Below, in pieces: positions 1-64,000 of a stretch of 64,000 nt of DNA (positions are counted from its first letter, which is position 1; each line of letters opens with the position of its first letter). The notes below the pieces were generated by a model. That model worked only from the letters and a program-made list of their open reading frames with translations, was not told the DNA's origin and did no database searches. A program made the translations under genes and the position numbers. The stretch comes from Antedon mediterranea (lineage: Eukaryota; Echinodermata; Crinoidea; Comatulida; Antedonidae): the NCBI RefSeq assembly GCF_964355755.1, contig NC_092678.1:6730922-6794921 (forward strand). The letters are read 5' to 3'.

Positions 1-667
1 ATCTTTGCAACCACAGCAATGACCACTAAAGGACTTTGGACACTTACAACCTTGTTCTGTGAGTGTTCCTTCATTGTAGCAAACGCGATTACAGTGTCGT
101 ACTTCAGTGGTTGGTTCAGAACATATGCCGCATACTTTAAGTACGTTCCTAGCCCTAAATTTAGTTCCAGAGTTGCCACATTCGTGTGAACAATCCGACC
201 AAAGGCCCCAGTCATTGTACTCGCAATCACTGCATCTATCCTTACATGACCGCTCCTCGGTGGTAGACTTGAAACATATTCCTCTTACTTCAAGTACGTT
301 CCTAACTCGAAATTGTGTACCAGACTCGCCACATTCTGGGGAGTAACATGCTGACCAAAAACCCCAGTCACTGTACTCACAGTCATTAAAGGTTTCATTA
401 CATAACTGTTCTTCGGCGGTAGGTTGGAAGCATGTTAACGGTCCGCATCCATCTATCTCGAGTATGTTCCTAACTCTATACCGAGTTCCATTTTCTCCAC
501 GTTCTTCAGAGTGACACGGTGACCAAAGACCCCATTCACTGTACGTACAGTCATTTTCTCTTTTTAATGCTCTTTCATTTCCGTAAACCATTCCTCCAAA
601 AAAAAAATCCCAGTGCAGCAAAGCAAAAAACAACGCCTGCTATTAACTGTGTTACCCTCCATGGCAT
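1..667 (-). CDS. Secreted protein with thrombospondin type 1-like repeats (5' part only)
   Basis: The minus strand reads three consecutive repeats of about 50 residues, each opening D-C-x-Y-x-[ED]-W-G-x-W-S, followed by C-G-x-S-G-T-x-[FY]-R-x-R-N-[IV]-L (about 553-385, 384-229 and 228-82). This is the thrombospondin type 1 pattern. A Cys-rich, EGF-like stretch follows to the window edge (CKCPKSFSGHCCGCKD). Repeat 1 has Arg where repeats 2 and 3 have the Cys of EC-G. Upstream, an ATG at 667 opens MPWRVTQLIAGVVFCFAALG, a good signal peptide, so the protein is probably secreted or extracellular. The signal peptide and the repeats are out of frame by one base across a run of ten T (plus-strand A run 598-607). 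This could be a homopolymer error, a true frameshift, or an intron whose acceptor is the T-tract plus AG. The C-terminal part lies left of base 1. The exact protein is not recognised. Confidence 0.75.
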
Positions 668-2809
668 AAGTACGGAATATTAAGCAGCATTCAGTTTAAT
701 ATTAACTGTACACACCCAGTTATGGTACTACACATAATAGGCCCAGGTAAATCAAGCATATTGAGAGTTCGGCCCACACACTTTGATCGGTGAAAAGTGG
801 TTCATTGTTCGTCGTTTTCGGGAATTTCCGAAAATCCCGCTATTGTAAATAAATGAAGTTATAGGAAATAGTTAATCCCCAGTATAGGTAGAAATATTGA
901 AATGGTGAAAACAGAGACAATGTTTCATAGAACATGAACCCAGTCAGCCATTTTGTGTCATAAACTGAAATTATATGTAAATCGGTCCAGACTTTCAAAG
1001 ATAAAATAAAACTCTTTTCTCTTTTGTTAGACGCTTACAATATTGTACCTTGAAATAATAATATACCAATTGGTCCATCGGTCATTGACCTAAGAACTAC
1101 TTTGTTTTTTTAACAACTTTTAGATAAAACAACAAAAGTACATTATTTTTGTGTTACGCCTTCTACTATACAACAACAAAAATATCCCTTCATGACCTTT
1201 GATCCTAAATCCACTAAGACCCTGTATCACAACAATATGTGCAAATAATAAATCTGTAATTTATTTGTGCGAGGAGTACTCTTTTCGTCATTTTTCGGAA
1301 TTTTCATCTTACTGACCCCTATATGACCTTTGATCCCAAGTTATGAACACCACATAAATGAGAAGGTGGTATGACCAAGTTTAGAGAAAGTTTATAGCAG
1401 AAAGAAAGAAAGAGATTTTGTTCTTTTATAGTTTTTAATACAAATAACAAAATATATGCCTAGTTAAAAACAAAGCTTATTTCTTTATATATAAAATGCT
1501 ATATCATTATAAATTACTATACGTATATAATTAATATAATCCCAAATAGTGAAAATGTTAGACAACGTAGGCCTACTTCAAAATTGTGAGCCAGTAATAA
1601 GTACCCATTTACGCTTAGTAAAGAAAAAGGAAAGGAAAACGTTTTATATTTAACAAGAGTTTCCCCTCTCACTTTTGGTTAACAAATACAGTAAAACCCT
1701 ATTAACCCTTCAGGACCCAACAAAGTCTCCCCTTAATAGAGGTTTCTTCGGATAGAGATTGGCCCCAGTGTAAATATATATTGTGGCTTGCTTATTGCAC
1801 GAGAAAGTTTCTCCTAATATGGATTTCCCCTGAAGATATATGTATATCTCGGTATCTTTATTTCACTTTAAAAAAAAAAATCAATTCACTAAGGAAAATA
1901 AAATCCATGATAGTAGCCAAAAAACCTGGATTGAGAATTTTTTTTACAAAAGGCCTTTAATTAAAAACATAAAAACACTATTTCATACAAAATGATCTAC
2001 AAAAAATGTAAGCTGCAAAATTGAAAACGTTCGTAAGGTGGTGATAATTAAAAGATGGGAGACGAACAATTAAGAATTTAGCAGACTAGTTAGATATGGA
2101 AGTGGGCTATTATTATATCTTGATGATGTGACACCAAACTGTCCATATTTTTTCACAGTCCCAAGACTCATAGTGTGAGTTTGGCAATGGAAATCCATAG
2201 GAGAATCTTTCATATGTCCCAATAAATGCAACAGAGTACTATATTAATTACTACTAATTATAAATCATAGCATTTAGAAACGTTTAACATGTATGTAAGC
2301 TAAAGAGAAGTGCGCAAAATATTACTGCATGGTCTTGGTCTACAGTAACATTCCAAAGTGTCAATAGAACTTAAACATGGCCTACCAAGTAGTGTTAGAG
2401 AGTTTGTGCACTTTCGTACTAGAAATACTTACAAACATTACTTATATATATTATTTCCTTTCTTCTTCTTGAAATCAAAGCTGCCATTACTTTTCAGTTA
2501 TTACGGATTGGACTCCATTGGAAATAAGTTTACTTTTTTGTCGACTTAATGGGTTATCCAGGTATTCTCTTTTATACATTGTATATTTTAACTTTTATGT
2601 ATGAATATCGAATAAAATCAATCAATCATTAGTTGGAGTCAATGTTACAATATTTTTAAATGTTAACTTTCTTTTAAGTTATGACGTAGGAATTTACTAG
2701 CTTTACAACAAGAGAAGATCCAATTTAAAATTAAATGCCCTCGACGGTTTTTATATATTTTACCCTTATTTATATAAACTTTAGACTAATTAACAATAAA
2801 TTCCTTAGT
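668..2809. other. Intergenic, no gene seen
   Basis: AT-rich DNA with no convincing exon. Bases 1690-1760 carry degenerate relatives of the GGGACACCCCTATT minisatellite found elsewhere in the window. Bases 2580-2635 end in AATAAAATCAATCAATCA, which looks like the 3' tail of an old retroelement; no reverse transcriptase reading frame is visible before it. Confidence 0.5.
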
Positions 2810-5230
2810 TTAACGATTCTTTTTTGCACCTGTGTTTCGTACAACTACTCCTGCAGATCTGCCAGGTAACTGTTTAGAACTATACAACTCTGCTTCTCGA
2901 TGAGTTTGAGTTCCAGGAGGTCTGCTCCTGTGATCCATTGTACGTGCTTTTGGATTTTGAGACCTAGCCGGTTGCCTTTCATTATTTCGGTATGGCTTTG
3001 AAGATGAATGCTCGTTGCGAATCACCTTGGGCTGGCCTAGAATTTTAGGATCATTTGGATATTTGGCAGCTTTATTCCGGATAACACTCTGTTCAGCCCC
3101 TCGGCGATCCGAATGAAGTGGCCCCTGAGGCGTTCGTTTATGTCCCGGGTTAACTACACCTTGGGTAGCCCTTCTAGCCGTAGAATCAATTCTGTTGACT
3201 GGCTTATCATGGATCCTTGTTACTGGTCTAACTTCTACAGGTCGAGAAGGTGCAGTCCTTCTGGGCATTGAATTTGATCTTCTATAATAGTTCTGTTCTG
3301 ACTTTCCAGAGTAAACGGCCTGTGAATCAAGTATCTTAGAATTCCTGTCTATCATTTGTCTCTGTGGTTTGTAGGACCCTACTCCATCAAAGCTGTCAGA
3401 CGGCATTGAAATAGGCCTAGTGTTCATATCAACACCTTTCTTTCTAGGCTGGATTTGATCTCTCATTGTATTTATTTTGTGACTTGAGCTTGGATTTTCA
3501 CTGTGAATCACTGACCTTGCCTCTTTATATTCCGGATATATTATAGGCTTAGCTGGGCCTGTCGAATCGTTTCCAACATCATCCTCGACAGTTAAAGCAC
3601 GCGTACTACGTTGTTCTACCGGTGAAACACTAGGTTTATCTATTAACACATTGTCCTTGTCTGTTGCTACCTTTAATGCAGTGATTTGTGACGTGTGATC
3701 TGCAGGGTTTTCCAAAAAAGAATCTATGTAAGTGTAGCTGTTTTCAGAACCATCTATACTTCCTTCGTTAACCGCATTGTCATTCACTGCTTCTCTTGCT
3801 TCTCCATCATCAAACGCCATGTTGGCTTGATCTGTAGACATTACAACGTCTGGCATGGGCCCAACATCGTCAGCGGGTCCAAGGTTACGCTCAGAAATAA
3901 ACTGTATGCCATTATTATCCTCGTCTTCTGTGATTGTTTCTTCGTTGTTATTTACCTTGCTTTGACGCTTTTGGATTTTACGAAAACTAACATTCAAAGA
4001 TTTCTTTCGTCCAAACGCTTCTTCTAGAAACAGATCGTCATTAGCTTGTGGTTTAGGAGTTCGCTGTTTTTTTCTACGCAGAACCAAGCAAACGATGACC
4101 AATAAACAGACTATCAGGATAAGCACTGAAACACCTGAACCAATGGCAATGCCAACCCCGCTATTGTTCATATCTTGCATGACTGGTAGAGGTGTTAGAG
4201 TAGTTCTCATTTGTGTGGTGATCTCGGTAACAACAGAGGTTGACATTCCAATGTCAACAGTAGACTCTACGTCGATCTTCCCTGGTATTGTTATATTAAT
4301 AGAACCTGATAAGGAATCAGAGTCGACTGCTTGGCACGTAACATTCACATCATTTTCGTTGATGTTAATCTGAAATTGATTTCCAGTAACTAAATCCGTG
4401 GCACGAATTCCTTCCTGATAAAATTTATATTGGATGTCACCGTTTCCATTGGTAGTGCATTCTAGAACGATAGTGTCGCCAACTGTAGATATAATTTCAA
4501 GAGACATTTTTAATGTTATGTGCATAGGTCCAAATGTGCATGTTCTTACTGTGTTAAGGAAAGATTCGCTGCTGGTTCTACATTCCAATGATTTGCCATG
4601 GTCATCGGCCTCAACGGTAAACGGATAATACAACGTATGTATAGTTTTTAAATGGTTAAACGTTCGCCGTGCAATAGTTTGTCCATTCGAGACCCATTTC
4701 AGATCAGCTGTCTTTTCTCCAGGATCAGAAGAGCATAGTATACTCACCATGTCTCCCAAGACGAAAGACGATTCCTCCTGACATACAGGTGTTGGCAAAT
4801 AGAAGACTTTTATATTACATTCAGCAGTCGGAGCTTCAATGACCCGGCCTGCGTCGTACACTTTAAGCTGGCAAACATATTTTCCATTGTGTTCCCGTGT
4901 TACATCAGTGATATTCAACTCGCTTTCAATTCTTTGGTTCTTAAACGTTGACTCAACAATATAATTATCAATAGAGCTTCCATTAACGACCCCGTTACCG
5001 TCTGCTATGACTTCAACCTCTTTCAACCAGACTATCTCCCCTGTATACCTGTCATCTATAGACGCTAGGCAATACAGAGGAACAAAACTTTTCTCAAAAG
5101 CTGACAGCGACTGGGGTCCAATGAGTATTGAAGAACTTGAAGAGCACCGAGGAACGGAAAGTAGTAGGCCTACTACTACAATAAAGAATGTCAGCGTGTG
5201 TAGGCCTAAACATGTAGGCCTAGATTCCAT
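2810..5230 (-). CDS. Single-pass immunoglobulin-domain receptor, single exon, 806 aa
   Basis: One uninterrupted reading frame. Residues 1-30 form a signal peptide (hydrophobic TFFIVVVGLLLSV). Three Ig-like domains follow: Ig1 with C54/C120 and W68, Ig2 with C166/C217 and W179, and Ig3 with C258/C299, where the core Trp is missing (Phe270 lies nearby). Likely N-glycosylation sites include N83, N106, N296 and N312. A Thr-rich stalk (about 320-355) leads to a membrane span at about 358-384, then Arg/Lys-rich stop-transfer residues (RRKKQR). The cytoplasmic tail is about 420 residues: acidic first, then strongly basic and rich in Pro, Ser, Arg and Gln, probably disordered. It contains Tyr in acidic or polar context (SYTYIDS) but no kinase or TIR domain. 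The lack of introns over 2.4 kb is unusual for an Ig receptor and suggests retroposition or intron loss. It is probably a cell-surface adhesion or recognition molecule; ligand and orthologue are unknown. Confidence 0.85.
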   Translation of the reverse strand: MESRPTCLGLHTLTFFIVVVGLLLSVPRCSSSSSILIGPQSLSAFEKSFVPLYCLASIDDRYTGEIVWLKEVEVIADGNGVVNGSSIDNYIVESTFKNQRIESELNITDVTREHNGKYVCQLKVYDAGRVIEAPTAECNIKVFYLPTPVCQEESSFVLGDMVSILCSSDPGEKTADLKWVSNGQTIARRTFNHLKTIHTLYYPFTVEADDHGKSLECRTSSESFLNTVRTCTFGPMHITLKMSLEIISTVGDTIVLECTTNGNGDIQYKFYQEGIRATDLVTGNQFQININENDVNVTCQAVDSDSLSGSINITIPGKIDVESTVDIGMSTSVVTEITTQMRTTLTPLPVMQDMNNSGVGIAIGSGVSVLILIVCLLVIVCLVLRRKKQRTPKPQANDDLFLEEAFGRKKSLNVSFRKIQKRQSKVNNNEETITEDEDNNGIQFISERNLGPADDVGPMPDVVMSTDQANMAFDDGEAREAVNDNAVNEGSIDGSENSYTYIDSFLENPADHTSQITALKVATDKDNVLIDKPSVSPVEQRSTRALTVEDDVGNDSTGPAKPIIYPEYKEARSVIHSENPSSSHKINTMRDQIQPRKKGVDMNTRPISMPSDSFDGVGSYKPQRQMIDRNSKILDSQAVYSGKSEQNYYRRSNSMPRRTAPSRPVEVRPVTRIHDKPVNRIDSTARRATQGVVNPGHKRTPQGPLHSDRRGAEQSVIRNKAAKYPNDPKILGQPKVIRNEHSSSKPYRNNERQPARSQNPKARTMDHRSRPPGTQTHREAELYSSKQLPGRSAGVVVRNTGAKKNR

Positions 5231-7327
5231 ATTAAACGATCAGATTTTTAACTGGGGAAAGTCACTACACAGGCCTATGTTGTATTATAAGCTGCATAAT
5301 GCTAAACACGGTAACAGGCTTCAATTTCCAAATCATCATGATAACAAATAGCAGCAAGGCAGTTTCCAGCTTATTGAATGTTTATTGAATTGGAAATAAG
5401 GACAATACAATTCTTTGCAGCAGTGAAATGGTCTGCTGATTTTAGTCCGATTGTTGTTTTCGGTATAATATACAGGCGACTGAACACAACAAACTACTTT
5501 AAACACGGGTCAAAGGTTACCCGTGTCAATAACAACATAGACAGAAAGTACAGTAGCTATAATTGCTTTGTATTTAATTATTTTGAACCGGAAATAGGTC
5601 TACAAGTTTCTTGGAAAAGGAAGGGTTTTTGGGGTATTTTTGTGGGTTTAGTTTTATGAGCATTTATAATACAGTAGTACTTTCATTCAATCTTAGAAAG
5701 TAAAATTGAATTAACAACAAAATAAACTGGAAGACGATGCGCTCTCATCTAATAGTACGGGTTATTATGTCTTCCAGCTCGATATTTGTGCCAAAATAGA
5801 TTTTTTTAGCTAACTTTGTTAAGCAGGGAGGTATAAAACTATTGTATACCTCCATGACATGAGGATGTTACTCCACCCGGAGAGCATCTTTAACTTATAA
5901 AACGTTGTCTATTATAATCGTGAGACTAAAGATTTTCACTTGTATTAAGTCTATACACTTCAGGGCATATATCGATTTTTAAAAAAAAAATTATTAAAAG
6001 AAGGAATTCTACATTTTGTAAACACGAGGCTAGCATTACAATGCCGAGGCTTTTGCAACAAAATTCTTAACTCATTATTGTAACAAGGTACCCTGATTAT
6101 AGCTGTACCATAATGTATCACAATACATATTTACACAACTTGTTCTAAATAAAACACATTTCACATCGATAAAACACAGGATAATTCTGATCAATGAGTT
6201 GGCTCTGATACACAAAGATCTATATTGGCGCTTTATATCTAACTAATCGCCTTATCCATGACCAAGATATGTGGTTAAATCAACATATTCTAAGCGTTTT
6301 CCATTAGTATTAATAGGTTTCAATTGAATAGTACGTGACTTAAGACAGATTATTATACACAATCTATATATCATTGTTGGCCACAAAGCATACAGAAACA
6401 TCAATTAAATACTGCAAACCTGATGCCGAAGGTGTAAAAAACACCATGTGTTCTGCATAATAGGTTGTTAAAATGTAATATTATTTCCTGTTGCTTAGCG
6501 TAGTGATAAGATCATTTATACACATATTATACAGATGAGGATGCAACAAAGCAAAATGTGCATTAAGGGCAAGTATTGCACTAAGGGGTGAAGGCGACGA
6601 GGAAACCAGATGGGTGAAAAACCACTAAAATGTTTTGAGAACTCTTGAAGAAAAAAGGTAATGAAATGTTTCTGCCTAGTTATTCTAATGTGAACTCTTT
6701 GTATAACTGAATAAATATCTTCACATTTCAATATGTATGTTGGTCTTCACTACAGAAAGTCTTATGAAGCGAAACTTGAAGCATAACAATACAAAAAGAC
6801 TGATCAAGTTTGTGTACCGTAACTGATAGTTTCTCTTTTACGCATAAATTATTTTTCTGAAAGAATTTTATGCCTGGCATAGTGTGTGACGCATAAGTTT
6901 TGATTTTAAATATTTTCCAATCGACTTAAGATGCAATTCAATGACGTAATAAGTAATACGCAACGTATAAATTGAGAGAAATGTTTCAAAAGATATTAAT
7001 GTTTGTTTGCACGATAATGTTCACATTTTTTCAAGCTATTCTTCTTTTAAAAAAAAAAAATATGTATATACCAAGAGATCATATTGATTTTAAGGAAAAT
7101 CGATATAAAATAAATAATAATAAAATCTTATTAAAATCTCGAGCTATCTCTATCTTTAATATAGGCTGAAATAGTTAATAGCACGCCCTCTGTCGCTCTA
7201 TACTGTTTCACTTTGTATATTAATTGTTAAAGAAGCTTTTACCTTTATGTTGTTAAAAATGAAAAAAGTAAAAATTAACTTTAAATTTAGATTTTACTTT
7301 AAAACGCACAGTAGGCCTAGATTGTGT
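5231..7327. other. Intergenic upstream of the Ig receptor, no gene seen
   Basis: Short open frames at 5378-5659 and 6516-7169 have no splice context or recognisable domain. The stretch holds the hairpin at 5824-5857 and a dispersed repeat described separately. The rest is AT-rich. Confidence 0.5.
5824..6055. repeat. Dispersed repeat starting with a GGAGGTATA hairpin
   Basis: GGGAGGTATA and TATACCTCC form a hairpin at about 5827-5855. The next 180 bases (CCACCCGGAGAGCATCTTTAA and beyond) recur diverged at 44217-44365, including the ATATATCGATTTT block and the GAATTCTACA...GTAAACA block. The same hairpin arms reappear at 38897-38923. Confidence 0.6.
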
Positions 7328-7745
7328 TACAACAGTGGCGTTTGCTGCTATGGGGCTGCTATAGAATACGTTGAAACACCGGTTCTCGTCAGATCACCGA
7401 AGTTAAGCAACGTTGGGCCCGGTTTCGTTCTGGATAGGAGACCGCCTAGAAATAGCGGCGGGTGTTGTATAAACACCAGAGAGTGATGGTGCAATGGTAA
7501 TATCGGACTAGCATGTGATAGGCATGGGTTCGAGGTTATCTGTACCATACTAATTGCATCCTTAGGCAAGATGCTTTACTCTCATTGCCTCGTCCTTCGG
7601 ATGGGTGTGTAAAGCCGTTGGTCCCGTGTACTTTTTTTTATTCGAAAAGAGTATAGAGATCGTCTCCCGGTGTGCTGATCTGGGAGGCTCTGCACTGCTG
7701 GCTGCCGTGGGTCCGTGGAGGGCCTAATCCGAATTTCATCAGTTT
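7328..7745 (+). mobile_element. Composite SINE: 5S rRNA-like head, tRNA-like part, conserved core
   Basis: Bases 7380-7470 align by eye with 5S rRNA: TCTCGTCAGATCACCGAAG, then TTAAGCAACG (box A region), then GGATAGGAGACCGCCT (box C region), ending GGGTGTTGT. Directly after it, 7481-7548 look tRNA-derived (GGTGCAATGGTAATAT as box A-like, GGGTTCGAGG as box B). Next comes a SINE-type core with CCTTAGGCAAGATGCTTTAC and GGATGGGTGTGTAAAGCCG. The unit is therefore a retroposon with two possible RNA polymerase III promoter heads. It is too diverged to be a functional 5S gene. The right end near 7745 is approximate. Confidence 0.75.
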
Positions 7746-9068
7746 CCAGTTAAACTTGAGGACCAGTAATAATACATTTAACATTTAATATATACTGTAT
7801 TGTTTTGAAAAAGGTGGCATCTATTCCCAGATTTCTTAATTTCGCCCAATCTATCACGATGACAAAAAAAAACCAAATATAGTGTATCAAGATATTGACA
7901 CAAAATTCTAGTTTTGTATTGTACTATTCTATGGAACCTGTCCACGTGTAACGTGTAAAGGTAATTATTCTTTTGTAAGACCGACATATGATAAATTAGA
8001 GCGAGTTTCTTATACTTATTATTTACTTTAACGTGTGGGCGCCAAAGAAAACAAACACATTAGTACCAGTACATCGTCATGGTTCATCAATGGGCCCGTT
8101 TATGAACAGCAAGTATCCGGATAACTTGTCATCTTTTGGGGTTATTAATCATGCCTTAACGACCCTTAATTGCTTTTTTTGAGTACTACCACCTGGGTTA
8201 TCCGGACCAACCTCAGCCCGGCAAATTTGGAGGGTTGGCTTGTCCTCAGGGGAGTTGAAGGCGACCTTGCTGGATTAAACAATGTATTTTATGAGATAAT
8301 CATGCAAATCAGGCTGAAAATAAGGCCATAGTAGCCGGATAAACAAGAAGTCTGTAAACGGTAGGGAGAATTTTGATTTAGCCTTGTCAGGAGAGACCTC
8401 TGGCATATCCAGATACTTTAAATGTTCATAAACACAACCAATGATGCAGCAGACAGAGCGACAGGAAAGATTAAAGTGACGATGAGGTAAATGAGAAAGA
8501 ATGAAATAGACAATACGGTCTGATTGATAGAAAATGAAAACGATGACAATAATGATAGGGACGATAACAAAGGCGAAATAGTTTAAAGTGGCGCATAATA
8601 AAAACAAGACAATGCGCAGTTAAAGATGAGATTATGTAAATGATCAGGCTTCAACAAGTTTCCTATCCCGATCGAGTTGCTTGATTTTTTTGCTTCGTAT
8701 TTTCTCCCTGAAAATAACATTGTTTTTTTAAAACGTTTGATACGCGAGATTCTTTTTCTTCATTTTCATATCGCCCTCTATCTATTTAGTGGTTGGCGGT
8801 GAATCTTTGGTGACATGCTTAATGAATTTGAACTGATTTGAAAATTGTTGTAGCGCCCTCTTTTATTATACATTACTATTAATTTGTCACCAACATATTT
8901 TTAAAGACGCAAATCCTATTAATTTAATAAATTATAATTTATATTTGAAATTTGTTACTTCATTTTAATTTTTAGTTCATCCTAATTTATATAGTAATAT
9001 ATTATTATATTTTATTTAAACTTTTTATACAGATACAGTATTTACAAATCGGATTCTTCTTGTTTCTA
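7746..9068. other. Intergenic, no gene seen
   Basis: No gene supported. Bases 8063-8280 contain a GC-richer block with TTATCCGGA repeats (TATCCGGATAAC and GGGTTATCCGGACC), probably a short mobile element. The minus-strand open frame 8275-8607 has no recognisable domain. Confidence 0.4.
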
Positions 9069-9213
9069 GAGCTCTGTCTACACTACCAAACTTTATGTGT
9101 GACAAAATAATGTGATATGCCCAAATATGGTCATTATGATGTCCTATCGCTACCATATTTGGGAACATCACACTTTTTTTGTCAAACTACTTTAATAGCG
9201 TAAACAGAGCTTA
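9069..9213. mobile_element. MITE-like foldback element, CTCTGTCTACACT family, copy 1
   Basis: Terminal inverted repeats AGCTCTGTCTACACTACCAAACT and ACTACTTTAATAGCGTAAACAGAGCTT enclose TGTGATATGCCCAAATATGG and its complement CCATATTTGGG. No coding capacity. Related copies lie at 10752, 29288, 42598, 46975, 63465 and 63820. Confidence 0.7.
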
Positions 9214-9639
9214 ATGTTGTAAACAATCCATTATCGATCTAGGTTTTTGCATAACATTTACGTTATAAATGTTTCTATATTCTATAAAAACTGAAACAAA
9301 CAAACGCAGCAGTATCATAAACAGCACAACGAAACCAGAACGAATACAACTTCAGAACGTAACCGCCATGTTTCCGCATATATTTAACGCCTGTTCAGAC
9401 GTCGTAAAATCACCACACTGATACATTGCGCTGATGTACACTGTTGTAAAGTAGTGTTCCAGTTCATTAACTACAATCACGTTCACATCTGCGCCAATTA
9501 ATTTAGCTTAAATCAGCTCAGTATTTATCAAATCACAGAATATTCGACAAATGTCTTACCGGTTCAAGGAAAACAATAATAACGATTGAGAATACAAAAT
9601 TTAGTAGATCCGCGTTCACACTCTTTCATGTGCTTCACT

Positions 9640-9838
9640 TCAGCAGGCACCGGTCAACGATGACGTCGATCGTCAAGGTCAGTGTGTGAGTAATTGAAAA
9701 CGCCACACCCTGACGTCACAACTAGTTGTTCAAGCGAATAATAAAAGGAGAGCGGTAAAAGTAATACTATTAGTTGAGAATTCGAACAGAACTCCTGTGT
9801 CATAGACTAACTGATAGATTGGAATAGCATCGTTTATA
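9640..9838 (+). promoter_or_regulatory. Putative promoter and 5' UTR of Rolling-stone-like gene A
   Basis: Two CRE-like sites, TGACGTC at 9661 and palindromic TGACGTCA at 9711, precede a TATA-like AATAAAAGGAG at 9738-9748. The start codon is at 9839. This suggests a CREB/ATF-type input, but that is inference from motifs only. Confidence 0.4.
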
Positions 9839-12800
9839 ATGTGTGGTCCAGGCACCGAATGTCACTTCACACAGTTAGGGTTTGGAGGGGAGTCAGCCAG
9901 AAGATTTACAATACCGTCTGTAAGTATCATCATTCTTTATGATATTTTATCAATATAGAATTATAATGTAGGCCTATATTATCACTCTCAATCAAGATGT
10001 TACCTTTTTTGTAAAAAATGTATGTATAGGGCTATATAAGTGTATTATAATGTACCGTATGTATAATGTAGACCCAGGCTTATGTATACTGTGTGTGTGC
10101 ATATAGGTATGGTTAAGTAGGCCTATTTCCTGTTCAACTTTCTCTTGTTCTTGTACGAGTACTGAACGATAAATCTTTATTTATTTTTTTTTTTATCATG
10201 CTATGGCCTATATAAAACAAGAAATATTTCTTACAAAAAACGCCGCGTAACTTTTTGACTGGACAGTTGTAAGAACAGTCTTCATTAATCTAATATAATA
10301 GGTCGGCCAATCAAAACGCAAGTGAACAATTGGGACTTTACTTGTGATTTATGTCATTGGCCTGTCAGCACAGTCGTTTCTTTCTACTGTAGAATTAAAC
10401 GCACAAATTTGTATTGGGAATAATGTATGTGGTTATTACTATCGCATTTAGGTATTGATAATAATAATAATATGGCTTTTGAATATATAATTACTGTCTG
10501 TAGAATAACATTTATACATTTTCGGTTCGCGATGGATTTGTAATAGGTATTTATAATAATAGTATATGGGTTGTATTATTGCTAAGCTATCACCAAATCG
10601 CGTTATAACATTATTTCTCAGGGTTTTTTGCACCATTGATCAATACCAAACGCGTATCGGTATTATAGTTTTTAATGAATCATTACATTAATAAAAATAC
10701 CCAATTAAATCAATCGTGTCAGTCCAATTCCGACTTATGTTTCGATCACATAGTTCTGTGTCTACACTGTCCCAACTAGTTTAACAAAAAAAGTGTGATG
10801 TGCCCAAATATGGTAGTGATATGCCCGATTATCGTAGTGATATGACATCGTCATGTCTATATAATATGGGCACATCATATTTAGTTTGATAGTATAGACA
10901 GAGCTTAAGGATTATATTTAAAAAATGTTTTCTTACATTTTGAACGGAAGTATTTATTTGTTTATAAGCCCAATTTTCCAGTCTTAATTTTACATTTTGA
11001 AAAAAAGTATTTATTTGTTTATAAGCCCAATTTTCCAGTTTTAATTTTACATTTTGAAAAAAAGTATTTTATTTGTTGATAAGCCCAATTGTGCAGTCTT
11101 ATTTTACATTTTGAACGAAAGTATTTATTTGTTGATAAGCCCAATTTTGCAGTCTTATTTTACATTTTAAACGAAAGTATTTATTTGTTGATAAGCCGAA
11201 TTTTCCAGTTTAATAATAATGACCCCTTCCACAGTGCTTATACCATATACATTTTACATGATATTGACCGTGGGTTCTTTACGCCTCTGATGCATTTGTT
11301 TTTATTGTACCTTTTTAATAAATTATTATATGTTTAGGCCTAATCACACCCAATTTATGAAACGGTCAGATTCCGATTTCAATTGAACGAAAGTAGTACT
11401 ATATTTATTATTCATTGATAAGCCAAGGGTCCCATGGCGTTAGCCAATATCTTGAGCATTTGACTCTTGTGTCAACCTGTAACACAAATCAATCTTCAAA
11501 ATCTAAAGAAAGAACCTCACACGTCTTTTTTGTGAGTGATACACTATGGATATGCCCACGGAAATAATATGTGGACATTGCAAACAATCATAGGCCTACA
11601 GTAACAAACATAACATGGCTAATAAGCATAACATTCAGACTTGCTTGTTTTCTAGTGGATTTTTATTTACTTTAGCATGTAGAATAAAACTAGTAACAGT
11701 GGCTATATTAATAATTATACTGATTATCCTTGATGTTATCGCGTCTAATAATAACATATTTTGTTGTTGATAAGCCCAATTTTTCAGCCTTGATTTTACA
11801 TTTTGAACGAAAGTATTTATTTGTTGATAAGCCCAATTTTGCAGTCTTAATAATGACCCTTCCACAGTGCATTTTACATGATATTGACCGAGGGTTTTTA
11901 CGCCTCTATAGGCACTGATCAATACCATAATTAATGTACTTTTTTAAGTGAATATTGAAATGTTTCAACACTCCCAGATTTCCTCATCTTTATCGTTTCA
12001 AAAATTAATTAAATAATTTTCAGTGTATCACCGGGCGGTTTGGAATTTATTTCTATGCCTGTTGTGTTTATATATATAATATTAAGTATAATTATGAATT
12101 CACCAACACTTTCAGGCCCGGGGCCGAGTTTGTGTAGACTAGACTTCCATGCACAGCCACATGTTAAGGAATATGAATCTCTTTATGATTTTAATATGGT
12201 TCGAAATGATATTACACAACAACGATTAGACAGCAACTGTGCAAGAGTCAAACTAATAAAATCGGAATGATCAATTAATTGAACATTTACAGCATAAGGC
12301 CCATACACTAGGACGATAACGATCGACGATAAATAGACAAATGTGCATTTTTAATACATAAACCAAAAGAAATATAAACAATTCCTTTGATGAAAATTAT
12401 ATTTTCACACGTCCAATCAAATGACGTCATGATTAGTAAGACCAATAATATCGTGACAATACAGCGATTTTATTGTTTTTATTTATCATGACGTCATTTG
12501 AAATTTGAAAAACATTATTTTTAGAACGAAAACCTTTCTAATTTCTTTTGGTTTATGTAAAAAAAATGCGTGCTATATATTTATCGTCTGTCGTTATCGT
12601 CATAGTGTAATTGGGCCTTTATACACAAAAAATAAATTGATTACGAAGTTACATGTCATTTTCACCTATCACCAAAAAACTAACCTTTTCAAAACTAATT
12701 AATTGTTACGAAGCCAATTTATATTATATATTTCATTAAAACTGAACTTTACGGTAAATGAAGAGTATCAGTTAATATGAATAATATAACTAGTAGGTCT

Positions 12801-15800
12801 ATGAACTTGCGTCCAGACACAGAACTGTGACATTACTATCATAAATGTTGAAACCACTTATAAAACCTTTTTTTTTAAAGAAAATATAATTGTGTTAGGA
12901 GAAGGCTAATAAACAAATAGATAATGTTCAAACCTTTTTCTGGATTAATTAATGGAGCAGGCGTTCCTAATAATCTGCTGTAGACTGATTGTTCACCTTC
13001 TGACGATAATTGATTGGACCCCCCACGGCATCTGATAACCAACAAAAAATTTACGAGGACTGTTTCAATGATTTAATATCTGACGGCGTATTATTATAAC
13101 ATTGGCCTAGATTGAAAGTCAAAGAAAGTCATTGTAAATACCTCCCTTTATGTTGACAGAGCCAAAATAAAGTTTTGACCATTATCGAATGATTATTTGA
13201 CAGTGACTTATTATAATACCGGCCTGGTTGACAGCAAAAACGAAGTTATTATTTATTGATCAATATTTTACAGATTTCCGTCTACATCTCAATAATACTG
13301 TATTATCAGCAGAGGCTTTCATATAGACTCTCTTCTCCCAGACGTTTTTTGGGTCCAGCAGCTATACCTATAAATTATAGTCGAGTTTCCAAATTCACAA
13401 AACTGTCAGTCTTAGATACTAAAGCTACCGCTATGAAACAGCTTATTAATGAATGTGTCCTCCTGGGACATAACTGGCTAGAGCCGCGGCGCGAAAAGAT
13501 GTAGGCCTATTGATCATTATAAATTCAGTAGAGTACTGAAAACGTTCCGCTTATTAGATAGTAATATCAGGGAGTTGTTATTAGTAATAATAATTATATA
13601 GTAATAACAACTCCCTGGTAATATAACATTTTATATGAACTTGAGAACGTTTATCATATTTCATGACTTCTTCAAATAAATACTTAGCTGATTCTCCACG
13701 TATCCGGCGTGTATGTTGGCTTAATGGACCGATCATAATATCATATTTCGTTAAATTAACACTTTAAATTGGCAGGTCTTGGTATTTAGTAGGACCCATC
13801 ATTTGCTAAGCCTAAACGCGCCTCATGAAACTGGAATACTAGGGAGAAAAATTAGTTTAGAATGGTCCGGTATTTCGCCAAAGTCGAGTAAGTAGGTCTG
13901 CAGATTGTACAATAACAATGGTAAAGTGTCACGCTTCCAATCACAATTGATTATTTGTCACCCTAACAACAACCATTCAAATGTCTATTGTTGACCCACA
14001 ATACAAATACCCAAGACGCAGTCACTATAACTCACGTCACATTTTTTACTCAACAATACATCAGCTCCGTGATGGTGATTGATAATTGGTCCGATGTTTG
14101 CCCTACTCTGACGTAATTTAATTTACATCAGAGATAGGACATTGTACTGTTTATATTATCATTCATAAATGTATTAATATCTTGCCACTTTTACCTTTTT
14201 ATATCAAATCTTATTTTGTTATTGTTATGTTTTGTTGGATCTTTCTGAGACAGGCCTCTAAGTTTGATCCAAATTAATGAGATCTTTATTTGTTTATACT
14301 GATTATTGTTAACGTTTTCAATGATTGAATTGAATGTAATATTTATCTGAAACGGAACCATTTATGATGACATTCTCCTCTTCTATGTTTCAACCCCCAC
14401 AAAGATTGTGATTTTTGTTGTGGTTACACAATGTAAATCTGACGTTAAATTTAAATGAAAGTACTAACGACCACGACAGACAATACAACAACCGCTAAAT
14501 CCCTTTCCAATGTCAAGATTATCGACAAGGTAATATGAATTCATAAATTCAACTAAAGACGTATACTATAGAGAAACAATATAATAATCCAATTATGAAT
14601 ATTGACCTTGTAATACTTTTCTGTTATACAGTATACAATAGCTTGGAGGAAAATTAATAATATTATTCCCTCATATTTACCGTTTTAACTAGATTTCGAT
14701 GAGGGATATTTCTAAATAAACAAATTGAAAATTCTGTAACATTAATTGCTTTTCTAGATTGTGTAAATCTATTTAAACTTACATTATCCGATTCTCGGTT
14801 CCTGTATGTTTTGTATAGTATCATAGGCGAATTCTGCGATACAGTGTCACATATTAGTAACATGTGGCCCTGTAATAATTTTGCTGTGATACTGATACTG
14901 ACAGATAATGACATTAATGTATGTCTACACTCGTCATAACTATAGTTTTGACGAGTGTTCAGTTATTCCTAAAACAAAACGTCATTGCTAAATGTGATTG
15001 TTTTCCAAAGATTTGATCATGTATCTTATCCAAACGTCATTTTCACTTTCATTTACTATTTAAAAATATACTTTCTTGACATCAGGGGGGTTGCCTGCGG
15101 AAGCCGGAAACAATGTCAAATAAACGGATCTCTAATGATTTCTACAAATTATTCTGGTATTGATGACTACGTAAACTAAACCAATTCCTATGTGAATAAG
15201 CATTTGTATTTTCAAGGCCAAAATATATTCATTTTACAATCATAAAATAGCAAGTCACAGTGATTCATTCCTACAGTAGGTTAATCTACAGGTGGAGTAC
15301 ATTTCAAAGAAAAAGAGAAACATAAAAGTTAGAAAACGTAGGCTATCAAAGATATATCTGAAATACAGGAAGTGCCGGAAGCAATGGGCGCGGACATGAA
15401 TTCAGACGTAGGCCTAGACCTACGGCGGCGCGCCCTTCAGGCTTTTCAAAAAGCACAATGCGATCGAAACGTTCCGGAAAGTAATGACAAACTAAATTCA
15501 ATAAAATAATCACTAACAGGCTCCGGGAACAGGCTATTATTACTCACAGATGTTAGATGAATTTTTCTACCATCATATTTATATAGTATCGCTGTGGCTA
15601 TTGTAAATGTGTTAAAGTGTTGCTACCATAATTATTAATGCTTGGTTCCCACTAGGATGCAAAACAAGGACGATACGCGCAAAACTCAAGCAATTTGACC
15701 AATCATTAGCGTTGGATTATCCGAACTGTCGCTTGTCATTGGTCAAATTGCTTGAGTTTCACGTATCTCATACTAGTGGGAACTATTGCCTAGCCATATA

Positions 15801-17158
15801 ACCAATTAAGCCTATCTATTAGTCGAGCATTTCTTTGAGTTCATCCTGCAGTATTGATGACGATCACGAAGAATTTCCTTCATGCTAACTGTACATTGAC
15901 AGATTATGCAAATTTATTTTCTTGTGTTTCTTACAGCTTAATTGGAAATGGCAGCCTACCTCCTACTTGTTGTACAGGTATTTAATCGCTATATATCAGA
16001 CGGTATGGTGTGTTCTAGTGATAGTGGAATGGGGAACAGAACCTCACTACTCTCTTGTTGATACTAAATGGAAATGGCTGATATACATATCTAATTGGAG
16101 CTATCTGCTGTTGACGGTGCATTTTATCTTTGCCGCTGTCGCGGTAACTGTTTACTATACGTGTAAGTATGGTTGCCCATCCCATTTAGGACGCAACGCA
16201 AAGACGCAAGCGCAACGTAAGTCACAAGCGATAGATTATTTGAACTGTCGCTTTTCAACTCGCTCTTTCGTTGCATCTACGTCTTTGCGTTGTGTTTCTA
16301 TTGTAATCAGCTTGCGTATGTGTCGGCGCGTTACGTCATAGAGCCCGTTCTGGGTGAGCTAATAGGGACTTCTTGATTTGAGTGGACGTTCACCACTAGA
16401 ATTCGACTGGTACATTACTCGTCCACAGGTATAATTATGTTTCTATTCAAGTGTTGACACGCTAGTATGACAATGTTGAATAATAACCATGTGTGACATT
16501 ACACAGCTTCAGATGTAATCGTGCAATCCTTATTTGGTAGGCCTACGGTCTTCGTGACATTATTCTTAAACTAATTACATTTGTTTTATCAGGTGGTGGC
16601 TGCAATGATGACCCGCATTCGAAAGATCCAACCATAGAGATGTCTGAACGAGGAGAAGGATCCAGTCACGTCAACACCCAAGGTGACGCAACCATGCCGT
16701 GGTACCTGAAGATGATGTGGTTTCTCCAAGTGACCTCTTACAGTGCCGCTGTAGCAGTAACAATTCTCTACTGGATATTAGAGTACGAACCAGACACAGA
16801 CTCGATCCACGCATATGGCGTGCATGTCCACGGCATCAACGTACTACTGGTGGTCATCGACTCTTTGATTGTTGCCAACCCGTACCGACTTCTTCACATG
16901 ATCTACCCAGCTTTGTACGCTTTGGTTTATTTCATTTTTACGGCAATCTACTGGGCTGCTGGTGGTCTCAACCCCGTAGGAAACCCATGGATCTATAAGG
17001 GGTCATTAGATTGGGAGAATGAACCAGGCTTATCAGCAGTTATCGCCGCCTTGACGGTTGTTGTAGGAGCTCCTGTTTTACATTTTCTGTTTTGGTTGCT
17101 TTTTAAGATTAGGGAAGCTGTATTAAGCCGATGTTGTGGATCTTCTCAATTTGTTTAG
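9839..17158 (+). CDS. Rolling-stone-like membrane protein A (3 exons, 290 aa)
   Basis: Exons 9839-9919, 15937-16162 and 16593-17158 join with phases 0 and 1 through GT-AG introns, giving 873 nt ending in TAG. Exon 1 encodes a short cytosolic head with MCGPGTECHF and LGFGGESARRF. Exon 2 encodes two membrane spans, with WGTEPHYS and the family block DTKWKWLIYISNWSY. Exon 3 starts with a Cys/acidic linker and then carries about four spans, including PWYLKMMWFLQV, GVHVHGINVLL, VANPYR and the loop YKGSLDWENE. This matches the Rolling stone family, whose Drosophila founder is a membrane protein needed for myoblast fusion. The biochemical activity is unknown. It is the first gene of a six-gene tandem array. 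The MCG start is shared with gene F, 25 kb away. Intron 1 is 6 kb and full of repeats. Confidence 0.9.
10752..10906. mobile_element. MITE-like element, CTCTGTCTACACT family, copy 2
   Basis: TIRs TTCTGTGTCTACACTGTCC and AGTATAGACAGAGCTT flank GTGATGTGCCCAAATATGGTAGTGATATG and its inverted ATATGGGCACATCA. Lies in intron 1 of gene A. Confidence 0.7.
10925..11212. repeat. 57-bp tandem repeat, about 5 copies
   Basis: The unit core ACATTTTGAACGAAAGTATT...GATAAGCCCAATTTT starts at 10935, 10992, 11049, 11106 and 11162. One or two more units, with their flank TAATGACCCTTCCACAGTGC and TTTTACATGATATTGACCG, recur at 11755-11910, so the array edge was duplicated as a block. Confidence 0.85.
12294..12621. 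mobile_element. Palindromic MITE-like element, AAGGCCCAT...ACTAGGACGATAACGAT family
   Basis: Ends AAGGCCCATACACTAGGACG and the complementary ATCGTCATAGTGTAATTGGGCCTT form long inverted arms. Inner arms include CAAATGACGTCATGATTA and CATGACGTCATTTGA. No coding capacity. A second copy lies at 23493-23888 in gene C. Confidence 0.75.
13568..13617. repeat. Perfect 16-bp hairpin CAGGGAGTTGTTATTA
   Basis: CAGGGAGTTGTTATTA at 13568-13583 and its exact complement TAATAACAACTCCCTG at 13602-13617, with an 18-base AT loop. The same termini CAGGGAGTT/AACTCCCTG form a smaller hairpin at 35275-35294. Confidence 0.8.
15641..15788. mobile_element. Foldback MITE-like element, TTGGTTCCCACTAG family, copy 1
   Basis: CTTGGTTCCCACTAG and TACTAGTGGGAACTA are the termini. 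Inner arms CTCAAGCAATTTGACCAAT and ATTGGTCAAATTGCTTGAG pair, with a GCGTTGGATTATCCGAACTGTCGC centre. Intron 1 of gene A. Confidence 0.75.
16170..16300. mobile_element. Diverged copy of the TTGGTTCCCACTAG foldback family
   Basis: AGGACGCAACGCAAAGACGCA and ACGTCTTTGCGTTGTG are inverted arms around GCGATAGATTATTTGAACTGTCGC. It begins directly after the exon 2 donor of gene A. Confidence 0.6.
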
Positions 17159-18711
17159 GAAATAATATATATATAATATTGAAATCAGGGTCATGAGTGA
17201 GAAATAGCGAGGAAGTTCCGTCATTCAAAATGTTGCATTGTGGGCTTAATATTAACGAATGTAAGAGCTAGGCCTATTTGAAAAGTGGAAATCAGGGAAA
17301 AATCCGGGGGATTAAACCTTTATCGCCGCTCAGAAAATTATTCATAACATTATATTCGAAAACAAGCTTATGTTTCACTTAACTCTAGGCCTTTATGAAA
17401 TGTATAAAAACTATCTTTTCATAGATAGATTTCAGATTGAATAGGGCCTACATGTATTGGGTAAACATGCAAGCTTTTAGAGTGAATTGTAAGTATACAA
17501 ATGGGCATCAATTGAACTTTGAGCGCAGCTCAATAAACATTTACGTAGGCCTACAGATTTAATTTAAGGAAGGTAATTTAATTATGAGTTAAGTACATGA
17601 AAGCTTGTTCGGCGACCAGCGTCGCTATTTGTAGCTGTTCGTGCATCTCTATAGCCTAGGCCTACTTCATTCAGTTACGCTTGGCCCATTATCGAGCCCC
17701 AATGTGTTTATTTTTTAATCTTGCCATCTACTTTTGTTATTATTTATCTGGTATTATTACTTAACAATCTAATATTGTTGTCCATGATGATGGATATGGA
17801 TGATATCCGTCAAACCAGGGAAATGGGAGGTACTATGACGGAAATAAAATCAGGAATCACACAATGTTGTCTGTTTTCCTATTGTGAAACCACCCAATAA
17901 AAACAAGCTGTTACTGTACTCCCGTACCATACATACATATGTATATTTCTTATATTTAAAGGTGCAATGTTGCTAATTGCTATAAACGATTGCTGTTCGA
18001 TGCCAGTATTCCTTATTATAATGGTGTGTTTTCCCCTCTAATCATTTTAATCGTTAATTGTAATAAAATGTTGACATTTTCTAAATTCAATTTCGATGTC
18101 CATTTCGTCAGTGTTTCTATTTTTAATATAAAATTAAAACAAAAGGAAAAATAATTTTATACGGGTAAAATAAAATTGGAAACACGTTAAAACTGTTTTG
18201 TAGTGTAATAATAAATGTTTTTATATTGTAAGATTGGTAATTGTTGATGTTTGTTTCTTTTTTACTATATAATCCTGTCCACCGATAACCAAATAATCAC
18301 CGCGGTAGAATTTACCCGCTGTGTTAGTAGTACCCGGTACCTGCAGTAATCCTACATGCTTATTACTATTAATACACATTTAACCAATACAAGAGCCAGA
18401 GGTGTAATTGCTAACTTAATTTATTATTGGTTTATTTATTGGTCATCACTTTTTTACCAGTGGTACACATTGTCGTTAGTTGTGCAACCAAAATAAAACA
18501 ATAAAATAAAAGAGCAAAATAATTGATAATAATAATTGAGCAATGATTAAAAAAACTCTGTGAAATGCGACTTTTGCTGGTCATAGTTTCGATTGAGAGT
18601 AAGTCGCTCTCTCGCGCATTTTCTTGCAGACGATTAAGAGTTTTACACTCAGTATAATAAAAACACTGTACTTGGGCCTACAATGGCCATCACTATGTTA
18701 TCTTATAATTC
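17159..18711. other. Intergenic between genes A and B
   Basis: Holds the 3' UTR of gene A (AATAAA-type signals near 17842 and 17897) and probably the promoter of gene B. No other exon seen; strongly AT-rich. Confidence 0.45.
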
Positions 18712-18759
18712 ATGAATATTGGCACGATATATAGGCCTACAAAACTAATGTACAGTAAA

Positions 18760-20759
18760 ATGTTTTCAACGAAAATCGTTCGGAGACGATTCTGGATCGT
18801 AGTAGGTCTACTAAGTACGGTCTTCCGGAGGTTTAAGTCTTGGTCAGAAGACGCTTTCCAGCCAATCGGATTTCGTACAGAGTCTGCAAAAAGGTTCGCA
18901 GTCCCTATTGTAAGTATACAGGCCTGTTGCTTGATTTTATAGTATGTAGCTGTAAATTATAGGCATATACAGACAGTAACTTTCAAAATCAAAAGTAGTT
19001 AGTGTAGTACGTATTATGATTAGTTGTTTCATGGAGTAAATGGTTGTTTACAGGTCATCAACAATTGAGGGCGCTCGCTATGGAAGGCAATCGGTGCATT
19101 AAAATGTTTTTTTTTTCAAGAAGTCGTTTGTCTCCGATCATATTAATCGCTGTTGTTTTCCCATAAATACAATAGACCATCTGCAGCCGTGCACATCTAT
19201 CCGTCTTGTAATTTAGACTTTAGTCCGCTCCCTGCCTCTCCCTCCAAATGTATGACACGCAATCTGTGCCAAAATCTTAATGTTAAGCTGAATCGCCGTC
19301 TAGAACCTAGACTAATCTAGACATGTCACTTTAAAAACATAAACAAATTCTTTCCTCTTTTTCAGTTCAATTGGCAGACACGAACGTATATTATTTATCG
19401 TTGTGCAATCGCTTTTTACCAACTGCTCTGGTTGTTGTTGGTCGTAATAAAATGGGTAACCAAGCCTCGTTACGAAGCTTTCGATACCAGATGGAAATGG
19501 TTCATCTACGTATCCAACTTAAGTTACTTGTGGCTAACCGTGTATTTCATTGTTGCTGCTTTTGCAGTAATTGCATATCACAAAGGTAAACAATAGATGA
19601 AGACTAAAAAGGGTTTATTGCTTGGTTCCCACTTAAGCAACAGTAAGCGCGCCGTAAATAATCAATCGACGACGTACGCGATGGATCATCTAAAGATTGA
19701 TTCCCACTAGCGACGCAACACAAGGACGTAACGCAGCACAAGTGATTTGACCAATCACAAGCGATGGATTATTCGAACAGTGGCTTGTCATTGGTCAACT
19801 CGCTTGTGTTAAGCGTACGTCCTTGCGTTGCGTCTCTAGTGGAAACCACGCTTAAACTGTCGCTTGTGATTGGTCAACTCACTTGCGTTGTGCTTATCCA
19901 TAGGCTAGGAACAAAGCTTTATGACTCCAGGGCCTTGCATGACTTTCTTGGAAAATCAAGATTTGTAACGATATAAATAATTACGTAGATGGCTAGAGGG
20001 ACTCTGCAGCAGAACTTCTCATGTTGTTATAAAGAACAATCATTGTGCGCATGCGGGGAAAGTGGGACGCGCTTCCTCGCTTTATTCTTTGGCGGGTTAT
20101 GCTCCAGACGACGACCGATGACACATCAATGCCTAGGTCTTACGTAGTCGGTTATACATCAAAAGATCCCTAATTCTAAACTATACTAGACCTTATTACT
20201 TAACAATACTGTTGTGTTTCCATTTATAGGGCCTACAGATGCATCAGATACAGTGGGTGACGTAGAACGCATCGAAGGTGGGCAATACAACACAAGGAGT
20301 ACAAGAAAACAACGCCTACCAATTTACTTTTCACTATCGTGGTTTTTACAAGTTATAGCCTACAGTACAGCCGTCGCAGTAACAATTCTTTACTGGACTC
20401 TAGACTACGACCCTGCAGAAGATATCATTAACGTTCATGGCGTTCACGTACACGGCATCAATGCAATGCTTGTTGTTATAGATTCTTTAATTGTTGCCAA
20501 TCCATATAGATATATTCATTTTATATACCCATCTTTGTATGCTTTAGTTTATTTTGGATTTACGGTGATCTACTGGGCAAAGGGCGGTCTTGATTCAAAT
20601 GGACATGTATATATTTATAAAGGTCATCTAGACTGGGGGAACAACTCTAAAACATCGTTATCTATAGCTGTTCTCACTGTTTGTGTTGGCGCTCCGTTTT
20701 TACATTGTTTATTTTGGATTCTCTTCAAAATGAAAGAGATCGTCTTTAAACCATATTGA
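18760..20759 (+). CDS. Rolling-stone-like membrane protein B (3 exons, about 299 aa)
   Basis: Exons 18760-18909, 19366-19585 and 20230-20759 join in phases 0 and 1 to 900 nt. Exon 1 is longer and basic (STKIVRRRF), and ends in the family signature GFRTESAKRFAVPI before GTAAGT. In-frame ATGs at 18712 and 18748 also exist; 18760 is my choice because it gives a compact head. Exon 2 has two spans and DTRWKWFIYVSNLSY. Exon 3 has LPIYFSLSWFLQV, NVHGVHVHGIN, VANPYRYIH and the loop YKGHLDWGNN. Six membrane spans are expected. It is the closest relative of gene A within the array, by inspection. An AATAAA lies near 20822. Confidence 0.88.
19621..19905. mobile_element. Two nested foldback copies, TTGGTTCCCACTAG family
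   Basis: An outer unit opening CTTGGTTCCCACTTAAG and ending near 19905 holds an inner unit 19700-19843 with GATTCCCACTAGCGACGCAAC and GTTGCGTCTCTAGTGGAAACC. TTGACCAATCACAAGCGATGG and GCTTGTCATTGGTCAA are inner arms. Intron 2 of gene B. Confidence 0.65.
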
Positions 20760-22617
20760 ATTTTTTTTTTTTCAAAACTTATTCATTTCATTTTGTTATA
20801 TGTATGTAAACTTATTGTTCTAATAAAAAAAAAAGGTTTTATACCCTAACTAGCATTACCTGCTGATTAACAGATTTCAACCTAGAAAACTTGTAAAATA
20901 TCATGTAAAATAAGAGTTGAAATTTTAATTAAATTTTTTAGTTTTAAATCCATTGGTACGCAAAGGATTGAGAAATTTAACGTAACATACATCTGGTAGG
21001 CTAAATTATAATTATAAATATGCAATATATGCTGTCAGTAAAATGCATTTTGGAAACAAAAAATAACTACAGAACATTTTTCATTTTTATACTTTTTAGA
21101 TACACTTGCAAGTCCTTTGTTATTTACGAATTCGACAGATAAACACTTTTTTAAATTATTACTAGAACATATTAAAAATAATTTTGAAAACGGTGGTATG
21201 TCCGTAGATTAAATATTTATATTAAATTAATATTACCACAGTGCAACAAATGCAGTCCTTGCAGTAGTAGGCGCATATTAAAAAAAATATAACGCATCTT
21301 TACCTTGATACACAAGGCACAAAAACATAAGACTAAAAAGTCGGCACTTTTATCGTTTCTTGTCGGTTTCAGCTTTTATAATTTTGTGAAGACGTCCTCT
21401 GGAAATTCCACATTTAATAGCCTTTTGATCAAGAGGTAATTTTTTATAAATCATTTAATAATTCACAATTCAGTAAATATTTGGTTTACGAACTTTTTAT
21501 ATAGCCCATGACCATCTCCGTTGTTAGGTGCAAGATTGGGACGAATTCTCACAGATATCCTCATCTTTATCGTTTCAAATTAATTAACTTAATTTCGGTA
21601 TGTCACCGGGCGGTTTATTTATTATGTGCCTGTGATGTTTATAGATTACCTTACTAATAATAATGTGATTTTTATATAACGCTTCATGCACAAAGCATTG
21701 AAGCGCTTCACATTATTATTCCCGTAATTTTTAGCGACTGTACAGCTCACTATGTCGGTCGGTTAGTCGGTAAACACTAACTTGAGCACGCGACTGCAGC
21801 CATATATTATGGCCTTGTTGAATCTCTAAACCCTAATTCTATAATAAATGTTGGGGGCCAAGAACCATTAATAATGTATCCAAATATATTTATCATGCTT
21901 GTAAATATTTATGATTTATGTTTTTATTAGAGAACGAAATTAATAAATATTTTTGTTAATTAAAATTTTTTGCTTACTTTTTAAAAATTAAGTTTAATGT
22001 AATGTTTTATCAAAAATTAGAGGTCAGTGGCCGCATTCACCAATATATTTACTTCAAGTGAAATATTTAAATATTAAGTATTTCACTTAAATTGTATTTA
22101 TTTAGATAGGAGATTTTTTTTTTAATTTTAAGGGTAAGCGTGTCCCTTAGTGTGAATGCTAAATAAAGCCACTGAGGCCTATAACGTTAATAAAGTCAGG
22201 CAATTCGCCTGAATGATCAAACACGAATGAAAATTTCATACTCCTATAATGTAGCCTCAGCGTAGTTGTGAACAGTTGCAAACATGATTTGTTTATCAGA
22301 TTAAAAAAAAATCATTATTGACAACACAATTTAAATGCATAAGTCAAATTGTAATAGCATGGACCTATGTTCATGGTAATATTAAGTAAGGTTTGAACCT
22401 CTTTGGAAAACTACAATAGCGGATTAATTTTAAAAAAAAGTGTCACGCTACTGGAAAGGCACGCAATGAACGACACAGTACACCAGTAGAAGAACATAAT
22501 TGGATGATTGGATGGATTTGCACCTCCATTGTAAGATGACAATAGTGTTGTCTGTTAATTATATTCCAGATATAAAAAAAACAGTGTTACACTGCGAGTG
22601 ACTTGGAAGGCCATGCA
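20760..22617. other. Intergenic between genes B and C
   Basis: No gene seen. Bases 21560-21640 repeat a block also at 11965-12065 (CCTCATCTTTATCGTTTCAAA ... CACCGGGCGGTTT). Bases 21665-21825 carry an inverted copy of a repeat found at 53645-53740 and 63055-63155 (GACTGCAGCCATATA, GTCGGTCGGT). Confidence 0.45.
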
Positions 22618-24941
22618 ATGGACGACCTTCCATCTAATTCAATACATAGGCTTGGTATTAAAGTTATTTTAATTCATTCCTATTTTTTGGTGAAGATAAG
22701 TGCTGTAAACACAGTCAGAACAGTTCGAAGGCTTGGGTGTTGTGCGGCCAAGAAAGGCTTTAGTCAAAAACATTGGTCAGAATGCGCAACTTACTTCCTT
22801 TCGGTTTGCGGATTTGGAGGGGTAACACCTGAAAGATTTGCTTTTTCAGCTGTAAGTATTACCTACCGACACACGAGTGTTTTCTTTTGCTTGAAGTAAT
22901 ATTTCCATGCATGGAAGCCGAGATAAATTATTGCCTCAGAAGAAAAGGACTGAATTGTCTTTTTGTTTTTCCATTAGATCGAAAAGCAAACTGAGCGTTT
23001 GCAAAACGTCGTAGTAAGTATATATTTCGTACTTTTCGATCTATTGGAAAAATTCACTCCTATATTATTACGATCCAAATGAAATTATTTCAAGATATCC
23101 TCAATCATCAAGATGTTATTTCATCTTTTAGATTCATTAACACATTTCAACGGTTTCAATTCAATCTTAATTTATTTTAAAGTTTAATTGTGACGGATTT
23201 CCTGGACTATACATTCTGTACCGGTGTATGATAGCGTTGTACCAATTTGTATGGACAGTATTAATTGTCAGAGAATGGGGAAATGAACCACACTACACTC
23301 CCTCTGATCAAAAATGGAAAATGCTTCTATTTCTTTCATATTGGAGTTATTTTGGACTGACAGGCTACTTCATGTTCGCAACTATCGCCGTCTCCGTGTA
23401 CCACTATACAAGTCATAATGCAGGTAGGCCTACACATTTGTTTTATTCGTATGATAGCATTCATCCTCAATTGAAGAAATTCGGATTAAGCCTAAAGGCC
23501 CATTAACACTAGGACGATAACGATGTAAATATAATATAAGCATGCATTTTGTTTACATAAAACAAAATAAATTAGAAAGGTTTTCGTTCTAGAACTATAG
23601 GGTAATCATTTAGGCCCCTATGCGGTATTTGATAAAAATAATATTTTTTAAAATTCCAATCAGATGACGTCCTGATAAATAAAAACAATAAAATCGTTGT
23701 ATTGTCACGATATTATTGGTCTTACTAATCATGACATCATTTGATTGGACGTGTGAAAATATCATTTTCATCATTTTCTATAGTTCTAGAATGAAAAGTT
23801 TTTATATTTCTTTTGTGTTATGTATGAAAATTGCATATTTATCTATTTATCGTCGATCGTTATCGTCCTAGTGTAAAATGGGCCTTAATGCCTGACAGCC
23901 ACAGTAGTACAGCGCCTAATGAATGGCAGGGGTTATAATAATGCATTACACCGAGGTAACCCCTACTCTTCCGAAAGATGGGTTCTTTAATGTGGACACT
24001 ACGAATGAGATGTGTACACTGTATACATACTTATCCGATAAAAACCTGTTCTACGATCAGAACTAAGGTCGAGAAGAGACTTATGCAACGGAGGTAGAAA
24101 TCAAAGTGACGGTCACCATCCGAACTACCGATAGTGATTGGTCAACTTACATGTACGCGGACGTGGGAATTTATCCAATTTGACTTGAACATACATAAGT
24201 TGTCTATTTTAAAATCTATGTCCGTATTAATAACTGAATCTCTTTTGTTCTGTGTTTTATTTGTTTTCTATGTTTTCTAACATGACAATACTGTAACTTA
24301 CGGTGAGAGTCAATAAAATAAATGTAAATAAATGTATATATTAAGGTTCAATGGTTTAGTCATAATGATCTTTACTATCTAATTTTTCCCCAGACGAGTC
24401 TGAAAAAACTATTACAATAGATGAAGTTATAACACTGAATGTTGTTGAAGAAGGCGATCGAAATAACATCAATATGAATAAAGGACTAACAGACAAACGG
24501 GATCTTCCAAACTACTTTTCATTCATGTGGTTCTTGCAAGTGATAGCTTACAGTACATCGGTCGGGGCCACCATTGTCTATTGGCTTCAAGAACGTCCTA
24601 ATCACATCTTTGGAGCCCATGTCCATGGCATCAACACCGTTCTTTGTAGCATAGACGCCATAGTTATTGCCAATCCGTATAGGTTTTGCCACGTCATCTA
24701 CACCTCCCTTTTCTGCCTGAGTTATATCTTATTTACAGTGATATTTTGGACATTCGGAGGCCTAAATCATAAGGGGTATAGATACATCTATAAAAATCAT
24801 CTCGATTGGGAAAACAACATTAGCGATTCTCTTCTTTTCACGTTTTTTATTACTTTCATAATAGCACCAATTTCAAATAGTTTCTTCTGGCTGTTGATCA
24901 AGATCAAGGAAAACGTTATTCAACAATGGATTAATGAATAG
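22618..24941 (+). CDS. Rolling-stone-like membrane protein C (3 exons, about 340 aa)
   Basis: Exons 22618-22851 (start tentative), 23183-23423 and 24394-24941, phases 0 and 1. Exon 1 encodes an extended N-terminus whose conserved part is ISAVNTVRTVRRLG ... CGFGGVTPERFAFSA. The segment between the ATG and ISAV is poorly supported and could be UTR or intron. Exon 2 shows YILYRCM, WTVLIVREWGNEPHYTP and QKWKMLLFLSYWSYF. Exon 3 opens with an acidic linker and then NYFSFMWFLQVIAYS, GAHVHGIN, IANPYRF and YKNHLDWENN, ending KENVIQQWINE. It is a recent duplicate of gene D: most of exon 2 and exon 3 matches D closely, with the same donor GCAG/GTAGGCC. Confidence 0.85.
23493..23888. mobile_element. Palindromic MITE-like element, second copy of the 12294 family
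   Basis: AAAGGCCCATTAACACTAGG and CCTAGTGTAAAATGGGCCTT are the ends, with ATCGTTATCG in both arms. Lies in intron 2 of gene C; gene D lacks it at the matching site, so it arrived after the C/D duplication or was lost from D. Confidence 0.8.
23925..24100 (-). mobile_element. tRNA-derived SINE fragment (body only)
   Basis: Complement of the SINE bodies at 60790 and 61358: ACCGAGGTAACCCCTACTC, then AAGATGGGTTCTTTAA, then ACTTATCCGATAA. The tRNA-like head is degraded. Intron 2 of gene C. Confidence 0.6.
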
Positions 24942-26292
24942 ATGGATACACATCGACGGTGTGATCAAACGATTTTCCAACGCGCTTGCCTATACTAAGC
25001 ACTTCTGCTAATCAAACAAATACTCTTTGAACACCATATCTCTAACCGCGGCTCTCTATAGAACTCTGCAAATCAACTGTTACATTTTTTTGGATCAAGA
25101 TCAATTATAAAACGTACCCATGTATAAATAAATTGTATGCGCAGTCTAATTTTTCTATTAAAATGTCTGCGTCGAGCATTAATTGACAACAACAAGATAT
25201 TGCTTAACAATTAGTTTTAATTTCATCGAAATCGGACTACCAAAAGTACACTTACTCTTTTAAATTTGAATTACCATATTGTTCCGGAAACCTCCGGAAA
25301 TTTAGAATTGCGTTAATCTATAGAATATTTAATTATACATTTTACCATGTATGTCTTTACCATGTGCAGTCGTGTGCAGTACAATAAACATGTTTTTAAT
25401 ATACGGCTAAGCAGTGTTTTTTTCATGAATCTCCTTAATTATCGATGTGATAATATTTATATTGTAGTGTATGGTGATTGGCTAGTGGTTATGACATCTC
25501 TACGTTTAACCACGCTTTATTGTGAATATAACATAGGGTGCATGCCATTGTTAAACATCTGGGAAATCAGCTATGCTTCTATTTAATAGCGAGCACAACT
25601 GCCTTAGGTTGGTAGCTAGTTCGATGAATTGATCCACAGTTTATATATAACAACGGTAGTTCAGTTATGCTGTTTGTCAGACGTTTTGCTGTATTGATTA
25701 AATATTTCAACATTTGGTAATAATTCGTACCTTGATAAGTGATATTTACCAGTAGGCCTAACTTAGACATAACTGACAAGTTGTATATCCACGCTGTGTG
25801 ATAGAAAAGATAATATAACATAATAGCGTGGGTAATTGCACAGACCCAGATATTTCGCATATCTCCCCACTTATAATCTAGTGTCTATCATAACACGTTG
25901 GAATGACTGGCCTACCTCATTTTAGTATACGCATGAACACCTTCACAGAAGAAAGGCAAATCATCATAACGTTTAATTTGGTGTTGTTTTTTTTTTAATC
26001 TAAGAGTATGAAACTGTTATGGCTCATTACCGAAACACCGGGCCGAAATACTGACTCGAAAAGGATTGAAATCCACGAGATTCTTACCTTTAATTTAATT
26101 TGTATCTGAACAAATGTATATTTAAAAATACATAACAATCAAGAGCTTAATTAGGTAGGCCTAAAAGGCATAATTAAAACCGCACTCACCCCAGATATAG
26201 ATAGAAAAAAGTGTTAGAAAGTATTATATTATAGAGAAATGTAATGAACTCCGTTCCACCAAGTGTTTTTCTCCATTATATTGTTTTTAAGG
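24942..26292. other. Intergenic between genes C and D
   Basis: AT-rich; no exon seen. AATAAA at about 25127 is a candidate polyadenylation signal for C. The open frames at 25347-25860 have no support. Confidence 0.4.
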
Positions 26293-27831
26293 ATCAGTGC
26301 TGTAGGCTTAAACACAGTCACAACTGTTCGAAGAAGGCATGGAAGTTGTGCGACCAAGAAATGCTTCATTCAAACCATTTGGTCGGTTTGCGGATTTGGA
26401 GGGGTATCACCTGAAAGATTTTCCGTTTCAATAGTAAGTCAAATGTACGGTTTGACCTTTCATATTGAAAATGTGGAACACGGCAGGCCTGAATATTGCG
26501 CGGGTACCGGACTAAAATATATAGGCCTACTGAAGATTATTTTTAAGGCCAGGGAAGGTGTTAAGGCCTGATTGGATTTGCCCCAATGGCCCACTATAAT
26601 TATTGCCTAAAATACCGCGACAACCATGATTTATGAAACATTACCTACATTTCCATGTTGTTCAATATTTTATTTTCTCCTTTTCCGTTCCACAGTTTAA
26701 TTGTAACGGGTTTTCTGGACCATACATTCTGTACCGATGTATGGTGGCTTTGTACCAATTTGTATGGACAGTATTAATTGTCAGAGAATGGGGAAATGAA
26801 CCACACTACACTCCCACTGATCAAAAATGGAAAGTAGTTCTGTTCATATCATATTGGAGTTATTTTGTTCTGACTATGTACTTCACCTTCGCAGCAATAG
26901 CCGTCTTGGTGTATCACTACATACATAATGCAGGTAGGCCTATCCCTCATTTGGACCTGTAGTTCTGGCTTATTTACTACCCGGGTAAGTTGGTTTCTAC
27001 TCGGGTAAGTTGGTTTCTACCCGCCAAAGTTAGCAATAACCAACTGTGCCAAACCAAAACCATTACCCAAAAAACTTCGAATAGAAAGCTTGCGCATAAC
27101 ATTAATTAGGACGCACTTTGACTCCCACAATGCATTTCGAAATCGTGTTTTGACGAGCAGGCGATTCTTGTCTTGTAGGTTCTTTGTTTTAATCTATAAA
27201 TAATCTCACTTTTTAATTTTCCCTAGATAAGTCTAATAACATTACAGCAGACGTAGATATAAACGTGAAGATTATTTTAAAAGTTGTTGAAGAAAATGAG
27301 CGAAACAACAATATAAGTAAAGGACTAACATATAAACCGGAACTACCATACTACTTTTCTTTCGTGTGGCTCTTGCAAGTATTGGCTTATAGTACATCAA
27401 TCGGTGTCACTATTCTCTATTGGATTCAAGAACATTGCAATAACATTTTTGGAGCTCATGTCCATGGCATCAACGTCCTACTTTGTATCATAGACGCCAT
27501 AGTTATTGCTAATCCGTATAGGTTTTACCACTTCATCTACACCTCTCTTTTCTGCCTGAGTTACATCTTATTTACAGTGATATTTTGGACATTCGAAGGC
27601 CTAAATCATAAGGGGTATGCATACATCTATAAGAATTATCTGGATTGGGAAAACAACGTCAGATATTCTCTTCTTTCCACATGTTTTGTTTGTTTCATAG
27701 TGGCACCGATTTCACATAGTTTCGTTTGGTTGTTCATAAAGATCAAGGAAAACGTAATTCAAAGGAACTGTACCAGAAAAAAAATACTCGAAAAACAAAC
27801 GATAATTCATTTGATCATGGAGGAAACCTAG
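26293..27831 (+). CDS. Rolling-stone-like membrane protein D (5' end unresolved)
   Basis: Recognisable coding sequence: 26293-26433 (ISAVGLNTVTTVRRR ... CGFGGVSPERFSVSI), 26696-26933 and 27227-27831, phases 0 and 1. Exon 2 has YILYRCMVALYQFV, REWGNEPHYTP and QKWKVVLFISYWSYF. Exon 3 has PYYFSFVWLLQV, GAHVHGIN, IANPYRF and YKNYLDWENN, and a C-terminus longer than C (ends LIMEET). The first exon has an in-frame TGA at 26245-26247 and no in-frame ATG before exon 2. The ATG at 26244, which matches gene C's by position, is out of frame. Either an upstream exon is missed (TTTTTAAG just before 26293 could be an acceptor), or the start is lost, or initiation is at the Met in exon 2. Tandem duplicate of C. 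Confidence 0.8.
26970..27050. repeat. ACCCGGGTAAGTTGGTTTCT repeat fragment
   Basis: TACCCGGGTAAGTTGGTTTC occurs twice in a row and continues CCCGCCAAAGTTA, like the outer element at 39790-40112 (ACCCGGGTAA ... CCCACCAAAGTTA). Intron 2 of gene D. Confidence 0.55.
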
Positions 27832-28508
27832 ACCAATACAAGGAAGTTGTTAGATGACCAACATTAAGGGAAAACTGAAAAATTATAAAAGAGTATAGGC
27901 CTAAACTAACTGTACTTCTTTATGTGCAGGCCGCGCCAACATATCTTATTCAAATTATACGATTTGTTATATACGGTGGTTCAATGTCTCTAATACAATA
28001 ATCAATACTATCATATGATAATCAATAGTATACGATACCGTAATAAATAAACAAACGATAATCGATATATGAATGTTTTCTGACTTTGTGTTTGTGTGGT
28101 TATATAACTGTATGCATTTTTGTAATGAAGGTAAACACCCCAGTTTTCGATTTCGTCAATATTAACTTATTATTAAGAGTGTGAGAAATTGTGAAATAAA
28201 AATCTGTAGTACTTGTCAAGTAAAACATGCGCACACACGCGCATGTGTTCGCAAGCCTTAGATCAGGCGTTGCCAACCCCGAATGTAGAGGCCTAGCCAT
28301 ATACCGGTAGCGTAGGCCTATTTTCAAAAATTGGCGCAAGCGCAGTAAGGAATGAGGTTAACTCACCCGGCCATGCAATCAGTCGTGAGATAGAAAGGTA
28401 AACTTGTGATGTGATGTCAGTGATGTACAGACGAAATCTTACTTGCTGAATCGTCGGTAAACTTTGAAAAAATTCGTAGAAACAATCATTCTTCTATACT
28501 AAACAACG
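27832..28508. other. Intergenic between genes D and E
   Basis: Short spacer. AATAAA at 28042-28050 may end gene D transcripts. No exon seen. Confidence 0.4.
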
Positions 28509-30948
28509 ATGCGGGGGTTGGAATGGTGGAATCGGTTCAATTTGGCGTTTCGTTACGGTAATCCGGTTAAATTCGTTAGTCCACAAGTAAGTCTAGGCCT
28601 AACTGAAAGTAAAATATATTTAACATGATATTATCATTGTATAGGCCTAATTAGATGGTGGAGTTTTCCACTTAATATTGTCCGTTTGTATACAAAATCA
28701 TCAAAATGTAAATAAATAAGTTGAAAATGTGTACGGACTATATCTGACCTAGTGAGGACAATATAACATCTAGGTGGGAATGATGGGTTGTAAACACACA
28801 CACAACTAATAAAATCTTAAATTATTTTCTTATACACCCAAGTTTCTTTTACGATTTGTCTTCGTATATATTAAGTGTAAAATTCCAAATATTTCATATT
28901 CCTACAAAGCAATTGTAAATCGTTATAATCTCAGAATCAAGAGCTAGGCTAATTTGTAATTGTACTAAATCGTTCAACTTGGTTATATAGCCACTAGCAT
29001 TATTAAAACCTAATCTTCATTTATTTTAAATACCGTACCGTAAAAAGATTGGGGCTATTTACTTTGTGATTCTTTACTTGAGGTGTATTAGACAATAACA
29101 TATTGTTTAAATTCATTATTTCCACCAATCCACAAGGTCAAATTTTTCTAATAAACTATTTTTTTAAAAGCTGATGTTTTCTGTAATAATTATGATATAG
29201 TACTTTTTTTGTACTTTTTAAAAAGTTGGTTTTATTAGGAAGGATATTTACAGCATTTTGTTTTAGTGAAACATTAGTGCATTCTTAAGCGTTGTCTATA
29301 CTATCTAACTAGTTGGACAAAAAAAGTGTGATTTGCCCAAATATGGTAGTGATATGACGTCATCTTTGTTTGTCGTACAAAGTTTGGTAGTGTAGACAGA
29401 GCCCAAGAAAAAATAGTAAACTGTGCTCAGAAAAGCAGAGCGAAAGAGGGCGTGTTATTTAATATGCCAACCCATGTTGAAGATACAGATAACTCGAGAT
29501 TTTAATAAGATTTTGTGACGCCACAATATATCAATTTTCCTGAAATGATCTTGGTATCTAGTTGCAAAAAACTTTGAAATTTGTTTGGTAACTCCCTGCT
29601 TCTTTTCTGTCCACACATAGATTTACGTCACTCTGTTATTTTTTAGTGTAACTGGTTCTTTCAACCGTTTTCATTCATCATCTATCGAATATGTCTCGCA
29701 ATCTATATGGTCACGTGGTTAGTATTAGTCATTCTATACTGGGGCGAGGAACCTTATTACCCGAAGGTTGATCGAAAATGGAAATTTATTATATATTTCT
29801 CAAACTTGACGTATGTGATGTTCACTGCTCACTTTGTCGTAGCTGCCTTTAATGCTGTTGTTTACCATTCGTATAGAAGATGTACAGGTTTGTATCAGAA
29901 CATTTTGATTTCTATTTTTTGGGGCTTAGCCTACCGTAGGCCTATAAGGTTCAAACCGGGGAATTAGAGTGTAATTTCACTCTTCCCAGGTTCAAACACC
30001 TTTCGGAACCCAGCACAATGTCGTAGCGAAACCCCCAGTTCGATTCTTGCGAGAAATTTGCTTCTTATATTTAGTTCTATTGTAAGTTAATATAAAATAT
30101 TTAAAAAGTCATCGCCTGTTTTGGAACGCCAAACCCGCAAAAGTCTACGCTTCCTGATGAAATGTATGCGTTATGGTCCCTGTAAGTCTAAAACAGTGCA
30201 TGTGCATCAGATGTGCTTATGGCAGCTTAAGGGTATTTTAAAATTGAAAAAAAATAATTTTTGCATTATATTGAATAATATAGTGACAATTTGCTTAGAA
30301 AGTCAAGCAGTAACATTACAAATTGCTTATACAGAATGTGTCACAACCCACGTAAGAATTAATTTTATTCTACTGCATTACATATTCACAGTTACGTCAA
30401 CAAAATGTGCTACAGAGAAACGAAAGACAAGTCCCAGTCCATGCCTACTACCTTGGTATCTTCGTTTACAATGGTTCCTTCAGACGATAGCGTATGGAGC
30501 AACACCGCCATTAGTGAGTGCGTACTGGCAGGAAGAACATCGTCTTGGTTTCGATGAATACAACTGGACTGCCTTCAACATGCACGTGCATGGCATAAAC
30601 TACCTAATATTACTGATCGATACGATTCTTGTTGCAACGCCGGTAAAATTTGCCCATTGTATCTACCTCTCAATGTACGGCTTTACCTATTTAATATTTA
30701 CCGCCGTTTATTTTATCGCTGGTGGCACGGACCCGTATGGTGAACAGTATATATACGCCCGCTGGATGAATTGGGCAGAAGATCCGTTGAGGGCGGCGGT
30801 GGCAAGTTTCTTTGGAATTGTCATCATTTTACCGTTGTCTCAGATTGTGTTTGTTATTATGACTTACATCCGGGCTTTCTTGAGCAATAAGCTTGGCTGT
30901 AACCCTCAGGTCGACAACGAATGTGCATGTGATAAAGATATGCTGTAA
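28509..30948 (+). CDS. Rolling-stone-like membrane protein E (3 exons, 291 aa)
   Basis: Exons 28509-28586, 29647-29887 and 30392-30948 sum to 876 nt with phases 0 and 1. Exon 1 is a 26-residue head (MRGLEWWNRFNLAFRYG ... KFVSPQ), where the GF-x-G-E signature has weakened. Exon 2 shows WGEEPYYP and DRKWKFIIYFSNLTY; its donor GTTTGT is weaker than in the other genes. Exon 3 has LPWYLRLQWFLQTIAYG, NMHVHGINYLI, ATPVKFAH and the loop YARWMNWAEDP, then a Cys-containing tail (CNPQVDNECACDKDML). VANPYR of genes A and B is replaced by VATPVK. The most diverged member apart from F. The open frame continues upstream of 30392 into intron 2 but lacks similarity there. Confidence 0.87.
29288..29402. mobile_element. 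MITE-like element, CTCTGTCTACACT family, copy 3
   Basis: GTTGTCTATACTATCTAACT and GTTTGGTAGTGTAGACAGAG termini, with GTGATTTGCCCAAATATGG inside. Shortest intact copy. Intron 1 of gene E. Confidence 0.7.
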
Positions 30949-33900
30949 ATTAATGTTCTAAAAACCGGGTTTTAAAGTATCTATAATAAAATGTCAGACT
31001 ATTATCCTTGTTCTTAATTACAAGAGGTTTTAAAACCGTACAATTCATTTGAATAACTCCACATCATCACGTTTAATTGATTATGAATATCTTAAAAGCA
31101 CTGTCTACCTCGTGTCCGCTACCCACCCCTTCATCGAACTCTTTATAATACTCGCATATTATCATTAATTTATTGTGTCAATGTACCAGGATGATGAGGC
31201 TGCGGGAAGTCTATTGTTTTTTTATGTTAACAAACACATTCATTTGTTGCAAATATTTCAAATACGTTACATTACAGAGTGAGGCCGTGTATGATAAATT
31301 GTAAATAATATAAATATTAAGTGCAAAAGTACTTTATGTCGCTAAACATCAAAACATAATTTAGATAAAAATAATATAATAATTTATGACATACTAATTT
31401 CATAATTCAAGATAATTAACTTGAATATGACGCGTAAGGCGTGTCATACCATGGCGTTTCATACTTTGCTTTCTTTTGCACAATGCAATTCAATACAAAA
31501 CGAGAACGTTTTCAATAATTCTGCAGTCGTTACTACATAAAATCTGTCAAGGCCTAATTGTAGAAATTTGGCCCATGGGAATTCTTTTCCAGTCCCCAGT
31601 GATGTGTCCTTATAGTCCTACCCTTTAGGCCTAGGCCCAAATGTCTACTCCTAGTAACAATGTCGATACTAGTATTTTATGGTAGTAGGCCTACCCGTTC
31701 ATCAAAATTAGTCAAACGGTGGTAAAACGAGTCTTTCAGCTATATATTGTATTTTTTATTTAATCTGTAAACAATTATATTAAAGAATGTACTCTTATGA
31801 GGTAAACGTGACGTTTACACAAGCTCACCTATTATGATGTCACGGGCGTGTTAAAGATGATTGACACCAATCTACAAAACGTCACTGGTGGTAAGAATAT
31901 GTTTCAAATAGTAGGCCTACGGTACTATACGAAATTGATAAGTTGAAAGACCTTAACGCACGCTGTGACAAAACGCACAGAAGCAATTTTGTAACGCTTA
32001 CGGATTTTTCCGTCAACGAAAAATTATGTTCACTCAATGGTGGTACGTACGATCACACGCATTAAGGGCCTTTCACACCTGTTCCGGCACGGTTCCGGTC
32101 CGGCGAATCGAACGCCAATGTTTCGTTTTCACGACGCTCCACCCGACCAAGCACCAATCGATATGCGCGTAGCCGCGTAAAAACGAAACATTGACGTTCG
32201 ATTGGATTTGCCGTCGCCGGACCGGAACCGTGCCGGAGCAGGTGTGAAAGGCCCTTTAGTTAAGCGTGCATAGTAAACCGACGAAATTGTGCTCATGTGG
32301 TCAGTTCTCTGTGTCGTCAAATCCGAAATTCCGATACTCCGTCATAACTTCGATGTACCATCGATGTAGGCCTACTATCATCTTTATATTATAACTCCGA
32401 TGTACATCCGATATTCTTTGTACCGCTTCGATAACTCCGATGTAACTCCGATATTATATAACTCCATAGGTTTCAAAGGGTTATAGCATGCTGTTCGTTT
32501 TATGTTATTATTATATAAAAATATTATCCCTGCAACTTTGACGCCTTGATAATGCATATATACTATTTTAAAATGTACTGTACCTAAAAGTAGTTTTGCG
32601 TCGAATCTTATTAGGCCAAGTTATATAGAGGCCTAGCCTGGCGTTGTCTCTTGCGGAATTTTGTTTAATCAAAATCGCGGAAGCATGTTTTTTATTTTTT
32701 TTTATTTGTAAAAAATGTTTTATTCAGTATAAATACGGTATACAATAAAATTAAAACAAAATCGACGCAGGTATTTCTTTTTTTCCCATTTAAAAAAGAA
32801 AAAAGTCCTATAAAATTAAAAGTTTAACAACCTTCCATTTCACTTTAAAAATTCTACTTTGTCATTTATCGATCGACTCTATATACTCTTCTACTTTTAT
32901 GTTTTGGTTTATAAAGTTTACCAGTCCTAATTTTTCTTGACAAATTTACTTGCGCGAATCAAAATCTCATTCTTCCCATGATTTAGGTAGCTTATGGCAA
33001 AACTTAGCAGACACGTTCGAAATGAAAATCGCAGAAAATAATGAAATTGCAACGCGAATTTCAGTTCTGCGAAAAGTGATATAGTGAAAGGGATTAAGAC
33101 CCACACAAGCCAATGCCAAGGTCAGTGAGCGCTTTGGGGCGTAAGGTAATTATATCTCAATTGGTATCGTTCATCAACCGTCAAGAAATGATTCAATACC
33201 TCAGGGTAAAAATTAGTTTTGTTATGTCCATACGAAAAACAGATCACGCTACATTATAAAACTGTTATATTTTGTTTATACATTCCAAAACAAAACATTA
33301 ATTTGTTATTAATTTCAAATATTTGACAGTATGTGTTGAAAACACCATTTTAATGTCAGATAGTAGATATTCACTATTATCAAATATTGGATCGAAATAA
33401 CAATAATAATAATAATTTTTCCAATAAAACCATTGATTTTAATTTGTTTCAATCATTTTTTAAACTGTCATTTAGCCTATTATATTTATATTATATTTAT
33501 TTCTGTTGAAGAAAAGTCTTTATACAGTGATTGGGTTCTCTTTTGACAATCCTAGCTTTTTGTTTCTTTTTGTATTTTTATGTAGGCTATTCTGTTTGTC
33601 TAATTGTTATGAGTTATATTGAATAAATCAAATCAATAAATAATAATAAAATAGGCCTAATAATAATTTTTAAAAAAGTCAATCAGAAATTCCTTTATTT
33701 GGCTGTTATATTTTGTTTTACAAAACAATCTCCATTAAAGATGAGATATTACATTATCCCCATACATGAACAATTTTACCAGTCTGTTGTTAAAAAGACC
33801 ATTTTCCCCAATAAAACCAACCATATTTTTTGTATAAAAAATAGTCAATCGCAAGGTTTAAATTTACTGTTTATTTTGTATTTTTAAACCCTAAATCATT

Positions 33901-34045
33901 TTTTCGGCGAATATTATAATAATAACTACAAAATGTTTATTTTCGTTTTGGACAACATATTATTTTATCCTGTTGACCAATCGCGTAGTTGTTTTATATT
34001 CATCTGGAGCTAGGGCGCCACCTTGTGAGTTTAACTGTTGAGCAT
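30949..34045. other. Intergenic between genes E and F
   Basis: AATAAA at 30985 follows gene E. Apart from the foldback element at 32063-32258, only AT-rich DNA is seen. Bases 32330-32470 repeat ACTCCGATGTA/ATTCCGATA five or so times. Bases 33560-33650 resemble a retroelement tail. Confidence 0.45.
32063..32258. mobile_element. Palindromic MITE-like element, GGGCCTTTCACACCTGTTCCGG family
   Basis: Long, near-perfect arms: AAGGGCCTTTCACACCTG with CAGGTGTGAAAGGCCCTTT, GGCACGGTTCCGGTCCGGCG with its complement, and AACGCCAATGTTTCGTTTT with AAAACGAAACATTGACGTT. GC-rich relative to its surroundings. Another copy at 39868-40092 and a fragment at 63160-63290. Confidence 0.85.
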
Positions 34046-34467
34046 CATATAAGAGGCTTGGAGACTTGGCGTGGAAGTCAGCAGTAGGCTGTAAACGGAA
34101 ATATCGTGCGCATAACTACTAGAAACTCCGGAAAAGGCGTATTATACTTATAATCAGAAAACATTACCTGTATTGTGCTGTATTTGGCATTGACGTTAAT
34201 TTCTATCGTCACAGCAAGATTAAGCCATAACTTTATTCCAGTTCTCGAATTGTGGAATCATATAACATGTAAGCATATCAAGACTGTTGAGGTATTTCAA
34301 GTTTAACCAAAGTTATATAAATTGAAATACTCAAAAACTCTATCAGGTGTGTTTAAAATCATATAATTGTTTGACCCGCTCCAGTTCCCATTTGTGGGGC
34401 TTACAGTGCTACAGGATTAATCTGTTTCAGTGAATGTTAGCATTATTTGGAATACTGTATCATAATC
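34046..34467 (+). promoter_or_regulatory. Putative TATA promoter and 5' UTR of gene F
   Basis: CATATAAG at 34046-34053, followed about 30 bp later by GTCAGCAGT, an initiator-like start. About 390 bases of UTR would lead to the ATG at 34468. Inference from motif spacing. Confidence 0.4.
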
Positions 34468-37400
34468 ATGTGTGGTCGCTGCGGAGAATTTAGTGTTAGA
34501 AACTTTGGATTTAGAGGAGCATCGCTAGAGGATTTTACAGTTGCCAGAGTAAGTTTTTTGTTACTTTCTTTTAAATTTATTTATATATAACATCGAAATT
34601 AAACTAGATTTCAACTCGTAAACAAATTGTATATTCTGTCTAGGATACAGGTTTAACGCATGGAACGACATAATTTTCTGATGCATGGCCTAATTGTTAA
34701 AAATACATTGTTTTCGTCGAAATAAAAGACACACATAACGACATGTATTTTACTTTACAAAAAAATCATTCATTTTTTGGAGGAAAATCTGTAAGCTTTA
34801 CATTTTCCTTTTCATCCTTTTGGAATTAATAAATAAGTAATCATTGTTTTTCTTATATCTTAAAATTAAAATTAATGCCATTCTCATCAATTTTTCAAAG
34901 AATAAAGGATGAACTTTTTGTGTTTATTACAAATACAATAATCGATGTAAAGATGAAGATAAAACTACAGTAGCAACGTTATCGGCTGTAGTGCTGTAGT
35001 ATGAACAATTTGTAATAATCAGTAAAATAACAAATCGCTTGATATAAGGTTTCTGTAAATTAGGTAATGTGTTATACATCTACTACTCTAACTGCAGTCT
35101 GACACAAATTTTAATTTGCTTACCAATTCATTTTTTCTTTTGTGGGCTCTCCTCACTTTTATTTCATCGAAAAACGTATCATTATTTTAAAAACAAACGG
35201 TATTTATACAGTGTATTGAAAATAAATTGCATTGTCTAAAAACATAAACACATACGTAAAATTGTATGTAAAGGCAGGGAGTTGTAACTCCCTGGTATAG
35301 GCACAGAACAAAGTCTATATACAAACAAACAAGCATCCACATTAAAAAGTAAATATGTAGCAATTTGGATAATGGACATAAAACATGATTCTGAGTAATT
35401 ATGTATTTATTTACATTTTTAATAGTCAGTATTAGTTTTATTTCCTCATACATTCATTACATCATCATCTTTATTGCAAAGTTATTTCACATCGTGTTAT
35501 CAACATTCAGTAAAACTATACAATGGTTTAATATAACTGTGGTTTCGTTGCATTGTTGGTCTAAATCACGCACCATTTTCACACCCTATGTACTTAGTTC
35601 TCAGAGTGTGGTATAGAATAATAACTTGTCAATAGAGCCTACTCTATTATCAATAGAAATTATGCAATTCTAATATTTGTTTTATGATTTCAACATTTGG
35701 TGACTCACCAAAGTGTTCAGACAAAAAGAAACCCAACCGATTGAATGCTATTACTTTTTCTATTGTTCCTATTATCATAATACTTTTATATTAGTAGGCC
35801 TATTCATTCTTTATAATGTGGCACAAGTGCTACTGTTTTGTGATTGTTTTAGCTGTGAGGTGTCCTGACCTGTGGCACAGAACTGATGTATATTGTGAAC
35901 TGATTTCTGATTCCCTGGAAGACTTAGGCGGGGACTTAGGTTAATCCCATGTCGTTTACCTGCCTTTAATCCATTTAATCTCCGGATCAGGTCAATTCCC
36001 GTCTGGTATTTGCATTAAAAAATAAATTAAAATATTAAATATTTCATAACAGAACAGTATACAGAAGAGTAAACATCATAACTGAACAGTGTAGGCCTAC
36101 AGAAGGGTAAACAAAATAACAAAAAACATCAGTAAAATATGTATGGTGCAATTTGTAATGGGTCATATCATATTTCTAGCAACGAAACTTTTTTTTTCAT
36201 AATTTAAATATAGACCTGTACTGTATTCTTTTGTTTCACTCTTTGTATACTAGACCTAACTACACCACCACCCGAGTAAGAAGGTTAGGGCCTACATAAC
36301 ACATCTTTTGTTTCACTCTTTGTATACTAGACCTAACTACACCACCACCCGAGTAAAAAGGGTAGGGCCTACATAACACATCTTTTGTTTCACTCTTTGT
36401 ATACTAGACCTAACTACACCACCACCCGAGTAAGAAGGGTAGGGCCTACATAACACATCTTTTGTTTCACTCTTTGTATACTAGACCTAACTACACCACC
36501 ACCCGAGTAAGAAGGGTAGGGCCTACAAAACACATTTGGGGAATTTGAAGTTTAGATAGATTCTTCAAAAAGATAATATTGAGTCTCAATGATCTGTTTC
36601 TTTATTCGAAGTACACTATACTTTGGTTTTATCTATAGTCTTATACTTGTACTTTATAACAAGAGAAGTTTTAATTTTATTTATTTATTTTATTTTTGTT
36701 ATTTATTCAATTTCTGCCATATACATAACAAAGAAAACAAAACAATTATAAAAAGAGGCATGGAAAGACCAAACAGATGCTAAACACCTATGCTAGTTGG
36801 TCAGCCCAGAACAGAGAAAAATAAATAAATTACGTTCTACAATAAAAGCATCGACAAGAAAGCGACCACCAACTACACACATTTTCAATATCAAAATTAT
36901 TTAAAAAATAAATATTGAGATAATTAAGTAATTTGGTTTTAAAAGAACTAACAGAAATATTTAAGTTGCGGATTTCACTGGGTAAGTTATTCCAAATTCT
37001 GGTAACACGTGGGATATATGATTGAAAAGAAGATTCTGTTCTGCAGCGACGAATATCAAAAAGAATACCAACAGAAGAGGAGCTACGAGTAAGACGTTGT
37101 GGATTACGAATATTAAATAAATTGTCAGTATTAATTATATTAGAATTTCTACGCCCTGGTATCCTTTTCTGATTATTGAAGATGTGGTAATATACATTAT
37201 CTTCTAATAAGAACTGTCATAGTTCATAACTTTCATGACCTAGTATTTACTTTTTTTTTATCATTCGTTTGATGGGTCTTGCGTGACAAGTAATTTCTCC
37301 TTGAAAGATCCTCTACTAATGCTATTTAATCACTGTATCATTGATAGAAATTAATAAAATGTTGACTTTAATTGGAATCTTACATTCTTATTGACATGAA

Positions 37401-40400
37401 GAAGGTTATGTTCTTGCCTTATTTATACGACTAGGCCTATTATTACTTTAAAACTGTAGCAGCATTGTGTTGCCAGTCCACCGAACACAATGTTATTCCT
37501 ATTGACATTTTATTCTCACCAGTTTTATATTCAGAAAATTGTTAACCTTTTTAAAAATCTCTCGACTGTAAAGTAAATATTTTTCTTAACGTATTATTTC
37601 AGCATCAATTAAAGAGAATGGAAATAGTTTTTAATCAGCCAAGTGTAATTACTACTTGCTGTGTTCTTTTTCTTTTGTACTAACAATCAAGAAAATGCTT
37701 ACAGAAACCTAAATAATTTTAATTGAAGAAAGAGTAGTAAATGCACAGAACTGCCGCACGCGCGCGTTTAAACATTGATGTCAGCTTGTACGCGGCTTTT
37801 ACACACGCGTAAACTTTTTGATAAAATCAAAATGTCTTCCCTCACTCCACTACATTTTACGAATTTTTTTTTTTGCCGACATTTAGGCCTATGGGCCTAC
37901 TCATTTGACTGATATTACGAAACTTGAAATTGCACTCTGGCAATAATATTTTGGTTTCAGTCTAGATATTTCTGTGCAAAGATGATCGGACATGTCTAAT
38001 TACTTTAGGAAGATTTCTCTAAATTTTAAACTAAATTGTGAGGACATTATGTCATCAAAATATTGCCTATTGTTACTGTTTGTAATATCTTCATATCTTA
38101 GTAAAGTTGCTAGATACAGCATAACATGTTTGACACAAGTTACAGTACAGTTGAATCATAGGAATTAGTTCTGTGGTTAGGTAAATGAGGGTAAAAACAA
38201 TATCACATGTAACACTGTATTTATGAATTTTGCCATGATAATAATTTGAACATTTTGCCTTGATAATCTAAGGGAATATGCACATAATGATTGCAATTTA
38301 TCTAAAAACAAATATTGGTTTCAACCATGGAGGAATCATGTATTGTTTTTAAATAATTCCTTCATGTGTGAACTAACTATTGCCTATGATTTTTTTTAAG
38401 GATGAAAATTGATTTACCTTGACCATCGGTGGCTTCAAATCCCCCATGCCAAGGCCCCCTGGCTAGGATTGTAAATTGTATTGGTTTATAATCTATGGCT
38501 ATTTAATCATCCCATTTGTCAAACTAACTCCCAAGAATGGAGTTGGAAGTATCACGCTGAAGAAGTTGTAAATTATGCGTTAAAAGGGTCAAAAACTGTC
38601 AAAGTTACGTGGTACTTCATACGGGGCGCCGTCCGAAACCGTGAAGTCAATTCTATGGCTAAAATGAAGCCTAAATACACAAAATGTCATACACTGCAAT
38701 CATTTCTGTCCTATCCAGGAAGTCAATAAAGAAGCCCTGATATGATGTTATCTCAGTAAAAAAATTACTTTGAGCGGTACACTATCTATTCTGTCAAACA
38801 CAGACCAGTCACTGTGTAGTACGGGGCGCACTCCGACATATCTGTCCTATCATGAAGTCAATAAAGAAGCCCTGATCCATATGGTGTTACCTCAATCATG
38901 GAGGTATATTTTTATACCTCCATGCCTCAATACACAATTTCACTGTGGACGCTACACTAACTATTCTGTCCAATACAGACCATTATTACAAAATGTCACT
39001 GTGTAGTACGGGGCGCAGTCCGACACACTACAACCTTTTATGTCCTATCCATGAAGTTAATAAAGAAGCCTTGATAAGATGTTGCCTCAATAACACAAAC
39101 TATTCTGTCCAACAGACCATGGTTTTTCTTCCGATAAAAAAGCATGGTTTGTAAAAAAAAACTTATATTTAGTTTTCTATTTGGTATGATATAATAATTA
39201 GTGTGTCGGTGACATTATTATGCTAAATCATTTAAAGTTAAATTATCTGTTTGCCAATGTATAATAATATTTTCTCATCTCATGTCTTTCTGCTTCTGTC
39301 GGAATTTCAGGTTGAACTTTACTGAAGCTTTATACTATATTAGCGTCTATTTAAAGTGTATTGCTTTTTTTCTTTTTGTTGTTGTCTTGTTTGATATCGA
39401 AATTCACTTTTACCAAATAAATAAATAAATGACTCATCATGTATGTTGTCTTTCACAGTGTCCTTGGCCAGGACAACCAGCATCCTACGTCACATATCGA
39501 GTACTGATTGCCATATACCAATGCTCCTGGAATGTTCTCATTCCTTTTTGGTGGAACAATAACAAGTTTTTCACTGACCACACGGAGCAAACGAATCGCT
39601 GGAAATGGTTTATCTATATCTCCAATTGGAGCTTTACGATACTAAGTTTGTATTTCGTAATGGCGGCCTTGTCGAATTTCTATCATCAAATTAAATCTCA
39701 TTGCAAATGTAAGTATTAGAATAGCATTACCTTGATAGAGACCCTTATTAAAGGGACGCTTTTCGGGATACATCAAATTGTCCGTTCAGACCTAGTTATT
39801 TACCCGGGTAAATGAGTGATCTACCCACCAAAGTTACGTTACCGATAATGGCCCATGAAACCAACTTAAAAGCCCTTCACACAATATGTTCCGGTACGGT
39901 TCCAGTTCGGCGAAGCGAACGCCAATATTTCGCTTTCACGACGCTCTACGCGGCTAGCTATGCAACAATCGATATGGGCGTAGCCGGCCGCGTAAAAACG
40001 AAACATGACGTTCGATTGGATTTGCCGGCGCCGAACCGTGCCGAAACAGGTGTGACCGTAACCGTGCCGGAACAGATATGAAAGACCCTTTAACTCGGAT
40101 AAATAACTTAGCTTAAACGGGGCCCCAATGCCCCCTAATATAGATGCTGTAGTATCATTTGAATGGAGGTTGTCCGAGTATCAAAACATATTTTGTTCCT
40201 CGTTCGTTTAATTTTGTAGCACTTTTCACCAATCACAACCGACACAGGTCCGATTTTCCGTCACGTGTGGTTGTTCAAATTACTCATTTCATTACGTCAT
40301 TGAGTCAGGAATGAGATTCTTCCATGACGTCATACAATGTTTATGAGCGCGTAAAAAGTATGACTTAAATATTCTTTTTTTATATCAAATTTCAGGTTCA

Positions 40401-41066
40401 CATGGATGTGGTAGCAAAGAAGACGAAATGTTATACGCCGATAGTTTTCCAATTTCTCAGGACTCAATCGTAATGAACGAGAAACGTAAAAGTGCGGAAG
40501 CCGCCGCCGATCAACCGTCAACCATGATGCGGCAAATATCCAGCGTATCAGACGACAAACTAATCCGTAAAAACAGAAGGATTTATTATAGTTATCAAAC
40601 CGCTTTGCCGTGGTATTTTAAACTGACGTGGGTCCTACAAAGTTGCGCTTTCTCGCTCGTACTTCTCATCACCATTATGTTCTGGATCATTGAGTTTAAT
40701 CCTGACGTCACAGATGTTACCGTCTGCAACGTTCATGTTCACGGAGTGGCGCTGTTTCTGATTGTGCTCGATTGTTTCTTAACCGCCTCCCCCGTACGAT
40801 TTTTCCACTTTGTATACCCAACATTCGTTGTGATTGGCTACAGTATATTTACGTACGCTTACAATAGGTGTGGTGGCTTGAACGAGTACGGGGATACACA
40901 TCTGTATAAAGATTGGGTAGATTGGACAGATATGGAAACTAAATCATGTATTGTGGCAGTGTGTGCAACCTTCGTCGCTGTTCCTATTGCGCATGCGCTT
41001 CATTGTATTTTATGTTTGATTCGAAAGCGGATGTTCAGATGTTATGAGAAAAAATACATACTGTAA
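34468..41066 (+). CDS. Rolling-stone-like membrane protein F (3 exons, 333 aa)
   Basis: Exons 34468-34548, 39459-39708 and 40396-41066 sum to 1002 nt with phases 0 and 1. Exon 1 begins MCGRCGEFSVRNFGFRG, like gene A. Exon 2 has PFWWNNNKFFTDHTEQ, a longer loop than the others, then RWKWFIYISNWSFT. Exon 3 begins with a 65-residue Cys/Ser/Lys linker, then LPWYFKLTWVLQ, NVHVHGVALFL, ASPVRFFH and the loop YKDWVDWTDME, ending in a basic tail. The Asn of the family motif HVHGIN is replaced (HGVA), so F may differ in activity. It is the last gene of the array, with a 4.9-kb intron 1 carrying a LINE fragment and tandem repeats. Confidence 0.9.
35275..35294. repeat. Small hairpin CAGGGAGTT/AACTCCCTG
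   Basis: Nine-base arms around a two-base centre, with the same termini as the hairpin at 13568. Confidence 0.6.
36227..36533. repeat. 77-bp tandem repeat, about 4 copies
   Basis: TTTGTATACTAGACC recurs at 36242, 36319, 36396 and 36473, exactly 77 bp apart. Units differ at only a few bases, so the array is young. Intron 1 of gene F. Confidence 0.92.
36600..37219 (-). pseudogene. LINE reverse transcriptase C-terminal fragment and 3' tail
   Basis: Minus strand 37219-36830 is an open frame of about 130 codons. It ends with the pattern typical of the C-terminus of Jockey/CR1-type LINE ORF2: PRVTRIWNNLPSEIRNL, then SVSSFKTKLLNYL, then SWWSLSCRCFYCRT and a stop. About 200 bases of AT-rich 3' tail follow to near 36600. 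The element is truncated at the 5' side, so it is not mobile. It sits in gene F intron 1, antisense to the gene. Confidence 0.75.
38600..39130. repeat. Irregular tandem duplication, CGGGGCGC...AAGTCAATAAAGAAGCC
   Basis: TACGGGGCGC(A/C)(G/C)TCCGA, CTATTCTGTCCAA and GAAGTCAATAAAGAAGCC recur three times, at spacings of about 135 and 199 bases. The middle carries the hairpin CATGGAGGTATA/TATACCTCCATG at 38897-38923. Intron 1 of gene F. Confidence 0.7.
39790..40112. mobile_element. Nested foldback elements in gene F intron 2
   Basis: The outer element has termini TAGTTATTTACCCGGGTAA and TTAACTCGGATAAATAACTTA. Inside it, 39868-40092 is a copy of the GGGCCTTTCACACCTG family (GTTCCGGTACGGTTCCAG, AACGAAACATGACGTTCG, ATATGAAAGACCCTTT). 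The inner copy has an extra repeated CCGTGCCG(A)AACAG segment at its right arm. Confidence 0.75.
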
Positions 41067-42597
41067 AAAAAAAATTAAAATTAATTATTGTCACTGAGCC
41101 GAGGAGAAACATCGAATGCATTTCCATCATTACGTGTTTAGATATCGTATTTCATTGAGGCATTACTAAATTACTCTATAATGTATAGTTTTGTATAATA
41201 ATTTACAATTTGTTGAATGCATACATACTCCATGCAATGGAATTCATCCATTGGTGTCCATTATCCATTCTTGAATATAATTGAATTCTGACAAACATGG
41301 AGTATTAAACTGTCGTACATTTAAGGCCTATAATTTTATTTACGTAAATTTGAGTATGTAGACATTTAAAATCCGATATACCTGTAAACATGTCGTTTTG
41401 ATATAAGAGTAACGCACAGACATTAAGCGCTTAGAAGCATTGTGCAATAAGCGCTATATATGAACGAATAATCATGACTATGCATGTACTACACTGTAGG
41501 CCTTCGACATACATCATCATACAGACATTTACTGTCGATATATAGAACATATACGCATATAATGTAATATGGATATACAACGGCGGAAACGTGTAGACAT
41601 GGATATATAAGGGCGCATACGTGTCGACATGGATATACAACGGCGCATACGTGTCGACATGGATATACAACGGCGCATACGTGTCGACATGAATATACAA
41701 CGGCGGATACATGTAGACACGTGGATATACAACGGCGGATACGTGTAGACATGGATATACAACGGCGGATACGTCGTTTTATGTAGCGGTAGACGATACC
41801 GGTCCATCATCTCTCGTACAAATAGGTTTCGTAACAGATTTTATCCAGCTGCCATTCGGACACAGAATACGTATACCGTACGGAGAGTGATGTGACACTT
41901 TGTAATTGTTTTCTTAGTTTTTCAATGTTTCTGTTTTTGTATATCTCATAGCAAACATAATTTCTATATATATAGCTCTGCTAACTTTTCTGGCTGTTTT
42001 ACTTACTCGTTTTGATTTAGCTTTTCGCTTTTATTTTGTATCTCCATTGAGATCCAGCCACTGATACCCACAGCATTGTCATTTTTTTCAGTAATTTGCC
42101 TTTGGATTTATATATATATATGCAAATGACAATAAATGGAAGTAATTTTCCACTAATGAACGTGTAGACATTGACATACAACGGCGGATACGTGTATATA
42201 ACATCATATACGCGTAGTGAATATCAATACAGTACACCGTAAACAAACCGCATACACGTAGAATTTATTATAATAGAAATTTGATATTGATTAATAGCGT
42301 AGTATTACGTGTAGACATTTTGATATAGAGCGTGTATGTTGTTTCGATATGTGTACGTGTAGACATGTTATACACGTACACAGCATTACGTTACGTGTAA
42401 ACATCGATATGTACACATGCTTACACATTTATACAGGTTACCGTATCAAGTTCAATGTTTAGCAACGAGAATAGAAACTTTCATTCCAATATAATTGAAT
42501 TAAATTCAAATAAACTATTATTAAATATTAATTTATTTGGTCTTTAACTTTCCCTTTTTAAAGTTGTTTCTAGAGTTCAAAAGCCGAATGATAACTA
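41067..42597. other. 3' flank of gene F with minisatellite, no gene
   Basis: No exon seen. Holds the 30-bp minisatellite at 41571. Scattered ACGTGTAGACAT units continue to about 42420, so the array once extended further. Confidence 0.5.
41571..41776. repeat. 30-bp minisatellite, about 7 copies
   Basis: The unit GGATATACAACGGCGGATAC(GTGTAGACAT) repeats with a 30-base period. Because 30 is divisible by 3 and units lack minus-strand stops, three minus-strand frames stay open and give spurious repeat proteins. Confidence 0.92.
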
Positions 42598-42808
42598 AAG
42601 CTGTCTACACTATCAAACTAGTGTATCGACATAAATATGTGATCTGCCCAAATATGGCAGTGATATGCCCAAATATGGCAGTGATATGCCCAAATTTGGC
42701 AGTGATATGCCCAAATATTGTACTAATTATGACATCACCATGTCCATATAATTATGAGCACATCACATTTTTTTTGTCAATATAAAGTTTGATAGTGTAC
42801 AGAGCTTT
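42598..42808. mobile_element. MITE-like element, CTCTGTCTACACT family, copy 4 with internal 21-bp expansion
   Basis: Termini AGCTGTCTACACTATCAAACT and AGTTTGATAGTGTACAGAGCTT. GTGATATGCCCAAATATGGCA is repeated four times inside (42640-42722). Confidence 0.8.
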
Positions 42809-43469
42809 ACATAAAGGGGCGCGTTAAGATTTATGGAGATTATGCTATAGAAAGTTAAACTTGTATGATCTATTGATTAAGATTTTGTATTTTCAATTCA
42901 ATTCGAACTCCCAGGAACTTATTTCCGGTTAAATATAAAGTTACGAACTCATAACTCTTAGTAATCATGGTTACCACCACGCTCGTCCGAAATTCACCAA
43001 ATAACACGTGGCTTTTTTTCTTATTTCGTCACCTGGGAGACTCAATGGCAACAATAATATTTTGAATGTGTTTTAAACACAAGGACAGCGGCACGTCCAC
43101 CGCAAATGATATAACTGATGCCCTTTCGTTTCAATTGAATGCTACTCTACTCACTCTTTCATTACAATAGACATTCTTCGAAGTGCGTTTTATAATTGGC
43201 AATTAAATCAAAGAATGCATAATGGTAATTTAATTAATAGGCATATATTATTGTACTGTAAGAAGGTCAATGACCCCCCTTAATTGGTGACGCTCTATGG
43301 AATTCAACTTCAATAGAGAAGCGGACTTGGAACTTTGCCACAAAAATTGTGAGACTGAATATTGCCAATTAACACGTAGAATACTATACTAGCATTTTGA
43401 CAGTGTAATGATTGAACAACAGTTCAATTGACACGGTCATGAAAATTATATAATGTGAGTCAAGATCAT
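42809..43469. other. Intergenic, no gene seen
   Basis: AT-rich, no exon or clear repeat recognised. Confidence 0.4.
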
Positions 43470-43875
43470 CATATTCGTCATCATCATCATTGTTGTCATC
43501 GTCAAAATTGTCGTCATCGTCATCAGCAACATTGTCGTCATCATCAACTACAACATTGCCATCATCAACTTTGTCGTCATTATCATCAACTTTGTCGTCA
43601 TTATCATCATCATTGTCGTCATTATCATCATCATCATTGTCGTCATCGTCAACATTGTCGTCATCATCATCAGCAGCAACATTGTCGTCATTATCAACAA
43701 CATTGTCGTCATCATCAACAACATTGTCGTCATCATCATCAGCAACATTGTCGTCATCATCATCAGCAACATTGTCGTCATTATCAACAACATTGTCGTC
43801 ATCATCAACAACATTGTCGTCATCATCAACAACATTGTCGTCATCATCATCATCATTGTCGTTATCATCAACATT
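43470..43875. repeat. Trinucleotide-based minisatellite (CATCATCGTC / AACATTGTCGTC)
   Basis: CATTGTCGTCATCATCAACAA-like units of 18-24 bases repeat about 20 times. Four long overlapping open frames on both strands (Asp-rich, Ser/Leu-rich, His-rich, Met/Thr-rich) arise only from the repeat. No start context or splice site supports a protein. Confidence 0.9.
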
Positions 43876-44216
43876 ACCAAGCCTTTTCACAACTGTAATC
43901 TTTCTAAGTCATTCACTCATTATTATATATATATATTTTTATATGTTGCGATATAGTATTTTTAAATTTTTGTCTATGTTCGATGTTCTATTCGTATTTT
44001 TATCAGATCTTGTATTTTTGTATTCATGACTTTCTATATTTATAATTGTTTGAGAGCTTGTCAACGAAACGAATTTCCTTTTGGACCAATACATTTCTGT
44101 ATTCTGTATTCAATTCAATTATTTCTGAATCTGTGATACAAAAAGTAAAATTACGTATACATTAATTAAAAATAAACAAGACTGTACTAATTACTATTAC
44201 TCATGTAAGGAAGACT

Positions 44217-44365
44217 TTCCACCCGGAGAGAATCTTTGACGTATATGAGACGTTGTCTAAACAAATATTTTCACTTGAATTGAGTCTACACCAGGCCATA
44301 TATCGATTTTCTTAAAAAATCATAAAAGGAAAGAATTCTACAATCCGTAAACATGAGGCTGGCAC
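44217..44365. repeat. Second copy of the 5870-6010 dispersed repeat
   Basis: TTTCCACCCGGAGAGAATC, ACGTTGTCTAAAC, ATATATCGATTTTC and GAATTCTACA blocks match the first copy in order. It lacks the hairpin. Confidence 0.65.
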
Positions 44366-45925
44366 TACAAGCATGAAGGAACTAAATCCCTCATTGATAT
44401 ACTGGAGTTTAATTAATTATTTAATTAACACATTTATAACCGCAACAGATTAGGAAATCTATAGCTGTGAGAAGGAGAAAGTTGAGGCGGATTTTTCTCA
44501 TTCTCAGATTTCCTCATTTTTACCGTTTTTAATGTACAGTATAACAAAATCATGGTTATATACAAATTTATTTCATTCTCAAATTTAGTTTATTTGAACC
44601 AAGGTAGTTCACAGTTATGTATATTGTAATGAGTGACTCCTGTACGGGGCGCCGTATGGGACATTGCTAATTTTGTCGTCCTGCACCTTATACCTATCAT
44701 GACACACCTGGCGAAAGGTGAATATGTCGCACGCTTTACTGAAATTGACTCGACTTTAAAAAATCCGAAACATTCTTGATTACAGGCAGCCTACTATGCT
44801 TGGCATGTATCATCTACTCGACATGCATTCTACAGAATTTACACGATTAGATGATGTATCGTAGTTATTCATTCAGTAAAAACACGAAAGGATACGAAAT
44901 GTTTTCGATCATTTAGAACGATAAAACAAGACTATTAAGACCAAAATAAACCGAAAACTGACGAATACAAGGGGCGCAAGGCCACAGCCTTCCCTCCCTC
45001 ATTCGCAGTTAAAATGAAATTATGTAAAATACTGTATAAAAGAATGATAGGTCAGAATATAAATTTAAATGGTAACCTCCCCCAACCCCTCGATCAGAAA
45101 ACACATGGATGTTTTGCTTTATCTGTATTTAAATGTTGGTTTGAAGAAATGTCGCAAGAAAACACCATGGAATCCTCTCTCTTTTATTTGGAGTAAAATT
45201 GAAAAAAAAACTGTTTTAAATTGTTTTAGAATCAATTGAAGACAAATAAAACATTCGATTCGTTTTGGAAATATAAGGAAAGCAGATTATTAAAAGATCA
45301 GGAATTAAAAACAATTTCCGTATCATAAACAAAATGAGTATTTATGACCTGCAGTTTGTTCAATAAAATGTTTAATTGTTTTAGAATCAATTTGAGACAA
45401 TAAAACATTCGCTTACTTTTGAAAAGATGAGGAAAACTTCATATTTTTGATAATTGTTAGAAACTGAAAATAATTTCCGGATAAAAAAATGAGTATTTTG
45501 GCCTATTAAAACATGACGTCACGAGTTACCGCATTATGTCATTGCGTTGGAACGAGAAATATCGTTCATAACCCGTCATAAAGTATGCAGTAAGCATAAA
45601 GGCCAAAGTTTATCACGTATAGCCTAGAATTAATTAAAATGGGGACAATGCCTTATGTGGACAGGCTAGAGTTACCTGGGTTGGATTTGTCAATTAAGGA
45701 GAGGGTTCTATAACTGTATGTTAAGTTATGACCAGAGTAAATTTATTTTTCTTTGTTTTATACAGTGAATCCAGAAGAGAATAATTTTTTTTGCTATGAG
45801 GACAATAAAATACAACAGAGCTAGCTTTTGGGACACCAGTTACTCATTATCAAGGTGATACTTTCTTTGAAACAAATGAGGGCAATTATACGTATAATTA
45901 TACGTCAATCATTTTCAAGGAACAG
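44366..45925. other. Intergenic, no gene seen
   Basis: Two related AT-rich blocks at about 45217-45350 and 45370-45510 (TTGTTTTAGAATCAATT, then GACAATAAAACATTCG) look like a local duplication. The open frame at 45014-45196 has no support. Confidence 0.4.
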
Positions 45926-46400
45926 CCTCTTTTCAAAGGACACCCCTTTTCAAGGAACATCCTTTTTCAAGGGACAACCTCTTATTAAGGGACACCCCTA
46001 TTATTGGGATTCGCCTTTTCAAGGGACTCCACTATTAAAAAGACCGCCTTATTCAAGGGACACCTCTATTATAAGGGCACTCCTATTTAAGGGACACTCC
46101 TATTCAAGGGACACCCCCATTCAAAGACTCTCCCAATCAAGGGTTAACCTTATTCAAGGCACACCGCTATTCAAAGCATCTCATATTCAAGGAACAATTG
46201 TTATTCAAGGGACACCTCTATTATAACGACATCCACATTATAGCGACACCCTTATTATAAGGACACCCCTATTTAAGGGACATCCCATTCAAAGACTCTC
46301 CTATTCAAGTGACACCTCCATTCAAAGACTCACTCCCTTATTCAAGGAACTCCCATATTCAAGGAACACCCCTATTCAAGGCACTCCCCTATTCAAGGGA
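45926..46400. repeat. Degenerate 16-18 bp minisatellite GGGACACCCCTATTCAA
   Basis: More than 20 variable units of CTATTCAAGGGACACCC. It ends in TGGGTCCCGAAAGTGTC...GGTTATACTGTA. Related short arrays lie at 47575-47700, 52455-52560 and in traces at 1690, 56740 and 57080, so the unit and its TGGGTCC(C/A)(G/A)AAAGTG end form a dispersed family. Confidence 0.85.
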
Positions 46401-48001
46401 TATTGTTGTTGTTGGGTCCCGAAAGTGTCACCCTAACAGGGTTATACTGTATTATCTTTTTGTATACATTTAATTCAATTTGCTAATGATTGTGTTGCAA
46501 GAAAAGATTGACATCATTTTCGGTTGAATCTTCATGTTCTTACAGAGAATATTACAGTGTCTAGAAAACAGCAACGTATCAGACAGAGGCCCTTTGTTAT
46601 TTTTATTAGTACAATTACTGGTGGTCAAAAGGCATAATTTCTGTCTGAACTACACTTTTGTAGCGTGTCAATTTCCACATAATACAAAATTACTGTACAA
46701 ACCCAGTGTATTGTAAGAAACATGAATGCCTGACCTATTTATTAAAAAAACAAACAGCACGTAGCAGACAGTAAATATGTTATTTCTATTAGAAGAAAAG
46801 TAAATGATTGAATTCATAACTAATACAGAATGCAAACAATGTTCCCAAGTGACTAACTCATATGGTTACAGGGGAAGTAATATACGTTACAATGAGTTCA
46901 ATGAGGCCCTACATTTTGAAGTAAGAGCTACAGGCATGCATTGCAGATTGGGTAAATAAAATCAGCTAAGGCTCTGTCTACACTGTCATATTTTATGTGA
47001 TGTGCCCATATATGGATATGATGATGTCATATCACTACCGTATTTGGTCATATCACTACCATATTTGGGTACAGTACATCACACTTTTGTTTATCAACTA
47101 GTTAGATAGTGTTAGACAGAGCCTTTGAGTGACTCGAGTAGTATCTCACCCTCTTCCCTGGTCAAATTTATAAATAAAAACTGTGAAATTACGATGAAAA
47201 AACATGATTTTTCTTAAAATGGTCAAATACTTTTCAAAATTAACAACATTTGTAGTCGTTCAAACGGATGGTGATCATGTCTGTTACCATGTGATGCCCC
47301 ATAAATTGAAAAAAAAAGGATAAACTAGGATCTTGGAAAGAAGCCTACCAAAGAGTACTACAAATGAAAGCCATCGGCTTTTTATTCGCGGTTTTACGGT
47401 ATATCTATATAATCATTGGGTAACATTTTGTCATTCTCTATCAGATAGAATCTGATTTATGTTCGAATAAATTTAATATGTTCATCCAGCAGTAGTGGTC
47501 TCTGATTGGAGGTTCTTAATAGGTAGGGGTAAGAATACAGTGTAGAACATCTTTGAGACACCTCTATTAAGGGGACATTTCCCATGAAACGAACAAGGGG
47601 AAATCATATGTTTAAACCACGGTTAACCCCTATTTAGGGGACACCCCTATCAAAGGAACACCAAATGGGTCCCAAAAGTGCCCCTTTATAGGGATCCTAC
47701 TGTATACAGAACTGTATGATTAAAATACAAATAAATACAAAGTGATAGAAGTTGGTGGTTTTTATTTTCAAAAATTCATGTGGGCAATATTGACAATTAA
47801 AAAAAAACAGTATGCGATTGTGAAATATATTATTAATTTGCTTTGATAAATTATTTTATTTCAATTTCTCATTTAAAAAATTATTGGCACAAAATTAAGA
47901 CGGTTATTTCTTAAATAGCTTTCAGACTTAAATATGAGAGGTAGGTGTGAGAATAGAATTAGAGAAACAATAGGCCTATAAAAGGTACAGTAATATTTCA
48001 A
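46401..48001. other. Intergenic, no gene seen
   Basis: Apart from the element at 46975-47124 and the minisatellite relative at 47575-47700, no gene or structure recognised. Confidence 0.4.
46975..47124. mobile_element. MITE-like element, CTCTGTCTACACT family, copy 5
   Basis: Termini GGCTCTGTCTACACTGTCA and AGATAGTGTTAGACAGAGCC with GTGATGTGCCCATATATGG and CCATATTTGGGTACAGTACATCACA inside. Confidence 0.8.
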
Positions 48002-48472
48002 CCATAAAAGCATGTACAGTATGTTATCCATAACAGGACGTATGTCACCCATAAAAGGACGTATGTCACCCAAAAAAGGGCATTATGTCTCCCATAAAAG
48101 GACATATGTTAACCATAAAAAGATGTCACATAAAAGGATGTATGTTACCCATAAAAAAATGTATGTCTCCCATAAAAGGAAAAATCCATAAAAGGATGTA
48201 TGTCACCCATAAAAGGATGTACGTTTCTCATAAAAGGACGTATGTCTCCCAAAAAAGGGCATTATGTCTCCCAAAAAAGGGCATATTATTATGTTAACCA
48301 TAAAAAGATGTCACACATAAAAGGATGTATGTTACACATAAAAGGATGTATGTCTCCCACAAAATGACAAATCCATAAAAGGATGTATGTCACCCATAAA
48401 AAGATGTATGTCTACCATAAAAGGACGTATGTCTCCCATAAAAGGACGTATGTCACCCATAAAAGGACATAA
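48002..48472. repeat. 21-bp minisatellite with about 185-bp higher-order period
   Basis: CCCATAAAAGGACGTATGTCA-type units repeat about 22 times. The variant GTTAACCATAAAAAGATGTCAC occurs at about 48108 and 48292, and the short variant AAATCCATAAAAGGATGTATG at about 48183 and 48368, so blocks of about 185 bp were themselves duplicated. It lies just downstream of the CYB561D2-like gene. Confidence 0.88.
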
Positions 48473-48564
48473 TGTGCAAATAAGCTTACATTTTTAACGA
48501 ATAGTACCAACATGCAATCAATTTCAAAACAAAAATTACTGAAGCGGAATAAAAATTACCATAA

Positions 48565-50341
48565 TTAATAATGTTCAGACGATTTCTTTAATGCTCGAGG
48601 CATGTATTCCGACGTGATTTGATTCATGACAACTAGGGCTAGCCACGCCGGGCAACCGAGACACACGTACCACCAAATACCAGACACTTTCCCCGTGAAC
48701 CAGTTTGAATACAGCGCCAGAACGAACGTAGCATAAATTAGACTAAAAAGTACGAGTCCGGATGTTGCATGATACAACTTTAAATCGCCAAGTTTGAATC
48801 TACCAGCAAAGTATTTATGATAAAGAATTGGTACACCTCCCATTGCTTGCACAGAGCAGTAGATCAGTGTGACCAATCCGATGCGAGCGTGCCATGATGT
48901 CAGATGAGGCTTGTCGTTGATTGCTTTATTGACAAAGATCACGGTAAAGCCGACTGCGGCACATATTAATGCGCAAGTGTTCGTTATCCAATGATAACTG
49001 GTTTTCACTTTTCGGTTTGCTTGCGGAAGGAGGGAACTTTCTGGTGAGAAGAAGATGACGGCTTCGAACATCAAAAAAGCAAACTAAGAAAGTGAAAAAC
49101 AAAGACAAAATTATGTTAATTTTAGTGAAAGGGTGAATATTATTTATGAAATCAATTGAAAAGATATATATAATATAAATTGTAATTATTAATATCTATT
49201 GACACCATATCTAGTACATCTCTATCTAGTGATTGTTAAAGATGTATTGTCTCTTAAAACACAAAAAATGAAGGTCAAAATATTCTAAATTGGCCATATC
49301 AAAGTAACGTTAAAGTTATTCACTTTAAGTCAAAAATACGAGCCAAAAACAACAAGTTTACGTAATTAATAGGTAAATTATTTTTATTAAATTTCGTCTG
49401 GAAAATCGTTTACAACTCGTCACGGTTGAGAAGGTGTTTTCACACAGATCGCAAGGAAGTTTTATTATTATGCATACAGAGTAGCCAAACAAGCGCATTG
49501 TATCATGAGATATGTTTTGATCAAAAACTTTGACTGGAAGTCAAAGTTATTTTTTGAACAAAAAAACGTCTGTATTTCAGTTAAATTATTTTTTTTGGTG
49601 AAAGGTAATAACTATTATGATACTTCAAAATGACCCACTTTTCATCGAAATCTTAATTTTTTTTTTTTTTGAATTAGTAAAAGGGACAATACATCTTTAA
49701 ATTATAGTTAATTACAAAATATAGTTTTTATTATTTTATTATAATTCTCTGTTTTGTTTTGTAACCTTAAACCTAAATCGATGTTTTTCCAAAAACTTTG
49801 GAAATCAATCTCTTGCATTCAATATCTATGAATAAATAATAATTAATATTGAATAATTAATTGACTTACTGCTAAAGTCATTAATGTTGGGTGCCAGGAA
49901 AACAGACCTGAAAAAAAAATTGTTTAATAATAGTAAAGACCTTACAAGATCAATAATTAAATAATATTTTTTTAGACTACAGTAGCCTTAATTATTTACA
50001 ATACAATACAGTATAATCTTTTTCCCTTTTCTATATCAAGTCGTTCTATAGCTAAGCCTACCTCCGACCACCGCCCATAATGACCTTGGCCAACCTTGCC
50101 ACGAAACGGGATGCCAGTCTCCGCGGGGAGGTTACTGTGGCATGTGTATCTCTCTATTCTTCTAGGCCTAGCTTTAGCTACACAAATACTTACTTGATCC
50201 AGGCCAGGCTTCGTAAATTATGAAGCCCGTGAATCCAATAGATATAAGATGTGCTACCATTGCTAAAAAGTTTCGAATTCTTTTACAGATTCCCACTTTA
50301 AATTTAGTTTTCTTCTCTGATTTCTTATTTGTTTCGGCCAT
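48565..50341 (-). CDS. CYB561D2: Cytochrome b561 domain-containing protein 2-like transmembrane reductase (3 exons, 234 aa)
   Basis: Exons 50341-50194, 49907-49870 (38 nt) and 49083-48565 join in frame. The family moves electrons from ascorbate across membranes through two b hemes and can reduce ferric iron; human CYB561D2 is an endomembrane protein. Six membrane spans are expected. The four His that should bind the hemes are present at H55 (FSWHP), H93 (YHWITN), H127 (SWHARIG) and H167 (LYHATSG), with family spacing. FSPESSLL and KLYHATSGLV are family hallmarks, and length is near the 222 residues of the human protein. The ATG at 50341 (MAETNKKSEKK) is preferred; an in-frame ATG at 50356 would add five residues. 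Divergent from NPRL2. Confidence 0.93.
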
Positions 50342-50592
50342 GGAAAGTCTTATCATGAGAACATTCCACTAATTACTGGGTAAGTTACCGAATGTTTTTA
50401 TAGCTAGCTACCCAAAAATACATACAAACACAGCATTTTTAGCTTTTTAATGTTTAAAAGTTGTTATGTTTTATTTCTTTATATGCCTAGTATGATTTAA
50501 TTAAAAATGTGAATGAATGATATGAATATTAAAACAAAAATATATAAAATAGTAACTAATACTTACCTACTGAGTAAATAGTTTCGCCCAAA
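50342..50592. promoter_or_regulatory. Divergent promoter between CYB561D2-like and NPRL2
   Basis: Only 251 bases separate the two start codons, which face away from each other, so both transcripts must start here or close by. No TATA box or CpG-rich block stands out; the spacer is AT-rich. Confidence 0.7.
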
Positions 50593-53500
50593 ATGGCTAC
50601 AAACGTAAACAAACTTCGCTGTATATTCTTCAGTGAATTTCATCCAATTACAGGCCCTAAAGTAACTTTTCAGGTAGGTATGAGCCAATATAGTTTATGA
50701 ATATAATATATATATGTCTGTATGTTGGTTCAAAAGATGTAAAATTGTGAAAAATAGGTAAACCAATTCTAGGCCTTGTAGTGTCATCTTCCTAATCATG
50801 ACTCAAAACAATTCTGTCTTCGGCGAATACTGTTTAAACCCGCATGGCTTGTTCATTAAGTGGGCAAGACAAAGGCTAGCTTAGAATACACCTTTTCTTT
50901 TTAGAATGATTTCTTTTTTGAATTTTAAGGATGAATTAATAATATCTGATGATCATTGTGAGTTACGAATAGATAAATTATTACACAAAAAACCCCCAAA
51001 ACCCTATACAGTAGATCTACGTACTATAAGTATATAGCCTAGTAGTATTGTTGTTATGTTAGTTTTACAGTATTTTTTTTTCTTTTTAAAAAGGTACCAG
51101 AAGATTTTATAACAAAAGAACTGTTTGATCAACTTCATGTGTATATCATAACCAAATCTGAGCTGAACAACAAATTAATAACAATGTAAGTTTGACATTT
51201 TTGTTGAATATGTTTTCACACTTAAAGACCCCTTCCCTGCAATTTTGGACGTTTTTTGGAAAATAATACATATATATCACTTTAAAAACATTAAACCATG
51301 TCATTCCTTGTCTAAATTGTACGTTTTATGGTAAATTATGATAAAAAGTGAGAAACAATGCACTACCTAAGTAGCTCGCGGCGATCGACCTCTCGTGGAC
51401 GGTCTTAGGCCTAGCCTAGCTAGGCTTAGTTTTGTAGGCCTAGCTGGTAAACATCGGTAACGTACGAACATCGTACGCGAGCTATATACCTAGCCTGACG
51501 TTGTATAGTTGCTGCATTAATTGTCTTTCTATTTTTGCCAGACTCCGTTGATACAAATTGGGGAAAAACCGGTATTTTCGCTGAAAAGTTAGGAGTCTTC
51601 CATTTGTTTTGGCCTCACGATCGATCGAAAAGTGGGCGAATTACAGGTGAAAAACAAAAATATCAATCCGCGCGCAATGCATTTTGGGATTTATAGCGGG
51701 CCGCTATAATTATTAGAATCGGCTTATTTTTTACATTTTTAACCGTTTAAAGACGAAAAAAGTTATCGCAATAGGATACTCAAATTGTCACTAGAGTTGT
51801 ATACCTAAAATCCACTCCCTGGGACTATATACTCTCAAAACTATAACAAAATAAATGCTATGGTATACTATTAGTGGTCCATCCAACCAAAGTTCATCAT
51901 TAGAGAACCAAAGTTCATCATTAGAGACCCTCAGAACAATACAAAACATGAAAATATCATATAATCAAGTAATTGGGTTCATATTTAACTTACAATATAC
52001 TTTTTTCTCCTTTTCTTTTTTTTTTAGAAATGCACATTCGCACAAGATAATAGGATGTCCGATTGGTATTGAAGATGATAAATATTCACGTAACGTTCTG
52101 CATTTTAACTTGGCGTTTGTTTTGGACATCACAAGCAGTACTAAACCGTACCAGCCACTGGTGAAGAAACTAGCTGGCTATCTTACAACATTAGAAGTAA
52201 TAATATTTTGAGTATTTTTCCATGGTTTGGCTGATTTGACTCACCCCCACCCCCCCCCCCCCATTCCTCTGCCTTTTTAAAATGGCAAACTGCCACATGC
52301 ATGCAGTTTGGAGTAGAATCCTCTGGGATGACACTCCATTTAATATTTTGTTTTTTATCAGATATCTTCAATATAAATATAAGATCAATAAATAATTTTA
52401 ACCCATCTACTGTAGGAAACAAACGAGGAGAAATGTTTTAAACACTACTGTACATTCAACCCTTATTCAGGGACACTCCTATTAAAGGGACAGTCATCCC
52501 TTTTTAAAGGGACACCCCTATTAAAGGGACACCCCTATTAAAGGAACACTTTGTTGTTTCCAGAAAATATATTTATATTTTAAAGCAAATATTATTTAAA
52601 TTCATTTACATAGTTTGTTGTCATTACAGTTAGAATGCGGATTTTTATCGAATGAGGAAACTAAAGCCATGTTACCAGACATAATGAAGCAAGTATTATC
52701 AAATTTAAATGAGCACGGAAAATGTTCAATACCTATAAGTACGTTTTTTTCCGCCATTTCCTAAATTATTCTCGCCTTTAAAGGCCAACTCAGACAGAGT
52801 CGCACGACAAGGCCCGACAAACAGTCTCGTCGGGAGAGAATTAAACATGTTTAAAGCCCCATTCCCTACGTTTTTTAGATCTAATTTAAGATCACAAACT
52901 ATATTTAATGTAAAAATAATACTATATGGTCCTATTGCGATAACTTTTTTGGTCTTTAAACGGTTAAAAATGTGAAAAATAAGTCGATTCTAATAATTAT
53001 AGCGGCCCGCTATAAATCCCAAAATGCATTGCGCGCGGATTTATATTTTTGTTTTTCACCTGTAATTCGCCCACTTTTCGATCGATCGTGAGGCCAAAAC
53101 AAATGGAAGACTCCTAACTTTTCAGCGAAAATACCGGGTTTTCCCCAATTTGTATCAACGGAGTCTGGCAAAAATAGGAAGACAATTAATGCAGCAACTA
53201 TAAAACGTCAGGCTAGGTATATAGCTCGCGTACGATGTTCGTACGTTACCGATGTTTACCAGCTAGGCCTACAAAACTAAGCCTAGCTAGGCTAGGCCTA
53301 AGACCGTCCACGAGAGGTCGATCGCCGCGAGCTACTTAGGTAGTGCATTGTTTCTCACTTTTTATCATAATTTACCATAAAACGTACATTTAAGACAAGG
53401 AATGACATGGTTTAATGTTTTTAAAGTGATATATATGTATTATTTTCCAAAAAACGTCCAAAATTGCAGGGAAGGGGTCTTTAAAGTTCTCCTGACGACC

Positions 53501-56500
53501 TAAAAACTATGCTCAAAGCACCGATGAGTCAAGACGTTTCGTCGTGCCTCGTCATACGATGCTGTCTGTGTTGGCCTTAAGGAACCAGTAACAATTGTAG
53601 ATTTTGTGCTGATGACCAAATGGGCAATCTATCAAACTTTCTGATAAAACAAGGCCATATACATGGCTGCAGTCGCGTGCGCAATTTTGAATTGGTGTTT
53701 ACTGACCGACATAGTGAGGTGTAGAGTCGCGTTTGCATGTGACTAAAAATACAAGGTATTACAGTAGATGCACATTTGGCCATGCCTATTAGAAATAATA
53801 AATTTGGTTGACCATGTCTCCACATTCCACACTAATATTTAACGCATGGTTGAATGTGCTGATACTGTAGCCTCATTCAGAAATAAAATGCTAAGGGTGT
53901 TTAATAACAGGAAGGGAAGACAAGCGAACAGGAAACAATGTCTTATGTAAAAAAAAAAATAATGATATGAAGAAGTGTACAGTATGAATATACAACTATG
54001 TTATCAGCGCCGGCATATTTATCAATCTGTTTGCTTGAGTCAAGTTTTTTTTTATCTTATGGAATTGACTTTGTCATCTAAGATTTCAGAATAAAAATAA
54101 TTGTATAACAATATTTGCTTAGTTTGTTTTACAAACTGACTTAGGCAAAATCACTTAAGTCAGTTTTCTTATAAGGTTTTTTGCTAAGCATGTTTGAAAA
54201 ATCTCATCCCAGGTATCTTTAGATTTCTATTGCAATGTAAAAGGAAAGGAAAGTAAAACTTGGATTTGATCAAATTTTCTGACATACTATAAATTATGAA
54301 ATATTATTTTGATATTGTAGATGATTCGAATACCATCCATTTAAAGATAGTACCCCCGATGCGTGATCCACCTCCCGTGAATGAACACCAAGTACCTATG
54401 TTTCTCAGAGATAAAAAGTCTTACGATTTCAATGATTGGGATCTTACAACGCAACAGGTGATTCAAATTACTATCATGCAGATTAGCATAAATTTGCATA
54501 TTAAATGTTAATTAACAATATGCAAATTACATTATTTTTTTTCTTATAAATTTGTTATTTATTATAAATATGCAAATTACTTACTAGTATTTATTCTATG
54601 CAAATTACATAATTCAAATTACTAATAATATTATGCAAATTATATGTTGATATATGCAAATTGCATATGCTAATATTCCAGATTCTACCTTATTATAATT
54701 GATGGGCGAATTATGTGCAAAGATTGCACATAACCTATATTTATGCAAATCAGTTACATGTTTTTAATATACTGTATGCAAATTATATGTTAATAATATG
54801 CAAATTTTATTCTAAAAAATATGCAAATTACAAATATGCAAATATTGCAGATTTTACCGTACATTGATGGCATTAACCATGTGCAAAGGATAGCAGTGGA
54901 GGCAGATGTTGATTTGAATTTAGTAAAGACGTGTCTTCAGAATTTACTGTAAGTATACTGTATACTGCATTGCAGATTAGTTTGGGAAAAATGCTATAGA
55001 AGCATGTACAGCTATGTATAATGTCACAGGCACAGAATAAATTCTAAACGGCCTGGTGATATACTGAAAATGAATTACAGTAATTTGAAACAATAAAGAT
55101 GGGGAAATCTGTGAGAATGAGAAAAAGTCGCCCCAACCCCAATTTGAACCTGGAACCTTCTGCTTGATATGCAGCTGTCCTAACCATTAGACCACTTGGG
55201 CATTCATGGTATAGCTCAAACCCAATTGGATAGCAACTCTCTCGGCGTGGTACGGCGGAACAGCACTAGTCCCTCTATTGTATGTATGTGGACCAAAGAT
55301 CAAATTGATACGCCCTCATCCTTCAGTTTTTTTATCCACGAAGCGGGATCACTGAAGAGATACTTCTACCTTATAATCATCACAGGCACAAAATAAACTC
55401 TAAACTGATTTGTGAAAATTAGAGGATTGGGATTATAGTCGGATTGCATTAACAATTACTTACGATTAATGGGCTTATGTGAAGAGGAGAATCAAGCTTG
55501 ATTTAGTGGGTGGGATTATAATCGAGCATGAGATTATATACAGTAAAATAAATCCGTATATCATCATATTTTACCATCGTATTCTTCACCAATTGTTATA
55601 ATTTACAAGTAAAATTAATTTATTGTGACATTTTGATGTTGATCAAGAATCTTATCATAACTTGTTCCATTTACAAATTTAAAATAAGTTGAATTGACCA
55701 ATCGGGTGACTGGTATGTTTTAGCCAATCATAGCAAAGCAAAAAGATTTAGTACAAAACAATGTTTCCTAATTCAAATTGTTCGGTAAATCAAATTTTTC
55801 AAATGAAAATTTTCAAGGATAGTTAATATAAAAAAATTTAAAAAATATTTGATGTAATACTTTAAATTCCTGAATAATGTGGGTCCTGTTGACATAATAC
55901 AGTAGAATGTAGGTCACTGTAAAATGTCGGTGATGGGTTCACAGGCCCCCTGTAGGGAGATCACTTTTATAATAAGGATTCTCATCGAAAAAGCAGACGG
56001 AACACAGAATTGGAAAAATGTTGGCTCAATGGGAACATTGTTATGTTAACAAGAGATAGTTGAAATATCTATGCTTGAAAATATGTGTCAGATATTATTA
56101 GAGAATACAATAAAAGAAACCAGTCAGAATTGTATAAATACAGATAGAAGTACAGAAATCAAGTAAAAATTTTTATCGAAATTGATTTGTGCTACAAGGC
56201 AAATACCTAAAGAAAGTACAGTAGATGTTGTATTAAAATATTGAAATTTAAATCAAAATTCATACCAAAATTGATACACTGGTATAATTTTAAAATCTTA
56301 TCACAAATGGACAATTGACCAATAGGGAGACATAATGAACACATACATTTATGTCTTTTTTTTTGTTATGGGTGAATCCCCTAAATATGTTTTATTTACT
56401 GTATATTTTTATTGTTTGTCTTTAGGCACATTACATGGTCAAGGATTACCAATAGATAAATTAATCAACTGTCCTATCAGATAGGTGGTAATCCCCTGAT

Positions 56501-59500
56501 ACAGGGGCTATTTTTTAAACCAGTTCATCGGGGTAACCCCTACTCTCTTCCCCTAATATGTGTATTCTGGGTTTACAATATAAAATCCTTATCCAAGAAG
56601 TCTTGTTCCACCACCAGAACTAGGATCGAGTCGAACCCATGCCGATGTTGTTGCCTTTTAGATATGGTAAACGACGACCCTGCCTTAACCGCTCGGTCAT
56701 TTGATCGTCCAGAATTTTAACACTAAATGGTCAACTCATATTCAAGGGATACTTTTTGGTCCTGAAGGTGTCCCCAACTGTAATAATACTCTAATTTCAT
56801 TGGACAAAAAGGAATCTGTATTATGTGATAGTAATATAAAACAATGTCAAAATGAGTGGTTAAATTGCCAAATGGTGGGCATGATTAAGCTGTAAATTCT
56901 GAAGGTCAAAAAGACACAAATTCGGGAAAGGAAGGAAGATAAATGACCACAATAAAACCATGGATTTAGAGGAAATAAAACACGGTAGTTCAAAACCATA
57001 ATCAATCCTACAGGAAAAGATTAAATGAAATCAATGCATTAGCTTTATTTTGAACGAGTCAAAAACTATAATTGCTTATATAATTATGGTGGAGCCCCTA
57101 TTATCGGGACGTTTTGGACCCAACAACATGGTTCAGTAGTTTAAAGGCCAATTTACACAGATGAGTGGTAATGTTAATATAAATATAGAATCTATGTTAT
57201 TCCTTATGACCATTTACACACACCGCGAAGCAGACGGGTCGTTACCGCTCAGAATAGACACAGATTCTATGTGGGACAAGCTACGTGGTTTTCCGTTTAC
57301 CGCTTGTCTGTGTAAATTGGCCTTAACACTGGTAAAATCTCAATCTTGCAAGAACAGATTGGGTGTTTCAAAACCTGAGACCCAATATGAAAAGGGAGGC
57401 CCTACAATACAAAAAACAACCCTACCATACTACTGTTTATATGAAAAAGAGAGACCGTACTGTATGTTGTACTTTTATTTTGAAAGAGTAAAAAAAGATT
57501 CAATTGTTTCAGTAGAACTCCTACAGTAACGGGATTTATGTTTGGCACTGTGTTTTTATCTTTTTTTTTTTTTTTTTTAAAGACTACATATGTGAACTTT
57601 ATTCAATCAATCGTACATTTGTTATGGTAACCACAATAAGGTATAATATTACAGTAGATTTTTACAAAAAACAAGACCAATATAAATATTAATTATAAAA
57701 TATATACAATGATTATTTACAGTAATGATAATAATAAAAACTAGACATGAAACTCGTCACTTTGACGAGTTAGTTATCCGCTCGACAAACGCCACGCGCA
57801 TGTCATACGTTAGAATATTGCACACAGAAAAATATTAAGGCATTATGACCTGAACTGAAGAATATGATATGCTGTTAGTGCTGAATTCTGTCAATTTTGT
57901 GTCATATAGTATATACATGCAAACAGTATAATCTGTATACATATTACATACAGTGTAGAATAGGTGAAATTACGGGACCCGCCATTTATTCCAATTTTTA
58001 ACATGGCGACGGTATCAAAATGAAACACTTAGATAGCAATTTCAGAAGGAAATTATCTCAGGAACAACATATTAACGTGTAGAAGAAATTTGAATACGTA
58101 AAATATAGATGCGCACCCTTTTAAAAATAAAAAAAATATGAAAATACGTCTTTTTTTATTCAACTAGCCATATGATGACGTCCCAACATCCGATTGGCAA
58201 AATGTTTACATGAATTCGTATCTACAATCCAATAGCTTCCAGAAAACGTTTTAATCGTGATTATCACATTTTATTCTGATGAGCTATAACAGATTAAAAT
58301 TTACTGTAAAGATAAATATAAGTGACCCACGTTATTTATATTTTTAGACATTATGACGTCATAAAAATAAAAAAATGTTTACTCTTGCGTAAGATAGTTG
58401 ATTGACCTAGAAAATTTCAAAATCTGGGTTAAAATGGAATACGGGTAAGTGGAGAGGCGCTCTATTAAATGAGATGCGCTATGACGAAAGATACAAAAAT
58501 CCTATATTTTATATTCGCGTGGCCATACGATGACGTCACAATGTCCGGTTTGCCATATCAATGCATGATTCCTTATCTACAACTTATCATCTTCCTGGAT
58601 ATGTAATTTAAACAAAGTTCACCTCGTAGTTTAGAATCTATGATTGTTTAAAAAAAGGTATAATTTTGACAAATGTTTGAACTTTTTCCTAAAAAACGCA
58701 CATAAATTATCCAATTCGACGTGCCCGTATGACGTAATTTGAAGTCGAAATTGTTTCAAAGTTGGTAAAATTACTATAAAAGGCTTGAAAACATAAATCA
58801 CGAAAGAAAAATGGTTTTCAACGCTACGTTCGCACCGCGCGCGTAAAAAAAAGCGTGCGCGTGGGAATTTTTTACATGCTTAAAATGACATGAAACACGT
58901 AGAAAGTTGATTAGAAATTGATTTTTCGCATTTTGAATTTTAAATTAGCGTGCGCGCGTAACTTTGTGTAAAACACGCAATTTTTTATCCACAGAAAGTT
59001 AGCGCATGATATAAATTAAACTTTTGCTAAGTTTCAATTTAAATTGTTATATGGTTTTAAATCTATGTTAAATACGCGAAATTCATAAAATTGTGCGTAA
59101 GTCACGTTGCGCATTTCTGACGTCATTCACAATAGGAGGTGCACAACTTCACGTGAATGCCCATATGTTGACAAAGTTATGAAATGTTATGTTTACACGT
59201 TTTTTAGATACGCGAGACACAAAAATAGAGGAGAAATGCGCGTGCACGCGTAACGTCTTGTAAAACATGCCATTTTTAATCCACAAAAAGTTTTCCCTTG
59301 ATATGACTTAAATTTTCACAAAGTGTCAAAACAAATTTATGCTTGGTTTTTAGTCTATGATCAATCATAAAAAATCATAAAATCGCACGTAAGTCACGTT
59401 GCGCAACTCTGACGTCATTCAAAAATAGGAGGTGCACAACTTCACGTAAATGCCCATATGTTGACAAAGTAATGAAATGTTATGTTTACAAGTTTTTGAG

Positions 59501-62500
59501 ATACGCGAGACACAAAAATGAGGGAGAAAGAAATAAGAAAAAAAAAAAAAAAAAGTAACAGGACGATTACAAGCAGTTATCCGCTACTAAGCGGATAACT
59601 AATTAATTGTTTATATTGACTATTATTGGAAACACAAGTTGAATAATAAAATACTGAAAAGTTTAGTTAGAGGTTTACAATCAATGGAAAAGATGAAAAC
59701 ATATAATATTGTAAGTATTAAAAGTAGCAGTGTTTAGGAAGATTACTGTATATTGGCAACGGCCTACAGTTGAACATGGTTATAAGCAAAAGTTATATAT
59801 TGATTGATTGATTGAATCGGGCATCACTATAAGCAAAGCTTTAAAATGTGATATCCTATGTAACAATTAAAAATTGGAAAAAATAAATAAATAAATAAAT
59901 TACAATAAAAACAATAACAAGGGCTGCCTTTTGTTTTATCACGCAAAAGTCAGAATCAGAAGTTTAAATGGTATTTTTACAGTAAATCTGAACATAGAAA
60001 TAGGTATTAAAATAATATGTCAACATAAGGCTAAAAATGACAGAGCTTCTGGTGAATTTTCCTCTATCCCCAATATTGGAGGGTTCTTCAGATTGGCAAA
60101 ACCAGAGACCCACTTGTTTGTTGTAATACAGTATACCCTTCGTTTATACAGTAGGGAGTATGACACACCTTTTACGAATATTAAGGTGAATCACCATCCA
60201 GAACCTAGACTACTATTATGTATATTTTACTTTAAAAGTATGTTTATATTATTTCTATTAAATTTTCTTACTGCTAAACTATATTCAACATGTTTACACT
60301 AGATAGGAAACAAGGCTTTAATTGCTTTTGTGGTAACATTACTTCCCTTATAAACGTCTTAAAAAAACATTAGGTTTAGTAATCAGGTTTTCCATAAACC
60401 AAACAAAAATGCTTATAATAGTTCTAGTATACCACTGGCACAGATAGAATGGTCCCTCTCAAGTTTCGATGACTACAATGATTAAAAGTGTTGAAAAACA
60501 GGGTCATTTGATCAGATTATAAAAAATCTACATTTAAATGTACAGTATACACAAAGGTCCTAAATCTTAAATATAAAAATTAAGGCAGCTATAAGTTTCA
60601 AACTTAATGCATGTCATAATTTCAACTAAAATAATAATTCATTTTTCAATAGGTAATTGTTTTCAAAGAAATGGCTCCTGTATTATGCAATCCATTTTGT
60701 CTTTTGACTTCCTATTAATTGTTGTAATGAAATTAAATAAAACAAGACAATTGAAAAACATATTATTATTTTAAGAGTTGGTGTGTTTTGAGCGAGTCAT
60801 ATGGCCGAGCGGTTAAGGCAGGGGCGCCGTTTATCGTACCTAAAGAGCCAACAACAACATCGGCAAGGGTTCGAGGCCGACTCGCTCCTAGTTCTGGTGG
60901 TGGAACAAGTCTTCTCGGATAAGGACTATAAACCGTAGGTCCAGTGTACACAGTTATAACCTGTGTGTACTTAAAAGAACCCAGTTCATTATTCGAAAAA
61001 GAGTAGGGGGTTACCCCGGTGAACTGGTTCACACAATAGCCTCTGTATCAGGGGGATTACCACCTATCTGATAGGACAGTGATTAATTCACTATTGGTAA
61101 TCCTTGGCCACAGTGCCTAAAGACATAAAATAAAAAAAAAATAAATAAAAAAATCATACGTTATCTACACTCCCACACATGAGACCAGGATGAACAATGA
61201 TTAAAAGTGTATATTAATAATAATGGTTGACTTATATAGCCCCTAATAGTAATACACACATTTTTAATATTCTTTGTAAACACCATATTTATATTGTGCT
61301 TTATACAGCACAGGGGACAAGTTGCCCAACAACCCTCATCTCTATTAGAGTCCCTTTGAGTGAGTGAGTAGCCGAGTGGTTAAGACAGTGGAACCGTAAT
61401 TACGTAGCCATAACATCGGCAGGGGTTCGAGGCTCACTCACTCCATGGTTCTGGTGGTAGAACGAGTCTTCTCGGATAAGGACTATAAACCGTAGGTCCA
61501 CTGTACACATCTAGCTCGTGTGCACTTTAAAGAACCTAGTACATCTTTCGAGACGAGTAGGGGGTTACCCCGGTGTATTAGTACATCACAGCCACTGATC
61601 ACCAACTGGGCCCTCTGGGAGACCAGTCTTTGACTGAAGAGGTTACCCAGTATAAATATAAATTTCAATCAATCATTGTGCTGAGCTGCCACCAAACGTT
61701 GCAAATTTGTCTGTCCTAAACGACAGGGGCCGAGATGGACCAGCACACCTGAGTACTGTAACTCCCTACTTTTCTGGCTGTAGTGTATTTCATATATTTC
61801 TCATCATTTGTTTCATGGGAAAGTGTCACCTAAAGCTCGTTTCCCAATTCATTCTTTATGGTGGTACAGTATTGAAAATTTTTTACATACCATTACAAAG
61901 TAAACTTGTTGTCGATTTATTATAGCTTTGCCTGTTTATATGTTACACTGCTAAATGTAAATATTTAAGAAATCTTTAATTTAGTTTGAACTTGGATGAT
62001 ACAATACAAGGATGTTTATTTCTTTGGTCATCTTCACTTTCTGTAGTGTAACATAAACAATACAATTATCACCCTATAACTTATTCTGAATATTTATTTA
62101 TATTTCAATTCCTGAAAATTCCTGATTCTGTCCCTATGTATATTATGTCCCTACAGTATATTCTGTCCCTATATTATGTCCCTACAGTATATTCTGTCTC
62201 CGGATTATGTCCCTACAGTATATTCTGTCCGCGGATTATGTCCATACAGTATATTCTGTCCCTATATTATGTCCCTACAGTATATTCTGTCCCTATAGTA
62301 TATTCTGTCCCTATATTATGTCCCTATATTCTGTAAGAAAATTATTTTGTGGAAAATTTTATTTTCCACAGCATACTGTAGCATCAATTAAATATGTTTT
62401 TGTCCAGTCAGATTTATTTTGCCGATTTTGTAGCAATAGACAGTTTGTTTTTTGATTGTGTAATAGTAAACTATACATTCCAATGACCCTAAAATTTAAT

Positions 62501-63447
62501 ATCCCGGATAGGTCCTGACAATTCCCTATGGCCTATGAAATTGTTATATTTTCCAAGCAAAGTACAGCACTGTACTGTATATTGAAAAACAGGGTCATTT
62601 GATCAGATTTAAAAAAATCTACATTTAAATGTACAGTATACACAGAGGTCCTAAATCTTATATATAAAAATTGAGGCAGCTATAAGTTTTAAACTCAATG
62701 CATGTCATAATTTCAACTAAAACAATAATTCATTTTTCAATAGGTAATTATTTTCAGGAAATGGCTCCTGTATTATGCAATCCATTTTGTCTTTTGACTT
62801 CCTATTAATTGTTGTAATGAAATTAAATAAAATAATACAATTGAAAAACTTATTATTTTAAGAGTTGGTGTGTTTATAAATCATACGTTATCTACACTCC
62901 CACACATGAGACCAGGATGAACAAAATGTCATGACTAAATATTGGTATTGCTATTAATATTAGGTCACCTCCTGGCTAAGGCTTGGTTCCCACTAAGTGA
63001 ATGCAAAGCAAGGACATACTACTGTATATGCTATGAAAATAATTTTCATGGTAAATACAAGGCCATATAAATGGCTGCAGCCGCATCCTCAAATTTGAGT
63101 GTTTACCGACTGACCAACCGACATAGTGAGCTGTAGAGTTGCGTTGCACGCGACTAAAAGCTTTCACACTTGTTCCAGCACGGTTTCGTTCCGGCACCGT
63201 CAAATCAAATCAGACATCAATGTTGCGCTTTCACGATGCTCCACCCGCCTATGTGCCAATCGATATGCATAGCCTCATGAAAACGAAATGAAATAGAATT
63301 CTATAGAACATTTTTATAAGGGTATGTAACTACAAGAGTTACTAACATACTAAACCTCAATCCTCCTTTTATTAAAATTCAACAAAATATTCTTTTTTCT
63401 TTATGGCTAGATACTATGAAGTAATAACTACTGTACCAATATTTCAG
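50593..63447 (+). CDS. NPRL2: GATOR1 complex subunit NPRL2, exons 1-7 (3' part beyond window)
   Basis: Exons 50593-50673, 51094-51185, 52028-52196, 52630-52738, 54321-54457, 54851-54948 and 63411-63447 give 241 in-frame codons, all with GT-AG introns. NPRL2 pairs with NPRL3 and DEPDC5 in GATOR1, the GTPase-activating complex for RagA/B that lowers mTORC1 signalling when amino acids are scarce; it acts at the lysosome. Recognised blocks: [18 protein letters not shown] (exon 1, longin-type domain start), [12 protein letters not shown] (2), [16 protein letters not shown] and [11 protein letters not shown] (3), DSNTIHLKI and DWDLTTQQ (4/5), ILPYIDG (6). Exon 7 is a 37-nt microexon reading [12 protein letters not shown] after an 8.5-kb repeat-filled intron. 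Human NPRL2 is 380 residues, so the C-terminal third lies past 64000. Confidence 0.93.
51221..51785 (-). mobile_element. Foldback element copy in NPRL2 intron 2 (inverse of 52918-53486)
   Basis: Begins TTAAAGACCCCTTCCCTGC and runs near-identical, but complementary, to 53486-52918. Shared blocks include CTCGCGGCGATCGACCTCTC, GTCTTAGGCCTAGCCTAGC and CGGGCCGC. It lacks the far end of the second copy, so it is truncated on the right. Confidence 0.85.
52455..52560. repeat. GGGACACCCCTATTAAA minisatellite fragment
   Basis: Five to six units of AGGGACACCCCTATTAA, same family as 45926-46400. Intron 3 of NPRL2. Confidence 0.75.
52776..53580. mobile_element. Palindromic MITE-like element containing the 636-bp foldback element
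   Basis: Outer termini TTTAAAGGCCAACTCAGACAG and CTGTCTGTGTTGGCCTTAA, inner arms GTCGGGAGAGAA and TTCTCCTGACGA. Inserted at its centre is 52850-53486, whose own ends TTTAAAGCCCCATTCCCTACG and GCAGGGAAGGGGTCTTTAAA are inverted repeats. Intron 4 of NPRL2. Confidence 0.75.
53645..53740. repeat. Dispersed repeat, AGGCCATATACATGGCTGCAG family
   Basis: Shares AGGCCATATA(C/A)ATGGCTGCAG, GTGTTTAC(C)GACTGACC and CCGACATAGTGAG with 63055-63155; the inverted copy is at 21700-21825. Confidence 0.65.
54485..54850. repeat. Cluster of ATGCAAAT octamers in NPRL2 intron 5
   Basis: Ten forward ATGCAAAT and one reverse ATTTGCAT occur in about 360 bases, mostly as TATGCAAATTAC or TATGCAAATTAT. Spacing is irregular, between about 12 and 90 bases, so it is a degenerate tandem array or a motif cluster. 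ATGCAAAT is the POU/octamer binding motif. Confidence 0.8.
55025..55407 (-). mobile_element. tRNA-derived SINE with flanking direct repeats
   Basis: The complement of 55130-55200 has a tRNA-like head (GTGGTCTAATGGTTAGGAC as box A, CCAGGTTCAAATT as box B). The unit lies between direct repeats CACAGGCACAGAATAAATTC (55025) and CACAGGCACAAAATAAACTC (55381), which may be target duplications or element ends. Intron 6 of NPRL2. Confidence 0.55.
56416..56708 (-). mobile_element. tRNA-derived SINE, same family as 60790
   Basis: Complement shows GACCGAGCGGTTAAGGCAGG (box A), a TCGACTCGATCCTAG head end, GGATAAGG, AGTAGGGGTTACCCC and CACCTATCTGATAGGACAGT, in the same order as the 60790 copy. Intron 6 of NPRL2. 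Confidence 0.8.
57141..57326. mobile_element. Palindromic MITE-like element, TTAAAGGCCAATTTACACAGA
   Basis: TTAAAGGCCAATTTACACAGA and TCTGTGTAAATTGGCCTTAA are near-perfect ends, with ATAGAATCTATGT/ATAGACACAGATTCTATGT in the arms. The ends resemble those of the 52776 element, so the two families may be related. Confidence 0.8.
57770..59602. mobile_element. 1.8-kb TIR element without coding sequence
   Basis: TTAGTTATCCGCTC at the left and GAGCGGATAACTAA-like CTAAGCGGATAACTAA at the right form terminal inverted repeats. The body has no long open frame but is rich in GCGCG words, and carries a direct duplication of about 288 bp (GCGTGCGCGCGTAAC near 58950 and GCGTGCACGCGTAAC near 59239; AGGAGGTGCACAACTTCACG twice). 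A non-autonomous DNA transposon is likely; superfamily unknown. Confidence 0.6.
60478..60789. repeat. Local duplication, left copy
   Basis: From GTTGAAAAACAGGGTCATTTG to GAGTTGGTGTGTTT, nearly identical to 62580-62876. The duplication continues past the SINE at 61150-61197 (ATCATACGTTATCTACACTC), matching 62877-62924. Confidence 0.9.
60790..61152 (+). mobile_element. tRNA-derived SINE inserted in a local duplication
   Basis: Head TATGGCCGAGCGGTTAAGGC (box A) and GGGTTCGAGGCCGACTCGCTC (box B with acceptor-like end), as in Ser/Leu-type tRNAs. The body has GGATAAGGACTATAAACCG, AGTAGGGGGTTACCCC and ATCTGATAGGACAGTG, and the tail is A-rich. The sister duplicate at 62876 lacks it cleanly. Confidence 0.9.
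61358..61676 (+). mobile_element. tRNA-derived SINE, related copy
   Basis: AGTAGCCGAGTGGTTAAGAC and GGGTTCGAGGCTCACTCACTC in the head, then CTCGGATAAGGACTATAAAC and GTAGGGGGTTACCCCGGTG as in the previous copy. The 3' part differs (CACTGATCACCAACTGGGCC), so it is a subfamily with another tail ending in ATTTCAATCAATCA. Confidence 0.88.
62130..62335. repeat. Minisatellite TCTGTCCCTATATTATGTCCCTACAGTATAT
   Basis: Units of about 19 bases (TGTCCCTACAGTATATTC and TGTCCCTATATTA) alternate for some 200 bases. Open frames here are artefacts of the repeat. Confidence 0.88.
62580..62925. repeat. Local duplication, right copy (empty site)
   Basis: Matches 60478-60789 plus 61150-61197 as one continuous block, reading GTGTGTTTATAAATCATACG at the point where the left copy holds the SINE. 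Confidence 0.9.
63055..63290. repeat. Dispersed repeat followed by a GGGCCTTTCACACC-family MITE fragment
   Basis: 63055-63155 matches the 53645 repeat. 63160-63290 reads GCTTTCACACTTGTTCCAGC, TTCACGATGCTCCACCCG and CCAATCGATATGC, half of the 32063 palindrome. Confidence 0.65.
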
Positions 63448-63464
63448 GTGAGTTAAGAAATGTC

Positions 63465-63600
63465 TACACTATCAAACTTTGTGACAAAAAAGTGTGATAT
63501 GCCCAAATATGGTAGTGATATGCCCAAACATGGTAGTGATATGCCCAAATATGGTAGTGATATGACATCACCGTTTCCATATATGGGCACATCACATTGT
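63465..63600. mobile_element. MITE-like element, CTCTGTCTACACT family, copy 6 (right end lost)
   Basis: GTCTACACTATCAAACTTTG start, three GTGATATGCCCAAATATGGTA units, then ATATATGGGCACATCACA. Begins 17 bases after NPRL2 exon 7. Confidence 0.75.
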
Positions 63601-63632
63601 ACATGGAGATATTTGCAGAAAATGTCGAAGTA

Positions 63633-63703
63633 ATTCTTGGGTGGGACTTGAACCCACAACCACCAGATCATAGCCTGGCGTTCATACCTCTAGACCCCCG
63701 AGT
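63633..63703 (-). mobile_element. tRNA-like SINE head or tRNA pseudogene
   Basis: The complement has GGGGTCTAGAGGTATGAACG (D-arm, box A) and a perfect T-arm GTGGGTTCAAGTCCCAC. The anticodon arm CCAG/CTGG has an 8-base loop and the acceptor stem has mismatches, so it is not a working tRNA. It probably heads a short retroposon ending near 63790. Confidence 0.5.
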
Positions 63704-63819
63704 TCAGGCTGATAGCAATGGTTAGGTTCACGCCCAAGGAAGCAGCGTGCACTGCCTGCATCGTTATAATGAGGCCGTCAGAGTAGAGCAAACATCTGAC
63801 CTATGAACTTGCGCCCCCA

Positions 63820-64000
63820 AAAAAAGTGTGATGTGCCCAAATATGGTAGTGATATGCCCAATTATGGCAGTGATATGACATCATAATGTCCATATATGGG
63901 CACATCACATTTTTTTGTAACATAAAGTTTGATAGTACAGATAGAAAAAAAAAAGTTTGATGTGCCCAAATATGGTAGTGATATGCCCAATTATGGCAGT
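63820..64000. mobile_element. MITE-like element, CTCTGTCTACACT family, copy 7, cut by window edge
   Basis: Two consecutive starts of GTGTGATGTGCCCAAATATGG (63826 and 63958) flank a central GTCCATATATGGGCACATCACA. The second continues off the window, so at least two copies lie head to tail. Confidence 0.7.

Follow-up and report, generated by a model that had tools for sequence, protein, structure and literature searches.

Rolling stone, the gene from which the Rost family is known, is cited as essential in Drosophila myoblast fusion, and a Rost gene is described as graded along the ascidian endostyle (PMC9953650). The FAR-17a/AIG1 superfamily includes AIG1, ADTRP and bacterial relatives. The residues T43 and H134 of AIG1 and T47 and H131 of ADTRP are required for hydrolase activity, and six transmembrane (TM) helices are predicted for ADTRP (PMC8123165).

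The window analysed here is a stretch of 64,000 nucleotides of the crinoid Antedon mediterranea (C9:6730922-6794921) in a genome of 354 Mb and 18 contigs, of which C1, C3 and C9 are referred to below. Searches of this genome for COX1 and for a GH6 domain were both negative; it has no mitochondrial contig, and the lack of GH6 speaks weakly against a tunicate. Six Rost genes follow one another head to tail on the + strand of the window; the array opens with the gene 1 ATG (9839) and closes with the gene 6 stop (41066). A six-gene array had been proposed for this span in a sequence-only reading, and all six genes were recovered in it on that strand. The array resembles the Rost family as defined in Pfam (PF21534) in its single-domain architecture, its six hydrophobic helices and a profile match that covers most of the protein; it differs by its six tandem copies and by having Ser, not Thr, at position 79. 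When the whole genome was searched with PF21534, four further Rost genes were identified, all on C3: a tandem group of three at 25.507-25.522 Mb and a single gene at 14.976 Mb.

Gene structure and conserved core of the array

Each array gene consists of three coding exons with open frames. The introns are GT-AG in 12 of 12 cases, the first in phase 0 and the second in phase 1; this three-exon, phase 0 then phase 1 layout had been read from the letters beforehand and agrees with the spliced models of all six genes. The exons described below all lie on the + strand. Exon 1 of gene 1 (9839-9919, MCGPGTECHFTQLGFGGESARRFTIPS) has an ATG and a phase 0 donor GTAAGT and resembles the other first exons; exon 2 (15937-16162) follows a CAG acceptor, encodes TM1-TM2 with the DTKWK block and Ser79, and ends in T before a phase 1 donor GTAAGT; exon 3 (16593-17158) encodes the linker, TM3-TM6, HVHG and the stop, and matches PF21534 as an exon alone with E 4.4e-18. 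In gene 2, the recognisable part of exon 1 (18835-18909, GFRTESAKRFAVPI) ends at a phase 0 GTAAGT donor and has an in-frame ATG upstream, the start being uncertain; it is followed by exon 2 (19366-19585; CAG acceptor, G before a GTAAAC donor) and exon 3 (20230-20759; PF21534 E 3.6e-15, exon alone).

The recognisable part of gene 3 exon 1 (22786-22851, GFGGVTPERFAFSA) has a phase 0 GTAAGT donor and homologous DNA in gene 4; exon 2 (23183-23423; AAG acceptor, G before a GTAGGC donor) shares 86% identity with that of gene 4, and exon 3 (24394-24941) matches PF21534 with E 4.3e-11. Gene 4 comprises the recognisable part of exon 1 (26368-26433, GFGGVSPERFSVSI; phase 0 GTAAGT donor), exon 2 (26696-26933; CAG acceptor, G before a GTAGGC donor) and exon 3 (27227-27831; PF21534 E 1.6e-9). 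Gene 5 begins with an ATG in exon 1 (28509-28586, MRGLEWWNRFNLAFRYGNPVKFVSPQ; phase 0 GTAAGT donor) and continues with exon 2 (29647-29887; TAG acceptor, G before a weak GTTTGT donor) and exon 3 (30392-30948; PF21534 E 1.6e-12). Gene 6 likewise has an ATG in exon 1 (34468-34548, MCGRCGEFSVRNFGFRGASLEDFTVAR; phase 0 GTAAGT donor), followed by exon 2 (39459-39708; CAG acceptor, T before a GTAAGT donor) and exon 3 (40396-41066; PF21534 E 1.1e-11). Intron 1 is 6.0 kb long in gene 1 and 4.9 kb in gene 6, and no other Rost exon was found by tblastn between exons 1 and 2 of gene 6. The ten Rost proteins, used as tblastn queries against both strands of the window, gave no additional convincing Rost exon or pseudogene.

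An AATAAA or ATTAAA signal was located 7 to 210 bases 3' of every array stop; such signals are common in AT-rich DNA and are no more than compatible with six transcripts. Since each gene has its own first exon and its own stop, each probably has its own transcript. Judged from its sequence, the array comprises six intact Rost paralogues, each probably transcribed separately.

The gene array and its assignment to the Rost family are virtually certain. Exon 3 alone exceeded the curated PF21534 cut-off of 26.8 bits in all six genes, with 38.1-66.1 bits and E 4.4e-18 to 1.6e-9. The spliced models matched the profile with E 1.4e-19 to 1.7e-5, and five of six passed the cut-off, gene 4 reaching 24.8 bits. 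Gene 1 spans positions 41-248 of the 275 in the profile. These matches, the gene tree given below and the higher identity of the core uphold the earlier description of the genes as Rolling-stone-like paralogues in which the membrane core is kept.

The sequence motifs reported earlier were all recovered. Six of six genes carry [DNT]x[KR]WK in exon 2 and HVHG in exon 3, whereas the exon 1 signature is strict (GFGG....RF) in genes 1, 3 and 4 and relaxed in the other three, namely GFRTESAKRF in gene 2, AFRYGNPVKF in gene 5 and GFRGASLEDF in gene 6.

The two membrane parts have a mean pairwise identity of 0.46 and 0.43 among the six proteins, compared with 0.30 in the heads, 0.16 in the exon 2/3 linker and 0.12 in the tails, so that the earlier picture of a kept core with divergent first exons and linkers was correct in kind. 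The TM2-TM3 linker, 26-78 residues long, is the most variable part. The loops TM1-2, TM3-4 and TM5-6 are short, and the TM3-4 and TM5-6 loops are acidic; basic residues are found mostly in the linker and tail, with exceptions in genes 1 and 3, whose linkers have a net acidic charge. This charge distribution, read with the positive-inside rule, favours a cytosolic head, linker and tail, and the predicted topology is one in which the three probably face the cytosol. The idea of separate cytosolic heads was overstated: the charge counts fit the cytosolic side, but the heads are short (22-27 residues in modelled exons), alignable between genes and about neutral in genes 3 and 4. An AF2 model of the exon 3 part, made from ten sequences, had pLDDT 62 and pTM 0.37 and gave four helices at low confidence; with a pLDDT of 62 it is too poor to show the putative active site.

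Origin of the array and selection on its genes

In a maximum-likelihood tree of the ten Rost genes, the six array genes are separated from the four C3 genes with branch support of 100/99. The array forms one side of this fully supported split, and its genes are therefore local tandem duplicates. As an expansion in tandem the array is ordinary, and its genes are new members of a family already known. The C3 genes belong to the same family, and three of the four are themselves tandem, although they stand across the 100/99 split from the array and have 19-31% identity to it. In the place of HVHG they carry NVHT, NVHT, NIHG and HITV, and HVHG is typical of the array.

The phase 1 junction between exons 2 and 3 fits in all four C3 genes, and in c3a, the sole C3 gene with a modelled exon 1, the phase 0 junction fits as it does in the array. 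Because these genes fit the same intron phases, the exon grammar is a property of the family and not of the array, and it was most likely inherited from the ancestor of the Rost family. The fixed exon grammar put forward in the sequence-only reading is accordingly correct for the array but not specific to it.

Synonymous sites are saturated in most gene pairs and are well measurable only for genes 3 and 4 and for two C3 genes. Genes 3 and 4, the youngest pair in the array, have dS 0.43 and dN/dS 0.39 (95% bootstrap interval 0.28-0.55), and the two close C3 genes have dS 0.26 and dN/dS 0.39 (bootstrap interval 0.25-0.61). A dN/dS of 0.39 in both datable pairs indicates purifying selection and argues against freely drifting pseudogenes. 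That most copies are silent pseudogenes, an outcome that had been named as fatal to the array proposal, is contradicted by the open frames and by purifying selection on genes 3 and 4, the sole datable pair of the array.

The 5' ends of genes 3 and 4 have features of their own. The open frame of exon 1 in gene 4 lacks any in-frame ATG, and the single in-frame ATG of gene 3 lies far upstream and is doubtful. In the first-exon regions (22576-22851 in gene 3 and 26248-26433 in gene 4), a 24-base block before GFGG is present in gene 3 only. Both genes may have an additional 5' exon or start internally. An alternative frame through the two first exons was rejected, being closed by stops.

It could be argued from these 5' ends that part of the array is non-functional, with genes 3 and 4 lacking a proper start and being either silent or started at an internal ATG. 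Neither gene has an in-frame ATG beside its first exon, and their heads, compared over 22 codons only, have dN 0.38 and dS 0.40, that is, about the neutral rate. However, the splice sites of both genes are all intact, purifying selection acts on their exons 2 and 3 (dN 0.10-0.12, dS 0.34-0.37), whose frames are open, and an unseen upstream coding exon is possible; loss of function in this part of the array is thus considered unlikely.

Distant relationship to FAR-17a/AIG1 and a candidate active site

The genome encodes one FAR-17a/AIG1 (PF04750) gene, at C1:38.910-38.913 Mb. A comparison by hhalign of the ten-sequence Rost profile with this AIG1 alone gave P 0.0076. In this alignment Ser79 (in YISNW, where TM2 begins) lies opposite the KFLT Thr, and His182 (where TM4 begins, the second His of HVHG) lies opposite the second NHAMH His. 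We take this Thr and this His to be T43 and H134 of human AIG1. Against a profile of 36 bacterial FAR-17a/AIG1-like proteins, the Rost profile reached a score of 32.1 (P 8.4e-4), with 203 columns in a collinear alignment of all six helices, in a register that again pairs the Ser/Thr and the His. Against the same bacterial profile, the genome's own AIG1, which is accepted as belonging to PF04750, reached 29.7 (P 0.001). Null maxima for the comparison of Rost with the bacterial profile were 23.7 in 60 block-shuffled trials and 14.2 in 28 reversed and rotated trials.

Owing to the shallow profiles, the absolute hhalign probability is low and does not exceed 24%. HMM searches in a single direction were unconvincing both ways, the best for Rost against the bacterial profile having E 0.0098, and the superfamily link therefore rests on the profile-profile comparison and its controls. 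PF04750 was absent from the hmmscan results of all six array proteins even at E 10, and Rost is accordingly treated as a distant relative, not as a member, of that family. Solved structures, searched by sequence with Rost and the genome's own AIG1 as queries, gave no relevant chain for either family. Close relatives of the own AIG1 were not found in bacterial genomes, and a phylum-wide family search gave one match; a family-wide search was successful. A literature search returned no paper joining 'rolling stone' with FAR-17a or AIG1; the Pfam clan table may record the link.

From the profile comparisons, Rost would very probably be a distant branch of the FAR-17a/AIG1 superfamily that shares the fold of AIG1 and ADTRP. 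With AIG1, ADTRP and the bacterial relatives it has in common the collinear six-helix profile alignment, a hydroxyl residue near the start of TM2, a His near the start of TM4 and an acidic residue at His+10, while it differs in its longer TM2-TM3 linker and other intron positions and, in the array, in Ser for Thr.

Instead of in FAR-17a/AIG1, Rost could be placed among hydrolases of the CREST/PAQR type, to which the fusion protein myomaker belongs. CREST/PAQR proteins and Rost are both multi-pass and linked to muscle fusion, which counts in favour of such a placement; however, a 30-sequence HlyIII (PAQR, PF03006) profile scored 17.2 against Rost over 10 columns, compared with 32.1 over 203 columns for the FAR-17a-like profile, and the HlyIII value is below the shuffled null of the FAR-17a comparison. 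Rhomboid, likewise an unrelated multi-pass family and gathered by the same procedure, scored 12.7 against Rost, also over 10 columns. Membership of Rost in CREST/PAQR is extremely improbable, being disfavoured by the HlyIII score of 17.2 over 10 columns.

Within the FAR-17a/AIG1 alignment, the position of the catalytic Thr is occupied by Ser in six of six array proteins and by Thr in four of four C3 proteins. Position 182, aligned with the catalytic His, is His in six of six array and three of four C3 proteins, and the acidic residue ten positions after it is Asp192 in the array and Glu in C3. The remaining C3 protein, c3d (L023, at C3:14.976 Mb), has Thr at position 182 and a His two residues earlier; lacking His182, it would be inactive or work otherwise.

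In the proposed mechanism, each protein would have six TM helices, with the conserved core as its working part. The hydroxyl of Ser79 or Thr, at the start of TM2, would be the nucleophile and would lie on the same membrane side as His182 at the start of TM4, and the two residues would cleave the ester bond of a presumed lipid substrate by the mechanism known for AIG1 and ADTRP. The linkers and heads may tune location, partners or turnover for each copy. Rost proteins are on this basis candidate membrane lipid-ester hydrolases, and the sequence suggests such an activity with a likelihood slightly short of even. The explanation as a whole, in which tandem Rost paralogues form a branch of FAR-17a/AIG1 with an AIG1/ADTRP-like hydrolase mechanism, is given equal chances of being right or wrong.

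A strong rival explanation is that Rost only organises membranes or fusion, the proteins being non-enzymatic membrane organisers or adhesion/fusion factors in which Ser and His are structural only and catalysis has been lost; such a role has been proposed for Drosophila rost in myoblast fusion. Dead enzymes are common in membrane superfamilies, and c3d lacks the aligned His, so that the Rost family does not strictly depend on this site. The family name itself comes from a Drosophila myoblast-fusion gene (reference in PMC9953650). Against this, both aligned residues are kept in six of six array and three of four C3 proteins, and no adhesion domain was found in the Rost proteins by hmmscan. The non-enzymatic role is considered possible, with a likelihood well under even.

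Under the hydrolase reading, it was tentatively hypothesized that the whole Rost family is a branch of the AIG1/ADTRP membrane hydrolases, of which this animal has tandem-expanded a Ser-nucleophile HVHG version, and that the proposed role of rolling stone in fusion may be exerted through local lipid-ester hydrolysis, a proposal that we regard as doubtful more than probable. Should both the superfamily link and the alignment of the Ser/Thr and the His prove correct, a named family for which no biochemistry was found would gain a concrete, testable activity, and a fusion-linked membrane protein would, if this is true, be tied to the lipid-ester hydrolases. The ten copies in one genome constitute a natural series (Ser with His, Thr with His, and Thr without His), in which c3d lends itself to testing the proposed active site.

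Surroundings of the array

The array is adjoined by an open frame of 809 aa with immunoglobulin domains at 2810-5239 on the - strand. Downstream of it, an exon at 48565-49083 (-) matches cytochrome b561 (PF03188, E 4e-24) and another at 51855-52211 (+) matches NPR2 (PF06218, E 5e-14). A 5S rRNA match at 7357-7470 (+), with 43.1 bits against a gathering score of 38, is either a gene or a 5S-derived repeat.

Intron 1 of gene 1 contains a high-copy interspersed element of ~3 kb at 10532-13498, which extends slightly 5' of 10532. It has 98-99% identity to several copies elsewhere and dozens of partial matches of 92-99% genome-wide, and its recent mobility is likely. Within the element, a 57-bp tandem repeat occupies 10933-11214 and a long imperfect hairpin 12304-12609; copies of the element terminate at or near GCCGCGGCGCGAAAA. 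Furthermore, a 21-bp unit, GTGATATGCCCAAATATGGCA, forms short tandem arrays at 42639-42718, 63494-63564, 63816-64000 and 10795-10844, one of which lies inside the mobile element.
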